Source: Hylemonella gracilis (GTDB lineage Bacteria > Pseudomonadota > Gammaproteobacteria > Burkholderiales > Burkholderiaceae_C). Taken from it: DNA of 64,000 nt. Where the stretch lies: NCBI RefSeq assembly GCF_004328645.1, contig NZ_CP031395.1:2319501-2383500 (forward strand), read 5' to 3'. Both the position numbers and the translations under genes were made by a program. The notes beneath the pieces are model-generated. The model worked only from the letters and a program-made list of their open reading frames with translations. It was not told the origin of the DNA and did not search any database. This document shows, piece after piece, positions 1-64,000 of the stretch; positions within the stretch are counted from its first letter, which is position 1, and every line of letters begins with the position of its first letter.

Positions 1-2
1 CG

Positions 3-854
3 GTGCGCGACCGCTACAGTGCGCTGGAAGGACCGCGCGTGATGGCGCTCGGCCTGTCGGGCCTGGGCGTGGTGGCCCTGCTCGCGCCGCTGCTCGGCGC
101 CGTGATGACGCAGTACGCCAGCTGGCGCTGGGCCCTGGCCTGCATGACGGCCTACGCGCTGGTGGTGCTGGTCTGGTGCGCCTGGCGCTTCCCCGAGACC
201 CGGCCTGCCACCCCTCCCAAGGGCGCGCAAGGCGGCGCGCGCGAGGTACTGCGCAATGCGAATTTCTGGGCCTGGAGCAGCCTCACGGCGGCGACCTACG
301 GCGGCATCTTTTGTTTCCTGCTGCTGTCGCCCATGGTCTACGTGGAGCGCTTGGGCCTCAGTCCACTGGCCTATGGCTGGATACCGGCCAGTGGTTCGCT
401 GGTCTACACCTTTAGCACCGCCTGGTGTCGCCATCTGTTGCACCGGCGCACAGCGGTGCGCTGCGTTCAGCTCGGGGCCGGGTTCAGCCTGGCCGGTGCC
501 GCGCTGCAGTTGGCAGGCGCGGTCTGGTGGCCGGACCGCATGGTGCCGCTGCTGCTTGGACACTGGGTCTACGTGGTCGGTCATGGTTTCCACCAGCCGT
601 GCTCGCAGGCGGGCGCGGTGAGCGACTTACCGCAGGCGGCCGGGCGCGCCGTGGCCTGGTCCGGTTTCATCACCATGGCGGTGGCCTTTGCCCTGGGGCA
701 GGCCGTGGCGCATTTCTCGCATGGGATCGATGGGGTGGGGCAGGGCGTCCTGACCGGTACCTGGCCCGTCGCCCTGCCCATGGCCCTGGCGGGCCTGTGC
801 ATCTGGTTGATCACGCGCTGCTGGCTTGCGCGCGTGCAACTTGCCACGCAGTAA
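3..854 (+). CDS. MFS drug-efflux transporter, 3' portion (5' end outside window)
   Basis: The frame is open from the window edge, so this is the C-terminal two thirds of a major facilitator superfamily transporter of the inner membrane. The visible 283 residues are highly hydrophobic, with about eight membrane segments (for example near residues 15-35, 42-58, 92-112 and 245-270). The opening residues RDRYSALEGPRVMA resemble the segment after the third helix of Bcr/CflA-type drug:proton antiporters, where a VRD-like motif precedes an acidic stretch. The first GTG codon is therefore probably an internal Val and not the start. The gene ends 65 bases from a convergent chemoreceptor gene. The substrate cannot be read from the sequence. 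Bcr/CflA is the best family guess; another DHA1 family is possible. Confidence 0.75.
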   Translation: MRDRYSALEGPRVMALGLSGLGVVALLAPLLGAVMTQYASWRWALACMTAYALVVLVWCAWRFPETRPATPPKGAQGGAREVLRNANFWAWSSLTAATYGGIFCFLLLSPMVYVERLGLSPLAYGWIPASGSLVYTFSTAWCRHLLHRRTAVRCVQLGAGFSLAGAALQLAGAVWWPDRMVPLLLGHWVYVVGHGFHQPCSQAGAVSDLPQAAGRAVAWSGFITMAVAFALGQAVAHFSHGIDGVGQGVLTGTWPVALPMALAGLCIWLITRCWLARVQLATQ

Positions 855-919
855 TTGCACGGCCGAGAACCCGGGAACCTGAAAACTACGCGTCTTTGCG
901 TGGCATGCGGATTGCCGAT

Positions 920-2463
920 TCAGCGTGACAGTCGGAAACTGGCCACGGTCTGCACCAGATCATTGGCCTGCTCGCGCAGCCCTTGCGCCGCCGCGGCAGA
1001 CTGTTCCACCAGGGCGGCATTCTGTTGAGTCATCTGGTCCAGGTGGTGCACGGCCTGGCCGATTTCTCCCAGAGTGTGCGCCTGCGCGGCGCTGGAACTG
1101 GAGATGTGGGTGATGATCTGCGTGACCTGGTTGACGCTGCGCACCACCTCGCCCATGGTTTCGCCGGTTTCACTCACTAGGCGGCTGCCGCCATCCACGC
1201 GCTCGATGGAGGCGGAGATCAGTGACTTGATCGTGCGCGCGGCCTCGGCCGAGCGCTGGGCCAAGGAGCGCACCTCGCCCGCCACCACGGCGAAACCCCG
1301 TCCCTGTTCGCCCGCGCGGGCGGCTTCCACGGCGGCGTTCAGGGCCAGGATGTTGGTCTGGAACGCGATGCCATCGATCACGCCGATGATGTCGCCAATC
1401 TGGTTGGACGCGTTCTGGATATCGCGCATGGTGCGGACCACTTCTTCTACCATGGCACCTCCGCGATGCGCCACTTGCGAGGCGGTCTGCGCCAGGGCGT
1501 CCGCTTGGCGCGCGGCCTCGGCGTTTTGGCGCACGCCATCGCTCAATTGGGCCATGGCCGCACCGGTTTGCTCCAGGCTGCTGGCAGCCTGCTCGGTGCG
1601 GTTGGAGAGATCCTGGTTGCCCGAGGCAATTTCGCTAGAGGCGAGTCGCACTTCATCGGCCGAGCTGCGCACGGAGGCGATGGTGACAGCCAGCCTCTCC
1701 TGCATTTCGGAAAGGCTCAGACTCAAGGCGGCCAGCTCGTCACCACCCCGGGCGTCGATGCGCTGAGTCAAGTCCCCGTCGGCGATATGCGCCGTCTGCC
1801 TGCGCGCTGTTTCCAGGGGCTGTGTCACGGAGCGGGTGATCATCAGGGCCACCGCGACGCCCAGAACCGACGCCAGGCCGAGCAGCGCGACGACCAGTCC
1901 GCGCGTCAGACGGGCCTGGTCTTCCATCTCGGCGGTGGCCTTGGCCACGCTGTCGTGGGTGTAGTCCGCATAGGCGTTGATCGCCTCCAGATAGGTTTCC
2001 ATGGCGGGAATCAGATCGCCGGAAATCCCCGCGATCACGTTCTCGCCGGCTTCCTTTTTCTTGATCAACCCCTCTCGCAGGTCTTGGTAGACCTTGCGCT
2101 TTTGGTTGATGACCTCGACCAGATGCACGGCTTCGGGGCTTGCTCGATGCCGTTGAGTTCCTTCTGCACGGCGTCGATGCGGGCCGACGTCTCCTTGGAT
2201 TTGCGAGTGAATGCCGTAACGAAGACCGGGTCGTTCACGGCCATGCTGACCAGCCTACGCTGGATGCTGACTTCGGTGAGGCCGGCCCATTGCCGCGAAA
2301 GATCGAGCGCGTGCATGTCCACCTCGACCAGTCGGTGGATGCGGCTGTTGAGCTGGCCCACGCGGAGCACGCCCACGACCGAGCCACCGATCAGCAGCGC
2401 CATGACCAGCGCGAAGCCTGCGAGCACGCGGTTGCGCAGTTTCCAACGATTCAGGAAGTGCAT
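920..2463 (-). CDS. methyl-accepting chemotaxis protein, frame broken by a 1-nt deletion
   Basis: This is an inner-membrane chemoreceptor that signals to CheA/CheW. The N-terminal part (start ATG at 2463, frame open to 2065) has a transmembrane helix (residues about 12-32) and the start of a four-helix-bundle periplasmic sensor. The second part, in another frame (2128 down to 920), has the rest of the sensor, a second membrane helix, HAMP, and the signalling domain with the hairpin-tip motif [20 protein letters not shown]. The two parts overlap in translation: residues after [10 protein letters not shown] in frame 1 are an out-of-frame reading of [14 protein letters not shown] in frame 2. One extra base around 2127-2135 restores a receptor of about 514 residues. 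No CheR-binding pentapeptide is visible at the C-terminus. Ligand unknown. The break is probably a sequence error, though real decay is possible. Confidence 0.85.
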
Positions 2464-2737
2464 GGCATGCCCTCGCTCATTTTTGTGGACGTGGTTTGGA
2501 TGAACTGGCTCACAGGGGAATACATGAAGAGAGATGTTGTAGGCAGTCGTGGTTGCGTTGAAAAACGCCCGGCGAGCATATATGTCGCTCTTGACATTTC
2601 AATGTCAAAGAAAAGTCTTGGAGAAGATGGCGCTTGCCTGTCAGATGGAGCAAGGGGTCGGCTCATGGCGGTGCGTCCAACGGACCGTTCGGGGCTGATT
2701 CCCTGCCCGGAGAGGGGATCGCTTAGACTCAAACACC
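2464..2737. other. intergenic region between chemoreceptor and aroQ
   Basis: This 274-base divergent spacer is visibly AT-richer than its surroundings. It should hold the promoters of the minus-strand chemoreceptor and of aroQ. The only clear structure is an 18-base inverted repeat at 2591-2608, listed separately. I see no convincing small reading frame or terminator. Confidence 0.6.
2591..2608. promoter_or_regulatory. perfect 8-bp-arm palindrome, operator-like
   Basis: TTGACATT-TC-AATGTCAA has two perfectly complementary 8-base arms around a 2-base centre. Each arm begins with TTGACA, identical to the sigma70 -35 consensus, so a divergent pair of -35 elements would overlap an operator here. 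It lies in the spacer between the chemoreceptor and aroQ. The binding protein is unknown. It is not an FNR box, because the spacing between TTGAC and GTCAA is eight bases instead of four. Confidence 0.45.
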
Positions 2738-3271
2738 ATGAAAACCCTCTACGTCTTCAATGGTCCCAACCTCAACCTGCTGGGCACGCGCGAGCCGGGC
2801 ATCTACGGCGCGCAGACCCTGGCCGATGTGCAGGCCCTGTGCGAACGCGCGGCGGCCCAGCATGGGTTGAAGCTGGATTTTCGTCAAACCAACCACGAAG
2901 GTGCGCTGGTCGATTGGCTGCACGAAGCCGGGCGGGCTCAGGCCCAGGGCACCGCCATCGGCGTGGTGCTCAACGCCGGCGCGTACACCCACACCAGCAT
3001 CGCCCTGCACGACGCGATCAAGGGCGCGGGTGTGCGCCTGATCGAGCTGCACATCAGCAACGTCCATGCCCGCGAGGCCTTCCGCCACCACAGCTACATC
3101 AGCCCCGTGGCCTCGGCCGTGATGGCGGGCTTTGGCGTGGGCGGTTATGCCTTGGCCATCGATGGCCTGGTGATGCAACATCGCGCCAGCGAGGCTGTGG
3201 TGCGCGAGGGCCGCGCGCTCGAAGCACCGGCTGCGCCCGAGGGCGTCGCGCGCCTGCCGTCCAAGGACTGA
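2738..3271 (+). CDS. aroQ: 3-dehydroquinate dehydratase, type II
   Basis: This cytosolic enzyme converts 3-dehydroquinate to 3-dehydroshikimate, the third step of the shikimate pathway. The family signature NGPNLNLLGTREPGIYG is at residues 8-24, including catalytic Arg18 and Tyr23. The substrate-binding QTNHEG stretch, the NAGAYTHTS loop and the catalytic-His segment ELHISNVHARE all follow in the usual order. The protein has 177 residues; the family core is about 145-150, so the last 25-30 residues (Ala/Glu-rich) form an unusual but poorly conserved-looking tail. It is monocistronic and ends 19 bases from the convergent andR gene. Confidence 0.95.
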   Translation: MKTLYVFNGPNLNLLGTREPGIYGAQTLADVQALCERAAAQHGLKLDFRQTNHEGALVDWLHEAGRAQAQGTAIGVVLNAGAYTHTSIALHDAIKGAGVRLIELHISNVHAREAFRHHSYISPVASAVMAGFGVGGYALAIDGLVMQHRASEAVVREGRALEAPAAPEGVARLPSKD

Positions 3272-3290
3272 GCGCACAGACTCGCCTCGG

Positions 3291-4343
3291 TCAGCGCCGC
3301 GCCGTCAGCGTGACCGAAGGCGGCACGCCATAACGTCGGCGATAAGCCTGGGCGAAACGCCCCAGGTGAGTGAAGCCGCAATCGAAGGCGATGGTGGCGA
3401 CGGACGTCGTCTCCTGGGCTGCCCCGTTCCTCGGTTCGCTTGCCCCGGCGCGCAGCAGAGCGTGGGCACGTTCCAGGCGCAGGGCCTGCAGGTGCTGCAT
3501 GGGGCTGGTGGCGCGAAAGCGCTTGAAGGCTTCCAGCAGAGTGCGCGTGGGCGTGCCGGCCGCCGTGGCGATGTCGACCAGGCGCAGGGCCGAGCCCGCG
3601 TGTTCTTCCATGTAGCGTTCGGCGCGCAGCACGCAGGCCGGCGCGATGCCCGTGATCTGCAGGTTGGCGTCGTGCGTGTCCGCGCCCAGGCCCTGGCCTT
3701 CGTGCAGCAGATGCACCAGGAGGCGTTCCATCTCGACGGCGACCAAGGGATGGCGCCGTGCCGTGTCCAGTAGCGCGGGTGAGGCCGCGAGCAGGCGCAG
3801 TTGGTCCAGCCAGGCCTGCAGCGCGGGGCGGCGCAGATCCAGCGCTGCGTGAAAGCGGGCGGGCATCTCGTCCAGACCCAGGTGGGCCTCGACCATGCGG
3901 CGGTCCAGGCGCAGTACAAACTGCTCGCAATCCGGAGACAGATCGGCCAGGAAGGAATGACCCGGCGCGCAGATGACGCCGCTGCGGGTGCTGGCCGTCA
4001 GGGTCTGGCCGGCGCTGCGTACCTGGGCGTGCCCGCGCAGGCAGAACATCAGCAGGTGGTAGTCCTCCACCGCCTCCACATCCACCCGTGTGGGCTGGCC
4101 GAAGAAGGCGATCGTGCCCAGGCCCAGGTCGCCCAGGCGGGTGTAGTCCATGTGGGAACGCGATGGTGTCCCCAAACCTGCGCCGAGTGGCTGCAGGCGG
4201 TGCGGTTGCATCACGCGCGAGATGCGTTCGCGCGCTTCGTCCAGGTCGCCCGATTCAAACAGTCGGTGCGCGCGCAAGGCCTGTGGTTCGAACGGTCCCG
4301 GGACGGCTGTGACGGCGACTGCGGTACGAGGGGCAAGTTGCAT
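3291..4343 (-). CDS. andR: AraC/XylS-family regulator of the anthranilate dioxygenase genes (AndR-like)
   Basis: This 350-residue cytosolic activator has an N-terminal AraC-ligand-binding-like domain (residues about 20-220, with the segment VEDYHLLMFCLRGHAQV) and a C-terminal double helix-turn-helix (about 240-350, ending in the typical FDCGFTHLGRFAQAYRRRYG pattern). Domain order and sequence resemble AndR of Burkholderia anthranilate dioxygenase clusters, and the gene is divergent from the dioxygenase genes, as expected. ATG 4343 was chosen because the residues encoded further upstream are Arg-rich and unlike the family. It probably activates the 4586-11817 gene set in response to anthranilate or a related carboxylate; this is inferred from family and position. 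Confidence 0.85.
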   Translation of the reverse strand: MQLAPRTAVAVTAVPGPFEPQALRAHRLFESGDLDEARERISRVMQPHRLQPLGAGLGTPSRSHMDYTRLGDLGLGTIAFFGQPTRVDVEAVEDYHLLMFCLRGHAQVRSAGQTLTASTRSGVICAPGHSFLADLSPDCEQFVLRLDRRMVEAHLGLDEMPARFHAALDLRRPALQAWLDQLRLLAASPALLDTARRHPLVAVEMERLLVHLLHEGQGLGADTHDANLQITGIAPACVLRAERYMEEHAGSALRLVDIATAAGTPTRTLLEAFKRFRATSPMQHLQALRLERAHALLRAGASEPRNGAAQETTSVATIAFDCGFTHLGRFAQAYRRRYGVPPSVTLTARR

Positions 4344-4468
4344 GGCCGGTTCGGTGTTCCAAGGAAGAGCCCGGAAGCAGGCAGAAATCAGCAAGAAGCG
4401 CGCCAAGCCCCGCAGGCGTTTCTTCGTGCAGATCAAGCCGCGACGTGAAAGCCGCGCGAAACGGACAG

Positions 4469-4497
4469 TGCATGCCTCGGTCTGCCACAAACGGATA
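4469..4497 (+). promoter_or_regulatory. candidate XylS/AndR-type half-sites upstream of andAc
   Basis: The 242-base divergent spacer between andR and andAc holds TGCC-N6-GGATA (4483-4497), close to the XylS-type half-site TGCA-N6-GGNTA, next to a weaker TGCA-N6-GGTCT (4469-4483). The two abut with about 14-base spacing, unlike the 21-base spacing of the classic Pm promoter, so only one may be real. Confidence 0.35.
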
Positions 4498-4585
4498 GCC
4501 GTGCGACCGTGAGACTTCAACAATGAGGCCATGCCCCGCCACGCCGACATGGCGCAGGTCGGGGTAAGTCGCAAGGAGAACACTT

Positions 4586-5905
4586 ATGAATGACGTCGTT
4601 GACATCGGTGCACCGAAAACGGGCGCGAATATGGGGGCAGGGGCCTCGGTGCCTGCCCAAGAAGCCGTGGTGCATTTCCCCCGGGCGGACGGTTCGCGCA
4701 CGCCCTATAAGGTGTTCAGCTCGCAGGAGGTCTACGAGCGCGAGCAGGAACGCATCTACCGCGGTCCGGTCTGGAGCTTCGTGGCGCTGGAATGCGAGAT
4801 CCCGAACCCGGGCGACTACAAAAGCACCTTCGTGGGCGACACGCCCGTGGTGGTGACGCGCACGCCCGAAGGCGAACTGGCCTGCTGGGTCAACCGCTGC
4901 GCGCACCGGGGCGCCATGGTCTGCCGCAATGCGCGCGGCAACGCCAAGGAACACACCTGCGTCTACCACCAGTGGAGTTTCGACTGCAAGGGCAATTTGC
5001 AGGGCGTTCCTTTTCGGCGCGGCAAGGACGGCGCGCCCGGCATGCCAGCCGACTTCAAGACCGCCGAACATAGCCTGAAAGCTTTGCGCGTGGACAGCTA
5101 CCAGGGCATCGTCTTCGCCACCTTCAGTGCGGAGACACCGCCGCTGCCCGAGTACCTGGGCGCTGAAATGCGGCCCTGGGTGGACCGCATCATGCACAAG
5201 CCCATCGTCTACCTGGGCTGCACGCGGCAATTCGCCAAGAGCAACTGGAAGCTCTATTACGAGAACGTGAAGGACCCGTACCACGCCAGCCTGCTGCACC
5301 TGTTCCACACCACTTTCAACATCTTCCGCGTGGGCATGAAAGCGCGTTCCCTGCCCGACGCCACGCACGGTCTGCACAGCATCATCACCGCGACCAAACC
5401 CAAGGAAGAAAAAGAAGACACGGCCGACGCCTACAAACAGCAGGCCATCCGCTCCATGGACGAAGGCTTCCACCTGGAGGACGACTCGGTGCTGGGTTTC
5501 GTCTCCGAGTACGAGGAAGACTGCACCAACCACATCCAGACCATCTTTCCGCAACTGGTGCTGCAGCAGATCCACAACACGCTGGTCTGCCGCCAGGTGC
5601 TGCCCAAAGGGCCGGATCAGTTCGAGCTGGTGTTCCACTTCTTCGGCTACGAAGACGACACGCCCGAGCTGCGTGCCTTGCGCATCAAGCAGGCCAACCT
5701 CGTCGGGCCGGCCGGCTACATCTCGATGGAAGACACCGAGGCGACGGAGTTGGTGCAGCGCGCCACTCTGCGCGACGGTGACGCCGCTTCCATCATGGCG
5801 CTGGGGTTGACCGACGGTGATGTCGAGCCGCGGCAGGACACCATGATCACCGAGAATCTGATCCGCAAGTTCTGGGCGGGGTACCAGAAGCTCATGGGCT
5901 ATTGA
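4586..5905 (+). CDS. andAc: anthranilate 1,2-dioxygenase large (alpha) subunit, AndAc-type Rieske oxygenase
   Basis: This is the catalytic subunit of a three-component Rieske dioxygenase that adds O2 to the ring of anthranilate, giving catechol, CO2 and ammonia. The Rieske [2Fe-2S] ligands are visible: C105-x-H107 and C125-x2-H128 in CAHRGAMVC...CVYHQW. The mononuclear-iron segment ENVKDPYHASLLHLFH carries the family Asp, His and His residues. The 439-residue protein resembles AndAc of Burkholderia more than the BenA/AntA type, and is more distantly like the salicylate 5-hydroxylase subunit NagG. The start has a strong AAGGAG at 4573-4578. The beta subunit follows 24 bases downstream. Assignment to anthranilate rests on sequence resemblance plus the AndR-like neighbour; another aminobenzoate or salicylate is possible. 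Confidence 0.88.
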   Translation: MNDVVDIGAPKTGANMGAGASVPAQEAVVHFPRADGSRTPYKVFSSQEVYEREQERIYRGPVWSFVALECEIPNPGDYKSTFVGDTPVVVTRTPEGELACWVNRCAHRGAMVCRNARGNAKEHTCVYHQWSFDCKGNLQGVPFRRGKDGAPGMPADFKTAEHSLKALRVDSYQGIVFATFSAETPPLPEYLGAEMRPWVDRIMHKPIVYLGCTRQFAKSNWKLYYENVKDPYHASLLHLFHTTFNIFRVGMKARSLPDATHGLHSIITATKPKEEKEDTADAYKQQAIRSMDEGFHLEDDSVLGFVSEYEEDCTNHIQTIFPQLVLQQIHNTLVCRQVLPKGPDQFELVFHFFGYEDDTPELRALRIKQANLVGPAGYISMEDTEATELVQRATLRDGDAASIMALGLTDGDVEPRQDTMITENLIRKFWAGYQKLMGY

Positions 5906-5929
5906 AACGGACCGAAGAGGACAGCGACC

Positions 5930-6466
5930 ATGACCACCCTGACGCTCAAGAAACCCGCGGCCCAGGCCGTGACCGAACCTGCCGTTGCGACGCTGGAGTC
6001 CATCACCCTCTGGTTCGAGATCAGCCAGTTGCAGGAGCGCTACTGCGCCGCGCTGGACAACAACCGGCTCGAAGACTGGGCGGCCATGTTCACGCCGGAT
6101 TGTCTGTATGAGATCGTCCCCAAGGAAAACGCCGACCAGGGCCTGCCCATCGGCCTGATCTACTGCGACAACCAGAAGATGCTGCGCGACCGTGTGCTCT
6201 CGCTGCGCCACGCCAACATCTACGAAGACCACAGCAACCGCCACATGACCTCAGGCCTGACGATCCAGAACGTCGACGCGGACACGGTGCAAGCCGAATC
6301 CAGCTACGTGGTGATCCAGACCCGCACCAATGGCGAGTCCTTCGTCTACCAAGCCGGACGTTACCTGGACCTGATCGTGCGCACGCCCGAAGGCTGGCGC
6401 TACAAGTCCAAGCGGGTGATCTACGACACCTCGCGCGTCATGACCTTGTTGGCCACTCCGATATAA
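5930..6466 (+). CDS. andAd: anthranilate 1,2-dioxygenase small (beta) subunit
   Basis: This 178-residue protein has the SnoaL/NTF2-like fold of ring-hydroxylating dioxygenase beta subunits. The segment LWFEISQLQERYCAALDNNR (residues about 25-44) and the closing SKRVIYDTSRVMTLLATPI are characteristic of the AndAd type. It is structural: it packs with three alpha subunits into an alpha3beta3 oxygenase and does not bind metal. The N-terminal 20 residues (TTLTLKKPAAQAVTEP) look like a non-conserved extension. It is translated from a GAGGA-preceded ATG shortly after andAc, and the ferredoxin follows after a 154-base spacer that contains a hairpin repeat. Confidence 0.88.
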   Translation: MTTLTLKKPAAQAVTEPAVATLESITLWFEISQLQERYCAALDNNRLEDWAAMFTPDCLYEIVPKENADQGLPIGLIYCDNQKMLRDRVLSLRHANIYEDHSNRHMTSGLTIQNVDADTVQAESSYVVIQTRTNGESFVYQAGRYLDLIVRTPEGWRYKSKRVIYDTSRVMTLLATPI

Positions 6467-6538
6467 ACCCACCCCCGACTCTCGCCCACTGGGTGTGGCT
6501 CGTATCCCCCAGTTCTCGCAAGGGAACCCTACGAGTTC

Positions 6539-6582
6539 GGGGCGCACCCAGCGGCCCGGCAAAGCCGGTTCCGCGGGTGCCC
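6539..6582 (+). repeat. REP-like imperfect hairpin, copy 1
   Basis: This 44-base element forms a long interrupted stem around an AAA loop: left arm GGGGCGCACCCAGCGGCCCG, right arm running GCCGGTTCCGCGGGTGCCC. A second copy (8272-8316) is almost identical but swaps an A-T pair for T-A in the stem and AAA for TTT in the loop, so pairing is preserved while sequence changes. It sits between the dioxygenase beta subunit and ferredoxin genes. Confidence 0.6.
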
Positions 6583-6620
6583 TTGAAGGGCCTTTGGGTT
6601 GTTCAACAGCACGGAGCTTT

Positions 6621-6965
6621 ATGAACTTTCAGGTACAAGAAAAATTGCAGTGGCATGACGTGGGCGAGCCCGAGGACTTTCCCGATGGCGCGGTCTGGCC
6701 CGTGGTGGCCGCTGGCATGCCGATTGCAGTGTTTCGCGCGGGCGAGGTGCTGCACGCGCTGCACGACCTGTGCACGCACGGCGCGGCCAAGCTGTCGGAC
6801 GGCTACATCGAAAACGGCTGTGTCGAATGCCCGCTGCACCAGGGCCTGTTCGACATCGCCACCGGCCAACCTTGTGGCGGCCCGGTGACAGAGGCCGTGC
6901 GGAGTTTCCCGATCCGCGTCGTCTTCAAGGACGGGGCAGGGCGGGTGGAGGTCGGAATCGGTTAA
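6621..6965 (+). CDS. andAb: Rieske-type ferredoxin of the anthranilate dioxygenase
   Basis: This 114-residue soluble electron carrier passes electrons from a reductase to the oxygenase. The Rieske cluster ligands are C51-x-H53 and C70-x2-H73 (CTHGAAKLSDG...CPLHQG), the standard two-Cys two-His set. ATG 6621 is preferred over the longer upstream frame because GGAG precedes it at 6613-6616 and the family starts near here. The upstream bases are part of the hairpin repeat region. The matching NADH:ferredoxin reductase (AndAa) is not in this window, so electrons must come from a gene elsewhere or from a shared reductase. Confidence 0.88.
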   Translation: MNFQVQEKLQWHDVGEPEDFPDGAVWPVVAAGMPIAVFRAGEVLHALHDLCTHGAAKLSDGYIENGCVECPLHQGLFDIATGQPCGGPVTEAVRSFPIRVVFKDGAGRVEVGIG

Positions 6966-7037
6966 AACTTCGGGCTTTGTCGACCTTGGGTCGAGTCCGG
7001 GTTGGGTTTCCTTTGATTTTTCCTACATGGAGCACGC

Positions 7038-8210
7038 ATGAAATCTTCTTTCTTCCCCGCCGCCGTGGCCACCCTGGCCCTGAGCTTCGGCTTGAACGCC
7101 CAGGCCGCTGACCCGGTCAAGGTCGGCTTGGCGCTGGACCTGTCCGGCCCCTTCGCGGTCGGCGGTGCCGAGGCGCGCGACGCGATCAACCTGGCCATCA
7201 AGCTGCTGGACAACAAACTGGGCGGCTACCCGGCCGAATTCATCCAGGCCGACACGGCCGGCAGCCCCGACCAGGCGCGCCAGATCGTGCAGCGCTTCGT
7301 GCAGCGCGACAACATTGATTTCTTCACCGGCCCCGTGCCGTCCAACATCGCGCTGGCCGTGGGTCCCGTGCTGTTCGGCGCCAAGGTGCCCTACATCAGC
7401 AGCAACCCTGGCCCCAGCCAGTACGCGGGCGAGCAGTGCAGCCCCTACTTCTTCGGCCTGAGCTACCAGAACGACACCTGGGACGAAGCCGCAGGCCAGT
7501 GGGCCAGCGACCAGAAGGTGAAGAGCGCCTTCCTGATCGCGCCCAACTACCCGGCGGGCCGTGACCACCTGGGCGGCTTCAAGCGCACCTACAAGGGCGA
7601 GGTCGTCGCCGAGGTCTACGGCAAGGTCGGCCAGCTGGACTACGCGGCCGAGCTGGCGCAGATCCGCGCCGCCAAGCCGGCGGCCGTGTTCTTCTTCCTG
7701 CCCGGCGCCATGGGCATCAACTTCATCAAGCAGTTCGTCGCCGCCGGCCTGTCCAAGGAGGTGCGCCTCATCACTGGCCCGGCCTCCGCCGAGGAAGACA
7801 CCATCGCCGCCGTCGGCGAGCCCATTCTGGGCCTGTACTCCACCTCGCCCTGGTCGCATGACCTGCCCAACGCCGCCAACCAGAAGTTCGTGAGCGAGTT
7901 CCGCAAGGCCTATGGCCGTTACCCCACCTTCTACGCCGCCCACGCCTACGAGGCCATCATGGCCATGGACGCCGCCGTCAAGGACGTCAAGGGCAAGGTC
8001 GACGACAAGGACGCAGTGCTCAAGGCCCTCAAGGCGGCCAACTTCGCGTCCATCAAGGGCAGTTTCAAGTACGGCAACAACCAGTTCCCGATCCAGGACT
8101 ACTACCTGCGCGTGATCGAGAAGAACAAGGACGGCGTTCTGACCAACAAGACGCTGTCGACGCCGCTCAAGGGCTACCGCGACGCCTATTACACGCAATG
8201 CAAATTGTGA
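7038..8210 (+). CDS. periplasmic substrate-binding protein of a branched-chain-amino-acid-type ABC importer
   Basis: This is a type I periplasmic binding protein (LivJ/LivK family, Peripla_BP_6), 390 residues. The signal peptide is clear: basic MKSS, hydrophobic core, cleavage after AQA near residue 23. The mature start ADPVKVGLALDLSGPFAVGG is the usual first strand and ligand loop. A GGAG lies nine bases before the ATG. It heads the importer genes and follows the dioxygenase genes after 72 bases in the same direction. By context it probably binds the aromatic acid the dioxygenase attacks, since many members of this family bind benzoate-type ligands. That substrate is inferred. Confidence 0.9.
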   Translation: MKSSFFPAAVATLALSFGLNAQAADPVKVGLALDLSGPFAVGGAEARDAINLAIKLLDNKLGGYPAEFIQADTAGSPDQARQIVQRFVQRDNIDFFTGPVPSNIALAVGPVLFGAKVPYISSNPGPSQYAGEQCSPYFFGLSYQNDTWDEAAGQWASDQKVKSAFLIAPNYPAGRDHLGGFKRTYKGEVVAEVYGKVGQLDYAAELAQIRAAKPAAVFFFLPGAMGINFIKQFVAAGLSKEVRLITGPASAEEDTIAAVGEPILGLYSTSPWSHDLPNAANQKFVSEFRKAYGRYPTFYAAHAYEAIMAMDAAVKDVKGKVDDKDAVLKALKAANFASIKGSFKYGNNQFPIQDYYLRVIEKNKDGVLTNKTLSTPLKGYRDAYYTQCKL

Positions 8211-8221
8211 ATGTGCTCCCC

Positions 8222-8240
8222 GAGGCGCCTTCGGCGCCTC
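8222..8240 (+). repeat. perfect 8-bp hairpin after the binding-protein gene
   Basis: GAGGCGCC-TTC-GGCGCCTC starts 11 bases after the stop codon of the substrate-binding protein. There is no following T-run, so it looks more like a 3' stabilising or partial-termination hairpin than a full terminator. Such a position is common between binding-protein and permease genes, where the first product is needed in excess. Confidence 0.6.
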
Positions 8241-8271
8241 CCCCGGGCACGGCAGGGTCACTTGCGTGTCC

Positions 8272-8316
8272 GGGGCGCTCCCAGCGGCTCAGGCTTTGCC
8301 GGTTCTGCGGGAGCCC
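8272..8316 (+). repeat. REP-like imperfect hairpin, copy 2
   Basis: This second copy of the 6539-6582 element has the same framework: GGGGCGC(T)CCCAGCGGC, a TTT loop, then GCCGGTTC, GCGGG(A)GCCC. The T and A that differ from copy 1 face each other in the stem, a compensatory change. It lies in the 141-base gap between the binding-protein and first permease genes. Confidence 0.6.
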
Positions 8317-8351
8317 TGGGTTGGGTTTGTAGCGCGCGGACGTTGTTGGTT

Positions 8352-9272
8352 ATGACCCCCATACTTTTTGTCGAGCAGATGCTCAACGGCATCGGCTATG
8401 GCCTGATGCTGTTCCTGCTGGCCGCCGGCCTGACACTGGTCTTCGGCATCATGGACGTGATGAACCTGGCCCACGGTTCGCTCTTCATGGGCGGGGCCTA
8501 TGTGGCGGCCCAGGTGCACACCAGCAGCGGTTCCTTCGTGGCCGGCCTGCTGGCTGCGTTGGCCGTGGTGCTGCTGGTCGCCTTGGTGCTGGAAGCCTTG
8601 CTGGTGCGTCACCTCTACGGGCGTGACCATCTGGCCCAGGTGCTGGCCACCTTCGGCATCATCCTGGTGGCCGACGACGCGGTGAAAATGATCTGGGGGC
8701 CTGCACCCTTGATGGCTTCGGCGCCGGCGGCGCTGGCCGAGCCCATCGAAATCCTGCCCGGCCTGCCGTACCCGTCTTACCGCCTGCTCATCCTCGTTGT
8801 GGGCCTGCTGGTGGCGCTGGGCCTGTACCTGCTGGTCAATCACACCCGTGTGGGCATGCTGGTGCGCGCGGGTGCCTCCAACCGCGCGATGGCCGAGTTC
8901 ATGGGGGTGCGTGTGGGGCGTGTGTTCTCCGGCGTCTTTCTGCTGGGCGCGGCGTTGGCCGCGCTGGCTGGTGCGCTGATGGGGCCCATCACGGCGGTGC
9001 AGGTCGGCATGGGCGAGGAGATCCTGATACCCGCCCTGGTGGTGCTGGTCATTGGCGGCATCGGCTCGGTGCGCGGGGCCTTCATCGCGGCCTTGCTGGT
9101 GGGCCTGGTCGACACCTGCGGGCGTGCCTTCGTGCCCATGGCCTTGCGCGCCGTGCTGCCGCCCGCGGCCGTGTCCGACGTCGCACCGCTGATCGCGGGG
9201 CTGGCCATGTATGCCTTGATGGCGACGGTGTTGGCGTTCAAGCCCGCCGGACTCTTTCCGGCGAGAGGCTGA
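8352..9272 (+). CDS. ABC importer inner-membrane permease, LivH type
   Basis: This 306-residue permease has about eight membrane helices and the LivH-family opening LNGIGYGLMLFLLAAGLTLVFG followed by MDVMNLAHGSLFM. It forms one half of the channel with the LivM-type protein. ATG 8352 fits the family start, although no good Shine-Dalgarno sequence precedes it; an in-frame TTG a few codons upstream is an alternative. The weak initiation signal and the two hairpins just upstream suggest that permease expression is kept below that of the binding protein. The next gene begins one base after the stop. Confidence 0.9.
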   Translation: MTPILFVEQMLNGIGYGLMLFLLAAGLTLVFGIMDVMNLAHGSLFMGGAYVAAQVHTSSGSFVAGLLAALAVVLLVALVLEALLVRHLYGRDHLAQVLATFGIILVADDAVKMIWGPAPLMASAPAALAEPIEILPGLPYPSYRLLILVVGLLVALGLYLLVNHTRVGMLVRAGASNRAMAEFMGVRVGRVFSGVFLLGAALAALAGALMGPITAVQVGMGEEILIPALVVLVIGGIGSVRGAFIAALLVGLVDTCGRAFVPMALRAVLPPAAVSDVAPLIAGLAMYALMATVLAFKPAGLFPARG

Positions 9273-9273
9273 A

Positions 9274-10250
9274 ATGAAACTGGCTCGTTGGCTGCCCTGG
9301 GTGGCGCTGTTGTTGCTGGCGGTGTTCCCGCTGGTGGCGCCCTCGCTGGGGCTGGACTTTTACGTGGGCTTTGTGCGGCGCGTGCTGATCTTTGCGCTGG
9401 CTGCCGCGGGCTTGAACTTCATCCTCGGTTTCGGCGGCCTGGCCGCCCTGGGGCACTGCGGATTCCTGGGCGTGGGCGCCTACACGCTGGTCGCGCTGGC
9501 GCATGCCGGTGTGCACAGTGCCTGGCTGCTCTGGCCCGCGGCCCTGCTGGTGGCGGCGCTGGCTGCCGCCCTGATCGGCCTGGTGGCCCTGCGCACGCGT
9601 GGCGTGTATTTCATCATGATCACGCTGGCCTTCGCGCAGATGCTCTATTACATCGCGGTGTCACTGCGCCCTTATGGCGGGGACGACGGCTACAACCTGG
9701 TGACGCCCACGTCCTTCGGCGTGGGTCTGAACACGCTGAACGATGGTGTTTTCTACTGGGTGGTGTTGGCCTTGTTCGCGGGTGCCATGCTGCTGTTCAA
9801 CCGCGCCACGCGTTCACGCTTTGGCCACGCGCTCATGGGCGTGCGTGACAACGAAACGCGCATGCGGGCGCTGGGTTTCCCGGTGCGCCGCATCCAACTC
9901 GCCGCCTTCGCCATCGCGGGGGCGTGGCGGGCCTGGCCGGGGCCATGCTGGTCTCGCACAACAACTTCGCCAGCCCGTCCATGATGCATTGGACGCAATC
10001 GGCCATGCTGCTGGTGATGGTGGTCATCGGTGGCGTGGGACAGCGCTGGGGCGGTCCGGTGGGGGCGACCGTGTGGATCGGACTGGAAGAAATCGTCAAG
10101 GCCTATACCGAATACTGGCATTTGCCGCTGGGCGTGCTGCTCGTCACCATCGTCTTCCTCGCGCCGCGCGGCATCGCAGGCTTGCTGCAAGGCCGTGCGC
10201 TGACGACACGCGCCGCGACCAGCGCGGCGGCCCAGGAGGGCGCGGCATGA
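9274..10250 (+). CDS. ABC importer inner-membrane permease, LivM type, frame broken by a 1-nt deletion
   Basis: The first frame (from ATG 9274, after a GAGAGG) carries a normal LivM-type sequence with about eight membrane helices and the family segment AAAGLNFILGFGGLAALGHCGF, up to AAFAIAG. It then turns to unrelated residues. The following frame continues the protein as GLAGAMLVSHNNFASPSMMHW... to the stop at 10250. Adding one G to the G5 run at 9918-9922 gives AIAGGVAGLAGAM and a protein of about 325 residues, the usual size. The stop overlaps the next start (ATGA), typical of an intact translationally coupled operon. I regard the break as a likely sequence error. Confidence 0.87.
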
Positions 10251-11047
10251 GCGTTTTAACAGCCGCAGCGGCCCTGTTCCAGGTTCAGGGCCTGGTCAAG
10301 AACTTCGGTGCGCTGCGGGCCACGGACGATGTCTCCCTGGCCGTCAACGCAGGCGAGATCCACGCGCTGATCGGACCGAATGGCGCGGGCAAGTCCACGC
10401 TGGTCAATCTGATTTCCGGTCTGCATGCGCCGGACGCGGGCCGCATCACGCTCGACGGTGCGGACCTCACGCCCCTGCCCATGCATGCGCGCGTCAGTGC
10501 CGGCCTCTCGCGCTGCTTCCAGATCACCAGCATCTTTCCCAAGGCCACTGTGCTGGACAACCTGCTGCTGGCCGTGCAGTCTTCCGGCGGGCGCCATCCG
10601 GGCGGTGGCCGAGGTCTGTTGCGTGTGCTGCAGACTTTTCTCGGCGATCGCGCGCGGGACGAGGCCCTGCGTGCGCAGGCCGTGTCACTGGCCGAGCGCG
10701 TGGGCCTGGGCGGCGCGCTGGACCGCGCGGCCGGCGCCTTGCCGCATGGCGCGCAGCGCCAGCTCGATGTGGCCCTGGCCCTGGCGGCGCGGCCGAAGCT
10801 GCTGCTGCTCGACGAACCCATGGCGGGCATGGGGCCGGAGGACAGCGAGCGCATGACGGCGCTGATCCAGACACTGAAAGTAGACATGGCCATCCTGCTG
10901 ATCGAACACGACATGAAGGCTGTGTTCGCGCTGGCCGACCGCATCTCGGTGCTGGTCTACGGCAAGGTGCTGACCTCGGGCAGCGTGGACGACATCCGCG
11001 GCAACCCGCAGGTGCAGGCGGTTTACCTGGGCACGGAGGAAGTTTGA
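10247..11047 (+). CDS. ABC importer ATP-binding protein, LivG type
   Basis: This 266-residue ATPase energises the importer. Walker A is GPNGAGKST (residues about 43-51), the signature region is the LivG-style LPHGAQRQLDVALAL instead of LSGGQ, Walker B is LLLLDEPMAGM, and the switch His is in LLIEHDMKAV. The first ten residues are Ala-rich. The start ATG overlaps the preceding permease stop (ATGA), and its own stop overlaps the next start by one base, so the five importer genes form one transcription unit. Confidence 0.93.
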   Translation: MSVLTAAAALFQVQGLVKNFGALRATDDVSLAVNAGEIHALIGPNGAGKSTLVNLISGLHAPDAGRITLDGADLTPLPMHARVSAGLSRCFQITSIFPKATVLDNLLLAVQSSGGRHPGGGRGLLRVLQTFLGDRARDEALRAQAVSLAERVGLGGALDRAAGALPHGAQRQLDVALALAARPKLLLLDEPMAGMGPEDSERMTALIQTLKVDMAILLIEHDMKAVFALADRISVLVYGKVLTSGSVDDIRGNPQVQAVYLGTEEV

Positions 11048-11817
11048 TGAGTGTGGCCTTGCCTTTGCTGCACGCCGAGCACATCGAGGCGGGTTATGGT
11101 GCGGATGGGGGAACGGGTGAAGGCGCCAGCCAGGTGCTCTTCGGCATCAACCTGAGCATCCAGGCCGGTGAAGTCGTGACCCTGCTCGGCCGCAATGGCA
11201 TGGGCAAGAGCACGACCATCAAGACCCTGATCGGCGCGTTGCCCCTGCGCCGGGGCCGCATCCGTTTCGGCGAAACGACGGTCGCGGCCGCGCAGGCTGG
11301 CGGCCCGCGCCAGGCCCTGCGACCCGACGCCATCGCCCGCCTGGGCGTGGCCATCGTGCCCGAAGGGCGGCAGTGCTTCCCCAACCTCACGGTGGAAGAA
11401 CACCTGCTCGCCTTCGCCGATACCCGCAACGAGCAACGGGAAGCCTGGGACCTGGGCAAGCTCTACGCCCTGTTCCCGCGTCTGCGGGAACGCCGGCAGA
11501 ACATGGGCAATCAACTCTCGGGTGGCGAGCAGCAGATGCTGGCCATCGCCCGCGCACTCTCCACCAACCCGCGCCTGCTCATCCTCGATGAAGCCACCGA
11601 AGGCCTGGCCCCCGTGATCCGCGAGGAAATCTGGAAGTGCCTGCGCCAGCTCAAAGACCTGGGCCAGACCATCCTGGTCGTGGACAAATACATCGAGCGC
11701 TTGCTCGACCTCGCTGATCGGCACCTGGTGCTGGAGCGGGGGCGGGTGGTGTGGCAGGGGGATTCGGCGGCGCTGCGGGCGGATCGGGGCGTGTGGCAGC
11801 AGTATCTGGGGGTTTAG
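11047..11817 (+). CDS. ABC importer ATP-binding protein, LivF type
   Basis: This is the second ATPase of the importer, 256 residues. Walker A is LGRNGMGKST, the signature is QLSGGEQQMLAIARAL, and Walker B is LLILDEATEGLAP, all of LivF type. Residues 14-26 (ADGGTGEGASQVL) form a small insertion before Walker A. The ATG overlaps the LivG-type stop (TGATG); the TTG one codon earlier is less likely. It is the last gene of the importer unit. After it the base composition drops and an unrelated gene begins. Confidence 0.93.
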   Translation: MSVALPLLHAEHIEAGYGADGGTGEGASQVLFGINLSIQAGEVVTLLGRNGMGKSTTIKTLIGALPLRRGRIRFGETTVAAAQAGGPRQALRPDAIARLGVAIVPEGRQCFPNLTVEEHLLAFADTRNEQREAWDLGKLYALFPRLRERRQNMGNQLSGGEQQMLAIARALSTNPRLLILDEATEGLAPVIREEIWKCLRQLKDLGQTILVVDKYIERLLDLADRHLVLERGRVVWQGDSAALRADRGVWQQYLGV

Positions 11818-11872
11818 AGAGAACCGGATTTGTGCGACGGCTTGCTTTTTCTGTTTGAGCCGAAGAAATGCA

Positions 11873-12487
11873 ATGTCTAATGTGGAGTCCAGCACTGCAA
11901 CCGCGATACCTCGCAACATGGGAAATTTTCTTAACAAACAGTGTCGGCACTGTGGCAACTTGGCCCCTTCCTATGCCGTTGCCTGTCCCACCTGCGGACG
12001 GCAGCTTCCTGATAACGCAAAAGAAACTCCTGGGGAGGAGGAGTCACCGACCGCACTGGGAACAGGGGCCATACCAGGAGCTCAACCATCGTGGCAGCCG
12101 ACGCACCATGGTTTGGGAACGCTGAACTGGATTTGCGTTGTGCTGCTCGTTCCGGGCGCCGTGTTCATATTGCGGACGCTCTCGCATGTTGATACGGCTG
12201 CGTTACTGGTGGTGGGATTCCTGATATGCACATTCTTGCTGACAGCCATCTTTCTCTCGCGAGGCGTCAAATTCTTTGCGCGTCTTCCGATTTGGTCGTA
12301 TCAAAACGCTTTGCGCAGAGTGGCTCTGATCTGCAACTTTATTTGGGCTCTTACGGGTGTAGGGACGCTTGCTGCAAGTATCGCTACCAGGCAGTCTGTT
12401 GTCGCGCTGCTTGGCACGATTATGTTTGACATGCTGCTCATCGTGAATGTCATCAGGCTTTGGGGTAAAGCTCAGAGCGTGGAATGA
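11873..12487 (+). CDS. zinc-ribbon membrane protein of unknown function, low GC
   Basis: This 204-residue protein has an N-terminal zinc ribbon (QCRHCGNLAPSYAVACPTCGR, two C-x2-C knuckles, residues about 24-44), a polar linker rich in Glu, Pro and Ser, then four predicted membrane helices. The ribbon probably faces the cytosol. I do not recognise a family with known function. Codon use is AT-rich compared with both neighbours (for example repeated GAT, AAA, TTT, GCA codons), which suggests later acquisition. ATG 11873 is chosen over an in-frame TTG six codons upstream. It stands alone, convergent with the GNAT gene. Confidence 0.7.
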   Translation: MSNVESSTATAIPRNMGNFLNKQCRHCGNLAPSYAVACPTCGRQLPDNAKETPGEEESPTALGTGAIPGAQPSWQPTHHGLGTLNWICVVLLVPGAVFILRTLSHVDTAALLVVGFLICTFLLTAIFLSRGVKFFARLPIWSYQNALRRVALICNFIWALTGVGTLAASIATRQSVVALLGTIMFDMLLIVNVIRLWGKAQSVE

Positions 12488-12568
12488 ATCGCTGGGTTCG
12501 TCCCCCTGTTTAGGCGCAGGTGCAGAGCTTGCCAGTTCGACGATGCTCCTCGCTATGAAGGCTGGCTT

Positions 12569-13093
12569 TTAGATCCACTTCTGCATGAACAGTGCCTGCC
12601 CCGCCGCCGGGTCCAGCTGGTATTGGGCGAAGCCGAAGCGCTGGTAGCTGGCCTGGGCCACCGCGTTGCCCGAGAGCACTTCCAGCGTGAGCTTGCAGCA
12701 ACCCAGGTGCCGCGCGTGCTGCTCGACGGCGGCAAGCAGGGCCTGGCCGACACCCCGGCCGCGATGCGTGGGGTGCACAGCCATGTCGTGGATATTGAGC
12801 AGGGGGCGTGACTTGAAGGTCGAAAAGCCCAGGAAGCAGTTCGCCAGGCCCACGGCTTTCTCCTCACCCTGATCGGCCCCGGACCCTGCCCAGGCGATGA
12901 CGCTGTACGCGCCCGGCTGCGCGGCCAGGTCACCGGGCAAGCGGCGTTTCACGTCCTCGGGCAAGGGCTCGCCGCCGCCCATGGGGTCGCGCGCGTACAT
13001 GTCCAGCAGCGTGACCAGCGCACTGGCATCACGCGGGTCGCGGTAGTTGACGGGACGAACCTGGAGGGATGAGGGATCAAGGCTGGTGGTCAT
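12569..13093 (-). CDS. GNAT-family N-acetyltransferase
   Basis: This 174-residue cytosolic acetyltransferase has the acetyl-CoA binding motif A in HDMAVHPTHRGRGVGQALLAAVE (residues about 103-125; R/Q-x-x-G-x-G/A as RGRGVG) and the closing beta-strand pattern LEVLSGNAVAQASYQRFGF. The acceptor substrate cannot be read. It lies 13 bases after the MFS exporter gene in the same direction, the normal order being exporter? no: transcription runs from the exporter at 14660 towards this upstream start at 13093, so the two may be one operon, which could hint at a joint detoxification role. Confidence 0.85.
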   Translation of the reverse strand: MTTSLDPSSLQVRPVNYRDPRDASALVTLLDMYARDPMGGGEPLPEDVKRRLPGDLAAQPGAYSVIAWAGSGADQGEEKAVGLANCFLGFSTFKSRPLLNIHDMAVHPTHRGRGVGQALLAAVEQHARHLGCCKLTLEVLSGNAVAQASYQRFGFAQYQLDPAAGQALFMQKWI

Positions 13094-13106
13094 GGAGCTG
13101 CTTGTC

Positions 13107-14660
13107 TCATGGTTGGGCGTGTGCGCTTCTCGGCGGCTGGCGCAGCAGGCTGGCGGTGCCCGAGGCCAGGGCGAACACGGCGCCGATGGCCAGGGCCAGT
13201 GTGGGGCCGAAGGCCGTGTCTGCTGCGTCCGCGCCGCCGATCACGGTCAGGGGGTAGAAACTGAACACGGTGGCCAGCACCACGGCGCCCAGGGTCTGGC
13301 CCGTCAGGCGCGCGGTGCCCAGCATGCCGCCCGCCGCACCCGCGCGTTGGGCGGGTGGGGTGGTCAGGATGATGTGGTTGTTCGGCGACTGGAAGATGCC
13401 GAAGCCCGCACCGCACAGCAGCAAGCAGGCCACCACCCAGACGTCGCTGGCCTGCGGTGGCAGCAGGGCGAGCAGGACCAGGCCCGTGGCCAGCAGGGCC
13501 ATGCCCGCCGCACCCAGCCAGGCGCCGGGCACCTTGCCGATCACGCGGCCGACCAGGGGCGCGGCCACCACGATGGCCAGCGGCCAGGCCGTGAGCAGGG
13601 CGCCGGCCTGAAGAGGGGTGCGGCCCTGCACTTCCAGCAGCAGGAAGGGCAGGCCGGCGAAGGCGATCATCTGCGCGCAGAAGGCACCGACCGAGGCGCA
13701 CATGGACAGGGCGAACACCGGCATGCGCAGCAGGTCCAGCGGCAGCAGCGGGCGCGTCATGCGCCGCTGGCGCGCCACGTACCAGACGCCCAGCAGCAGG
13801 CCGGCCAGCAACTGCAGCGTGGGCAGCAGCAGGTCAGGCGCGCCGAAGCCCGCAACACCCGAACCCCCCGCGTGGGCCGTGCCCGGCGCGGCGTCCAGGT
13901 GGGTGCCCAGCCCGTCCGCGCCCAGGAAAACCAAGGAAAAGACCAGTACGTTCAGCGCCGCGTCCAGCAGCGTCCATTCCGTGCGGTGCGTTGCCTTGGG
14001 GCTGTGTGGCAGCGAACGCAGCCCCAGCCACAGCGTGAGGATGCCCAAGGGGATGTTGACCAGGAACAGCCAGGGCCAAGTTGCGATGGAGAGGATGGCC
14101 GCGGCCACCGTCGGCCCCGCCACGGTGGAGGCGGCCACGACCATCGAATTGATGGCCAGGCCTCGGCCCAGCAGGCGGCGCGGGTAGATCTGCCGCACCA
14201 GCGCGGCGTTCACGCTCATGATGCCGGCGGCGCCCACGCCTTGAAGTGCGCGGGCGGCCGCGAGTTGGGGCAGGGTCTGTGCGAGACCGCAGGCCAGGGA
14301 TGCCAGGGTGAAGACGGCCATGCCCACCAGGTAGACGCGGCGGTGGCCCAGGCGGTCGCCCAGATTGGCCAGGGGCAGCAGCAGGCCCAGGGTGGTGAGC
14401 TGGTAGGCGTTGAGGATCCAGATGGAGCCGGCCGCGCTGGCGTTGAGGTCGCGCATGATGGGCGGCAGCGCCAGATTGACGACGGAGGCGTCCAGCACCG
14501 AAACGACCAGCCCCAGGATGATCACGGCCAGGGCCTGCAGGCGTTGCTTGAAGGGTAGCCCGTCGGGAAGACCGCCGCCGGCCGGGTTGCCCGCCGGGGG
14601 CGTCTGTTGCGCTTGGTCACCGATGTGTGCATCGGCTTGACCGGGGGAAGGAGCCGTCAT
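13107..14660 (-). CDS. DHA2-type MFS drug exporter (EmrB/QacA family)
   Basis: This 517-residue inner-membrane transporter has about 14 hydrophobic helices. The motifs fit DHA2: SVLDASVVNLALPPIMRDL in the first helix (with the LDxTVVNVALP-like motif D1) and motif A as NLGDRLGHRRVYL after helix 2. It probably exports hydrophobic toxic compounds with proton antiport. The start at 14660 is set by the family N-terminus; a polar Pro/Gly-rich leader of about 30 residues precedes the first helix. It is divergent from the DsbA-like gene across 72 bases and is followed after 13 bases by a GNAT gene. Substrate unknown. Confidence 0.9.
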   Translation of the reverse strand: MTAPSPGQADAHIGDQAQQTPPAGNPAGGGLPDGLPFKQRLQALAVIILGLVVSVLDASVVNLALPPIMRDLNASAAGSIWILNAYQLTTLGLLLPLANLGDRLGHRRVYLVGMAVFTLASLACGLAQTLPQLAAARALQGVGAAGIMSVNAALVRQIYPRRLLGRGLAINSMVVAASTVAGPTVAAAILSIATWPWLFLVNIPLGILTLWLGLRSLPHSPKATHRTEWTLLDAALNVLVFSLVFLGADGLGTHLDAAPGTAHAGGSGVAGFGAPDLLLPTLQLLAGLLLGVWYVARQRRMTRPLLPLDLLRMPVFALSMCASVGAFCAQMIAFAGLPFLLLEVQGRTPLQAGALLTAWPLAIVVAAPLVGRVIGKVPGAWLGAAGMALLATGLVLLALLPPQASDVWVVACLLLCGAGFGIFQSPNNHIILTTPPAQRAGAAGGMLGTARLTGQTLGAVVLATVFSFYPLTVIGGADAADTAFGPTLALAIGAVFALASGTASLLRQPPRSAHAQP

Positions 14661-14732
14661 GGCTATGATTATCCCGTTCCGGGGCAACCGCCGTCCGGGT
14701 TTGCCGCCATGTCCCGCGGCTGGAGTTAGGTA

Positions 14733-15419
14733 ATGAGCAGCACCTTGCAAATCGATTTTGTGTCCGACGTGGCCTGTCCCTGGTGCGCCATCGGGCTGGG
14801 CGGGCTGGAACAGGCGTTGGACAAGCTGGTGGGCCAGGTCGACGCCCAGGTCACCTTCCAGCCGTTCGAGCTGAACCCGTCCATGGGGCCCGAAGGCCAG
14901 GACGTGAGCGAGCACCTGACGCAGAAATACGGCTCCACGCCCGAGCAACAGGCCGAGATCCGGGAGCGCATCCGCGAACGGGGCGCGGTGGTCGGTTTCG
15001 CCTTCAATCCTGAGGGCCGAGGGCGCATCTGGAACACCTTTGACGCTCACCGCCTGCTGGCCTGGGCCGCGGACACCGAGGCAGGCAATGGCCCGGACAA
15101 GCAGTGGGCGCTCAAGAAGGCATTGCTCGCGGCCTACCACGGCCGTGCCGAGAATGTTTCCGACGCCGGCGTGCTGGTTCAGGCCGCGCTGGCGGCCGGG
15201 CTGGATGCCACGCGCGCACACGCCATCCTTGCCGGTGACGACTACGCGCTGGCCGTGCGCGAAAGCGAACGTGAATGGCAGCAGGCCGGTATCAGTGCCG
15301 TGCCCGCCGTGGTGGTCAACCGCCGTTACCTCATCTCCGGAGGACAGCCGGCGGCCATGTACGAAGAGGCCCTGCAACGCATCGCGGCCGAAGCGACGGC
15401 CGAGGCGCCATCGGCCTGA
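14733..15419 (+). CDS. DsbA-family oxidoreductase (FrnE-like)
   Basis: This 228-residue protein has a thioredoxin-like fold with an inserted helical domain. The active site is C15-P-W-C18 in DVACPWCAIGLGGLEQAL, and the closing cis-Pro loop is AVPAVVVNRRYLISGGQ. There is no signal peptide, so it acts in the cytosol, unlike true DsbA. FrnE-like members are thiol oxidoreductases or isomerases, some linked to oxidative stress. It is probably monocistronic; the next gene starts 70 bases downstream. Confidence 0.9.
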   Translation: MSSTLQIDFVSDVACPWCAIGLGGLEQALDKLVGQVDAQVTFQPFELNPSMGPEGQDVSEHLTQKYGSTPEQQAEIRERIRERGAVVGFAFNPEGRGRIWNTFDAHRLLAWAADTEAGNGPDKQWALKKALLAAYHGRAENVSDAGVLVQAALAAGLDATRAHAILAGDDYALAVRESEREWQQAGISAVPAVVVNRRYLISGGQPAAMYEEALQRIAAEATAEAPSA

Positions 15420-15489
15420 ATGCCTCCAGCCACCCCCTCCGCACCACCCACCAACCAGCCGATCCACAAAAAGACGATAACGAGGTTCT

Positions 15490-16041
15490 ATGGTTTCCTT
15501 CCTGGTTCGTTACATCCTGATTGCCGTGGCCTGCGTGTTCATGCTTCTGGGCATGCAGCTTCCCAATCTGGCCGACCAATACACCAAGCGTGTCGACGCC
15601 AGCTTGCGTGAGGTCACGCTGAATTTCGAGCCCTTCCAGCGCATCGCCAACCAGCACACGGGCGGCAACATCGAGGCCTTGATCAAGCTGCACCGTGACA
15701 GCGCGATCGCGCCCTTCCAGGCCGAGGGCGAGGCCATCGATCGCATGAACAAGCGCCGCCTGCGCCTGCAGGCCCAGCACAAGGCCATGCAAGGGCCGCT
15801 GCATCAGCGCCTGTGGCATCTGGCCATGTTCGCCGACCCCAATCTGCGCGAGCAGACCCTGTTGCAGTACACGCCCAGCGCGCCGCTGACACAGGAAGCC
15901 CTGATGGCCGGTGGGGTGACGGCCCTGACTGCGCTGCTGGTACTGGAGTTCGCCATGGCCCTGGGCCGTTGGATCGCCGATCTGGTGGCCAGCCAGGTGC
16001 GGCAGCTTTTCCAACGCAAGCCGGCACGCGCGGCTGAGTGA
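15490..16041 (+). CDS. DUF2937 family membrane protein
   Basis: This 183-residue protein has an N-terminal membrane helix (residues 5-22), a polar amphipathic middle part that includes FEPFQRIANQHTGGNIEALIKLH, and a second helix at about 137-160. Length and layout match the DUF2937 family, whose function is not established. It follows the DsbA-like gene and is convergent with the transglutaminase gene, 35 bases away. Confidence 0.8.
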   Translation: MVSFLVRYILIAVACVFMLLGMQLPNLADQYTKRVDASLREVTLNFEPFQRIANQHTGGNIEALIKLHRDSAIAPFQAEGEAIDRMNKRRLRLQAQHKAMQGPLHQRLWHLAMFADPNLREQTLLQYTPSAPLTQEALMAGGVTALTALLVLEFAMALGRWIADLVASQVRQLFQRKPARAAE

Positions 16042-16076
16042 GTGCGCGTGCCCCGGGACTCTGATTGCCCAGGGGC

Positions 16077-17092
16077 TCAGAGCGCCGTGGCCGCAGGTTC
16101 CTGCGCGGCGATTTCCTCTTGCGGCGCGACCGTCACGGCCACATGCAGGCCGTGGGTGCCGCCGCCATGGATGACACCGCGCAGCGGCGGCACGTCGGCG
16201 TAGTCCCGGCCCATGGCCAGCGTCACGTAATCCCCCCCGGGCGTGCCCCAGCCGTCGCGGGCATTGGTCGGGTCCAGGTCGTACCACCCGCCGGTGGCCG
16301 TGTCCTTGGGTGTGCCATCGCCATCATTTGGGGCCTTGCTGTCCTGGCGCAGGTCGGGCAACCACAGTGACACCCAGGCGTGGGAGGCATCGCTGCCGAT
16401 CAGGCGTGGTTGGCCGGGAGGGGGTGTCGTCAACAGGTAGCCGCTGATATAACGCGCGGCCAGGCCCATGCTGCGCAGGCAAGCCAGCATGATGTGGGCG
16501 AAATCCTGGCAGACACCCTGGCGCAGTTCCAGGGCCTCCAAGGCCGAGGTATGAACTTCGGTGCTCTGGGTCTCATAACGGAAATCCGCGTGGATGCGCG
16601 CCATCAGCTCGCGCGCGGCCTGCAGGGCGGACCTGCCCGCTGCGAAGCTGGGCCGGGCGTAGGCGGCGAAAGCCTCATGGCGTGGTGCGCGGGGGAGGAA
16701 AAGCTGAATTCAGCGGCCGGCTGCCAGGCCGCGCGGGCTTGATAGCGGTACTGCGTGCGCAGTTCCTCCCAATTGATCGTGCTGACGGTGCGCGAAGCGG
16801 GGAGCGGCGCACGCGTGCTCAAGACGCTGCGTGCGGTCACGCGCAACAGGGTGTGCGGGCGGTCCAGGGCGAAGAAGGCGCGGTGGTTGCCGTACACGTC
16901 GACGGACCAGGCGTCCGGGCCGGTCGGCGCGGTACGCGGGGCTTCCTCGCTCAGGCCGGTCTCGACCTCCAACTGGTGCGCCTGCACGGTCTGCCAGGGC
17001 GTCTGCGGGGGGCGCAGGTAGGCGATGTGCTGGGCCAGCTCGACCATGCTGGCGTAGTCGTAGCGGGTCTCGTGGGTGATGTGCAGGTCCAT
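16077..17092 (-). CDS. bacterial transglutaminase-like protein, frame broken by a 1-nt deletion
   Basis: The N-terminal frame from ATG 17092 (MDLHITHETRYDYASMVELA) carries the Bact_transglu_N beta domain up to EFSFSSPAHH. The C-terminal frame carries the transglutaminase core with the catalytic Cys in RQGVCQDFAH, the His in SHAWVSLWLP and the Asp in YDLDPTNA. Adding one base at 16679-16680 (GG to GGG on the plus strand) joins them as HHAHEAFAAYARPSF and gives about 338 residues, normal for this family. These proteins usually travel with the ATP-grasp/alpha-E protein, as here (77 bases downstream of it in the same direction). The joint function is unknown; peptide modification is suspected. 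The break is likely a sequence error. Confidence 0.85.
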
Positions 17093-17169
17093 GCCGGTCT
17101 GGGGTCCGAGGTGCGCGCGCGGTTCAGTGCGTTTTGTGCCGGGGCTGTTTCGGGTATGGGAGCGCAGGT

Positions 17170-20138
17170 TCAGTGTTCCAGGCTCTGGCTGGCTTGTCCG
17201 GCATGGGTGAAATAGCGTTGGCTGATCTCGTCGGAGATGCGCCAGGCGGCTTGCTCGCAATCGGTGAGCAGGGCTTGCAGCGGCGTGGCGTCGTCGGGTC
17301 CATCGCCAGTCATCTCTGCCCTTCGCGTCACCGGGTCCAGTGCCCAGGCATCGGCCGCCGGCAAGAGCGTGGCCAGCGCGTCCTGGTCCACGGGCAGGCC
17401 GGACAGGCGGGCCAGATGACTTTGCAGGTTCTGCACCACCCAGCGCAGCGATCGCGGGTTCTCCGTGTCGCGCAGCAGCAGGTCCAGCAGTGCGGTGGTG
17501 TCGTGGCTCAACTGGTGCTGGGCGCGGAAGGTGATGGTGCTGTCGAAGAGGGCGAGCAGGCTTTCGAAGCCGCCGTCTTCCTCTTGCACTGCGCCGCTGG
17601 AGAAACTGCTGGCCAGGGCCGGCGCGAGAAAACTCAGGCGCTCGATGTGCCGGCCGACGGAAAGCAGGCGCCAGCCGTCGTCGCGCGTCATGCGGTCGGT
17701 CTGCCCGCCCGTGATGGCCGCGAGGTGGATGCTGGTCGCGTCCAGCAGGCGCAGGGCCTCGGTGACGGCGTAATCGTTGTATGCAGCCACACCCGTGCCC
17801 CCGCCCTGGCTGCCCAGCCGAGCGCTGCGCTGCGTGAATTCCGTCTCGGCCTCGGTGATGACTTTCCAGTGTTCCTGCGAGAGCCGTTCGCGCACGCCAA
17901 AGGCCGCAGTCTTGAGGGCGCGCAGGCTTTGCCCCACGCTGGCGGCATGCTGGGTGCCGCCCAGGTTGGCGATCAGGGTGCGCGCGAAGACGCGCCGTGC
18001 CTGGGTGGCCGAGGGCGCGCCCGGCGGCACCAGGCCGTTGCGCTCGGCCAGGTCGCTGAGCCAGTCCAGCAAGGTGGTGGAACGGGTTTCCTGTTCGCCA
18101 AAGCCGGCTTGCAGGCCCATGCCGGCGCTCAGGCTGTCGAGGGCGAGGCGGGCCAGGCGCAAGGCGTTCTCGGCACGTTCGGTGTAGCGACCCAGCCAGT
18201 AGAGGTTTTCACCGGCCCGGCTGGTGACCAGGCGCTTGCGCTTGTCCTGTGGCTCGTGCCGCGAGGCGGGCATGGCCGCGGGGGGCGCGCCGATCAGCGT
18301 GGTTCGGTCCACTTCGCCCGCCGTCAAAACCCAGGTGTCGGCGCTGCTGCCGCCGCGCTGCATGGAGGCCATGCCCGCGCTGCCGTCCGACAGGCGGGTT
18401 GCCAGCCGCGTCAGGCCGCCGGGAAGAACTCGCCAGCGCGGTTGCCCCGCGCGCGCGCCAGTGGTTTCCAGCCCGTCGCACATGGCGAAGACGCGCATCA
18501 GCGCCGGACGCGGGGCAATGCGGTTGACGTGCCAGGTCGGCGTCTGCGACAGGGGCAGGTAACGCTGCACGGTGTGCCACTCGCCTTCGCGCAGCAGCCG
18601 ACCCATCCATTGGTCCAGCTCTTCGCGCTTCAACTGGCGGCAGAGCACGGTCTCCGCAGATCCCGAGGATGCAGTGTAAGTGGGTTTGATGACACACTCG
18701 GCCAGGCGTTGCTGCACGTCCCGCACGCTGGCTTCCTCGCCGCACCACCAGGTGGGCAGGGACGGCAGGGACAGCGTTTCGCCGAGCAGCTCCTGCGCCA
18801 GCGCGGGCAGGAAACCCAGCAGGGCGCCGGATTCGAGGAAGGCCGAGCCCGGCGCGTTGGCCACGATCACATTGCCCGCGCGGATGGCCTGCAGCAGCCC
18901 CGGCACGCCCAGGGTCGAATCGGGGCGCAGCTCCAGCGGGTCGAGGAATTCGTCGTCCAGGCGCTTGAGCAGCACGTGCACCGGCTCCAGCCCACGCAGG
19001 GTCTTCAGGTAGAGCTTCTGCTCGCGCACGGTCAGGTCGTTGCCTTCCACCAGGGTCAGGCCCAGGTAACGCGCCAGGTAGGCATGCTCGAAGTAGGTTT
19101 CGTTGTAGGGGCCTGGCGTGAGCAGGGCGATGTGCGCGTCCTGCCCGGGGCTGACGTGGGCGGCGCTCATGCGCTTGAAGCCTTCGATCAGCGCACGGTA
19201 GGTGGCCGCCAGGTGCTGCACCCGCATGCCCTCGAAGGCCTGCGGGAACTGGCGTGAGATGGCGAGGCGGTTTTCCAGCAGATACCCCAGTCCCGAGGGC
19301 GCCTGGGTGCGCTGAGAGACGATCCACCAGTGCCCGTCGGGGCCACGCGCCAGGTCGAAGGCGGCGATGTGCAGATGTACTCCGCCCACCGGGGCCACCC
19401 CGTGCATGGCGCGCAGGTAGCCGGGATGCCCCTGGACCAGGGCCGGCGGCAGCAAGCCGCTTTTCAGCAGGCGCTGTGGGCCGTAGACATCGGCCATCAT
19501 CTGTTCGAGCAGGCGCGTGCGCTGCAGCACGCCAGCTTCGATGTGCTGCCATTGCTCGGGCGTGACGATGAAGGGGAAGAGATCGAGTGACCAGGGCCGT
19601 TGTGGTCCGCTGGCGTCGGCGTAAACGTTGTAGCTGACCCCGTTGTCGCGGATCTGCCGCGCCAGACTGGCCGCGCGCGGGTTCAGGTCCGCGAAACCCT
19701 CCGTGCCAAGGTGCTCGAAAAACGCGGTCCAGTGGGGCGCGAGGGTGGGGTGGGGCGGGGCTGAGGCCTGCGGGGACGGCGTTGGGGTTTTCGCAGCAGC
19801 CGACGACGAGGTGGGCCATGGTGGGGTCGGCGTGGCGACGGGCGCAAGCGGTGCGACGGAGACGCTGGACGCCCCAGTCACCATGTTCTGGGCAGCCAGG
19901 GGGGCTTGACACCAGCGGCCGTGACGGTGGGCTGCACCGCCGATCCGCCCAGGAGCACCGCCGCGTGGCTGGGGGAGGTGTTGGGCGTGGGCGCCGGAGT
20001 TGCCGGGGCGTTGGGGGTGCGACCGCGCAACTCGTCAAAGTGCTCCAGGCCGGACGGCAGGGCCAGACGCAGCACCTGCTGCGTGGTGGAGGGCAGGGTG
20101 TCGTCGTCGAAAAGGTCTGGGCTGGCTCGGTCCACCAT
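17170..20138 (-). CDS. circularly permuted ATP-grasp plus alpha-E domain fusion protein, frame broken by a 1-nt deletion
   Basis: The long frame below 19884 encodes a circularly permuted type 2 ATP-grasp domain (signature RQIRDNGVSYNVYADASG, then RPWSLDLFPFIV) followed by an alpha-E helical domain beginning near SRAGENLYWLGRYTERAENA. In many bacteria these are two separate genes; here they are one chain. The true N-terminus lies in another frame: ATG 20138, MVDRASPDLFDDD...LPSGLEHFDELRGR, the usual family start. Adding one G to the G6 run at 19899-19904 joins it through a Pro/Ala/Thr-rich linker and gives about 989 residues. ATP-grasp proteins of this kind are predicted ligases for a peptide or amine; with the transglutaminase next door, a peptide-crosslinking or tagging role is suspected but unproven. 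Confidence 0.85.
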
Positions 20139-20277
20139 GGCGCTATTGTGACATCGGCCCTTGCGGCCGGGGTCGGAGTTCAAGTCACATTTCAGCCCAT
20201 CCGCGGACGGTCGCGGTGGTTTACAGGAGCTGGCTACACTGGCGGCCCTTCGGGAAGCTTCAAGAGTCTGTGTTGCC

Positions 20278-21896
20278 ATGAGTTTGTTCAAAGCCGCTTC
20301 CACGGTCTCGTTGCTGACCCTGGTGTCGCGCATCACCGGGCTGGCGCGTGAGTTGCTGATCGCCGCCGCCTTCGGCGCCAGCGCCCTCACCGATGCCTTC
20401 AACGTCGCGTTTCGCATTCCCAATCTGTTCCGTCGCCTGTTCGCCGAAGGCGCCTTCAGCCAGGCGTTCGTGCCCGTGCTGGCGACCGTGAAGGAGCGGG
20501 AAGGGCCAGAGGCGGCGCGCCACCTGATCGATCGCGCGGCGACGGTGTTGGCCTGGGTGCTGCTGCTCGTCAGCATCGTGGGCGTGCTGGCCGCTCCGGC
20601 CCTGGTCTGGCTGCTGGCTTCGGGCCTGCGCGAGTCCGCAGCCCATGGATCGGCCGGCCATGGGGCGGTGAGGCCCCACGATGCGGCGGTGCTGATGACG
20701 CGCTGGATGTTTCCCTACATCGCCTGCATGTCGCTGGTGGCTCTCGCGGCCGGGGTGCTCAACACCTGGCGACGCTTTGCCGTGCCCGCGGCCACGCCGG
20801 TGCTGCTCAATGTGGCGATGATTCTGGCGGCGCTCTTCGCCACTCGTTGGGGCGCGCCCTGGCTGCTGGCGCATGGCATCGAACCCATCTATACGCTGGG
20901 GTGGGCGTGCTCTTGGGCGGGCTGCTGCAATTGGGCGCGCAGGCGTGGGCGCTGAAACGCATGGAACTGCTGCCGCGCATCGGCTTGAGTCCCCGGGCCT
21001 TGCGCGCCGCCTGGTCCGACCCCGGCACGCGCCGGGTGCTCACGCTGATGGCGCCCGCCCTGCTGGGCGTGGGCGTGGCGCAACTGTCGCTGCTCATCAA
21101 CACGCAGATCGCGTCCTACCTCGCGCCGGGCAGCGTCAGCTGGCTGAGCTACGCCGACCGCCTGATGGAATTCCCGGTGGCCTTGCTGGGTGTGGCGCTG
21201 GGCGTGGTGCTGATGCCGCAGTTGGCGGCCGCGAAATCCATGAGCGACGTGGCACAGGGCGCGGCACGCTACTCTGAACTGCTGGATTGGGGCCTGCGCC
21301 TGGTGCTGCTGCTGGCACTGCCCTGCGCGTTGGCCTTGCTGCTGTTTGCCGAGCCCCTGACGGCGGTGCTCTACCACTATGGCGCCTTCACCGCGCGCGA
21401 CGTGCAGATGACCGCAACTGCCTTGATGGGTTGGGGCGCAGGCCTGGTGGGCGTGGTTGCGATCAAGGTGCTGGCGCCAGGCTATTACGCCAGCCAGGAT
21501 GTGAAGACGCCGGTACGCATCGCCATCGTTGTGCTGGTGCTCACGCAATTGCTCAACCTCGTGCTCGTGCCCTTGTGGCAGCACGCGGCGCTGTCGCTGT
21601 CCATCGGCATTGGCGCGCTCGTGAACGCGTTGTGGCTGTTGCTGGGCCTGCGCAAGCGCGGCAGTTACCGGCCGCTGCCGGGCTGGGGTGCTTTCACCGC
21701 GCGGGTGGTCCTGGCCTCCGCGCTGCTCGCGGCCTATCTGTACTGGGCGGCCCAGGCCTGGGACTGGACAGCCTTGCAGGCCCGGCCCTGGCAGCGTATC
21801 GGTCTCTTGAGCGTCATCGTGACGGGTGCGGGTGCGGTTTACCTGGGAGCGGCCTGGATGGCGGGACTGCGCTTGCGGGTGTTGCTGCGACGTTGA
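20278..21896 (+). CDS. murJ: lipid II flippase MurJ, frame broken by a 1-nt deletion
   Basis: MurJ moves lipid II across the inner membrane for peptidoglycan synthesis. From ATG 20278 the sequence MSLFKAASTVSLLTLVSRIT and the segment AFNVAFRIPNLFRRLFAEGAFSQAFVPV are textbook MurJ. The frame is lost at GIEPIYTLG and continues in another frame as VGVLLGGLLQLGAQAWALKR through WLSYADRLMEFPVALLGVALG to the stop. Adding one G to the G4 run at 20898-20901 restores about 539 residues with 14 membrane helices. Residues near 120-135 (ESAAHGSAGHGAVRPHDAA) form a loop insertion. MurJ is essential in most bacteria, so a true null here is improbable and the break is probably an error. Confidence 0.9.
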
Positions 21897-21986
21897 TCCC
21901 CACGAGGCGATGTTGCCTGCTATAAATCGATGCACGGCCTCGGGCCGCGGCCGACCGCATGAAGGATTGCACAAGGGCTGAAGTTC

Positions 21987-22979
21987 ATGAAGTTCGTATT
22001 TGAAGCGCCCACCCCGCTCGACTACTTCGCCTTGCTGGTGCAGGAGCACACCCAGGCTTCGGGCCTGTCCGACCGCTTGCCCTTGCTGGAAGCTGCGGTC
22101 TGCCTGGGACAGGATGAATACCCGCAACTGGACGTGCAACAGGTGCTGGCCGACGTGGATGCCCTGCTGGTGCGTCTGCGCACGCGTCTGCCCGCGGATG
22201 CCCCGGCCTTGCACAAACTGCGGCTGCTCAATCACTTCTTCTTCGAGGAGTTGGGCTTCGCCGGCAATCGCAACCATTACCACGACCCGGACAACAGCTA
22301 CTTGCACCGCGTGCTGGAACGGCGTCGGGGTATTCCGGTCTCGCTGGCCGTGCTTTGGCTCGAACTGGCCCAGGGTCTCGGGCTGGACGCCCATGGCGTG
22401 GGGTTCCCCGGCCATTTCCTGGTCAAGGTGCAGGTGCCCACGCCCGCTGGACAGGCCAGCCGCGGCGCCAAGCCGGTTGCGCAGGTGGTGATCGATCCGT
22501 TTAGCGGCGAATCCCTGAGTCGCGAGGAACTGTTGGAACGCCTGGACACTTGGCGTTCCTCGGCGGGCGGGCCACTGCCGTACAGCCAAGTTCCCACCGA
22601 CACGGCTGCGGATTTCTCGCTGGCTTGGCATCTGCGCACCTTGCCAGCGCGCGACATCCTGGCGCGCATGCTGCGCAACCTCAAGGAAATCCATCGAGGC
22701 CAGCGTGATTGGCAGCGTCTGGTCGCCGTGGAGGACCGTCTGCTGGTGCTGTTGCCCGGGGCCTGGGAGGAGTACCGCGATCGCGGCCTGGCGCGGGCCG
22801 AGCTGGGTCACGTGCCATCCGCCCTGAGCGATCTGGAAACCTACCTGGCCCGGGTCGAAGACGGTGCAGGAGAAGACTGGGAGCGGGGAGCGGGTTTGCA
22901 CCCGCCCAGCGCCGCAGCGCTGGCGGAGCGACAAGCGCTGACCGAGCGGGTGGCCGCCTTGCGGCGCGCGATGGATTGA
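21987..22979 (+). CDS. SirB1-family protein (transglutaminase-like plus TPR-like region)
   Basis: This 330-residue cytosolic protein carries the SirB1 N-terminal region with the core NRNHYHDPDNSYLHRVLERR and GIPVSLAVLWLELAQGLGLD and the conserved GVGFPGHFLVKV, a degenerate transglutaminase-like fold. The C-terminal 130 residues contain a TPR-like helical segment (RDWQRLVAVEDRLLVLLPGAWEEYRDRGLA). Biochemical function is unknown. It starts 90 bases after murJ in the same direction and is convergent with the ParA gene. Confidence 0.88.
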   Translation: MKFVFEAPTPLDYFALLVQEHTQASGLSDRLPLLEAAVCLGQDEYPQLDVQQVLADVDALLVRLRTRLPADAPALHKLRLLNHFFFEELGFAGNRNHYHDPDNSYLHRVLERRRGIPVSLAVLWLELAQGLGLDAHGVGFPGHFLVKVQVPTPAGQASRGAKPVAQVVIDPFSGESLSREELLERLDTWRSSAGGPLPYSQVPTDTAADFSLAWHLRTLPARDILARMLRNLKEIHRGQRDWQRLVAVEDRLLVLLPGAWEEYRDRGLARAELGHVPSALSDLETYLARVEDGAGEDWERGAGLHPPSAAALAERQALTERVAALRRAMD

Positions 22980-22986
22980 ACTGGAA

Positions 22987-23001
22987 GGCGGCCTAGCCGC
23001 C
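22987..23001. terminator. short hairpin between convergent genes, possible two-way terminator
   Basis: GGCGGC-CTA-GCCGCC lies in the 54-base gap between the convergent SirB1-like and ParA genes. The stem is perfect but only six bases long and has no T-run on either side, so it is a weak candidate. Confidence 0.35.
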
Positions 23002-23033
23002 GGGCCGCTGGGTCAGGCCGCTTTGGCCATCCA

Positions 23034-24152
23034 TCAAGCCTTGACCAACTTGAGAAAGGCCGGAATGTGGGCGAGGTCGTCCTCCGTGTCCTCGACACGG
23101 CTTGCCTCCGCCGCTGTAGGCGTTTGCGGTACGGTCGAGGCGGCGGGCGCGCCACCACGCAGCACGCCACTGCCCCCCACACGATCCAGCACGCGTGGCG
23201 AGCCGATGCGTGTGACGGGCGCGGGCTGGCGTGAATTCATCAGGCGGGAGGCGAGATGTGCCCCCGCGTTCGAAGCCGCGGCCAGGGCCTGGCTGTTGAC
23301 GTTGGGCGGTGTGGCTTCGATGGGGGCACTCGCCGCCGGCTCGCGGGTTGGCGGGGTCATGCCCACCGGCGGGGAGGCCGTCGCCCGAGGAATGGGGGCT
23401 GCGGCGGTCTGGGGCGCGAGGTTGGGGGCACCGTCGGCCGCGTTCATGCTGGCAACCGCTGGGCTCACGCCCAGATAAGGTTGCAACCATTCCAGGATGG
23501 GCTGCCATTGCTGCAAGTCAGTCTGCAGGTTGTCAGTCTGCGCGTCGGCGATCTGGAAATGGCCTGCCTGCACCGCCGCGTTGGCCATGCTGTGCGCCAT
23601 GTCGAAGAGGGTCATGCCGCGCTCGGTGCTCTCGACGTATACCGGCGACTCGCGCAGCACGCCAAGGAATGGGAGGTTCAGCTTGGTGGCCCACTGGGCC
23701 AGGATTTCACCCGAATCCGAGTCTTCGTCCACGCGCATGCCGATGCTGACCACCTTGCAACGGCCGGAAATCACACGCGGCAGGCTCATGAGCTCAGCAT
23801 GGCAGGTGGCGGCCGACTCGCGATCAAAGGCCGAGCTGCACACCGGCATGATGACGGCGTCGGCGAACATGATCATGCGGGCCAGATCAAAGCCATGCAG
23901 GCCGCCGGGCGTGTCCAGGATGACGTGGGTGATGCCGGCGGGCACGCGCAGCACGTTCTGGTTGATGGCCCAGGGGGCGATGGGGGGGAGGGCGCTGCTG
24001 CGCTTGTGCAGCCAGTTGCGGGAGGATTGCTGGCGATCGACGTCGCCCAGCATGACGGCATGGCCTTGATGCGCGCACCAAGCCGCCAAATGCGTGGCGA
24101 GCGTGCTTTTGCCGCTCCCTCCCTTGCGATTGACGATGGCGATGACAGGCAT
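23034..24152 (-). CDS. orphan ParA-family ATPase with Pro/Ala-rich tail
   Basis: This 372-residue protein has the deviant Walker A KGGSGKST (residues about 10-17 of IAIVNRKGGSGKSTLATHLA), the switch region VMLGDVDRQQSS, and Walker B-like HVILDTPGGLHGFDL. ATG 24152 is the family start; upstream in-frame residues do not fit. The final 140 residues are low-complexity, rich in Ala, Pro and Thr, and end in DEDLAHI-like acidic residues. No parB gene or obvious parS site is adjacent, so it is not a chromosome partition pair. Orphan ParAs of this kind position other cargo such as receptor arrays, storage granules or flagella; the cargo here is unknown. Confidence 0.85.
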   Translation of the reverse strand: MPVIAIVNRKGGSGKSTLATHLAAWCAHQGHAVMLGDVDRQQSSRNWLHKRSSALPPIAPWAINQNVLRVPAGITHVILDTPGGLHGFDLARMIMFADAVIMPVCSSAFDRESAATCHAELMSLPRVISGRCKVVSIGMRVDEDSDSGEILAQWATKLNLPFLGVLRESPVYVESTERGMTLFDMAHSMANAAVQAGHFQIADAQTDNLQTDLQQWQPILEWLQPYLGVSPAVASMNAADGAPNLAPQTAAAPIPRATASPPVGMTPPTREPAASAPIEATPPNVNSQALAAASNAGAHLASRLMNSRQPAPVTRIGSPRVLDRVGGSGVLRGGAPAASTVPQTPTAAEASRVEDTEDDLAHIPAFLKLVKA

Positions 24153-24469
24153 GAATGCTCCAGTAAGCTGTAAGCGCGAAACCGGTCGGTGTGTCAGTTT
24201 GACCCGAAAGATGCGCAAAGTCCAGTGGTTTCAATGGACTTGGCTATGGATTTTGTAGCGAACGGCGACATTCGCGCTGGAAGAAGAGGGAGTTTAGAAC
24301 CGTTTTTCGTGGTTTCGTCTTTCCCTATTTTCCTGTGGGTTTGCTTTGGCTGTGCGCTGGGCTGGCATGGGGGCCCCTGCGTTCGCATACGTGCCACTGG
24401 GCGCCGCGGGGTGCGCCTTCCGTCCCTCGCAACCACAGGCCCCCGCGCGGGGCCCGGCCCGGGGCCTGC
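24153..24469. other. 317-base gap between ParA and ligB genes
   Basis: The half next to parA (24153-24350) is AT-richer and is where a minus-strand parA promoter should lie. The other half is very GC-rich and holds a terminator-like hairpin at 24436-24468. I see no convincing gene or RNA in it. Confidence 0.55.
24436..24468 (-). terminator. GC-rich hairpin directly after the ligB stop
   Basis: Arms CAGGCCCC (24436-24443) and GGGGCCTG (24461-24468) pair perfectly over eight bases with a 17-base GC-rich loop that can fold further. It begins one base after the ligB stop codon on the minus strand. No T-run follows, so termination would have to be Rho-assisted or partial. Confidence 0.42.
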
Positions 24470-25318
24470 TCAGTCCTGGGTCGCCAGCGCCAGTACGCCG
24501 GTCGCGGTGTTGGAGATGGGGATGTGGTAATTGCCGTGTACCTTGCGCACACCACCGCCGACGCTGCTCAGCGCACCGCGCATGGCCAGCCACATCAGCA
24601 ACTCCACGCCCTGGGTGCCGGTCCTCTCCACGAGTTCGTGAATGCTGAACTGCGTGGCCCATTCAGGGTTGCTCTGCAGGCTTTCCATGAACTGCAGGTC
24701 GAAGGCCTTGTTGATGAACCCCGCGCGCTCGCCATCGAGTTGGTGCGACAGTCCGCCGGTTCCGACCACCACGACCCGCTTGTCGCTGTCCCAACTCCGG
24801 ATGGCTTCCCCGACTGCCTTGCCCAGGGCGTAGACGCGCCTGGCGCTGGGCAGCGGGAACTGCACGGTGTTGATGCAGATCGGGACCGTGGTCACAGGAC
24901 AGATTTCCTGCGGCCAGAGCAGCTTGAGCGGCACCGTGAAGGCATGGTCCACCAGCATCTCCTGGCAAGTCACCAGGTCGAACTCCTGGCCGATCAGGTG
25001 GTTGATCAGGTGCCAGCTGAGTTCCGGCTCGCCCCGATGGGGTGGCAGCGTCGGAATGCCCCAACCTTCGTCGGCATTGTGGTATTCGGGCGCGGCACCG
25101 ACGGCGAACGTGGGCATCTTGTCGAGGAAGAAGTTCAGGCCATGGTCGTTGTAGAAGACCACGGCCACGTCCGGTTTCTCGGCGTCCAGCCATTGGCGGA
25201 TGGGCGGGAAGCCGTCGAAGAAGGGCTTCCAATACGGGTCTTGCTGCAAGCCCTTGGCAATCGCATTGCCGATGGAGGGGATGTGGGAGGTGGCGACGCC
25301 GCCGATGAGTTGAGCCAT
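24470..25318 (-). CDS. ligB: protocatechuate 4,5-dioxygenase beta (catalytic) subunit
   Basis: This extradiol ring-cleavage enzyme opens protocatechuate between carbons 4 and 5 using Fe(II) and O2. The 282-residue sequence follows LigB of Sphingobium throughout: SHIPSIGNAI with iron ligand His12, VVFYNDHGLNFF with the second His near residue 59, ADEGWGIPTLPPHRGEPELSWHL, the catalytic-base His region TGGLSHQLDGERAG, and the iron-ligand Glu in GTQGVELLMWL. It is transcribed with ligA, 33 bases upstream. No other protocatechuate 4,5-pathway genes (semialdehyde dehydrogenase, hydrolase, aldolase) are nearby, so the pathway must be completed elsewhere. Gallate or a related diol could be the natural substrate. 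Confidence 0.9.
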   Translation of the reverse strand: MAQLIGGVATSHIPSIGNAIAKGLQQDPYWKPFFDGFPPIRQWLDAEKPDVAVVFYNDHGLNFFLDKMPTFAVGAAPEYHNADEGWGIPTLPPHRGEPELSWHLINHLIGQEFDLVTCQEMLVDHAFTVPLKLLWPQEICPVTTVPICINTVQFPLPSARRVYALGKAVGEAIRSWDSDKRVVVVGTGGLSHQLDGERAGFINKAFDLQFMESLQSNPEWATQFSIHELVERTGTQGVELLMWLAMRGALSSVGGGVRKVHGNYHIPISNTATGVLALATQD

Positions 25319-25351
25319 GGTGATCTTCCTGAAAAGGCTGTGGGCTGACGC

Positions 25352-25714
25352 TTACTGCAAGGCCGCGGCCCGCAACTTGGCCTTGAAGTCGTCCTTGCTC
25401 ATGCCGGTCTGCAGGGCGCCCAGGTCCTGCACGTCGAGCTTGAGGATGCCGGCGAACTTGGCCAGGTAGTAGATGTTGCCGCCGGCTGCCAGCAGACCGA
25501 GCACGTCGCGCTCGCGGATCGCCCGGGTCTGCTGCGCGTTCAGGCCGTAGCGCTGCATGTAGCCTGTTTCATCGGCCTGGAAGGCCGCGCGGTTCTCGGC
25601 CGTGTTGAAGGAATAGCACATCTTGTTCAAGGCGTAGCCCTTGCGGGCCTGCTCGCCGTCGAACAGGAGGGTGCCGGGGATGGACGGCTGGGTCGTCGCG
25701 GCGTTCGTGCTCAT
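25352..25714 (-). CDS. ligA: protocatechuate 4,5-dioxygenase alpha (small) subunit
   Basis: LigA is the small helical subunit that caps the active site of LigB. The 120-residue sequence contains the family segments GYALNKMCYSFNTAENRAAF and LGLLAAGGNIYYLAKFAG. ATG 25714 is preferred because AGGAGA precedes it by seven bases. A perfect FNR-type box (25728-25741) lies just upstream of this ribosome binding site. The gene is divergent from a LysR-type regulator that probably controls it. Confidence 0.9.
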   Translation of the reverse strand: MSTNAATTQPSIPGTLLFDGEQARKGYALNKMCYSFNTAENRAAFQADETGYMQRYGLNAQQTRAIRERDVLGLLAAGGNIYYLAKFAGILKLDVQDLGALQTGMSKDDFKAKLRAAALQ

Positions 25715-25727
25715 GTCTGTCTCCTGC

Positions 25728-25741
25728 TTGATCAAGATCAA
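25728..25741. promoter_or_regulatory. FNR box between ligA and the divergent LysR gene
   Basis: TTGAT-CAAG-ATCAA matches the FNR consensus TTGAT-N4-ATCAA at all ten defined positions. It ends 13 bases before the ligA start, overlapping the leader and promoter area, where FNR would repress. Its centre is 63 bases upstream of the LysR start, a distance also compatible with activation of that gene. An Fnr protein with all cluster cysteines is encoded at 48724-49482. Confidence 0.6.
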
Positions 25742-25797
25742 AGGGGGTGGCTGCGAGTATTCCGCAGGCATTGACCACGATAAATCGGGCGTTCAGC

Positions 25798-26733
25798 ATG
25801 GAACCCATGAGCAAATTCGATCATTTGGACCTGGATGGGCATCTCTTGCAGGTCCTGCTTGCCGTGCTGGACAGTGGCTCGGTGACCGGCGCGGCCCAGC
25901 GTCTCGGTGTGACCCAGTCCGCCGTCAGCCATCTGCTGGACAAGTTGCGGACCATCACTGGCGATCCGTTGTTCGTGAAGAGCGGGCGTGGCATCGCGCC
26001 GACGGCGCGGGCCGAAGCGCTGGCCGCTGAGGCCCGGGATCTGCTGCGCCAACTGGCGAATTTCGCCCGAGGCGCCGATTTCGATCCCGCGCGCTGGCAG
26101 GCCACGGTCACCGTGGCGGCCAACGATTTCCAGCGCGACCTCCTGCTGCCGACCCTGGCCTCCCGCCTGCGCGCGCAAGCACCGGGGGTGGTGCTGCGCG
26201 TGATCCCCTCAACGATCCCCAGCCTGGAGATGTTGCGTGACGACGCTTGTCAGCTGGTCATCAGCCCGCGCCCGCCCGATGGCGCCGACATTGTGCAAAA
26301 ACGCCTGTTCGAGGATGCGTACCGCGTGTTCCATGACCCCACCGTGCGCGCCGCGCCGCGCGATCTCGCGGAATACCTGGCCGCCGAGCACGCCACCGTG
26401 GTCTATGAGCCGCGCCGCGCCCTGGATCTGGACGCGCACTTGGCGGAACAGGGCGTGTCGCGCCGTTTCACGGTCATGGTGCCCAGCTTCGGCGCCTTGC
26501 CTGCCTTCCTGCGCGGAACCCGTCTCTTGGCCACTGCGCCGGGCCTGATGGCGCACCAAGGCTATGCCGGCCTGGCCAGCTCCATGCCGCCGCTGCCCTG
26601 TCCCAGTCTGCCCATGTATGCCATCTGGCATGTGCGCTATCAGCAGGACGCGGCCCACCGCTGGCTGCGGGCCGAGCTGGCGTCGGTGGTGCGGGCGCTG
26701 CCCGGCCTCAGGCCGGCGGCAGACGCACCGTGA
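25798..26733 (+). CDS. LysR-family transcriptional regulator, probable regulator of ligAB
   Basis: This protein of about 311 residues has an N-terminal winged helix-turn-helix (HLLQVLLAVLDSGSVTGAAQRLGVTQSAVSHLLDKLR) and a LysR substrate-binding domain. The effector domain is of the NahR/NodD-like kind. ATG 25798 and ATG 25807 (MSKFDHLD) are both possible starts; neither has a strong Shine-Dalgarno. Divergent placement from ligAB makes them the likely target, with protocatechuate or its cleavage product as a likely effector; that is inferred. Its 3' end overlaps the convergent histidine kinase gene by 26 bases. Confidence 0.87.
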   Translation: MEPMSKFDHLDLDGHLLQVLLAVLDSGSVTGAAQRLGVTQSAVSHLLDKLRTITGDPLFVKSGRGIAPTARAEALAAEARDLLRQLANFARGADFDPARWQATVTVAANDFQRDLLLPTLASRLRAQAPGVVLRVIPSTIPSLEMLRDDACQLVISPRPPDGADIVQKRLFEDAYRVFHDPTVRAAPRDLAEYLAAEHATVVYEPRRALDLDAHLAEQGVSRRFTVMVPSFGALPAFLRGTRLLATAPGLMAHQGYAGLASSMPPLPCPSLPMYAIWHVRYQQDAAHRWLRAELASVVRALPGLRPAADAP

Positions 26734-28108
26734 CAAGCAGGCCCGGGGCCGCGTTGCGCAGCGTCAGGCTGCCGCCGTGGGCCTGCGCGACCAGGCGGCA
26801 GAGGTAAAGCCCCAGGCCGACCCCGCCCGTGCCGCGGCTGCGGGCGGCGTCGGGGCGAAAGAAAGGCTGGGCCAAGTGGCCCAGTTGGTCTTCGGGCACG
26901 CCGGGGCCGTGGTCGCGGACTTCAAGGACCAGGCTTTTCCCATCTTCCGTGATGCACAGCTCAGGTGGCTGCGGGGCTTGCGCGCTGTGGCGCAGCGCGT
27001 TGTCGAGCAGGTTGCGCAGCAGCAGGCGCAGGCGCACCCGATCCAGTCTGTACGGCGGCAGCCCCTCGGGTGCCTGCAATCGGATGTCCCGGGCCCGCGC
27101 TTGTCCTGTTGACAGTTCCTCGATCACTTCGCGGGCCAGCGTCGCGATGTCGGTGACCTCCCGATGCAGGGCCGCGTGGCGGCCGGCCAGCCGCTCGCTC
27201 TCGAGCAGGTCGTTGATGAGGCGGGCCATCTCGCCCAAGTCGCGCAGCAGGGCCTCGCGCTGCGGCTGGATGTCGGTGCTTTCCGGCAACAGCTCGGTGT
27301 GCAACCGGGCTCGGGTCAGCGGGCTGCGCAACTCATGGCTGATGGCCAGCAGCAGGGCGCGCTGGGCTTCGAGCATGCGCGCGATGTCTTGGCCCATGGT
27401 ATTGATCGTGATGGCCAATTGACCGAGTTCATCCGGCGCCTGGGGGCGCCGGACCGGGATGGCCCCCCCGAACTCGCCCGTGCCGAAACGTTGTGCGCCG
27501 CGGCGGATGTCGTCCAGGGGGAGCAGCAGATGACGGACGTAAAGGTAGGCCAGCAGCGTCAGCGTCAGCAGGATCACGAGCGTGTAGCCGATCAATCCGG
27601 GGCGGCGTTCCAGCGCGGCCTCATTCAGGCCGAAAGCGATCACATGCCCGTCCGCCGTTCTGCGCTGGAGCAGGGAGCGCCAGCGCCGTTCCTCGGCCTC
27701 GTCGTCCTTGTCTCTGTCCTCGTCCGCATGACCGTCCATATGCCGTGGGCGGTGCCGTGTCCAGTCTGCAGGCGGTTCCGGATGGGAGCGCCAGTTCAAC
27801 TCCGGGCCGTGGATGTCCACGGTCACGGGCAGGCGTTGCACGAGGGCGCGGGCGCGTTCCAGGCTGGGCCGCCCGTCCACGGTGAGCTCGGCGGCCAGCC
27901 GGTCTACGTAATCCGTCAGCAAAGGGCGTGCGGTGTCATGCCAACCCAACGTGAAGGCCCGCTGCGCGCCGCGGATGAAGGTGAAAACCATGGCCAGGGC
28001 CAGCACCAGGAAGAGCAGCACCAGTCGCAGCTTGAGCGAGCCCCGTGGAATCGGCCAGAGTCGGCGATGCCAGGCAGGCGCGCGTTCGATGCGGGGATGC
28101 GTGTTCAT
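26708..28108 (-). CDS. sensor histidine kinase with an acidic/His-rich periplasmic loop
   Basis: This inner-membrane kinase has 466 residues. Membrane helices lie at about 28-46 and 173-195, enclosing a periplasmic domain. HAMP follows, then the H-box AISHELRSPLTR with phosphoacceptor His258, the N-box NLLDNALRHS, and G-boxes DHGPGVPEDQ and GTGGVGLGLYL. Residues about 117-142 of the sensor are packed with His, Asp and Glu (RHRPRHMDGHADEDRDKDD), suggesting metal or pH sensing. The ATG overlaps the response-regulator stop (ATGA), so the pair is translationally coupled. Overall layout is CpxA-like; the signal is unknown. Confidence 0.9.
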   Translation of the reverse strand: MNTHPRIERAPAWHRRLWPIPRGSLKLRLVLLFLVLALAMVFTFIRGAQRAFTLGWHDTARPLLTDYVDRLAAELTVDGRPSLERARALVQRLPVTVDIHGPELNWRSHPEPPADWTRHRPRHMDGHADEDRDKDDEAEERRWRSLLQRRTADGHVIAFGLNEAALERRPGLIGYTLVILLTLTLLAYLYVRHLLLPLDDIRRGAQRFGTGEFGGAIPVRRPQAPDELGQLAITINTMGQDIARMLEAQRALLLAISHELRSPLTRARLHTELLPESTDIQPQREALLRDLGEMARLINDLLESERLAGRHAALHREVTDIATLAREVIEELSTGQARARDIRLQAPEGLPPYRLDRVRLRLLLRNLLDNALRHSAQAPQPPELCITEDGKSLVLEVRDHGPGVPEDQLGHLAQPFFRPDAARSRGTGGVGLGLYLCRLVAQAHGGSLTLRNAAPGLLVTVRLPPA

Positions 28109-28803
28109 GGCGTCAGGCGGCGCAGTGCGAGCGTGTACCCGGCGTTGCGCAGGGTTTTGATGCACTCCAGGGGCTCGAGCTTCTTGCGCAGGCGGCTGAC
28201 CACGATGTCCACGGCGCGCGTGTAGAGTTCGGCGTCATGCCCGCGCAGCTGGGTCAGGATGTCGTCACGGCTGAAGACGCGGCCGCTTTCGCGCGCCAGC
28301 AGGTGCAGCAGCTCGAATTCGGTGCCCGTCAGTTCCAGGGCCTCGCCCTGGCGCAGCACGCTGCGGCGGGTTGGGTCGATGGTCAAACCCTCGAAGTTCA
28401 GCAAACCCGGCTCGCCCGTCAAGGACGAGGGACCATTCTGTCCATGGCGTCGGCGCAGCAGGGTCTGCACGCGAGCCACCAATTCCCGGGGTTCGAAGGG
28501 CTTGGGCAGGTAGTCGTCGGCGCCGAGTTCCAGGCCCACCACGCGATCCATCACGTCGCCGCGCGCGGTGAGCATGATGATGGGGACGTCGCTTTCCTTG
28601 CGCAAGGTGCGGCAGACCTCGAAACCGTCCATGCCAGGCAGCATCACGTCCAGGATCACGGCGTCGAAATGCTCTGTGCGCAAGCGCGCCAGCCCCTCGT
28701 CCGGTCGCAGCGACTGAATCAGCGCCAACTCGAAACGCTGGAAATAGGTCGCCAGTGGCGGACCCAGCTGTTCATCGTCGTCAAGCAGCAGTACGCGGTG
28801 CAT
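28105..28803 (-). CDS. OmpR-family response regulator
   Basis: This 232-residue regulator has a receiver domain with acidic pocket DDD at 8-10, phosphoacceptor Asp52 (VILDVMLPGMDG), Thr79 and Lys101 (YLPKPFEPREL), then a winged-helix DNA-binding domain at about 136-230 with the RRSVLRQGEALELTGTEFELL start and VVSRLRKKLEPLE recognition helix. It pairs with the overlapping kinase gene downstream. No Shine-Dalgarno sequence precedes the ATG, and a strong hairpin (28822-28856) sits 18 bases upstream, so translation start may be structure-controlled. Confidence 0.92.
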   Translation of the reverse strand: MHRVLLLDDDEQLGPPLATYFQRFELALIQSLRPDEGLARLRTEHFDAVILDVMLPGMDGFEVCRTLRKESDVPIIMLTARGDVMDRVVGLELGADDYLPKPFEPRELVARVQTLLRRRHGQNGPSSLTGEPGLLNFEGLTIDPTRRSVLRQGEALELTGTEFELLHLLARESGRVFSRDDILTQLRGHDAELYTRAVDIVVSRLRKKLEPLECIKTLRNAGYTLALRRLTP

Positions 28804-28821
28804 GCGGCATTGTCACATCAG

Positions 28822-28856
28822 GGCGCCGACGGTCGGACCTCCGACGCGTCGGCGCT
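28822..28856 (-). repeat. long bulged hairpin just upstream of the response-regulator start
   Basis: On the minus strand the RNA can form nine pairs (GCGCCGACG with CGTCGGCGC), one bulged C, five more pairs (GTCGG with CCGAC) and an AGGT tetraloop. It lies between the Spy-like gene and the response-regulator gene, both minus strand. There is no T-run, so an attenuator, processing site or translation-control element is as likely as a terminator. Confidence 0.55.
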
Positions 28857-28909
28857 GGTTTCTTGCAGGGCGGGGTCGGTTTGCTGTCCGGCCCCGACTC
28901 GGTCGGCCG

Positions 28910-29377
28910 TCAGTCGCGCGAGAACCAGCCCTTGCGCGGGCCCATGTGTTCACGCACCTCGGCCTGTTGCTTGGCGTCCAGGCTGTCGTAGAAGTCCGCC
29001 AGGGCTGTGATCACCTGCGGGCCTTGGCTTTGCACCGCGCGGGTCTTCTCGTCGAGCAGGGTCTGGGCGCGGGCGCGGTCGAACTTCTCGCCGGCCACCA
29101 GGGCTTGCATGTCGGCGCGCGGGTTGGTGGATTGGCCCATCAAGGCGACGTGCTGGGCCTGCAGCTTGTCGGCCAGCACATTGAGTTTCTGCTGTTGCTC
29201 GGCCGTGAGATCCAGTTCGCGGGTCACGCGCTGAACCACCTTGGCGCGCATGTCGGCCATGTGCGCGGCGTCCATGGGGCCGCGCTCATGGGGGCCGCGT
29301 GCGCAGGCCGTGAGGCCGCCGATGACCACGGCGATGCCGGCGACGGCGGTGAGGGAACGTTTGATCCAGGGTTTCAT
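28910..29377 (-). CDS. Spy/CpxP-like periplasmic lipoprotein (LTxxQ family)
   Basis: This 155-residue protein starts with a lipoprotein signal (MKPWIKRS, hydrophobic core, lipobox LTAC at about 22-25). The mature part is all-helical with the family LTxxQ motif in LDLTAEQQQKLNVLADKLQ. The segment directly after the lipid-bearing Cys is His/Met-rich (HERGPMDAAHMADM), a possible metal-binding patch. Spy/CpxP proteins are envelope chaperones or feedback inhibitors of the Cpx-type kinase. Its position upstream of a CpxRA-like pair in the same direction suggests such a role here; this is inferred. Confidence 0.85.
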   Translation of the reverse strand: MKPWIKRSLTAVAGIAVVIGGLTACARGPHERGPMDAAHMADMRAKVVQRVTRELDLTAEQQQKLNVLADKLQAQHVALMGQSTNPRADMQALVAGEKFDRARAQTLLDEKTRAVQSQGPQVITALADFYDSLDAKQQAEVREHMGPRKGWFSRD

Positions 29378-29545
29378 GACAGGTCCTTGTCGTTGGGGTT
29401 GAACATGGACGTCATGGTGCCCGGGACGCGCTGCCGCGTGGTGTCGGCCCGGTTTCGGTTCTTTTCGCTTTGTTTCAGCGCTTGCCCGGCTGACGGCAAC
29501 ACCCCCTGGGATGTCGATCGCCCGCGCGGATTGACGCAGGCTGAA

Positions 29546-29800
29546 TCAGCTGGCGGCCGATTCCGCGCAGCCTTGCGGCTTGAACACCCGGGTGCTGGAC
29601 GGTGGGTTGTTGGTCAGCTTGGCGCTGGGACGGCGTGGGCGCTGCAGCAGTTCGCCGCCGCAGTTGGGGCAATGCCCGCCCAGCCGCTCCTGTGCGCAGT
29701 TGGCGCAGAAAGTGCATTCGAAGGAACAGATGCGCGCCTCGGTCGACTCGGGCGGCAGATCGCGGTCACAGCATTCGCAGTTGGGGCGCAGTTGCAACAT
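29546..29800 (-). CDS. DUF1272 Cys-rich zinc-binding-like protein
   Basis: This 84-residue protein has the DUF1272 pattern MLQLRPNCECCDRDLPPES and CSFECTFCANCAQERLGGHCPNCGGELLQRPRRP. It contains ten cysteines in C-x2-C-like pairs, which should hold one or two zinc ions. The last 30 residues are polar and not conserved. Function is unknown. It lies between the Spy-like and isochorismatase-like genes, 53 bases downstream of the latter's stop being convergent in neither case: all three are on the minus strand with separate spacing. Confidence 0.85.
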   Translation of the reverse strand: MLQLRPNCECCDRDLPPESTEARICSFECTFCANCAQERLGGHCPNCGGELLQRPRRPSAKLTNNPPSSTRVFKPQGCAESAAS

Positions 29801-29853
29801 GGCGGGCTCCTGAAGAAATTCGGGCTTTGGGTGGTGTGTTCTCGCCGCGCCTT

Positions 29854-30402
29854 TCAGGCGCAGGCCTGACCCACGTCGCAGATTTCGGCGAAGCGGTCCT
29901 TGAGCACGGTGGCCGTGCGGGCCTTGATCTGCGCGGCCGTCAAGGGTGAGCCATCCGGCTGGACCATGTCCCAGGTCAGCGTGGCGTCCAGCACGTAGCG
30001 CACCTGGAAACCCAAATCGCTGGCGTGACGGGCCGTGGTTTCACAGCATTGTTCGGTGCGGATGCCGCTGATCAGCAGACGTTGGATGCCGTTCTGATGC
30101 AGCCAGACTTCAAGCCCGGTGGCGACCAGCGCGCTGTGGCGCGATTTGTGGAAGGTGGCCGCGGCCTCGAAATCGGCCAATCCCTCGAAGGGGCGCACGT
30201 AACCGGACTCCAGCGCGAAGTGGTTGCTGCTTTGCTTGGGGCCATCGACGTGGAAGATGCGCACGATGGGCAGGTTCCGGGCCTTGGCTTCAGCGATCAG
30301 CGCGTTCTGCGCGGCCAAGTAGGCCGGCGTGTCCTGGGCGGTGTAGTAGGGCCGGTGCCGGAAGGACTCCTGGGCGTCGATCACGATCAGGCAGGTGTTC
30401 AT
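29854..30402 (-). CDS. isochorismatase-family cysteine hydrolase
   Basis: This 182-residue cytosolic hydrolase has the family triad: Asp in CLIVIDAQESFRH (residue 9), a Lys in the FHKSRHSAL stretch, and nucleophile Cys in LLISGIRTEQCCETTARHASDLGF. The tandem Cys-Cys at the active site leaves the exact nucleophile to be decided by alignment. Members hydrolyse isochorismate, nicotinamide or other amides; nothing here fixes the substrate. ATG 30402 is the family start. It follows purM in the same direction after 37 bases and may be cotranscribed with it. Confidence 0.87.
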   Translation of the reverse strand: MNTCLIVIDAQESFRHRPYYTAQDTPAYLAAQNALIAEAKARNLPIVRIFHVDGPKQSSNHFALESGYVRPFEGLADFEAAATFHKSRHSALVATGLEVWLHQNGIQRLLISGIRTEQCCETTARHASDLGFQVRYVLDATLTWDMVQPDGSPLTAAQIKARTATVLKDRFAEICDVGQACA

Positions 30403-30439
30403 GCGGGTGTTCCTCGGGGTGTTTGACCGGTCATCTCTC

Positions 30440-31489
30440 TCAGGCCACGGTGACCGACGCACCCGTGCCTTGTGCCCCGATCACGCCGATCTCGTGTACC
30501 GCCTCGCCCAGGCTGCGCAAGGTCGTCGCCACGGCCTGCGCGTCGGACGCCGCCGCGACCACCACCATGCCGATGCCATTGTTGAAGGTACGGTTCATTT
30601 CGTGGTCGTCGATACCGGCGGTACGCTGCAGCCAGGCGAACAGCTCGGTCTGCGGCCAGCTGCCCTTCTTGAGGTGCGCAGCCAGGCCCTCGGGCAGCAC
30701 GCGGGGGATGTTTTCCAGCAGGCCACCGCCAGTGATGTGGGCCAGGGCCTTGATGCCGCCGTTCGCGGATGCGGGATGCTTGTCCAGCGCGGCCAGCACG
30801 TTCTTCACGTACAGGCGCGTGGGCGTCATCAGCGCTTGCTTGAACAGCTTGCCGTCCAGCGTCAGAGGCAGGTTCCAGCCCGCGCGGTCAATGCACTTGC
30901 GGACCAGTGAAAAACCGTTGGAATGCACGCCGCTGGAGGCCAGGCCCAGCACCACGTCACCGGCCTGGACATGCTGCCCTGCCAGGATTTTCGATTTCTC
31001 GACCGCGCCGACGCAAAAACCCGCGAGATCGTATTCGCCGTCGGCGTACATGCCGGGCATTTCGGCCGTTTCACCGCCGATGAGCGCGCAGCCGGATTCC
31101 TCGCAGCCCTTGGCGATGCCACCCACCACGGCCGCGGCAGTTTCAACGTCCAACCTGCCGCAGGCGAAGTAGTCCAGGAAGAACAGAGGCTCGGCGCCCT
31201 GCACCAGCACGTCGTTGACGCTCATGGCCACGAGATCGATGCCCACGGTGTCGTGCATGTTCCACTCGAAGGCCAGCTTGAGCTTGGTGCCCACGCCATC
31301 GGTGCCGGACACCAGCACGGGTTCCTTGTACTTCCTGGAGATTTCGAACAGCGCGCCGAAGCCGCCGATGCCGGCCAGCACCCCTTCGCGCATCGTCCGC
31401 TTGGCCAGCGGCTTGATGCGTTCGACCAGCGCGTCACCCGCGTCGATGTCAACGCCGGCGTCTTTGTACGAGAGGGGGGTGGTGCTCAT
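30440..31489 (-). CDS. purM: phosphoribosylformylglycinamidine cyclo-ligase (AIR synthetase)
   Basis: PurM performs the fifth step of de novo purine synthesis, ATP-dependent closure of FGAM to AIR. The 349-residue sequence starts with [23 protein letters not shown] and contains [38 protein letters not shown] and [12 protein letters not shown], all invariant in PurM. It is divergent from the AI-2E-type permease gene across 121 bases that hold a 17-base palindrome. Confidence 0.97.
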
Positions 31490-31524
31490 GGGGAAAAAGA
31501 GGGTGAAATCGGGGGGCGGGGTGG

Positions 31525-31541
31525 GGCGAATAAAATTCGCC
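31525..31541. promoter_or_regulatory. perfect 17-base palindrome between divergent purM and permease genes
   Basis: GGCGAAT-AAA-ATTCGCC has complementary 7-base arms. On the plus strand it contains TAAAAT, a plausible -10 element for the permease operon. It could be an operator shared by both promoters. It does not match the E. coli PurR box. Binding protein unknown. Confidence 0.45.
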
Positions 31542-31610
31542 TTTCGTTCCGGACGACAGGCCGGTAACCCGCAATTCTAAAGGCGCGTTCTCGCGACATC
31601 CGTTTTCTTC

Positions 31611-32729
31611 ATGCCGCTCTCCACCCCCGCCAAGAACACGCTGATCTGGGGCGCCATCGTGCTGGCTTTTGTGCTGGCGCTCTGGTTGCTGGGGCCGGTG
31701 CTCACGCCCTTCGTGGTGGCGGCGGTGCTGGCTTATGTGCTGGGACCCGTGGTCGAACGGCTGCACCGGGCGGCGCGCCGGCTCACCGGCTTGAACTTCC
31801 CGCGCTGGCTGCTCGTGCTGCTGGTCGAACTGCTGGCCCTGCTGCTGGTGCTGGGCCTGCTCTTGCTGCTCGTGCCGGTGCTGGTGCGTGAGTGGCCCTT
31901 GCTGCGCGCGCAGTTGCCTGCGCTGCTGGATCGCCTGAATGTCGCGGTGCAGCCCCTGTTGGGGCAGCTCGGGGTGACGGTGTCCCTGGATCTGGCGGGC
32001 CTCAAGGTGGCTTTGACGAAGCATCTGAGCGGCAACCTCGAAGACTCCATGACTTCGCTGATGAAGTCCCTGCAGATCGGGGGCAGCGTCGCGCTGACCC
32101 TGCTTGGTCATCTGGTGCTGATCCCGGTGGCCTTGTACTACCTGCTGCTGGATTGGCCGCGTCTGCTGTACCGCCTGCGCGAATGGGTACCGCCGCGCCT
32201 GCACGCGGCCTGCGACAGCTTCGTGCACGAGGCCGACGAGGTGCTGGGCCACTATCTGCGCGGGCAGTTGCTGGTCATGATCGTGCTCGCGGTGTACTAC
32301 AGCATCGGACTGTCCTTGTTCGGGCTGGACCTGGCGCTGCCCATTGGCGTCTTCACCGGCTTGGCCATCTGCATCCCCTACGTGGGTTTCGGCGTGGGCC
32401 TGCTGCTGGCTCTGCTGGCCGGCCTGCTGGAGTTTGGCGGCATGGACGGCGGCATGGGCCGGGTGGCCCTGATGCTGACCGTGATCTACGGCCTGGGGCA
32501 GACGGTGGAGAGCTTCTACCTCACGCCCCGCCTGGTCGGGGACCGCATCGGCCTGCATCCGCTGGGGGTGATCTTTGCCTTGCTGGCCTTCGGGCAGCTG
32601 TTCGGTTTTGTCGGCATCCTGGTGGCCCTGCCCGCCAGCGCCGTGCTGCTGGTGGCCGCGCGCCGCCTGCGCAGCCGCTACCACGGCAGCAGCCTGTACC
32701 GGGATGGGCCGGACGCGGGTAGGACATGA
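31611..32729 (+). CDS. AI-2E/PerM-family transporter
   Basis: This 372-residue inner-membrane protein has about eight helices with a large amphipathic segment (residues about 100-160) between the third and fourth, as in the AI-2 exporter-like/PerM family. The conserved late motifs PYVGFGVGLLLALLAGLLEF and ESFYLTPRLVGDRIGLHPLGVIFALLAFG are present. True substrates of the family are unsettled. It heads a housekeeping operon whose order (permease, hda, HAD phosphatase, pcnB, folK) is widely conserved in Burkholderiales. Its stop overlaps the hda start by four bases (ATGA). Confidence 0.88.
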   Translation: MPLSTPAKNTLIWGAIVLAFVLALWLLGPVLTPFVVAAVLAYVLGPVVERLHRAARRLTGLNFPRWLLVLLVELLALLLVLGLLLLLVPVLVREWPLLRAQLPALLDRLNVAVQPLLGQLGVTVSLDLAGLKVALTKHLSGNLEDSMTSLMKSLQIGGSVALTLLGHLVLIPVALYYLLLDWPRLLYRLREWVPPRLHAACDSFVHEADEVLGHYLRGQLLVMIVLAVYYSIGLSLFGLDLALPIGVFTGLAICIPYVGFGVGLLLALLAGLLEFGGMDGGMGRVALMLTVIYGLGQTVESFYLTPRLVGDRIGLHPLGVIFALLAFGQLFGFVGILVALPASAVLLVAARRLRSRYHGSSLYRDGPDAGRT

Positions 32730-33412
32730 AACAGATCGCGCTCGACATCGGTCTGGCCGACGGCCCGACTTTCGCCAATTTCCTGCCCGGCCCCAACCAA
32801 GCCGCGCTGGACCACCTGCGTGGGCGGGCCGAGGGCGGGGAGCCCGACCGCGGCGTTGCGCCCGTGCCTGACTACCTTTGGGGCGCCAGCGGCAGTGGCA
32901 AGACGCATCTGCTCAAGGCCACGCGCGAAGCCCTGCGCGCACGCGGCGCGCGCGTGGGCTGGCTGGATGCCAGCCTCGTGGAGGTGCCTCCCTTCGACGA
33001 GGCGTGGGCCGCGGTGCTGATGGACGATGTACACCTGTACACTGCTGCGCTGCAGCATGTGGCCTTTGCCTGGTTCGTGCATGCCCAGGCCTCGCGGGCG
33101 GTCGTTCTGGCCGCGGGGGATGCGCCACCCGCCGGACTGAACCTGCGCGAGGATCTGCGTACCCGCCTCGGTTGGGGCCACGTTCACGGATTGCAGGTGC
33201 TGGGCGAGGCCGAATTGCGCGCGGTGCTGCGCGGCGCGGCGCAATTGCGTGGCTTGTCCCTGGGCGAGGACGTCACGGACTTCATGCTGACGCGCTTTTC
33301 TCGCGATCTTGGCAGTCTGATGGAGCTGCTGAACCAACTCGACGGTTACGCCCTGCGCACCCAGCGGGCTGTCACCATCCCCCTGTTGAAGGCGATGCTG
33401 GAAGAAGCATGA
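32726..33412 (+). CDS. hda: DnaA regulatory inactivator Hda
   Basis: Hda is a DnaA-like AAA+ protein that, with the DNA-loaded sliding clamp, triggers ATP hydrolysis on DnaA and so limits re-initiation. The 228 residues start with the clamp-binding KQIALDIGL motif, followed by Walker A-like WGASGSGKTHLL (about 52-63), Walker B-like VLMDDVHLY, and sensor II-region helices near the end. Its start overlaps the preceding permease stop. The Ala/Gly-rich insert RGRAEGGEPDRGVAPVP (33-48) is slightly longer than usual. Confidence 0.93.
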   Translation: MKQIALDIGLADGPTFANFLPGPNQAALDHLRGRAEGGEPDRGVAPVPDYLWGASGSGKTHLLKATREALRARGARVGWLDASLVEVPPFDEAWAAVLMDDVHLYTAALQHVAFAWFVHAQASRAVVLAAGDAPPAGLNLREDLRTRLGWGHVHGLQVLGEAELRAVLRGAAQLRGLSLGEDVTDFMLTRFSRDLGSLMELLNQLDGYALRTQRAVTIPLLKAMLEEA

Positions 33413-33433
33413 CGCACCGCCTCTTTGAAAACT

Positions 33434-34123
33434 ATGGCAATGAGAGAAAAGAAACGATTGGCGGTGTTCGACCTCGATCACACGCTGCTGCCGCTGGATT
33501 CCGATTTTTCCTGGGGCCAGTTCACCACCCGCCTGGGTTGGACCGATCCGCACGAGTTCACCCGGCGCAACGATGCCTTCTACGCCCAGTACAAGGCCGG
33601 CACGCTGGACATCCACGAGTACATCCGCTTCGCCACCGAGGCCGCTCGCCGGCAGGGGCGTGCCCGCGCCCTGGTCGCGCGGGAGCAGTACATGGAGGAA
33701 GTCATCGACCCGGCCATCCTGCCGCAAGCGCTCGATCTGTTGCAGCGCCATCGGGAGGCGGGCGAGGAACTGCTCATCATCACCGCCACCAATGAATTCG
33801 TCACCGCCCCGATCGCCGAGCGCCTGGGCGTGCAACACCTGATCGCGGTGGGCCTGGAGCGCGACTCGGATGAACCCGACGCCTGGATCACCGGCGAGAT
33901 TCAGGGCGTGCCGTCCTTCCGCGAAGGCAAGGTGACCCGCCTCAACGACTGGCTGAGCACGCGCGGCCTGGAGCGCGACGGGGTGGAGCTGACCTTTTAC
34001 TCCGATTCCATCAACGACCTGCCCCTGATGGACAATGCTGACCATCCGGTGGCGACCAATCCCGATGAGCGCCTGCGCAGCGTGGCGCAGACGCGGGGCT
34101 GGCCCATCCTCGAATTGTTCTGA
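33434..34123 (+). CDS. HAD-IB family phosphatase (SerB-like)
   Basis: This 229-residue cytosolic hydrolase has HAD motif I FDLDHTLLPLDSD, motif II LIITATNEFV, motif III Lys in REGKVTRL, and motif IV YSDSINDLPLMDNADHPVATNPD. These are of the HAD-IB type found in phosphoserine phosphatase-like enzymes. Orthologues sit between hda and pcnB in Burkholderiales, but their natural substrate is not established. ATG 33434 is chosen; an in-frame TTG (33425) and ATG (33440) are alternatives. Confidence 0.87.
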   Translation: MAMREKKRLAVFDLDHTLLPLDSDFSWGQFTTRLGWTDPHEFTRRNDAFYAQYKAGTLDIHEYIRFATEAARRQGRARALVAREQYMEEVIDPAILPQALDLLQRHREAGEELLIITATNEFVTAPIAERLGVQHLIAVGLERDSDEPDAWITGEIQGVPSFREGKVTRLNDWLSTRGLERDGVELTFYSDSINDLPLMDNADHPVATNPDERLRSVAQTRGWPILELF

Positions 34124-34127
34124 CCGC

Positions 34128-35852
34128 ATGATCAAGAAACTCATCGACAAGCTCCTGGGCCGTGGCGGCGCCAAGGCCCAGGCTTCGACGGCCCCGAAAA
34201 AATCTGCGACCAAGGGCGGCGGTGGGCGCGGTGCCCCCAGTACTGCCAGGCCCGACTTCGGCAAGCGCCAGGAAATTCCTTACGCCAAACACGGCATCGA
34301 CCCCGATCTGGTCGACAAGCGTGCTGTGGACGTCGTGCGCACCCTGCAGGACGCCGGGCACGAGGCCTACATCGTGGGTGGCGCGGTACGCGACCTGCTG
34401 CTGGGCCTGCGCCCCAAGGATTTTGACGTGGCCACCGACGCCACGCCCGAGCAGGTGAAGAGCCTGTTCCGCCGTGCCTTCATCATCGGGCGGCGCTTTC
34501 GCATCGTGCACGTGGTCTACGGCCGCGGGCGTGAGCATGAGGTGATCGAAGTCTCGACCTTCCGCGCCTACATGGACAACGCCGCCGCCGAGCAGGTCAA
34601 GGGCAACGAGCGCACCAGCAAGAGCGAGCTCGCGGGCATGAAGCATGCGGTGGATTCGTCAGGTCGCGTGCTGCGCGACAACGTCTGGGGCCCTCAAGAC
34701 GAGGACGCCACACGGCGTGACTTCACCGTCAATGCCATGTACTACGACCCCGAGACGGAAATCGTGGTCGACTACCACGGCGGCTTCAAGGATGCCAAGA
34801 AGCACGTGCTGCGCATGATTGGCGACCCGGCCACGCGCTACCGCGAGGATCCGGTGCGCATCATCCGCGCCGTGCGTTTCGCCGCCAAGCTGTCCGCGCT
34901 GGGCTTCAAGCTGGAGGCGGGCACCGGCCGGCCGCTCAAGGACATGCGGTCCCTGCTGTCCGATGTGCCGCAAAGCCGCCTCTTCGACGAGATGCTCAAG
35001 CTGCTGCAGACCGGTCACGCCCTGGCCACGGTGGCGCAATTGGAGAAGCTGGGTCTGGCGCGCGGCATCTACCCACTGCTTGACCTCGTGGTTGAACGCG
35101 CGCAGCAGCCCTTCGTGCGCGCCGCCCTGGAGGACACCGACCGCCGTGTCGGCGAGGACAAGCCGGTCGCGCCCAGCTTCCTGCTGGCCTGCGTGCTTTG
35201 GGCCGATGTGCGTGAAGGCTGGTCCGCCCGTCTGAAACGCCAGGCGCCGCTGCCAGCCTTGCAGGATGCGATCGACGAGGTGTTCGACGCGCGCATCGGT
35301 GACGTGTCGGGCCGCGGCAAGCTGGGCGCGGACATGCGCGAGATCTGGTTGATGCAACCGCGTTTTGACAAACGCATCGGTAGCAGTCCATTTGGATTGG
35401 TCGAGCAGCCGCGTTTCCGCGCCGGTTTCGATTTCATGCGCCTGCGCGCCGAGGTGGGCGAGGTGCCCACTGCCCTGGCCGACTGGTGGGAAGACTTCAG
35501 CACTGGCAGCGATGAGCTGCGTGACGACCTGATCGCGCAGGCCAGGACCCAGCAGCAGAAGGCCGCTCCGGCACGCGCTGGCGCCACCAAGTCGGGTGAG
35601 AAACGCGGCGGCATGCGCCGCGCACCGCCACCGGACCAGGTGGCGAGTCCGGTACGCAGGTCCGATGAGGACGAGGACGACGACGCGGGGGAGGGCGACG
35701 AGTCGGACGACCGGGCGGGTGACCCGAACGCGGGCCTGGCTGATGCGCCCGAGTCCACCGCGCCGGCGAAAAAGCGCCGACGCCGTCGTCGGCGCCCCTC
35801 GGATCGGCGCGAGGAAGGCGGCTCCGGACCCGCTCCGGACGACGTGGCGTGA
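34128..35852 (+). CDS. pcnB: poly(A) polymerase I
   Basis: PcnB adds 3' poly(A) tails that promote RNA decay. The 574-residue protein has the class II nucleotidyltransferase head [20 protein letters not shown] with GG-x-VRD at 84-89 and catalytic Asp98/Asp100, the downstream carboxylate in [13 protein letters not shown], and the RNA-binding segment [19 protein letters not shown]. Two unusual regions flank this core: a basic Gly/Ser/Lys-rich N-terminal 45 residues and a C-terminal tail (about 505-574) with an acidic run ([13 protein letters not shown]) followed by a strongly basic one ([14 protein letters not shown]). The stop overlaps the folK GTG start by four bases. Confidence 0.94.
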
Positions 35853-36322
35853 AGTCCGGGCCGGCGCAGATCGCCTATGTCGGCCTCGGGGCGAATCTGG
35901 GCGATGCCCGGGAGACCTTGCGGCATGCCCTGGTCGAGCTGGATCGTTTGCCTGGAACGCGCCTGGTGCGTGCCTCTTCCATCTACCGCAGCGCGCCAGT
36001 GGACGCGCAAGGGCCGGACTTCTGGAACGCGGTCGCTGGTATCGAGACCCGTCTGAATCCCTATGAGCTGTTGGCGGCGCTCCAGCAGCTGGAGCAGGCG
36101 GCGGGCCGCGAGCGCCCTTACCGCAACGCCCCGCGTACCCTCGATCTGGATCTGCTATTGCACGGCGTTTTGCGGCAGGACGATCCGGAACTGACTTTGC
36201 CGCATCCGCGCATGCGCGACCGGGCCTTCGTGTTGCTGCCGTTGGCCGAAATCGCGCCTGGGTTGGTCGATACCGGCGACCTTGCGCGGGTGGCGGACCA
36301 GCGCATCCAGCGTCTGACCTGA
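35849..36322 (+). CDS. folK: HPPK, 2-amino-4-hydroxy-6-hydroxymethyldihydropteridine diphosphokinase
   Basis: FolK transfers pyrophosphate from ATP to 6-hydroxymethyl-dihydropterin in folate synthesis. The 157-residue sequence contains [36 protein letters not shown] and the signature [13 protein letters not shown] with catalytic Asp pair, then [15 protein letters not shown]. The start is GTG 35849, overlapping the pcnB stop, which fits the conserved pcnB-folK coupling. It is the last gene of the operon. Confidence 0.95.
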
Positions 36323-36481
36323 ACTTTCGCACGTTGTCGGGCTTCGTCGACCGGCGTGGGCAGGGCGGTGACGCAATTCCCGTGCAAAATGGTTTTTTCC
36401 TGGGCGCAGAAGAACACCGTCTGGATTGCCCGCGCACGTGCCAGGGCACCGGGAAGCCAGACATCTTGCAGGAGCTGTTGA

Positions 36482-38143
36482 ATGAATTTCAAGAACATGC
36501 AGGTCGCCACCAAACTCTGGCTGAGCGTGGCCGTGATGATCGTGACCTTGCTGGCGCTCGTGTCCTTTGCCACCGTGCGTTCGGCGCGTCTGCAGGCCGA
36601 AAGCGAGGTGATGCAGAAGGCGCTCAATGAGCGTGGTCGCGCCGCCAGCGCCTGGGCTGGCCTGACCGAAGCCAATGCGGTACGCACGGTGTCCATGATC
36701 CAGACCTTCGACCCGAGCGTGGAAGAGCGCCTGGCCAAGGAGATCAAGGGAACTTCGGACCGCATTTCCCAGATTGAGAAGGTCATCGATGGCGCGCAGC
36801 TCGGTCCCGAGGAGAAAGCACAGACGGAAAAGATTGCCAGCTTGCGGGCCGCCATGCTGAAGGCGCGCGAGGCGACCTTTGCCGCCAAGACCGGCGGGGA
36901 CAGTTATGGAGCGCAGACCCTGCTGGATCAGCAGTACATGCCCGCCGTGCAGAACTATGTGGCGTCCCTGCGGGAGATGGTGGACGTCGAGCAGCGCGCC
37001 GAATTGGTCTACGCCGAGGAGGTGAACGCGGCGCGTAGCCTGACGCTCAAGATCGCCGCTGGCTTCGTCGTGCTCTTTTTCGTGTTTGTCCTGGTCGGCG
37101 CGGCCCTGCTGATTCGCTCCATCCGCCAGCCGCTTAAGGAAGCCAATGCGCTGGCGGCCCGCATCGCCGAGGGTGACCTGAGCACGCACATCAACGTGAC
37201 GCGGGGTGATGAATTCGGCGAGCTGATGCGCTCGCTCGCGCGCATGAACGAATCCCTGGCCAACATGGTGCGGCAAGTGCGCCAGAGCAGCGAAAGCATC
37301 AGCAGCGCGAGCGCCGAGATCGCCAACGGCAACAACGATCTCTCGATGCGGACCGAGCAGACCTCGTCCGACCTGCAAACCACGGCCTCGGCCATGGCCC
37401 AGCTCACCAGCAATGTCAAGCACAGCGCGGACAACGCGCGTCAGGCGTCTACCCTGGCCGCGCAGGCGTCCAATGTTGCCGAAAAAGGGGGCACAGTGGT
37501 GCACGATGTGGTCAGCACCATGGACGAAATCAACGCCAGCAGCCGACGCATCAACGACATCATCGGCGTGATCGACGGCATTGCCTTCCAGACCAACATC
37601 CTGGCGCTGAACGCGGCGGTGGAAGCCGCGCGCGCGGGTGAGCAGGGCCGCGGCTTCGCGGTGGTGGCGGGCGAGGTGCGCAATCTGGCCGGGCGCAGCG
37701 CCGAAGCGGCCAAGGAGATCAAGGCGTTGATCGGCGCGTCCGTGGAGCGCGTGGACGTGGGCGCGCGCCTGGTGGCGCAGGCCGGCGACACGATGAATGA
37801 AATCGTGCAGTCGGTGCGCAGCGTGACGGAGGTGATCGGCGAAATCACCGCGGCGGCCAATGACCAGAGCGCCGGCATCGCCCAGGTCAATTCGGCCATC
37901 ACCAACCTGGATCAGATGACGCAGCAGAATTCCGCGCTGGTCGAGGAAAGCGCTGCCGCCGCGCACAGCATGCACGAACAGGCGGGGCAATTGGCCCGTG
38001 CCGTGGCGGTATTCAAGCTGGCGGGCGCGGCTCAGGCGCAGACCGCAGCCTTGGCGCCGGTGCAGCGCTCAGGCCCCGGGGGTGCACTACCACCTGCGGC
38101 GGCCTCGCTGCCGGTGCTGCGATCCCCCGTGGGCATGTCCTGA
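36482..38143 (+). CDS. methyl-accepting chemotaxis protein
   Basis: This intact 553-residue chemoreceptor has membrane helix 1 (about 13-33), a periplasmic four-helix-bundle sensor ([22 protein letters not shown] onwards), membrane helix 2 (about 189-212), HAMP, and a signalling domain with the hairpin tip [25 protein letters not shown] precedes the ATG by nine bases. The C-terminus is Ala/Pro-rich and lacks a CheR pentapeptide. It is the same class as the receptor at 920-2463, and the two signalling domains are very similar. Ligand unknown. Confidence 0.93.
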
Positions 38144-38150
38144 GGCGAGT

Positions 38151-38618
38151 TCAGGCCAGTTCGGCGATCAGCTCGATCTCCACGCAGGCGCCCAGCGGGA
38201 TCTGGGCCACGCCGAAGGCGCTGCGCGCGTGCGCACCTTTGTCGCCGAAGATCTCCACGAACAATTCGCTCGCGCCATTGGTCACAAGATGCTGCTCGGT
38301 GAAATCGGGCGTGGAATTGACCAGGGACATGACCTTGACGATGCGTGTGACGCGGTTCAGGTCGCCGCCGTTGGCCTGACATGCGGCCTGCAGGGTGCCC
38401 AGCAGGTCGATGGCGATGGCGCGCGCGGCGGCCTTGCCTTCTTCGGTGCTCATGGTCTTGCCCAGTTGTCCGACCCAGGCCTTCCCGTCTTTCTTGGCGA
38501 TGTGGCCACTGAGGAAGACCAGTTTGCCCGTTTGCACATAGGGCAGGTAGGCGGCGGCGGGAACGGCGAGCGGAGGGAGGCTGATGCCGAGTTGTTGAAG
38601 TTTTGCGGTGATGCTCAT
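38151..38618 (-). CDS. RidA/YjgF-family protein
   Basis: This 155-residue cytosolic protein has the Rid fold: LVFLSGHIAKKDGKAWVGQLG, the GTLQAACQANGGDLNRVTRIVKV helix, and ARSAFGVAQIPLGACVEIELIAEL near the end with the conserved Arg before the AFGVA strand. It is of the longer subgroup (about 150 residues) instead of the 128-residue RidA, so enamine deaminase activity is plausible but not certain. It is divergent from mltB across 246 bases and convergent with the chemoreceptor, only seven bases away. Confidence 0.87.
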   Translation of the reverse strand: MSITAKLQQLGISLPPLAVPAAAYLPYVQTGKLVFLSGHIAKKDGKAWVGQLGKTMSTEEGKAAARAIAIDLLGTLQAACQANGGDLNRVTRIVKVMSLVNSTPDFTEQHLVTNGASELFVEIFGDKGAHARSAFGVAQIPLGACVEIELIAELA

Positions 38619-38864
38619 GGGGACAAGTCCGGATGTAGGGAAAAACGTCTGAGACGCGAGCTTGGATTGTGCAAGATGCGGGCATCGGCCCGTCCCGGAC
38701 GGGTAAATTTGGCCTGGAGACTGGCGGTATGGCGCATTCCCGCCGACAATCGGGGGCGGCCGGCCGACGGGCCCGCCGCCCGCCGCTGTCCTTCCCTTCC
38801 CGTTCCTGTTTCCGTGTCGCCGATCTCGTCCTCGCCTTCCTTGAACTCACCGCCTCGGCCAGCG

Positions 38865-40133
38865 ATGCGGCTGGGCCGGCTTGGCGTCGCGGTGATCTGC
38901 TCGCTCGCAGGCATGGCCCAGGCGCAGGGTGGGGTTCCAAAGGCTGCGGTACTGATCTCTGGAGCTGCCACTCATACAGCGTCGGCCGAGGCCAGTTCCA
39001 CCTCTACCACCAGCGTGCCGCGCATCGCGCCAACCGTGCCGCTGCGTCGCCTGCCTTCCTGGGTGGATGGCAATGGCCCGAGCTACGCGAAGCGCGCGGA
39101 CGCGATGACGCTGGCCGATGAGATCGCCGCTCAGCAAGGCCTGGACCGGGCCTGGGTGCGCCGCCAGATCGCCCGGGTGCGCCAGGTCCCGCAGGCCTTG
39201 GAACGGGTGCTGCCGCCGTCGCCGGGCAGCCGGGCGCGGGACTGGCAGCAGTACCGGGGCAATTACCTTCAGGCGCAGCGCATCGGAGCCGGGGTGGAGT
39301 TCTGGCGCAAGCATGAAGCGCTGTTGTCGCGCGCCTCGGTGCAGTACGGCGTGCCGGCGGAAATCATCGTCGGCATCCTGGGCGTTGAAACCTATTACGG
39401 GCGCAACACGGGCAATTTCCGCGTCATCGAAGCCTTGACGACCTTGTCGTTGGACTTCCCGGCCGCCCACCCGCGCGCAGCGGCTCGCACGGCCTTTTTC
39501 CGTGAGGAGCTCGCAGCGTTCCTGAAAAAGTGCCATGCCGCGAAGCTGGACCCCTTCCAGTTGCGCGGCAGCTTTGCCGGTGCGCTGGGCATTCCGCAGT
39601 TCATGCCTTCCAACTGGGCGCGCTACGGCGTGGATTTCGACGGGGACGGCAGGGTGGACTTGAGTGGCAGCGTGGCCGATGCCATCGGCTCGGTGGCCAA
39701 CTACTTCAAGTCCTTCAATTGGAAGCCTGGCATGCCCACGCATTACACCGTGAGCTTTGACTACGCCTTGCTGGATTTGCCTCTGTTGCTGGCGCCGGAC
39801 ATCAAGCCAACCTTTGCCGTGGAGCAGTTCACCGCCATGGGCGTCTTGCTCGGGCACGATGCGCGTCAGCATGAAGGACCGTTGGCCCTGGTGGAACTGC
39901 AGAACGGTGACTATTCGCCGAGCTATGTCGCGGGTACCGAGAATTTCTACGCCGTGACACGCTACAACTGGAGCAGTTACTACGCCCTGGCCGTGATCGA
40001 ACTGGGCGAGGCAGTGAGCCAAGCCATGGTTTCGGGCCGGTTGCGGGACCGGGAGAGCGCCACCAGGGAAAGTCCGCTCAGGGAAAACACGGCCCGCGAA
40101 GCGGCCAACGAGGACAAATCCACCCGAATGTAG
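38865..40133 (+). CDS. mltB: membrane-bound or periplasmic lytic murein transglycosylase B
   Basis: MltB cleaves the glycan strands of peptidoglycan, leaving 1,6-anhydroMurNAc ends. The 422-residue protein has a signal peptide (MRLGRLGVAVICSLAGMAQAQ), a Ser/Thr/Ala-rich linker, and the SLT_2 domain with the catalytic Glu in VGILGVETYYGRNTGNF and the family motif GSFAGALGIPQFMPSNWARYGVDFDGDG. There is no lipobox, so it is likely soluble in the periplasm. The last 35 residues are Arg/Glu-rich. ATG 38865 is chosen because it opens the signal peptide. Confidence 0.92.
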   Translation: MRLGRLGVAVICSLAGMAQAQGGVPKAAVLISGAATHTASAEASSTSTTSVPRIAPTVPLRRLPSWVDGNGPSYAKRADAMTLADEIAAQQGLDRAWVRRQIARVRQVPQALERVLPPSPGSRARDWQQYRGNYLQAQRIGAGVEFWRKHEALLSRASVQYGVPAEIIVGILGVETYYGRNTGNFRVIEALTTLSLDFPAAHPRAAARTAFFREELAAFLKKCHAAKLDPFQLRGSFAGALGIPQFMPSNWARYGVDFDGDGRVDLSGSVADAIGSVANYFKSFNWKPGMPTHYTVSFDYALLDLPLLLAPDIKPTFAVEQFTAMGVLLGHDARQHEGPLALVELQNGDYSPSYVAGTENFYAVTRYNWSSYYALAVIELGEAVSQAMVSGRLRDRESATRESPLRENTAREAANEDKSTRM

Positions 40134-40178
40134 GCGCACGCGGGGCACACGAAACCCGCCAGGGCTTGCCATGAAGAT

Positions 40179-40192
40179 TTGATTTGCATCAA
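40179..40192. promoter_or_regulatory. FNR box upstream of ccoI
   Basis: TTGAT-TTGC-ATCAA is a perfect FNR consensus palindrome. Its centre is 43 bases upstream of the chosen ccoI ATG (40229), so class II activation at -41.5 would put the transcript start within a base or two of that ATG. Confidence 0.8.
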
Positions 40193-40228
40193 ATCGCATT
40201 CATGCCGCGCCCGTTACGCTTGCCGTCC

Positions 40229-42733
40229 ATGACGTCAGCCCTTGCCGCCGGAGCATCGCCTGCCGCGGCATTGCCCGTGGAAGCTGCTACCGGGCCTGCC
40301 TCCTCCGCCCTTGCCCAGCCGACCTCCACGCCCGTCGTCGATGTTGGCGCGGAAATCAACGCTGAAACGGCGGCTCAAGCACCCGATGTCCGCGCGCTGA
40401 TCGACGACCCCCAGTTCTGGCCCGCTTTTGGGCAGGTCGTGTCCGGCCAGGATGCGGCCAGCGTGCCATTGTGGGATTCCAGTCTCGCCATCGGTGGCAT
40501 GTACTGCGCTGCCTGCGCGCTCAATGTGGAAGACGCCCTGCGCCGCCTGCCGGGCGTGGAGTCCGTCAGCGTCAGCGCGGGCAGCCAGCGTGCACGCCTG
40601 CGCTGGCGCGAAGGCGTGGCCCGGCCCTCCCAGTGGCTGGAGGCGGTGCAGGCGGCGGGCTACCGTGCCGTGCCCGCGCAGGACCAGTTCGCCAGCGAGC
40701 GGCGTCGTCAGGAGTCGCGCGGCGCCCTGTGGCGCTGGCTGGTGTCGGGCTTCTGCATGATGCAGGTCATGATGTACGCGTGGCCTGCCTACGTGGCGGG
40801 GCCTGGCACTGCCATGGGCGACCTCAGCGGCGAGCAGGAGCAGCTGTTGCGCTGGGCCAGCTGGGTGCTCACGCTGCCGGTCTTGCTCTTCTGCTGCGGC
40901 CCCTTCTTTTCGGCGGCCTGGCGTGACCTGACAAGCGGTTTGCGGCAGCGTCGCTTCAGCCTGCGAATCGGCATGGACGTGCCGGTGGCCCTGGGCATGG
41001 GCATTACCTTCATCGTCAGCACGCTGGGCACCTTCGAGCCCCAGGGCATCTTCGGGCGCGAGGTGTACTTCGACTCGCTGACCATGTTCGTCTGCTTCCT
41101 GCTGACTGGACGCTGGCTGGAACAGCGCTTGCGCAACCGCACGGCCGGCGCACTCGACGCCCTGATGAACCGACTGCCCGAAAGCGTGCTGCGTCAGAAA
41201 CCTGAGGGTGTGGCCGGGGTGCCGAAGTACGAGCGAGTGGTCTTGCACCGAGTGCGCGTGGGCGACGTGCTGCGCGTGCTGCCTGGCGAAGCGTTTCCTG
41301 CTGACGGCGTTCTGCTCGATGGCCTCTTGCCCAACAGCACGCAGGTCGACGAAGCCCTGCTGACCGGTGAATCCCGGCCGCTCAAGCGGGGGCCGGGCGA
41401 CGCCATCATTGCGGGCAGCCACAACCTGGTGGCTCCGGTGCTGATGCGGGTCGAGCGCGTGGGCAAGGACACGCGTTATGCGCAAATCGTCGCCCTGATG
41501 GAGCAGGCCGAGGCCAGCCGGCCGCGCATGGCGCAACTGGCAGACCGGCTGGCACGGCCTTTCCTGTTCGTCGTGCTGCTGGCGGCTACCGCAGCGGCGG
41601 CCTACTGGTGGCAGGTTGACGCGGCGACAGGGCAGGGCGGGCCGGGCCATGCCCTGATGGTGGCCGTGGCCGTGCTCATCGTCACCTGCCCCTGCGCGCT
41701 CACCCTGGCCACGCCGGCGGCCTTGCTGGCGGCGGCGGGCACGCTGGCGCGTCAGGGCGTGCTGGTGCGCCGCCTCTCGGCGCTTGAAACCCTGGCCGGG
41801 GTCGACACCTTTGTATTTGACAAGACGGGCACCCTGACCAGCGATGCCTTGACATTGCAGGCCGTGCGCACCCGCGAAGGCTGGACGCGCGGCCAGGCCC
41901 TGGCCTGGGGCGCGGCGCTGGCGCGGCAGTCCCTGCATCCGCTCTCGCGCGCCCTGGTCAAGGCCGCCACCACGGTGGCGTGGGAGACCATGCCGGTCGA
42001 CGAGGTACGGGAGCACAGCGGCCTGGGGCTCACGGGCACGGTGGATGGGCGGACTCTGCGCCTGGGCTCACCCGCGCATTGCAGCGTGCCGGCGCAGGCC
42101 GTGTTCGGGCCGCATGCCATGCTGGCGGATGCACAGGGTTGGTTGGCCACCTTCGAGTTCGGCGAGGAGATCAGGCCGGATGCGCGCGCCACGATCGCGG
42201 CGCTGCGCGAACAAGGGCTGGCGGTGCGGGTGTTGTCGGGTGACGCGCCCGCGCCGGTGGCGCGCGTGGCCCGTGAACTGGGTCTGGACCCGGCGGATGC
42301 ACGGGGCGCTTGCGCACCGGATGACAAACTGGAGACCTTGCGGCAATTGCAGGCTCAGGGCCGCACGGTGGCGGTGGTTGGCGACGGTCTGAATGACGGC
42401 CCCGCATTGGCGGGCGCGCAGGTGTCTTTCGCGTTTGGTCCGTCCGTGCCCCTGGCGCGCGCCCGGGCCGACTTCGTGGTGTTGGGCGAGCATCTGTGCA
42501 GCGTGGCGCAGGCCCAGGCCATTGCCAGGCGCACCTTGCGCATCGTGCGCCAGAACATCGCCTGGGCCGTGGCCTACAACGCGGCCTGCATCCCGCTGGC
42601 GGTGATCGGACTGTTGCCAGCCTGGGCGGCGGGCCTGGGCATGGCCGGCAGCTCCCTGCTGGTCGTGCTCAACGCGCTGCGCCTGACCCGGCCTGTCGGG
42701 CTGCGAGCCACCCCCGGCCTGGAAGGCGCCTGA
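40229..42733 (+). CDS. ccoI: copper P1B-type ATPase CcoI for cbb3 oxidase assembly
   Basis: CcoI is an inner-membrane copper-transporting ATPase needed to mature the cbb3 oxidase. The 834-residue sequence has an N-terminal HMA domain with GGMYCAACALNVE, eight membrane helices, the transport motif CPC in IVTCPCALTLATP, the phosphorylation motif DKTGTLTSD, the SLHPLSRAL motif and the hinge GDGLNDGPALAGAQ. The first 80 residues are Ala/Pro/Thr-rich and not conserved. ATG 40229 is chosen; ATGs at 40184 and 40202 lie in or beside the FNR box. Its stop overlaps the ccoS start (TGATG). Confidence 0.92.
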   Translation: MTSALAAGASPAAALPVEAATGPASSALAQPTSTPVVDVGAEINAETAAQAPDVRALIDDPQFWPAFGQVVSGQDAASVPLWDSSLAIGGMYCAACALNVEDALRRLPGVESVSVSAGSQRARLRWREGVARPSQWLEAVQAAGYRAVPAQDQFASERRRQESRGALWRWLVSGFCMMQVMMYAWPAYVAGPGTAMGDLSGEQEQLLRWASWVLTLPVLLFCCGPFFSAAWRDLTSGLRQRRFSLRIGMDVPVALGMGITFIVSTLGTFEPQGIFGREVYFDSLTMFVCFLLTGRWLEQRLRNRTAGALDALMNRLPESVLRQKPEGVAGVPKYERVVLHRVRVGDVLRVLPGEAFPADGVLLDGLLPNSTQVDEALLTGESRPLKRGPGDAIIAGSHNLVAPVLMRVERVGKDTRYAQIVALMEQAEASRPRMAQLADRLARPFLFVVLLAATAAAAYWWQVDAATGQGGPGHALMVAVAVLIVTCPCALTLATPAALLAAAGTLARQGVLVRRLSALETLAGVDTFVFDKTGTLTSDALTLQAVRTREGWTRGQALAWGAALARQSLHPLSRALVKAATTVAWETMPVDEVREHSGLGLTGTVDGRTLRLGSPAHCSVPAQAVFGPHAMLADAQGWLATFEFGEEIRPDARATIAALREQGLAVRVLSGDAPAPVARVARELGLDPADARGACAPDDKLETLRQLQAQGRTVAVVGDGLNDGPALAGAQVSFAFGPSVPLARARADFVVLGEHLCSVAQAQAIARRTLRIVRQNIAWAVAYNAACIPLAVIGLLPAWAAGLGMAGSSLLVVLNALRLTRPVGLRATPGLEGA

Positions 42734-42869
42734 TGGACATCCTGTATTTGCTGATTCCCCTGTCGGTCGCCCTGGTGTTTTTTGTTCTGGGGGGCTGTGG
42801 TGGGCGATCCAGCGCGGCCAGTTCGAGGACCTGGAAGCCGAAGGAGAACGCATCTTGCGCGACGACTGA
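42733..42869 (+). CDS. ccoS: cbb3 oxidase maturation protein CcoS, frame broken by a 1-nt deletion
   Basis: CcoS is a small single-pass membrane protein needed for cofactor insertion into the cbb3 oxidase. From ATG 42733 the frame reads MDILYLLIPLSVALVFFVLG, the invariant CcoS start, and then is lost. Adding one G to the G6 run at 42789-42794 continues it as GLWWAIQRGQFEDLEAEGER and ends ILRDD at the TGA 42867-42869, a normal 45-residue CcoS. It sits between ccoI and ccoN, the usual place. The break is probably an error. Confidence 0.88.
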
Positions 42870-42880
42870 ATGCGGCCTGT

Positions 42881-42894
42881 TTGACATGCGTCAA
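42881..42894. promoter_or_regulatory. FNR box upstream of ccoN
   Basis: TTGAC-ATGC-GTCAA fits the FNR consensus TTGAY-N4-RTCAA. Its centre is 53 bases before the ccoN ATG, which places a class II transcript start near 42929 and leaves a short leader with the GAGGTG ribosome site. This is the standard arrangement for ccoNOQP. Confidence 0.8.
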
Positions 42895-42940
42895 ACCGGA
42901 GGTGGAACCAAGCAGGCAGACTGTGAAAAAGAGGTGAAAC

Positions 42941-44380
42941 ATGACAGTACTCAAACAGGACGCCACGGTCTATAACGACACCGTGGTTCGACAGTTCGCC
43001 ATCATGACGGTGGTGTGGGGCGTGGTGGGCATGCTGGTGGGCGTCATCATCGCCGCCCAGCTGACTTGGCCTGAGCTGAATTTCGGTATCCCCTGGCTCA
43101 GCTACGGGCGCTTGCGCCCCTTGCACACCAACGCGGTGATCTTCGCTTTCGGCGGCTGCGGCTTGTTCGCGTCCGCCTATTACGTGGTGCAACGCACCAG
43201 TCAGGTCCGCCTGTTCGCGGGGCCCTTGGCGGCCTTTACGTTCTGGGGCTGGCAACTGGTCATCGTGCTGGCGGCCATCACGCTGCCCCTGGGCTACACC
43301 AGCGGCAAGGAATACGCCGAACTTGAATGGCCCATCGACATCCTGATCGCGCTGGTCTGGGTGTCTTTCGCCATCGTGTTCTTCGGCACGGTGGGTATGC
43401 GCAAGGTCCGGCACATCTACGTGGCCAACTGGTTCTTCGGGGCCTTCATCATCGCCGTGGCGCTGCTCCACATCGTCAACAGCGCGGCCATTCCCGCCGG
43501 CCTGCTCAAGAGCTACTCGGCCTACGCCGGCGTGCAGGACGCGATGGTGCAGTGGTGGTACGGCCACAACGCGGTGGGCTTCTTCCTGACTGCGGGTTTC
43601 CTGGGGATGATGTACTACTTCATCCCCAAGCAGGCCGAGCGACCGGTCTACAGCTACCGCCTGTCCATCGTCCACTTCTGGGCGCTGATCTTCACCTACA
43701 TGTGGGCGGGTCCGCACCATCTGCACTACACGGCCTTGCCGGACTGGACGCAGTCGGTCGGCATGCTGTTCTCGCTGATCCTGCTGGCGCCGTCCTGGGG
43801 CGGCATGATCAACGGCATCATGACGCTCAGCGGCGCCTGGCACAAGCTGCGTGACGACCCCATCCTGCGCTTCCTGATTGTCAGCCTGTCCTTCTACGGC
43901 ATGAGCACCTTCGAGGGGCCGATGATGTCCATCAAGACCGTCAATGCCTTGAGCCACTACACGGACTGGACGATTGGCCACGTGCACAGCGGCGCCCTGG
44001 GCTGGGTGGGCCTGGTGACCATGGGCAGCATGTATTACCTGATCCCGCGTCTGTTCGGCCAGAAGCAGATGTTCAGCGTCAAGGCCATCGAGGTCCATTT
44101 CTGGGTGTCCACGATCGGCATCGTGATCTACATCGCGGCCATGTGGATCGCGGGCGTGATGCAGGGCCTGATGTGGCGTTCGGTGGATGCCGACGGGACG
44201 CTGACCTACACCTTCGTCGAATCGGTCAAGGCCACATACCCCTTCTACGTGCTGCGTCTGCTGGGCGGTCTGCTCTACCTGGGGGGCATGTTGCTCATGC
44301 TCTGGAATGTCATCAAGACGGCGCTGGCGGGACGGGTGGAACCGGTGCGCATCCCGAACGTCGCTGCGGCCCACGCCTGA
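42941..44380 (+). CDS. ccoN: cbb3-type cytochrome c oxidase subunit I
   Basis: CcoN is the catalytic subunit of the high-affinity cbb3 oxidase and carries heme b, heme b3 and CuB. The 479-residue sequence has about 12 membrane helices and the family heme- and copper-ligand regions: [40 protein letters not shown], and [21 protein letters not shown], then [27 protein letters not shown] precedes the ATG. It is the first gene of ccoNOQP and is activated at low oxygen through the FNR box upstream. Confidence 0.96.
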
Positions 44381-44392
44381 GGAGAAAAGAAC

Positions 44393-45010
44393 ATGGCGCA
44401 ACAAAAAACCTCGGGTCACGAAAAGATCGAGACCAACAACTTCCTGATGATCGTGCTGATCCTGCTGGTGCTGCTGGTCGGTGGCCTGGTCGAGATCGTG
44501 CCGCTCTTCTTCCAGAAGTCCACCACCCAGCCGCTGGAAGGTGTCAAGCCCTACACCGCGCTGCAACTGGCCGGGCGCGACGTCTACATCCGCGAGGGCT
44601 GCTACAACTGCCACTCGCAGATGATCCGCCCCTTCCGCGCCGAGACGCTGCGCTACGGCCACTACTCGGTGGCGGGTGAATCGGTCTACGACCATCCCTT
44701 CCAGTGGGGCAGCAAGCGCACCGGCCCCGACCTGGCCCGCGTGGGCGGCCGCTACAGCGATGAGTGGCACCGCATCCACTTGAACAACCCGCGCGACATG
44801 GTGCCGGAATCCAACATGCCGGCCTATCCCTGGTTGGGTCGCAACTCGGTGGACGCCGAGTCCTTGCCCACGCACATGAAGGCGCTGCGCGTGGTCGGCG
44901 TGCCCTACACGGACGAGCAGATTGCCCAGGCGTCCGTGGACGTGAAGGACAAGACCGAGTTGGACGCGTTGATCGCTTACCTGCAGGTGCTGGGCACCGC
45001 GCTGAAATAA
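44393..45010 (+). CDS. ccoO: cbb3-type cytochrome c oxidase subunit II (monoheme c)
   Basis: CcoO is a membrane-anchored c-type cytochrome that passes electrons to CcoN. The 205-residue protein has one N-terminal membrane helix (about 16-36), heme site CYNCH in [21 protein letters not shown], and the axial-Met region [12 protein letters not shown]. Spacing to ccoN is 12 bases with GGAG before the ATG. Confidence 0.96.
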
Positions 45011-45021
45011 GGAGCAAGGAC

Positions 45022-45156
45022 ATGGATATCAACACCCTGCGTTCCGTGGTCACCGTGGCGGGCCTGCTCTGCTTCATCGGTATCGTGGCCTGGGCCTGGT
45101 CGGCGCGCAAGCAGCCGGACTTCGAGCAGGCCGCGCGCCTGCCCTTCGAAGAATGA
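45022..45156 (+). CDS. ccoQ: cbb3-type cytochrome oxidase subunit CcoQ
   Basis: This 44-residue single-pass protein (MDINTLRSVVTVAGLLCFIG, then a charged tail KQPDFEQAARLPFEE) has the size and layout of CcoQ, which stabilises the oxidase. It lies between ccoO and ccoP, with AAGGA before the ATG. Confidence 0.93.
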   Translation: MDINTLRSVVTVAGLLCFIGIVAWAWSARKQPDFEQAARLPFEE

Positions 45157-45185
45157 AGACAAGACACTGAAGACGAGAACACATC

Positions 45186-46103
45186 ATGAGCGACTTCACG
45201 CACAACTTCTGGTCGATCTTCATTGGCGCCGTCACCCTCATCAGCATCATCGCCTGCCTGGTGCTGCTGTGGGTGTCCGGCAAGGTCAAGGTCAAGAACG
45301 CCACCGCCGACAACAGCACCGGACATGTCTGGGACGAAGACCTGCGAGAGATGAACAACCCGCTGCCGCGCTGGTGGGTGGGTCTGTTCATCCTGACCAT
45401 CATTTTTGCCCTGGTGTATCTCTTCCTGTATCCGGGCCTGGGCAAGCACGCGGGTTCCCTGGGCTGGACGCAGAAGGGCGAATACGAAGCCGAGATGGCC
45501 AAGGGCGCGCAGCAGGTGGCGCCGCTTTACGCGAAATTCGCGGGCATGGGCGTGCCCGATGCCGCCAAGGAGCCCCAGGCCGTCGCAGTGGGCGAAAAGC
45601 TATTCCTGAACAACTGCGCCCAGTGCCATGGCAGCGACGCGCGTGGCAGCAAGGGTTTCCCGAACCTGACGGATGGCGACTGGCTCTGGGGCGGTACACC
45701 CGACACGATCAAGACCACCATCACCCAAGGTCGCACGGGCGCGATGCCGCCCATGGCCGCGGCCCTGGGCGGCGCGGACGACGTGAAGAATGTGGCGCAG
45801 TACGTGCTCAGCCTGTCCGGCAGTCCGCATGACAGCCTGCGGGCGCAGCTGGGCAAGGCCAAGTTCGGGGTCTGCGCAGCCTGCCACGGGCAGGACGGCA
45901 AGGGCAATCCATTGCTGGGCGCGCCCAACCTGACGGATGACGTCTGGCTGCATGGCTGGGGCGAGGGCGCCATCATGGCCATGATCAACAATGGCAAGAC
46001 CAATCAGATGCCCGCGCAAGGCACGGAACACGGTGGCAAGCTCAGCGCCGAGCAGATTCACCTGCTGACGGCCTATGTCTGGAGCCGCGGTGGTGGCCGA
46101 TAG
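45186..46103 (+). CDS. ccoP: cbb3-type cytochrome c oxidase subunit III (diheme c)
   Basis: CcoP is a diheme c-type cytochrome that receives electrons from soluble cytochrome c. The 305-residue protein has two N-terminal membrane helices (about 9-31 and 62-82), the CcoP-type DLREMNNPLPRWW segment between them, and two heme sites: CAQCH in LNNCAQCHGSDARGSKG and CAACH in GVCAACHGQDGKGN. Its last 29 bases overlap the start of ccoG. Confidence 0.96.
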   Translation: MSDFTHNFWSIFIGAVTLISIIACLVLLWVSGKVKVKNATADNSTGHVWDEDLREMNNPLPRWWVGLFILTIIFALVYLFLYPGLGKHAGSLGWTQKGEYEAEMAKGAQQVAPLYAKFAGMGVPDAAKEPQAVAVGEKLFLNNCAQCHGSDARGSKGFPNLTDGDWLWGGTPDTIKTTITQGRTGAMPPMAAALGGADDVKNVAQYVLSLSGSPHDSLRAQLGKAKFGVCAACHGQDGKGNPLLGAPNLTDDVWLHGWGEGAIMAMINNGKTNQMPAQGTEHGGKLSAEQIHLLTAYVWSRGGGR

Positions 46104-47556
46104 AAAGGTCATTCCGGTCGTCGCCGTCGAAGCGGGCGGCGACGAGACCATGGTCTCGCTTTACGAGGCCAGCAAGAAGATCTACCCACGCAGCGTCAGC
46201 GGGTTCTATGCTCGCTGGCGCTGGGTCCTGGTGTGGTTCACGCAGATCATTTTCTATGGGCTGCCCTGGCTGCAATGGGGCGAGCGTCAGGCCGTGCTCT
46301 TTGACCTGGGGGCGCGGCGTTTCTACCTTTTCGGCCTGGTTCTCTACCCGCAGGACTTCATCTATCTGACGGGCTTGCTCGTCATTTCGGCGTTGTCGCT
46401 CTTTCTTTTCACCGCCGTGGCCGGGCGTCAATGGTGTGGTTACGCCTGTCCGCAGACCGTCTACACCGAGATCTTTCTCTGGATCGAGCGCAAGCTCGAA
46501 GGTGATCGCAGCGCGCGCCAGCGCCTCGATGGAGGGCCCTGGAACCTGAACAAATTCCTCCGCAAGGGAGGCAAGCACGCGGTCTGGCTGTCGCTGTCGC
46601 TGTGGACGGGTTTCACCTTCGTGGCATATTTCACGCCGGTGCGCGAGCTCTGGGCCGAATCCTTCACGTTGGGTTTTGGCCCCTGGGAATGGTTCTGGGT
46701 GAACTTCTACGCCTTGGCGACCTATGGCAACGCGGGGTTCATGCGCGAGCAGGTCTGCAAGTACATGTGCCCTTATGCACGCTTCCAGAGTGCGATGTTC
46801 GACAGGGACACGCTGATCGTCAGCTACGACGAAAAGCGTGGTGAGCCGCGCGGCGCGCGCTCCCGTCAGACCGATGCGCAGGCGCTCAAGGCGCGGGGCC
46901 TGGGTGACTGCATCGACTGCACGATGTGCGTGCAGGTCTGTCCCACGGGGATCGACATCCGCAAGGGCCTGCAGTACGAATGCATCAGTTGCGGGGCCTG
47001 CGTGGACGTGTGCGATGGCGTGATGGACAAGATGGGCTATGCCCGTGGCCTGATCCGCTACACCACGCAGAATGCCCTGACCGGAGGCTGGAGCCGCCTC
47101 CAGACCTGGAAGCGCGTGTTCAGGCCGCGCGTGCTGGTCTACACGGCCATACTTTGGGCCATCATCTTCGGTCTGCTCACGAGCCTGGCCTTGCGCTCCT
47201 CCTTCAAGGTGGATGTTGTGCGGGACCGTGGCGTCCTCGCGCGCATCGTTGTGGGCCCGGATGGGCGCGGCATGATCGAGAATGTTTACCGGCTGCAGAT
47301 CATGAACGCCGCGGAGACCACGCAACACTTTCGCGTCACGGTCGCGGGCCTGCCTGGCTTGGCGGTGGTCAGCGACGGGGGCGAGGGGAGCGAGATCACC
47401 GTCGGTCCGGCGCAATCCCGGTGGGTTGCCGTGCGGGCGCAGCTGTCCTACGAAGACAGCGAGCGCGTGGGCACCGGCAGCCACCCCATGCGGTTCGAGA
47501 TCAGTGCCGACGATCATGTGGTGAAGGAAAAATCCGTCTTTCTCGTTCCCCGATGA
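46075..47556 (+). CDS. ccoG: cbb3 oxidase assembly ferredoxin-like protein CcoG (RdxA/FixG)
   Basis: CcoG is a polytopic membrane protein with two [4Fe-4S] sites that takes part in copper handling during oxidase assembly. The 493-residue sequence has the conserved GRQWCGYACPQTVYTEIFLWIE near the second helix, MREQVCKYMCPYARFQSAMFD, and cluster motifs CIDCTMCVQVCPTGID and CISCGACVDVCDG. An Ig-like domain closes the protein. ATG 46075 overlaps ccoP by 29 bases; GTG 46090 is a possible alternative. Confidence 0.93.
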   Translation: MSGAAVVADRKVIPVVAVEAGGDETMVSLYEASKKIYPRSVSGFYARWRWVLVWFTQIIFYGLPWLQWGERQAVLFDLGARRFYLFGLVLYPQDFIYLTGLLVISALSLFLFTAVAGRQWCGYACPQTVYTEIFLWIERKLEGDRSARQRLDGGPWNLNKFLRKGGKHAVWLSLSLWTGFTFVAYFTPVRELWAESFTLGFGPWEWFWVNFYALATYGNAGFMREQVCKYMCPYARFQSAMFDRDTLIVSYDEKRGEPRGARSRQTDAQALKARGLGDCIDCTMCVQVCPTGIDIRKGLQYECISCGACVDVCDGVMDKMGYARGLIRYTTQNALTGGWSRLQTWKRVFRPRVLVYTAILWAIIFGLLTSLALRSSFKVDVVRDRGVLARIVVGPDGRGMIENVYRLQIMNAAETTQHFRVTVAGLPGLAVVSDGGEGSEITVGPAQSRWVAVRAQLSYEDSERVGTGSHPMRFEISADDHVVKEKSVFLVPR

Positions 47557-47588
47557 GCGGGCGGTTTTCAAAATTCATGGAGCAAGAC

Positions 47589-47828
47589 ATGCACGACACA
47601 AAACCCTGGTGGACTTTTGGCTATGTGTGGCTGGTCCTGGCGGGCCCCATCATCGTGGTGATCGCCAGTTTGCACACCTTCTGGCTGGCCGCCAGCATGC
47701 CTGATCCGGTGCTGGACACCAGTGTGCTGAGGCACAGCGAAGCCCCCGCGCAGCAGGCACGCAACCATGCGCAGACCGGTGCGCCCGTGGCCGGTCGGTC
47801 CGCAGCCAGTGCCCCTGCGACGCCCTGA
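47589..47828 (+). CDS. ccoH: short CcoH/FixH-like membrane protein
   Basis: This 79-residue protein has one membrane helix (KPWWTFGYVWLVLAGPIIVVIASLHTFWLA, about 5-34) followed by MPDPVLDTS and a low-complexity Ala-rich tail. The WW-x-W-x-GP pattern and position after ccoG fit CcoH/FixH. Usual FixH proteins are about 150 residues or more and have a folded periplasmic domain; this one is cut down to the membrane anchor, as in several Comamonadaceae. ATG 47589 is preferred since GGAG precedes it by six bases; ATG 47577 is also in frame. Confidence 0.72.
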   Translation: MHDTKPWWTFGYVWLVLAGPIIVVIASLHTFWLAASMPDPVLDTSVLRHSEAPAQQARNHAQTGAPVAGRSAASAPATP

Positions 47829-47899
47829 CAGGCGGCGGGTTGACCCTGGCAAGAGTTTCGAATCAACAAGAACGCAGCCGCAACGAGGAGAACACAAAT

Positions 47900-48124
47900 A
47901 TGCTGTGGCGCAAACTGATGTGGATCGCCTGGCCGGCTTTTTTGGTTGCCGGCTTGCTGGAAATGCTGGTCTTTGCCCTCGTGGACCCGCAAGACCTGTA
48001 CTGGTTCGGCCAACCCCTGGAACTGGCGCGGGCCGGGGTGTACACGCTGGCTTTTTTCGCCTTCTGGGCCATGGCGGGTCTGGCCAGCGCCTTGACCCTG
48101 TTGCTGGCAAGCGAACAGGACTGA
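47900..48124 (+). CDS. small two-helix membrane protein next to the cco genes, function unknown
   Basis: This 74-residue protein has two membrane helices (about 8-26 and 42-68) joined by a short loop VDPQDLYWFGQPLELAR. GAGGAG precedes the ATG by eight bases. It lies 71 bases after ccoH in the same direction and is likely cotranscribed with the oxidase genes. I do not recognise a named family. Its place suggests a role in oxidase assembly, but nothing in the sequence proves it. Confidence 0.72.
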   Translation: MLWRKLMWIAWPAFLVAGLLEMLVFALVDPQDLYWFGQPLELARAGVYTLAFFAFWAMAGLASALTLLLASEQD

Positions 48125-48196
48125 GCGCCTGGACGCGGAGGCCGCGATGGCCTTGCGGCAGAATGCTCGGTGTTTCCGAGTTGCCACGAACCTGCC

Positions 48197-48676
48197 ATGC
48201 ACCGACTCGCCACCCTGGACGACCTGCAGGCCGTCTATGCCCTCTACATGCACGAGGAGGTCGTGCCCTATCTGGGTCACGACCCCATGCCCTTGGCCGA
48301 GTTCCGCGCGATCATGGATGAGCTGGTCGCGTCGCGATCGTTCTACGTGGTCGAGCGCGATGGGCAGGTTCGGGGTTTCTACCGCCTGAGCCGGCATGCG
48401 GGACGGGCACGCCATGGCGCCTATCTTGGCACCTTCGCGGTGGCGCCATCCGAACGTGGCACGGGTCTGGCCGCGTCCATCATCGGGGACGTGGTGTCAC
48501 GTCTGCGCCGCGACGGCGTGCGGCGGCTTGAGCTCATGCTGGAGGCCGACAATCCCCGAGCCCTGCGTTTCTATGAGAAGCAGGGTTTTGAGTTCGAAGG
48601 TCGACTGCGTAACGCCTACCGCCGTTCCGACCAAGACCACGACGTCGACGAACTGCTGATGGCGCGGCTGCTGTAG
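48197..48676 (+). CDS. GNAT-family N-acetyltransferase
   Basis: This 159-residue acetyltransferase has the acetyl-CoA motif VAPSERGTGLAASIIGDVV and the C-terminal pattern LMLEADNPRALRFYEKQGFEFEGRLRNAYR, typical of the RimJ/RimL-like or phosphinothricin-type GNATs. ATG 48197 is chosen as the family start. It is convergent with fnr, 47 bases apart. Acceptor unknown. Confidence 0.87.
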   Translation: MHRLATLDDLQAVYALYMHEEVVPYLGHDPMPLAEFRAIMDELVASRSFYVVERDGQVRGFYRLSRHAGRARHGAYLGTFAVAPSERGTGLAASIIGDVVSRLRRDGVRRLELMLEADNPRALRFYEKQGFEFEGRLRNAYRRSDQDHDVDELLMARLL

Positions 48677-48723
48677 CGGACAGGCGGCGGAGCGAACCTT
48701 AGCCCGGCCAGGACAATCAAGCG

Positions 48724-49482
48724 TCAGTTGCAGGCGGGCTGGACGGCGTTGACCAGCCGGGTCAGGGCGTCGGTGTCGAGGATGCGCACGTAACGTTGTT
48801 TGACCTCGACGATGCCATCTTCCGCGAAGCGCGAGAAGGTGCGGCTCACGGTTTCGAGCTTCAGGCCCAGGTAGCTGCCGATTTCCTCGCGGGTCATGCG
48901 CAAGATGAGTTCGGACTGCGAGAAGCCACGCGCGTGCAGGCGCTGCACCAGGTTCAGCAGGAAGGCGGCCAGCCGCTCCTCGGCGCGCATGCTCCCCAGC
49001 AGCAGCATGACGCCTTGGTCGCGCACGATCTCGCGGCTCATGATGCGGTGCACGTGCCGCTGCAGGCCGTTGATTTCGCGCGACAGGTCTTCGATGCGCT
49101 CGTAGGGCATGACGCAGACTTCCGCGTCTTCCAAGGCCACGGCGTCACAGCTGTGCAGGTCGTTGACGATGCCGTCCAGTCCGATGATCTCGCCAGCCAT
49201 CTGGAAGCCGGTGACCTGATCGCGCCCGTCCTCGGTGGTGATGCAGGTCTTGAAGAAGCCGGTGCGGATGGCGTAGAGCGATTCGAACTTCTCGCCCGCG
49301 TGGAACAGAGCCTCGCCGCGCTTGACCTTGCGTCGGGTGGAGACCACATCGTCAAGGCGTTCCATCTCCTCGCTGCTCAGGCCCACGGGCATGCACAGCT
49401 CACGCAGATTGCAATTCGAGCAGGCAACTTTGATCGTGTGCAGATCCATCGAACGCAGGTTGATGGCGGGGCGGGACGGCAT
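48724..49482 (-). CDS. fnr: Fnr, oxygen-sensing CRP-family regulator
   Basis: Fnr is the cytosolic oxygen sensor that binds TTGAT-N4-ATCAA boxes as a dimer when its [4Fe-4S] cluster is intact. The 252-residue sequence has all four cluster cysteines: C21-x2-C24-x5-C30 and C112 (HSCDA). A CRP-like sensor and dimerisation helix follow, then a winged HTH with EEIGSYLGLKLETVSRTFSRF, in which Glu, Ser and Arg read the TTGA half site. It is divergent from hemN, and the FNR box between them could serve both genes. Likely targets in this window are ccoI, ccoN, hemN and possibly ligA or its LysR gene. Confidence 0.94.
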   Translation of the reverse strand: MPSRPAINLRSMDLHTIKVACSNCNLRELCMPVGLSSEEMERLDDVVSTRRKVKRGEALFHAGEKFESLYAIRTGFFKTCITTEDGRDQVTGFQMAGEIIGLDGIVNDLHSCDAVALEDAEVCVMPYERIEDLSREINGLQRHVHRIMSREIVRDQGVMLLLGSMRAEERLAAFLLNLVQRLHARGFSQSELILRMTREEIGSYLGLKLETVSRTFSRFAEDGIVEVKQRYVRILDTDALTRLVNAVQPACN

Positions 49483-49567
49483 GGCGGCTATTGTGACATG
49501 GTTGAGTTCGTCGGCGGAACCCGGCCAGCCGAGGTGCGCGGGCGTGGGAGGGCGAATCGGTCACCTT

Positions 49568-49581
49568 TTGATGCAAGTCAA
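49568..49581. promoter_or_regulatory. FNR box between divergent fnr and hemN
   Basis: TTGAT-GCAA-GTCAA fits the FNR consensus. Its centre is 62 bases before the hemN ATG and 92 before the fnr ATG. Class II activation would start the hemN transcript near 49616. Autoregulation of fnr is also possible. Confidence 0.8.
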
Positions 49582-49636
49582 GATGGAGGGCGCGTGCGCG
49601 GTGCACAGTCTCGTACCGATCAGCAGGCTTTTGTCC

Positions 49637-51081
49637 ATGCACAAAGAAACAGACACCGCCATCGCCCCCGACGCACCGTTCTCACTCACGCCCGAGTTGC
49701 TGCGTCGCCACGATGTGAGCGGTCCGCGCTACACCTCCTACCCCACGGCGGATCGTTTCGTCGAGGCCTTTGGGCCCACGGACTATGCCCAGGCCCTGGG
49801 GCAGCGTGGGGGCGCGGGCGCGGGCGCCCTGCCTTTGTCGCTGTATGTGCATATCCCCTTCTGCGAATCGCTGTGTTACTACTGCGCCTGCAACAAGATC
49901 ATTACCAAGCACCATGAGCGCGCGGCCGAGTACCTGCGTTATCTGGCGCGCGAGGTGGATCTGCATCTGGAGGCCCTGGGCGTGGCTGCGGGGGGACATG
50001 CCCCGGCGATCAGCCAACTCCATCTGGGGGGGGCACCCCGACCTTCCTGAACGACGCGGAACTGCGTTCGCTGATGCGCATGCTGCAACGCGCCTTCCAC
50101 TTCACGCCCGGCGGGGAGTATTCCATCGAAGTCGATCCGCGCACCATCGATCCGGCTCGCCTGAATGTGCTGGCCGAGCTGGGTTTCAATCGCCTGAGCT
50201 TCGGGGTGCAGGATTTCGACCCCGCCGTGCAGAAGGCCGTGCACCGCGTCCAGCCTGCGCGCCAGGTGTTCGACCTGGTGGCGGCCGCGCGGGAGCGCGG
50301 CTTTGAGTCCGTCAACATCGACCTGATCTACGGCCTGCCGCTGCAGACGCCCGAGTCCTTCGCGCGCACCCTGGACCAGGTGGGTGAGTTGCGACCGGAC
50401 CGGATCGCGTTGTACGCCTACGCCCATCTGCCCGAACGCTTCAAGCCCCAGCGCCGCATCGATGATGCCCAACTGCCGGGCGCGGCGGCCAAGCTCGCCA
50501 TGCTGTCGGACGCCCTGGCGCGCCTGCAGGGCGCGGGATACGTCTATGTGGGCATGGACCATTTCGCCCTGCCGGGCGACGCGCTGGCGGTGGCGCAGCG
50601 CCAGGGTCGCCTGCACCGCAATTTCCAGGGTTACAGCACCCAGCCCGATTGCGATCTGATCGGATTGGGTGTGTCCGCCATCGGGCGCATCGGCGCGACC
50701 TACAGCCAGAACGCCAAGACGCTGGAGGAATACTACGACGCGCTGGACCGGGGCAGCTTTCCGGTGCAGCGGGGTTTGGCGCTGTCGCGCGACGACCTGG
50801 TGCGCCGCGCGGTGATCATGGCCCTGATGTGCCAGGGCGAACTGATGTTCGAGTCCATCAACTTGGCCTGGCTGATCGACTGCAAGACTTATTTCGCGAC
50901 CGAGCTCGCGGCCCTGCGCGGTCTGGCCGAGCAGGGTCTCGTGACGCTGGATCTGGACGAGCGGCGCGGCGGCATCCAGGTGACAGCGCTGGGCTGGTAC
51001 TTTGTGCGTGCCATCGCCATGGTGTTTGACCGTTACCTGCAGGCCGATCGCAACCGCGCGCGTTTCTCGAAGATTCTTTGA
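49637..51081 (+). CDS. hemN: oxygen-independent coproporphyrinogen III oxidase, frame broken by a 1-nt deletion
   Basis: HemN is a radical SAM enzyme that makes protoporphyrinogen IX without oxygen and so supplies heme under the same low-oxygen conditions as the cbb3 oxidase. From ATG 49637 the frame carries SGPRYTSYPTADRFVEAFG and the radical SAM site YVHIPFCESLCYYCACNK, then breaks after QLHLGG. The next frame carries GGEYSIEVDPRTID, FNRLSFGVQDFDPAVQKAVHR and YAYAHLPERFKPQRRI to the end. Adding one G to the G8 run at 50026-50033 gives LGGGTPTFLND, the invariant family motif, and 481 residues. Upstream sits a perfect FNR box. Confidence 0.9.
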
Positions 51082-51095
51082 GCCAGAATGCTGGC

Positions 51096-51935
51096 ATGTC
51101 ATCCACCCTTGCCTTGACGGCCCTGCTGATGGGGCTGGCCGGTGGGCCGCATTGCGTGGCCATGTGTGGTGCGGCCTGCGCCGGCCTGGCGCGCGCGGCG
51201 CGCGGTGGCGTTCAGACGACGCAACAGCCGATCCACTTCCGGGGCGGCGCGTCCAGCGCGCTGCCCGTGGTGAGTTTGCCCAGCAGCGCCGACGTGTCCG
51301 ATCTGCCCCTCGTGCTGTTGTTCCAGTTGGGGCGGGTGCTGGGTTACGCGATTCTGGGGGGCCTGGCCGCGGCTTCGATGCAGGGCCTGGGTTGGCTGAC
51401 AGTCCATTCGGCGGCCCTGCGACCCCTCTGGTCACTCTTGCACGTGGCCGCGATCGTGCTGGGCCTGGTCCTGCTGTGGCGGGCCGCGCAACCGGTCTGG
51501 CTGGAGCAGGGCGCGCAGGCGCTGTGGCGCGGCGTCCAGCGCATGGTTCGGGGCCGTGCAGGCACCGACGAAGGCGCGGGTGGCAGGAGCGCAGGCGCTG
51601 GCGTGCTCCTGATCGGCAGCCTGTGGGCCTTGCTGCCCTGTGGCTTGCTGTATTCCGCCTTGCTGGTCGCCACCTTGACGGGACAGGCCTGGCAAGGCGC
51701 GGTCGTCATGGCCTTGTTCGCGCTGGGCACCGCCGTGTCCATGACCCTGGGGCCCTGGTTGTGGCTGCGCCTGGGGCAGGGTGCGGGCTTGCGCAGCCCG
51801 CTCCTGCAGAATCTGGGCGTGCGCCTGGCCGGGCTGGCTCTGGCCCTCAGCTCGGCCTGGGCGCTCTGGATGGGCCTGGCGCATGACACCGCGCCCTGGT
51901 GCGTGGTTGGCTTGGCGGGGCTCACAACGGCTTGA
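51096..51935 (+). CDS. TauE/SafE- or DsbD-like membrane protein of the cbb3 region
   Basis: This 279-residue inner-membrane protein has about six helices and two conserved Cys motifs, LAGGPHCVAMCGAACAG near the start and WALLPCGLLYSALLVA in the middle, as in the sulfite-exporter-like/DsbD_2 family often found next to cco or hemN genes. Such motifs suggest copper or thiol handling during oxidase assembly rather than sulfite export. The His/Cys PHC-x3-C site is intact. It follows hemN by 14 bases, and its 3' end overlaps the convergent phosphopantetheinyl transferase gene by 14 bases. Confidence 0.82.
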   Translation: MSSTLALTALLMGLAGGPHCVAMCGAACAGLARAARGGVQTTQQPIHFRGGASSALPVVSLPSSADVSDLPLVLLFQLGRVLGYAILGGLAAASMQGLGWLTVHSAALRPLWSLLHVAAIVLGLVLLWRAAQPVWLEQGAQALWRGVQRMVRGRAGTDEGAGGRSAGAGVLLIGSLWALLPCGLLYSALLVATLTGQAWQGAVVMALFALGTAVSMTLGPWLWLRLGQGAGLRSPLLQNLGVRLAGLALALSSAWALWMGLAHDTAPWCVVGLAGLTTA

Positions 51936-52769
51936 TCAGGCCGACGTGCCAGGGTTGCGCCGTTTGATCCACCAGGGGAGGCGTACCCGCAGAGGGACGA
52001 TCGGCATTCGGGCCGGATGCCGGCTCCGGGGATGCCGTCCGCGACCAGCGCAGGGGCAGTGCTGTGTGTCGCGGGTCCAGCGGCCAGGTCAGGGCCAGGG
52101 TGCAGTCCTCGGTCTGCCAGACCTGCCCGTTGAACGATGCACCGTCCACTGCGAGCGTGGTGTGCAGGCGCGGCAGCAGGGCCCAGTCCAATGGCCGTGC
52201 CTGCTGCTTGAACCAGGCTTCCTTCAGCGTCCAGAGGGCCAGGAAGCGCTGGCCTTGCTCGGATGGCTCCGCCAGTGCGGCCAAAGCCCTTTGTTCCAGG
52301 GGGAGCCGGCGACCTGGACCAGTGCGTGCCAGTCGCGGGCGCCGGAACGGCCCGCCGTGGTTTCGAGGTCCAGGCCGACAGCCACCGGTGCAGCGGCAGC
52401 GCAGACCCAGTCTCCGCTGTGGCTCAAGGCCAGGTGCAGGGGCGCATCCCCCATGCCCTGTGCCTCAAGACGTGGCGGTCCATGGTCGGAGGCAGAGATC
52501 GAAAAGGTCCCCGCGGGCAGCAGGGGCTGTAGCAAGCGCCGCAGCAGAAGGCGCCCCGCGATGAACTGAGCCCTGCGCCGGGGCGCGGAGATGGCGTTCA
52601 GGCGCTCGTGCTCGGAAGGGGAGAGCCCCGTGAGGTCGGCCGGCGAGGGGCTGCCATCGGGGCGAGCAGTCTGGCCGACCGCGGTGGGCGACGGGCCACG
52701 CAGCAATTCGGAGACCCGTGCCAGGGTTAGCCAGATGGCGGGCGCTGGGCCGTCGGACCAGGCTGGCAC
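51922..52769 (-). CDS. 4'-phosphopantetheinyl transferase (Sfp/AcpT type), frame broken by a 1-nt deletion
   Basis: This enzyme would load the phosphopantetheine arm onto the acyl carrier protein of the polyene pathway. The first frame begins at GTG 52769, preceded by AAGGGG seven bases upstream, and carries HLALSHSGDWVCAAAAPVAVGLDLETTAGR with the GxDxE-type metal motif (GLDLE). The second frame carries FLALWTLKEAWFKQQ, the W-x-x-KEA-x-x-K motif. Adding one base in the G5 run at 52299-52303 joins them as GSPLEQRALAALAEPSEQ, giving about 282 residues. It is the last gene of the minus-strand aryl-polyene set. The break is likely an error. Confidence 0.85.
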
Positions 52770-52789
52770 GGTCGGTCCCCTTAGGCGAC

Positions 52790-53245
52790 TTATTGTTCCA
52801 GCTTGACGTAGTTGCCCTTGAGGGTCACGGCTGCCATCAGTGCGCCCTTGCGGCACTCGAAGTTCACCGGGTCGCTGTAAGTTTCCTTCTTGAAGTAGCT
52901 CACGATGTTCATGACCCCGTTGGCATCCAGGGTCTTGGCCTTGTCCTGGAGCGCGATCAGCGCCGAGAGCGCGGCCCACTTGCAGGCGAAGATCTCGTCC
53001 TTGCCCACGGCGTTGGTGCGTTTGTTCGATACATCGTCGTTCGACTTCGACAGCACCTTGGGCGTGGTTTGGCCTGCCAGGTAGAAGGTGACCGTGCCAT
53101 CCAGTTTGCCTTTGGCTTCCGGCATGTCGATCACATCCTTCAGGGGGATGTGCAGGATTTTGTCATCGGCATGCGCCGATGAGGCAGCGAAAAGGGTCAC
53201 GGCCGCCAGGGTGCTCAGGAACAGGGGTGCACGATGTAGTCGCAT
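52790..53245 (-). CDS. two-cysteine periplasmic protein inside the aryl-polyene locus, function unknown
   Basis: This 151-residue protein has a clean signal peptide (MRLHRAPLFLSTLAAVTLFA, cleavage after AHA near residue 26). The mature part starts DDKILHIPLKDVIDMPEAKG and holds exactly two cysteines, in IFACKWAALSAL and NFECRKGALMAA, likely a disulfide. Related proteins are sometimes mis-annotated as excinuclease subunits, but nothing here supports DNA repair. It lies between the last ketosynthase (132 bases away) and the phosphopantetheinyl transferase on the same strand. Confidence 0.75.
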   Translation of the reverse strand: MRLHRAPLFLSTLAAVTLFAASSAHADDKILHIPLKDVIDMPEAKGKLDGTVTFYLAGQTTPKVLSKSNDDVSNKRTNAVGKDEIFACKWAALSALIALQDKAKTLDANGVMNIVSYFKKETYSDPVNFECRKGALMAAVTLKGNYVKLEQ

Positions 53246-53377
53246 GATGACTCCTTGGTAAGACAGTAAGAAGCGGGCTTGGGCCCGTGTGTCGGTGAGC
53301 CGTGATCGTAGTGGAGCCGGACCGTGGCATCCGGGCCACTTCGTAACTTATTGCATCTCTGTGTGTTGCCCTGCCGC

Positions 53378-54661
53378 TCAGTTTCGCCAGCGGCGAAAGA
53401 TCAACGAGGTGTTGATGCCACCAAAGGCGAAGTTGTTGCTCATCACGATGTCGGTCTGCAGCGCACGGCCACCTTCGGTGATGTAGTCCAGCGCGGCACA
53501 GCGCGGGTCCACCTGGGTGAGGTTGATGGTGGGGGCGAACCAGTCCGCGCGCATCATCTCAATGGACAACCAGGCTTCCAGTGCGCCGCAGGCGCCCAGG
53601 GTGTGGCCGATGTAGCTCTTGAGCGAGGAGATCGGCACGCGCTCGCCCAGCACGGCCAGGGTGGCGACGGATTCGGCGATGTCGCCCTGTTCGGTGGCCG
53701 TGCCGTGCGCGTTGACATAGCCGATGGCGCTGGCGGGCAGGTCCGCATCGTCGAGCGCCAGGCGCATGGCCTGCGCCATGGTCTCGCTCTTGGGGTGGGT
53801 CACATGCGAGCCGTCGCTGTTGGTGCCGTAGCCGATCAGCTCCGCGTGGATGGTCGCGCCGCGCGCCTGCGCGTGCTCCAGTTCTTCCAGCACCAAGGTG
53901 CAGGCACCTTCGCCCAGGACCAGGCCGTCGCGCGCCGTGTCGAAGGGGCGGGGCGTGCGTTCGGGCGTGTCGTTCTTCGTGCTGGTGGCGAAGAGCGTGT
54001 CGAAGACGGCGGCTTCGGTCGCGTCCAGTTCTTCCGCGCCACCGGCGAGCATGACGGTTTGCTTGCCGCTCTGGATGGCCTCGTAGGCATAGCCTATGCC
54101 CTGGCTACCCGAGGTGCAGGCGCTGGAGGTGGTGATGATGCGGCCCGTCAGGCCGAAGAAGACGCCGATGTTGACCGCCGCCGTGTGCGACATCATCTTG
54201 ATGTAGGTGTTGGCCGTGATGCCCTCGGTGCTCTTGGCGGTGATCATGCGGCCGAAGTCGCCGATGGCCGACGGCGTGCCCGCGGATGAGCCGTAGGAAA
54301 TGCCCACGCGCCCACTTTGCAGCAGCGGGTCGGCCTTGAAGTCGACGGGGTCGATAAACCCCGCGTCGATCAGCGCGAGTTCGCTCGCGCGTGTGGCCAT
54401 CAGAGCGACCCGGCCCATGCTGCGCATGGTCTTGCGGTTGTAGTGCGCGGGCAGATCGAAGGGCTCGGCGGGCACGCCCAGGCGCGTGTTCAGGCCTTCG
54501 TAGTCTTCCCAGGCCTCGATCACCCGCACCTTGTTGCGGGCCGCGCGCAAGGCAGCTTGCGCAGAGGTCCAGTCGTGCCCCAGGGGGCTGAGGGCACCGA
54601 AGCCGGTGACCACCACCCGTTTCCTACCGTTCTTTGTCGTCGTGTCCATGTTCTTGTCCAT
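53378..54661 (-). CDS. beta-ketoacyl-ACP synthase of the aryl-polyene cluster (ApeR-position)
   Basis: This 427-residue type II ketosynthase (FabF-like thiolase fold) extends the polyene chain by Claisen condensation with malonyl-ACP. The catalytic triad is intact: Cys182 in TTSSACTSGSQGIGYAYEAI, His319 in VNAHGTATEQGD and His353 in SLKSYIGHTLGACGA. It is the second of two ketosynthases and closes the order KS-DH-KR-KS that matches apeO-apeP-apeQ-apeR of E. coli. ATG 54661 is used; in-frame TTG 54673 and ATG 54649 are alternatives. It starts 19 bases after the reductase stop. Confidence 0.92.
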   Translation of the reverse strand: MDKNMDTTTKNGRKRVVVTGFGALSPLGHDWTSAQAALRAARNKVRVIEAWEDYEGLNTRLGVPAEPFDLPAHYNRKTMRSMGRVALMATRASELALIDAGFIDPVDFKADPLLQSGRVGISYGSSAGTPSAIGDFGRMITAKSTEGITANTYIKMMSHTAAVNIGVFFGLTGRIITTSSACTSGSQGIGYAYEAIQSGKQTVMLAGGAEELDATEAAVFDTLFATSTKNDTPERTPRPFDTARDGLVLGEGACTLVLEELEHAQARGATIHAELIGYGTNSDGSHVTHPKSETMAQAMRLALDDADLPASAIGYVNAHGTATEQGDIAESVATLAVLGERVPISSLKSYIGHTLGACGALEAWLSIEMMRADWFAPTINLTQVDPRCAALDYITEGGRALQTDIVMSNNFAFGGINTSLIFRRWRN

Positions 54662-54679
54662 CCCCGTTTTCAACCGAAT

Positions 54680-55444
54680 TCAACCGTACATGCCGCCGTT
54701 CACCGAAATCACCTGCCGCGTGATGTAGCTCGCTTCCGGTCCCAGCAGGAAGGCCACCAATCCAGCGACTTCCTCCGGCCGTCCCATGCGGCGCTGGGGA
54801 ATGATCTTCAGTGCTTCCTCCAGGGCCTCGGGCGCCATGTCGGCGTGGATCATGTCGGTCTCGATCAGGCCCGGGGCGACGCAGTTGACGGAAATCTCGC
54901 GCTTGGCCAGTTCCAACGCCAGGGCCTTGCTGGCACCGATCACCCCCGCCTTGGCCGCGCTGTAATTGGTCTGCCCGCGGTTGCCCATCAGGCCGGAGAC
55001 CGAGGCCAGCGTGACGATGCGTCCCGGCGCCCGCCGTCGCACCATGGGCATGACGATCGGGTTGAGCACGTTGTAGAAGGCGTCGAGGTTGGTGTGGACC
55101 ACGCCATCCCACTCTTCGCCCGTCATGGCCGGGAAGGCGTTGTCCCGCGTGATGCCCGCGTTGCAGACCACGCCGTAGTAGGCGCCATGGGCTTCCACGT
55201 CGGCCAGCAGCGCGGCGGCGGCGGCGGCGCGGTCAGCCACGTCAAAGCACAGCAGGCGGGGGCGCGCGTGCCCAGGGTGGCGTTCAGTGGCCAGCGCGGC
55301 AGTCTCGTCCAGGGGCGCGCTCGGGGCGCGGCCATGCAGCACGAGCTGATAGCCGTCCTGTGCCAGGCGCAGGGCGATGGCACGGCCGATGCCCCGGCTG
55401 GAGCCGGTGACGAGCACGGTGCGGGAGGATGTGGCTTGGTTCAT
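54680..55444 (-). CDS. 3-oxoacyl-ACP reductase of the aryl-polyene cluster (FabG-like)
   Basis: This 254-residue short-chain dehydrogenase reduces the 3-keto group after each extension. NADPH site TGSSRGIG is at 13-20, the NAGIT motif in VVCNAGITRDNA, and the catalytic Ser, Tyr and Lys are in LASVSG and TNYSAAKAG. It closes with the FabG-like SYITRQVISVNGGMYG. It corresponds to ApeQ by order. The dehydratase stop lies only eight bases upstream, so both are one transcript. Confidence 0.92.
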   Translation of the reverse strand: MNQATSSRTVLVTGSSRGIGRAIALRLAQDGYQLVLHGRAPSAPLDETAALATERHPGHARPRLLCFDVADRAAAAAALLADVEAHGAYYGVVCNAGITRDNAFPAMTGEEWDGVVHTNLDAFYNVLNPIVMPMVRRRAPGRIVTLASVSGLMGNRGQTNYSAAKAGVIGASKALALELAKREISVNCVAPGLIETDMIHADMAPEALEEALKIIPQRRMGRPEEVAGLVAFLLGPEASYITRQVISVNGGMYG

Positions 55445-55451
55445 GGTTTGT

Positions 55452-55925
55452 TCATGCGCCGGTCTGCAGCAGGGCCAGCAGATCGGTGTCCTTTCCCTCG
55501 GCTTGTTCGTAGACCGAGACCCGGGCTTGGGCCAGCAGAGCCTCGGTGTCGGCATCCTGGATGCGGCAGTCGAACATGCCCAGTCCATTGTCCCCCAGCA
55601 GTTCGCAGCGCACCGTCACCCGCAGGCGCGTGCCGAGCGCGAAGGCGCCCACATGCGCCGTGTATCGGCGGCTGCCCAGCAGAAAGCCGGGGCGCTGGCG
55701 GGTGCCGCGCCGGGCATGGCCAGCCCCGGCCCAGGTGGCGACGGTCTGGGCCATGTACTCGATGCCGACCCAGGCCGGCACGCCGTCTTCATGCGCGAAC
55801 AGGCCGTCGCGCACGGTGAGCTCGCAAGTGGCGCCTTCCTCGTCGGCCGCCAGCAGGCGATCGACCAGCAGCATGCCGCGCCGGTGCGGAAGGTAATGGT
55901 CGATGGTCTGGAAGTCGTTGGGCAT
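55452..55925 (-). CDS. 3-hydroxyacyl-ACP dehydratase-like hotdog protein of the aryl-polyene cluster (ApeP-like)
   Basis: This 157-residue hotdog-fold protein begins IDHYLPHRRGMLLVDRLLAAD, the FabZ/ApeP-like opening with the active-site His, and continues GIEYMAQTVATWAG, the helix that carries the Glu or its substitute. It removes water to give the double bond of the polyene. ATG 55925 is the family start. It follows the ketosynthase by 16 bases. Confidence 0.87.
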   Translation of the reverse strand: MPNDFQTIDHYLPHRRGMLLVDRLLAADEEGATCELTVRDGLFAHEDGVPAWVGIEYMAQTVATWAGAGHARRGTRQRPGFLLGSRRYTAHVGAFALGTRLRVTVRCELLGDNGLGMFDCRIQDADTEALLAQARVSVYEQAEGKDTDLLALLQTGA

Positions 55926-55941
55926 TCGGACAGCGGGCAGG

Positions 55942-57213
55942 TCAGGTGCCGGACAGGAGCAGCGCGGCGTTGCTGCCGCCAAAGGCAAAGGAGTTGCTGA
56001 GGACATGGCGCACGGGGCGACCCAGGGCGGGGCCGCTGCTGGGTGTCGAGGTCAAGGCCGATGCACCGGGCGCCCAGCCCGCTTCGGCGAGCGTGAGCCC
56101 GGGCAGCGCGGGGTCGCGCGCGCCGTCCCAGAGGTGCGGCGGCAGTCGGCCGTGCGGGTTGTCCGTCAGCGTGAGCCAGGCGAAGGCGGCTTCGATCGCG
56201 CCGGCCGCGGCCAGGGCGTGGCCGGTCAGGGGTTTGGTGGAACTGACCGGAACCGCCGTGCCCAGCACCTCGGCGACCGCGCGGCTTTCCATGGCGTCGT
56301 TCTGGGGGGTGGCGGTGCCGTGCAGGTTCACATAGTCCACCGCCTCGGGCGCCAGACCCGCGCGCGCCAGGGCCTGGCGCATGGCGTCGGCCGCGCCCCG
56401 TCCCTTGGGGTCCGGGGCCGACATGTGGTGCGCGTCCGAGGTTTCGCCCCAGCCCGACAGGCGCACCGGGCCCGGTTCGCGTGTCATCAGGAACAGCGCC
56501 GCGCCTTCGCCGAGGTTGATGCCGGCGCGATGTGCCGACAGTGGCAGGCAGCGCGAGGGGCTGACGGATTCCAGCGCCGAGAAACCGGCGAGGGTGAAGG
56601 CGGACAGCGCGTCCACGCCGCCCGCGATGACCGCGTCGGCCAGACCCGCGCGCAGCAGGCGCGCACCCGAAGCCAGGGCCTTGGCACCCGAGGAACAGGC
56701 GGTGGAGACCACATGGGCGGGGCCGCGCAGGCCCAGTTCGCGCTGCACGAACACGGCAGCGTTGCCCATTTCCTGCTGGGTGTAGTGGTAGTCATCGGGA
56801 AAGCGACTCAGGGCCTGGAACTGCCGCGCCGCTTGCAGGCCTTCTTCCACGCCGGAGGCGCTGGCACCCAGCACCACCGCGACCCGCAGCGGGCCGAATC
56901 GCGATACGGCGGCGTCCACCGCGGGACGGATCTGTGCCAGTGCCACGGCCAGCATGGCGTTGCCACGGCTGCGCTCTTGCAGGCGTGCGTGTGCCAGTGG
57001 CGGCAGAACCACGGTGTCGGCCAGGGCTCCCAGGGGGAGCGTGACCGGTGCCACCTGCCCCGGGTGCAAAGGCATGTGCGGGGCATAGGCGGTGCTGCTT
57101 CGCACGCCGTGGCCCGGGGGCGGTTCCTGCGCGCCGAACAGATGCTGGCGCACTTGCTCGGCGCCGCTGCCCAGCGCGCAAAGCAGGCCCATGGCGTTGA
57201 GATGGAGGTTCAT
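55942..57213 (-). CDS. beta-ketoacyl-ACP synthase of the aryl-polyene cluster (ApeO-position)
   Basis: This 423-residue ketosynthase is diverged from FabF but keeps the triad: Cys173 in VSTACSSGAKALASGARLL, His298 in YVNLHGTATPQND and His332 in STKPLTGHALAAAGAIEA. It should therefore condense, unlike a Cys-less chain-length factor. The first 60 residues are less conserved than usual. It is the first of the KS-DH-KR-KS set, and its ATG overlaps the DUF3261 stop (ATGA). Confidence 0.9.
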   Translation of the reverse strand: MNLHLNAMGLLCALGSGAEQVRQHLFGAQEPPPGHGVRSSTAYAPHMPLHPGQVAPVTLPLGALADTVVLPPLAHARLQERSRGNAMLAVALAQIRPAVDAAVSRFGPLRVAVVLGASASGVEEGLQAARQFQALSRFPDDYHYTQQEMGNAAVFVQRELGLRGPAHVVSTACSSGAKALASGARLLRAGLADAVIAGGVDALSAFTLAGFSALESVSPSRCLPLSAHRAGINLGEGAALFLMTREPGPVRLSGWGETSDAHHMSAPDPKGRGAADAMRQALARAGLAPEAVDYVNLHGTATPQNDAMESRAVAEVLGTAVPVSSTKPLTGHALAAAGAIEAAFAWLTLTDNPHGRLPPHLWDGARDPALPGLTLAEAGWAPGASALTSTPSSGPALGRPVRHVLSNSFAFGGSNAALLLSGT

Positions 57214-57842
57214 GGTTCCAGGCTGTGCGAGCGGATGGTGAGGCGGTAGCCATCGCGCAGGTGCTGCAGCTCGACCAGGCCGATGCCGTCCTGGTAGCGG
57301 ATCTGGACCACGGCCTCTCCGTCCTGACGCAGGGTGCGGCCGGTTTCGTCGGCGTCCAGCGTCCAGACCCCATCGGGAAATTCGGCCAGCGCGGTGCGCA
57401 CGGCCTCGGCGGGCCAGAGTGCGAGCTGCAGCTCCGACAGGATGCGCTCGCCGCGCAGCGTCGCGGGCCACCAGGAAGAGCGGGTCTCTTTCAAGCGGCG
57501 GCCGTCCCATTCGAGCACGGCGGCGGTCTGCCCCATGTAGAGCAGCACGATGCGCAGGGCATGGGGGTCGGCTTCCAACAGGGTCTCGATCTGTCGGCGC
57601 AGCGGGGCCCCGTTTTCATCGCGCGCCTCGATGCGGATGCGCTGTTCCAGCGCCAGGCTGCGGCCCAATGAGGCGGGCGGCAACCGCAGCAGCGGTGCTG
57701 TGCCGTCGACGGTCTGCGCGGGCCGGTCCGTGGACAGGCCTGAGCCTTCGTCGGGCGCCGGGCGCAGCAGCGCGCAGCCCGTCAGCAGGCCGGCGGCCAG
57801 CCACGCGACGAGCAGGCGGGGAAAGGAATGGGCGATACCCAT
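57210..57842 (-). CDS. DUF3261 lipoprotein of the aryl-polyene cluster (ApeN-like)
   Basis: This 210-residue protein has a lipoprotein signal with lipobox LLTGC (residues about 19-23). The mature part has the DUF3261 pattern LALEQRIRIEARDENG, LLYMGQTAAVLEWDGRRLKETRS and LAEFPDGVWTLDADETGR. DUF3261 proteins are regular parts of aryl-polyene loci and are thought to help place or anchor the lipid-linked polyene in the outer membrane; the precise role is not known. It overlaps the ketosynthase gene downstream and starts one base after the methyltransferase stop. Confidence 0.85.
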   Translation of the reverse strand: MGIAHSFPRLLVAWLAAGLLTGCALLRPAPDEGSGLSTDRPAQTVDGTAPLLRLPPASLGRSLALEQRIRIEARDENGAPLRRQIETLLEADPHALRIVLLYMGQTAAVLEWDGRRLKETRSSWWPATLRGERILSELQLALWPAEAVRTALAEFPDGVWTLDADETGRTLRQDGEAVVQIRYQDGIGLVELQHLRDGYRLTIRSHSLEP

Positions 57843-57843
57843 G

Positions 57844-58941
57844 TCAGGCCTTGCCGAAGCGCAGCAGCGTATGGCTGTAGCCGATGCCGTCGCGCAGGGT
57901 GATGAGGCGCAGGCCAGCCGCCGCGCAGAGGCGGACGTAATCGGCGCTTTCGTAGACCTTGCTGTTGCCGCTGGCCATGGCCGTGAAATAAGGCGAGGTG
58001 TTGATCAGACAGTAGGACGCGATGTCGTAGCGCTGCCGGTCCCAGAAGGTGTCGAGGATCAGCACCTGCCCGCCAGGCGCGAGCGCGTCGGCGGCGCGGC
58101 GCAGGATCGCGGCGATGGCGGCCTCGCTGAAGCAGGTCAGGAACTGGCTCATCCACACCAGGTCCATGCCGCCGGGCAGGGGCGCTTGCGGGTCGAGCAG
58201 GTTGACCGGATGCAGATGGGCGCGCGCGGCCAGGCCGGCGTCTTCCAGGGTGGCGCGGGCGACGGCCAACTGCTGGGGCAGGTCCGCCAGGTTCAGTTCG
58301 ACCTGGGCGTCGTGGCGCAGCGCGGCCAGGCTGAACTTGCCGGTGTTGGCCCCGATGTCCAGGATGCGGCGCGGCGCGGTGGCGAAGACGTCGGGCAGGA
58401 TGAGGGGGAAAGAGGTGTCGGAGTGCAGGTGGTCGAAGGCGAACCAACTCGACCTCGCCGGCTCCGGCAGCTCCGTCAGGCCCTGGTAAATCGTGGGCCA
58501 CTGCTTGCCCGCCAGGGCCCCCAAGGCCGCCAGGCCGGCGGGCTGTTCGTCGTCCAGGGCCTGTTCCAGCGCGTACAGGCCCTGGTAACAGACATCGTGG
58601 ATGAAGTTGAGGTTGGTCTGCGTGAGCGTGTCGCTCAGCAGGCAATAGCCGGTCTTGTCCAAGGCGTAGCGTCCACCGCGCAGCAGCACGACGCCGCAGG
58701 ACAGGCAGGTTTCCAGCACCAGCTTGAGCGCGTAGACGCGCCAGCGCCCGGTCGCGGCCATCTCGTCGACGCCCAGCCCCTGTTCGCCCGCTTCGGCCAG
58801 GGCCTGCAGCATGCCGCGTTTCCAGGCGTAGCGCACGCAGTGGAACACGACCGGGCCGAAGGCGATCTTCTGCGCTTCATAGCGGGCTTCCAGGGCGGAT
58901 TGGCGATCGGGAGAGAATTTCTTGTCTTGCAGGGGTGTCAT
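57844..58941 (-). CDS. SAM-dependent methyltransferase of the aryl-polyene cluster (ApeB-like)
   Basis: This 365-residue protein has an N-terminal helical dimerisation-like domain (about 1-150, with LALTDKTGYCLL-type segment) and a class I Rossmann methyltransferase with motif I RILDIGANTGKFSLAAL and motif IV-like GGMDLVWMSQFLTCFSE. It probably methylates the aryl head group of the polyene, as ApeB does in E. coli. It lies directly upstream of the DUF3261 gene and 107 bases after the flavoprotein gene, all on the same strand. Confidence 0.87.
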   Translation of the reverse strand: MTPLQDKKFSPDRQSALEARYEAQKIAFGPVVFHCVRYAWKRGMLQALAEAGEQGLGVDEMAATGRWRVYALKLVLETCLSCGVVLLRGGRYALDKTGYCLLSDTLTQTNLNFIHDVCYQGLYALEQALDDEQPAGLAALGALAGKQWPTIYQGLTELPEPARSSWFAFDHLHSDTSFPLILPDVFATAPRRILDIGANTGKFSLAALRHDAQVELNLADLPQQLAVARATLEDAGLAARAHLHPVNLLDPQAPLPGGMDLVWMSQFLTCFSEAAIAAILRRAADALAPGGQVLILDTFWDRQRYDIASYCLINTSPYFTAMASGNSKVYESADYVRLCAAAGLRLITLRDGIGYSHTLLRFGKA

Positions 58942-59048
58942 GGCGTCGACATCGGCGTCAGCCCGCGGATCATATCGGCCCTGGGCGTGGGGCCGGGACC
59001 GCGTGCCGATGGCAGGCGCATCGCAAGCGTGGGCGACGCGGACGCGTT

Positions 59049-60311
59049 TCATGGCGCGCACAACTCGGCCAGCACATGCAGGCGGCGCGGTTCGGCCACA
59101 TAGGGATTGTTTCGGTCCCAGGCGTAGCCGGCGAGGATGGACGCGATCATGCGGCGGATCTCCGGCGTCTGGCGGTCGTGGAAGATGATGCGCTGGAAGT
59201 CGCCCTGGTACCAGGCTTCGACGAAGGCGCGGAAGGTGTCCACCCCGGCCTTGAGCGGGTGGGCGTAATCGGCTTCCCAATCCACGGTTTCGCCCGCGTG
59301 GGCGCGGCCGATGCAGGCGGCGGCCAGGCTGGCCGACTTGAAAGCGATGGTCACCCCGCTGGAGAAAACCGGATCGAGGAATTCGCCCGCATTGCCCAGC
59401 AGGGCGTAGTTGCGGCCCCACAGCGACTTGACGTTGGCCGCGTAACCGACGATCTGCCGGGCTGGCGTGTCCCAGACCGCGTTCTTGAGCAATTCCGACA
59501 AGCCGGGGTCTTCGGCCACCAGGGCGCGCAGGCGCTGCGTTTCGTCACCGGGGTACTGCGCCAGGAATTCGGTGTGCGCCACCACCCCCAGCGAGCAGCG
59601 GCCGTTGGAGAAGGGGATGGTCCAGAACCAGACGTGCGGGAACTTGGGGTGCACGGTGACGCGGATCTTGTTGCGGTCGAAACCCGAGGTCGGCTCGATG
59701 TGGTCCTGCACATGGGTGAAGATCGCACCCCGCGCGGGGAAGTCCGAGGGCGTCTCCAGCTGCAGCAGTCGCGGCAGCACGCGGCCGAAGCCGCTGGCGT
59801 CCAGCAGATGGCGGGCCCGCACCTGGTAGAGCGTGCCCTCGGGCGAACGTGCGGTGACGCAGGGTTGCTCGCCCGCCACGTCCACCGCCGTGACTTCATG
59901 GCGGTAGCGGATGTCGGCACCTGCCTTCTGCGCCGCCTTGGCCAGCACGTCGTCGAAGGCGGCGCGTTGTACCTGGTAGGTCGTGCCCCAGCCAGGGCTG
60001 GATTTCTCGCGGAAGTCAAAGGCCGTGTGGCGCTCGTTCCAGGCGAAGGCCGCGCCGTTCTTGTACTGGAAGCCTGCTTCCACCACGTCGCGCAGCATGC
60101 CCGCCGCTTCGATCAGCTCCATGCTTTGCGGCAGCAGGCTTTCGCCGATGGAAAAGCGCGGGAATTGCTCGCGTTCGAGGATCAGCACCTGGCGGCCCTG
60201 CTGGCGCAAGAGGCCGGCGGCCACAGCGCCCGCGGGGCCGGCGCCGATGATGAGGATGTCTGTCGTTTCGGTCTGAATGGAAGTCATGGTGGGCGTTGTG
60301 AAAGAAATCAT
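59049..60311 (-). CDS. FAD-dependent oxidoreductase with flavin-halogenase motifs
   Basis: This 420-residue flavoprotein has the FAD-binding GAGPAG (23-28), a GESLLP motif (56-61), and two marks of flavin-dependent halogenases: the W-x-W-x-I-P motif at W228-W230-I232-P233 and a Lys (K84 in GFQYKNGAAF) at the place of the catalytic lysine. The same broad family also includes geranylgeranyl-reductase-like enzymes, so halogenation is likely but not proven. In the cluster it would chlorinate or brominate the aryl head, as in brominated xanthomonadins. ATG 60311 overlaps the exporter stop (ATGA); ATG 60287 is an alternative. Confidence 0.82.
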   Translation of the reverse strand: MISFTTPTMTSIQTETTDILIIGAGPAGAVAAGLLRQQGRQVLILEREQFPRFSIGESLLPQSMELIEAAGMLRDVVEAGFQYKNGAAFAWNERHTAFDFREKSSPGWGTTYQVQRAAFDDVLAKAAQKAGADIRYRHEVTAVDVAGEQPCVTARSPEGTLYQVRARHLLDASGFGRVLPRLLQLETPSDFPARGAIFTHVQDHIEPTSGFDRNKIRVTVHPKFPHVWFWTIPFSNGRCSLGVVAHTEFLAQYPGDETQRLRALVAEDPGLSELLKNAVWDTPARQIVGYAANVKSLWGRNYALLGNAGEFLDPVFSSGVTIAFKSASLAAACIGRAHAGETVDWEADYAHPLKAGVDTFRAFVEAWYQGDFQRIIFHDRQTPEIRRMIASILAGYAWDRNNPYVAEPRRLHVLAELCAP

Positions 60312-62758
60312 GGCGCGGCGCCGCCGCGAGCTGCGTCGGTCGGCGCGCCCGCCGGGGGGCGCAGACAGGGTGCGAGCAGCCCGACGATGGCGAGACCGAA
60401 CATCAGGGTCAGGCCGAAGGCGCGCAGGGCGGGCGTGCTCGACAGGCCCAGCAGACCGAAGGCCAGCCAGGTGCTGGTCGCGCCCAGGCTGACCGCCAGC
60501 CAGGCCGAACCGTCGTTGGGGTGTTCGAGCAGGAAGATGCCGTAGTCCACTCCCACGCCCAGCAGCAACAGCAGCGCCAGCATGTTGAACAATTGCAGCG
60601 GTTGGCCCAGCAGACCCAGCAGCGCCAGCGTGGCGACGCTGGCCAGGGCGGTGGGCAGCCAGCCCCGCCAAGCCTGCCGGCCAAAACGCCAGGCCAGCGC
60701 GGCGAAGACGGCGGCATGGGCCAGCAGCAGCAGCAGGCCCATGGCCAGGCGGTAGCGGCCGAGCAGCTGGCTGATGTCACCCGCCTTGTCGACCCAGCGC
60801 ACACCTTCCAGTCCCTCGGCCGCGGCCGCCAGGGCGGGCAGCACGGTGGTGTCGTGCAAACCGCGCAACAGCACGACGCTGGCGGAGCCGGAGCTCGTGG
60901 CTTGCACGCCGCGGAGTTCGCCCAGCCACAGCGTGCGCGCCGCCGCCGAGCCCGGGCCGTCCAGCCAGCGTTCCAGCGTCAGCGGCTCGTTGGCGAAGGC
61001 GGGACGACGCAGCGATTCACCGAGCGCCGGACCGATCGTCGCCAGCACCCGGGTTTCGACCGCGGCCGTCAACGCAGCGTCACTCCGCTGTCGGCTCAGG
61101 GATGGGAGCCAGTCGGACAGCGCGCTGTAACCGAAGCCATGCCGCCGCGTCAGCGGCTCCAGCCGGGCCTTCAGGGCTTCCTCGCGCTGCAGAACCTGTT
61201 CGACGTTCGCGCCCTGCACCAGGTAGAACTGTGCTGGGCTGGCCACGCCCAGCAGGCGGGCCAGCCGGATCTGTGACTGCATCAGTTCGGGCGGGGAACT
61301 CTGCAACTGGCGCACGTCGTCGTTGACCTGCAGACGCAGCAGCCCGGTCAGGCCCAGGGCCGCGAGCAGCAGGCATGCGATCCAGACGCGGTAGGCCTGT
61401 CGCGGCCGGGCCGGCCAGGCGAGTCGGGGCCAGCGGCCCAGGCTGGCCCCCACGGCCTGCGCGAACCGGTTGGGCCGCACCGTGCCGCGGTCCAGCAAGG
61501 GAAACCAGCAGACGGTCGTCAGCATGGCCGCCGCCAGTCCCACCGAGGAAAACAGCGCCATTTGCCGCAGGCCCGGGAAAGGGGCGAGACCCAGGGCCAG
61601 GTAAGCCAGCACGCTGGTGGTCAAGGCCAGCAGCAGGCCCGGCAGGAGCCGGCGCATCAGCGCCTGCGGCACCACCTGGGGCTGGCTCTGGCGGCTGCTG
61701 TAGTAGTGGATGCCGTAATCCTCGGCCACGCCCACCAGGCTGGCGCCGAAGATGAGCGTGAGCAGATGCACCGAGCCGAAGACCCAGGCCGTGACCGAGA
61801 GCGCGACGGCGCAGCCGATCCCCAGCGACAGTGCCACCAGCACGATGGGGCGGGGTGAGCGGAAGGCCAGCCAGACCAGGAGCAGCACGGCGGCCAGCGA
61901 GCCCCAGCCGATGGTGTTGATTTCGCGGTTGGCCTGGGTGGCGGCGGCTTCCGCGTGCAGTGGCACGCCCGCACGCAGGATTTCCAGGTCCTCGGCGCCG
62001 GCAGCCACCGTGGGGTCGGCGCGCAGCGCGGCCCGTGCTGCAGCCTGCGCGGCCTGCAATGCGTCGCCGCGCGCGGTGCTGCCGTCGAGCGCGAAGGCCG
62101 AACCGGTGATGTCGTAGGCCAGGACCACCCATTCGCGCCCTTCGGTGGAGAGCCAGAGCCAACCGTCGCGCGGCCTGGCCCGCGTCTCGGCGGCGCGCGC
62201 CGTCCACCACTGCGACCACAGGCCCAGCGGGTCGGCCAGCCAGTCGGAAAGCCGCGCCTGAACCGCCGGCTGGTACAGCGCGGCGAGGGCGCCCTGGGCC
62301 AGCGCCTCGGTTCGCGCTCCGGTCTGCGCCGCCTCCAGTTGGGTCCGCTGGGCAGGGGTGAGCAGACGATCGCGCCAGGGCCGGTAGAAGGCGATGGTCT
62401 CGGCGAAGGCGCCCGCATTGAGCGCCTGGCTCTCGACCAGCGCGCCCTGTCCTGCCAGGGCCTGGCGCCAGGCCGCTGCGGCGCGCTGGGTGTCGTCCCA
62501 GCGCGGCGTGCCCAGCATGACGAGGATCTGGCGCGAGGCCTGCTCGGCCAGCCGGCGCGTGGCGAGGTCCACCTCGGGTGCCTGCTCGTCGACGGGCAGC
62601 AGGCTCATGATGTTGGCGTCCAGGGCCTTCGGGTCCTGCCAGAAGCGCCATTGGTGGACCGCGACCCCCAGCACGAAAACCAGCCAGAGCAGGGCCGCGC
62701 CGCGCCAGAGCCGATGGCCCGTCAACGCGGAACGCGTGTGGGGTGCGGGGTTATTCAA
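60308..62758 (-). CDS. MMPL/RND-family exporter of the aryl-polyene cluster (ApeM-like)
   Basis: This 816-residue inner-membrane protein has about 12 helices in two halves, each led by a large periplasmic domain: helix 1 at 19-36, helices 2-6 around 285-430 (with GASLVGVAEDYGIHYYSSRQ), helix 7 near 455-475, and helices 8-12 near 680-805 (with GVGVDYGIFLLEHPNDG). The two GxxxDYG-type motifs are typical MMPL proton-relay sites. It should export the polyene lipid precursor with the LolA-like carrier, whose gene overlaps by eight bases just upstream. Confidence 0.9.
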   Translation of the reverse strand: MNNPAPHTRSALTGHRLWRGAALLWLVFVLGVAVHQWRFWQDPKALDANIMSLLPVDEQAPEVDLATRRLAEQASRQILVMLGTPRWDDTQRAAAAWRQALAGQGALVESQALNAGAFAETIAFYRPWRDRLLTPAQRTQLEAAQTGARTEALAQGALAALYQPAVQARLSDWLADPLGLWSQWWTARAAETRARPRDGWLWLSTEGREWVVLAYDITGSAFALDGSTARGDALQAAQAAARAALRADPTVAAGAEDLEILRAGVPLHAEAAATQANREINTIGWGSLAAVLLLVWLAFRSPRPIVLVALSLGIGCAVALSVTAWVFGSVHLLTLIFGASLVGVAEDYGIHYYSSRQSQPQVVPQALMRRLLPGLLLALTTSVLAYLALGLAPFPGLRQMALFSSVGLAAAMLTTVCWFPLLDRGTVRPNRFAQAVGASLGRWPRLAWPARPRQAYRVWIACLLLAALGLTGLLRLQVNDDVRQLQSSPPELMQSQIRLARLLGVASPAQFYLVQGANVEQVLQREEALKARLEPLTRRHGFGYSALSDWLPSLSRQRSDAALTAAVETRVLATIGPALGESLRRPAFANEPLTLERWLDGPGSAAARTLWLGELRGVQATSSGSASVVLLRGLHDTTVLPALAAAAEGLEGVRWVDKAGDISQLLGRYRLAMGLLLLLAHAAVFAALAWRFGRQAWRGWLPTALASVATLALLGLLGQPLQLFNMLALLLLLGVGVDYGIFLLEHPNDGSAWLAVSLGATSTWLAFGLLGLSSTPALRAFGLTLMFGLAIVGLLAPCLRPPAGAPTDAARGGAAP

Positions 62759-63434
62759 AACGCGCGCTTTCCGCCGGGCTGAGTTGCGCGGCCGTGCTCT
62801 GCGCGCTGAAGCGGATGACGCTTTCGTCGCCGCGTGCTTCCGTCAGCGTGACGCTGTTGACGTAGCGTTCCCCCTGCAATTCGACCCGGGCCAGCCATTG
62901 GGCCAGGGCCGCGTCGCGCGGGGTCAGGACGAGGCGCCAGTCCGATGCGCCGCCCGCCTGGCCCTCGATGTGGAAACGCTCCGCCAGGCGGTCCAGATCG
63001 GCCGCCATCAGCGCGAACAGCAAGGCGTTGATGGCGCGCAGGCCGGGTTCCTCGCGCGCGTCCAGCTGCGTGCCGACGCTGCCGTCGGCCTGCAGGCTTT
63101 GCAGGCGGTCACGGGTGACGATGAGGGTGGACTCGAAGGGCGTGCGCGTGTGCCAGAGGATGCCGCGTTCCCGCGCGACCAGAAAGTCGCCGCGCGAGAC
63201 CAGCGGGTTCTTGAAGCCCTGGATGCGTTTGTGCTGCTCGAAGCGCCCCCGCAGCACGGGTGCGGTCTGCAGGCGCTGGCGCAGCTGCGCCAGCAGCGGT
63301 GTGTCCGGCTCGGTGGCCCGTGCCGGGGGCAGTCCGCCGAGGCCCAGGGCCAGCAGGCCCAGCGCGCGTGCCAGCCAGGCGCGGCGAACCAGGCCGGGGC
63401 GGGTGACCGGGGGCTGTTCGTGTGATTTTTTCAT
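62751..63434 (-). CDS. LolA-like outer-membrane carrier protein of the aryl-polyene cluster (ApeL-like)
   Basis: This 227-residue protein has a long basic leader followed by a hydrophobic core (LARALGLLALGLGGLPPARA), cleaved near residue 40, and then a LolA-like fold with APVLRGRFEQHKRIQGFKNPLVSRGDFLVA, the usual first strands of the family. It should carry the lipid-linked polyene across the periplasm from the MMPL exporter to the outer membrane. The start overlaps the thioesterase stop (ATGA). Confidence 0.87.
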   Translation of the reverse strand: MKKSHEQPPVTRPGLVRRAWLARALGLLALGLGGLPPARATEPDTPLLAQLRQRLQTAPVLRGRFEQHKRIQGFKNPLVSRGDFLVARERGILWHTRTPFESTLIVTRDRLQSLQADGSVGTQLDAREEPGLRAINALLFALMAADLDRLAERFHIEGQAGGASDWRLVLTPRDAALAQWLARVELQGERYVNSVTLTEARGDESVIRFSAQSTAAQLSPAESARFE

Positions 63435-63880
63435 GCCGTCGCCCCCGGTCCGTCCACGCCCAGCCGTTCCCACAGCACAGGCGGGCAGACGTAGCGCATT
63501 TCCCGCGTGGCCATGTCCACCGCCACCTGGATGGAATAGGCGGTGGTGAGCTTGGCGCCGCTTTCCTTGTCGCGCAGCAGGTAGTTGATGCGCAAGCGGT
63601 TCTCCCATTCGACGATCTCGGCACGCACCGTCAGCGGCCGGCCATAGGTGGCCGGGCGCACGTACTTGAGCCGCATGTCGACGATGGGCCAGGCATACCC
63701 CGATGCCCGCATCTGCGGGTAGTCATAGTTGAACTTGGCCAGCAGCGCGCAGCGCGCCATTTCCAGGTACTTGACGTAGTGGCCGTGCCAGACGATTTCC
63801 ATCACGTCGATGTCGAAGAAGGCCGGCGTGACCTCGATGTCGTGGACAAGTTCGGGGGCGGGTTTCATGGGCGGGGTCAT
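63431..63880 (-). CDS. hotdog acyl-CoA/ACP thioesterase of the aryl-polyene cluster (ApeK-like)
   Basis: This 149-residue protein has the 4-hydroxybenzoyl-CoA thioesterase-like active site FFDIDVMEIVWHGHYVKYLEMAR (Asp near residue 23, then His and Tyr). It probably releases or proofreads acyl chains on the carrier protein. ATG 63880 overlaps the acyltransferase stop by four bases; ATG 63868 is possible. Confidence 0.88.
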   Translation of the reverse strand: MTPPMKPAPELVHDIEVTPAFFDIDVMEIVWHGHYVKYLEMARCALLAKFNYDYPQMRASGYAWPIVDMRLKYVRPATYGRPLTVRAEIVEWENRLRINYLLRDKESGAKLTTAYSIQVAVDMATREMRYVCPPVLWERLGVDGPGATA

Positions 63881-64000
63881 GGAGAGGCACCATTGGCCAG
63901 AGGGTGCGCGGGGGCGTCCCAGAAGGGATAGAAGTTGAACCAGTCGTAGGGGGAGCGCGCGACCGTGTCTTCCAGGCTGCGCGCGTAGCGCGTGGCCAGC
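63877..64000 (-). CDS. LpxL-like lysophospholipid acyltransferase of the aryl-polyene cluster, 3' end only
   Basis: The last 40 codons of a gene that begins outside the window. The visible sequence YARSLEDTVARSPYDWFNFY followed by PFWDAP is the typical C-terminus of LpxL/HtrB-type acyltransferases found in aryl-polyene loci, which attach acyl chains to the lipid anchor. It overlaps the thioesterase start, so the operon continues beyond the window. Confidence 0.72.
   Translation of the reverse strand, partial: LATRYARSLEDTVARSPYDWFNFYPFWDAPAHPLANGASP

Follow-up and report, generated by a model that had tools for sequence, protein, structure and literature searches.

The closest precedent for the broken genes described here is the genome of Streptomyces albus SM254, obtained with P6-C4 chemistry and HGAP3, in which, according to the available text of its report, 205 indels in 7,170,504 bp were found after Quiver, nearly all of them in G/C homopolymers (PMC4832174); by our own division this amounts to 1 per 35.0 kb. 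False deletions that follow short runs, mostly of 4–5 bases, and split genes are also described, in the accessible part of the work, for the nanopore drafts presented with Kastor (PMC12007338).

According to the portion of its method description available to us, Hylemonella gracilis NS1 (CP031395; one contig, 3,822,245 bases) comes from PacBio RS II sequencing in P6-C4 chemistry, with HGAP3 as assembler and AHA for scaffolding (PMC9948732). Illumina is named there for RNA-seq only, Pilon is absent, and short-read polishing goes unmentioned, though it is not thereby excluded; as described, the assembly rests on PacBio continuous long reads with no short-read polishing step. NS1 resembles SM254 in chemistry, assembler, GC-rich genome, rate and the near-confinement of errors to G/C homopolymers, and differs from it in that Illumina reads found and fixed the errors there, whereas the evidence in NS1 is comparative and mostly from coding DNA. 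The contrast with the Kastor drafts is one of platform and base: there, A/T runs outnumbered G/C runs about two to one, whereas NS1 is a PacBio assembly with errors at G/C runs.

The window analysed here is a stretch of 64,000 nucleotides (2319501–2383500 of NS1), and it was compared with H. gracilis Niagara R (G008) and a second relative (G007), a further genome (G013) being used for mutS. Eight genes in the window, four on each strand, are broken, and every break touches a plus-strand G run of 4–8:

920..2463, minus strand: chemoreceptor gene; G run 2135–2138
9274..10250, plus strand: LivM-type branched-chain amino acid permease; G run 9918–9922
16077..17260, minus strand: transglutaminase-like protein; G run 16691–16695
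17170..20576, minus strand: circularly permuted ATP-grasp / alpha-E protein; G run 19899–19904
20161..21896, plus strand: murJ (lipid II flippase); G run 20898–20901
42733..42869, plus strand: ccoS-like short gene; G run 42789–42794
49637..51081, plus strand: hemN-type radical-SAM coproporphyrinogen oxidase; G run 50026–50033
51922..52979, minus strand: 4'-phosphopantetheinyl transferase; G run 52299–52303

The first-pass annotation of this DNA had proposed that the loss of a single base splits each of these genes, mostly within G runs, and that one plus-strand G mends all of them irrespective of gene strand; alignments, frames and domains bear out the splits. One of its coordinates needs correction: in the transglutaminase gene 16679–16680 should read about 16691–16695, some 12 bases away. 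DNA alignment makes the window one base shorter than Niagara R at all eight sites and one base shorter than the second relative at seven, the phosphopantetheinyl transferase site being without an alignment to the latter. In the permease a single Pfam model, BPD_transp_2, is shared between two frames (3–188 and 189–268), and the murJ pieces likewise match MurJ at 1–150 and 147–440 in two frames, with one extra base nearby in all five of the relatives aligned. Bact_transglu_N and Transglut_core of the transglutaminase lie in different frames, and the hemN-type gene has Radical_SAM and HemN_C in its downstream frame and its N-terminal part in another; these two genes and the permease are in frame in both relatives. 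The phosphopantetheinyl transferase carries 4PPT_N and ACPS in different frames, both matches being weak and below the Pfam cut-off, and its frame is intact in Niagara R. Of the chemoreceptor pieces, 920–2128 contains HAMP and MCP signalling domains, a Pfam search with the N-terminal piece 2065–2463 returned zero matches, and the Niagara R counterpart is one ORF of 514 aa. The ATP-grasp / alpha-E protein, its domains assigned by Pfam, has its N-terminus within ORF 19878–20576; its site is poorly aligned, and both relatives have a single open frame across it, of 1161 and 1013 aa between stops. The short gene between the P-type ATPase gene and the next gene is one that we take to be ccoS, its neighbour presumably being ccoN; the piece searched had zero family matches. 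Among the named records searched, from which those of NS1 itself may have been excluded, the best match to the CcoN-like protein was that of Niagara R, at 97% identity. A one-base insertion at window position 55933, isolated and in an alignment of 75% identity, passed the phase test described below, failed the open-frame filter and was left uncounted.

We are highly confident that the eight breaks represent ordinary residual assembly error, that is, consensus errors left in the PacBio assembly of NS1. In the mechanism that we propose, P6-C4 reads would under-call G and C homopolymers, the HGAP3 consensus would then come out one base short in some runs, and in coding DNA the lost base would shift the frame and split the gene. 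From sequence comparison we infer that it is the run that lost the base and that read under-calling is the cause.

To look for similar events, 1,233,500 bases (32% of the genome) were sampled; 964,697 of them could be aligned with the retrieved portions of Niagara R. A first screen by tblastn counted 24 frame changes for NS1 and 12 for Niagara R, many of them at gene starts and arising from wrongly predicted start sites, and it missed part of the eight window sites; it was replaced by DNA alignment scans and by a third-codon-position test, which asks in which genome the mismatches keep phase across an indel, followed by an open-frame filter. Before filtering, this test gave 65 changes in NS1 and 23 in Niagara R, many of them gene boundaries; after filtering, in-gene shifts in the aligned bases numbered 34 in NS1 versus 7 in Niagara R. 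Twenty-eight of the 34 NS1 candidates are one-base deletions no more than 2 bases from a G/C run of at least 4 (5 in the window, 23 outside), whereas of the seven Niagara R shifts only one has such a run 3 bases away or less. At these runs the automatic scan found 28 deletions in NS1 and not one insertion. The other six candidates (2631449, 2649009, 3230394, 3230445, 3235328 and 3246397) are all more than 2 bases from any such run; several are weakly aligned and two are one-base insertions, and the six were left out of the working list. That list also holds 34 events, of which the window contains 8 and the rest of the sample 26: the 28 run-associated scan events and six sites from other scans, namely 2339402, 2362292 and 2371801 in the window, 2549094, which the filter had dropped, and 2021705 and 2165414 from the DNA alignment scans. 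Site 3206282 was kept despite weak alignment (71%), site 2030196, between a C and a G run, was counted as C, site 3204126 has an uncertain coding frame, and mutS stands outside the list.

The genes hit outside the window include some that a cell cannot lose. dnaB has a single match in NS1, with an open frame of 239 aa versus 474–478 in two relatives, and dnaG likewise a single match of 282 versus 662–664 aa; mutS, in a targeted look, is split at a C run in NS1 and is one open frame in G007, G008 and G013. For 19 of the 26 events outside the window a Pfam scan was made through the Niagara R copies, 18 proteins in number, each of which gave a match; the scan left out 865980, 2021705, 2165414, 2313604, 2575880, 3204126 and 3576585. 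The hit genes, whose names we presume from the Pfam match, encode FtsH, an M50 protease, phosphoglucomutase/phosphomannomutase, DnaG, Hsp70, CTP synthase (pyrG), Mfd, coproporphyrinogen oxidase, a CHASE2-adenylate cyclase (two events), an FlhA-type FHIPEP protein, UvrB, a UvrD-type helicase, PutA, an EPSP synthase-cytidylate kinase fusion (aroA-cmk), DnaB, two transporter proteins and a ShlB-type secretion protein.

Outside the window the 26 listed events amount to 1 per 34.7 kb, and the 23 among them that come from the automatic scan to 1 per 39.3 kb; this matches the published rate for SM254. Apparent loss rises with the length of the run, on the small counts that 34 events allow: by inferred true lengths of 5 to 9 it is 11/992, 14/218, 6/40, 2/10 and 1/1, or 1.1%, 6.4%, 15% and 20% for lengths 5 to 8. 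The window itself has 8 events versus 1.8 expected (P = 0.0005), three of which were missed by the automatic scan; compared like for like, the automatic scan gives 5 versus 1.6 expected (P = 0.022), which is not remarkable for a window picked from some 60 in the genome. Over half of the events (18/34) fall within 2.20–2.46 Mb, about a quarter of the aligned sample, and one might guess at low local read depth there. This uneven spread counts against the artefact reading, as does the fact that runs of 7 are no scarcer in NS1 than in Niagara R (34 versus 32); runs of at least 8 are fewer in NS1 (9 versus 16), so that the shortage of long runs is weak.

Could the breaks be real? A strain without mismatch repair is expected to show slippage at runs, and with mutS itself broken in NS1, and intact in the three relatives, the run-associated shifts resemble what strand slippage in a mutator strain would leave behind. 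Such a strain would be expected to spare its essential single-copy genes, yet the only dnaB and dnaG matches are truncated and breaks of the same kind affect murJ, ftsH and pyrG, so that neither replication nor wall synthesis would be possible; moreover, real slippage has to be reconciled with 28 deletions and zero insertions at runs of at least 4, and with a third-position constraint that persists beyond the breaks, and we consider it very unlikely. That constraint, continuing in the next frame, would also be expected if programmed frameshifting or transcriptional slippage read the genes through, and runs are slippery in principle. This would have to operate, however, in about 33 genes, located on either strand, for which no common signal was seen besides a run, while the frame is intact in the relatives and both pattern and rate fit a known technical error; its probability seems to us negligible. 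Slightly less probable still is that dozens of NS1 genes, including dnaB and dnaG, truly have shortened G/C runs and that genome-wide slippage in transcription or translation restores their frames. A cell without DnaB, DnaG, MurJ and FtsH is unable to grow, and since the sole copies of dnaB and dnaG are broken along with murJ and ftsH, the breaks are best read as sequencing error. Overall, an artefact is favoured over decay because the assembly is a PacBio one, sole copies of replication genes are broken like the rest, only deletions occur at the G/C runs, and their rate matches the published one; the biology of these genes is almost certainly ordinary and the breaks not a real feature. On this point the first-pass annotation, which had suspected a fault of sequencing or consensus and not decay, is strongly supported.

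Its further suggestion, of a fault peculiar to plus-strand G, is not established. The window is G-rich on its plus strand (298 G runs versus 175 C runs of length 4–8), and the strand expectation was taken from local counts of runs of like length. A mild preference of the consensus error for plus-strand G over C, beyond the availability of runs, would agree with the window (8/8 in G runs, P = 0.037 given the excess of G runs), with all events together (25/34, 20.2 expected, P = 0.057) and with the whole automatic scan (21/28, 16.2 expected, P = 0.041). The window, however, was picked because of the pattern. Outside it, 17 of 26 events are at G runs where 14.9 are expected (P = 0.25), or 16 of 23 where 13.0 are expected in the automatic scan (P = 0.13), and regions with a C-rich plus strand have 4 of 8 (3.1 expected). 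Within the 32% sample, the share of G outside the window fits the local excess of G runs. The effect is also not exclusive: 9 of the 34 events, all among the 26 outside, lie at C runs, to which mutS is to be added. C-run deletions break the gene of a solute-binding protein as well as dnaB and mutS, and the fault thus extends beyond plus-strand G. We regard even the mild preference as rather unlikely.

A related question is which base was lost. Adding one plus-strand G does restore the frames, as had been proposed, but so does any single base. Among the 34 event sites, only 4 show a longer, uninterrupted run in Niagara R; at undamaged NS1 runs of length 5, 6 and 7, an unbroken counterpart is found there in 27%, 18% and 0% of cases. 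Since unbroken runs are thus uncommon at undamaged sites too, G stays the natural guess for the lost base. The idea that C was lost, taken from an interrupted run in the relatives (GGCGG), was set aside as uninformative, interruptions being common at undamaged NS1 runs as well. Judged by these alignments, the identity of the lost base cannot be named from the relatives.

Scaled from 34 events per 964,697 aligned bases, the public NS1 genome probably contains over a hundred false frameshifts (about 135), so that numbers of genes, pseudogene assignments and gene losses claimed from it need checking. The available text of PMC9948732 calls five gene functions absent from NS1. Two of these were checked, and for pabC- and HIBADH-like genes NS1 is like its two relatives; those losses therefore do not look as though they were caused by run errors.

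The run-length errors considered here form a working list of 34 events, each a one-base deletion at a G or C run of four or more, and 18 of the 34 fall at 2.20-2.46 Mb of the single NS1 contig (G000:C1), a region that makes up roughly one fourth of the sequence aligned. The GC skew changes at ~2.65-2.7 Mb; the error cluster lies near this point and does not coincide with it.

In the NS1 assembly mutS, too, is split by the loss of one base at a C run (G000:C1:3496924; locus L243), and the gene is one open frame in three relatives (G007, G008 and G013). The split mutS in the assembly could be mistaken for a mutator genotype.

Among the functions that the NS1 genome paper (PMC9948732) gives as absent are 4-amino-4-deoxychorismate lyase and 3-hydroxyisobutyrate dehydrogenase. 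Unbroken pabC- and HIBADH-like genes, with scores below the curated cut-offs, are found in NS1 at G000:C1:601894-602646 and 1503181-1504023, and such genes are likewise present in two of its relatives.

When G000:C1:2.39-2.83 Mb is set against Niagara R (G008), the inspected alignments in the NS1 blocks at 2.39-2.51, 2.774 and 2.814 Mb run in reverse orientation, whereas the window and the anchors near it in the comparison, at 3.16 and 3.57 Mb, are in forward orientation; the two genomes probably differ by a large inversion.
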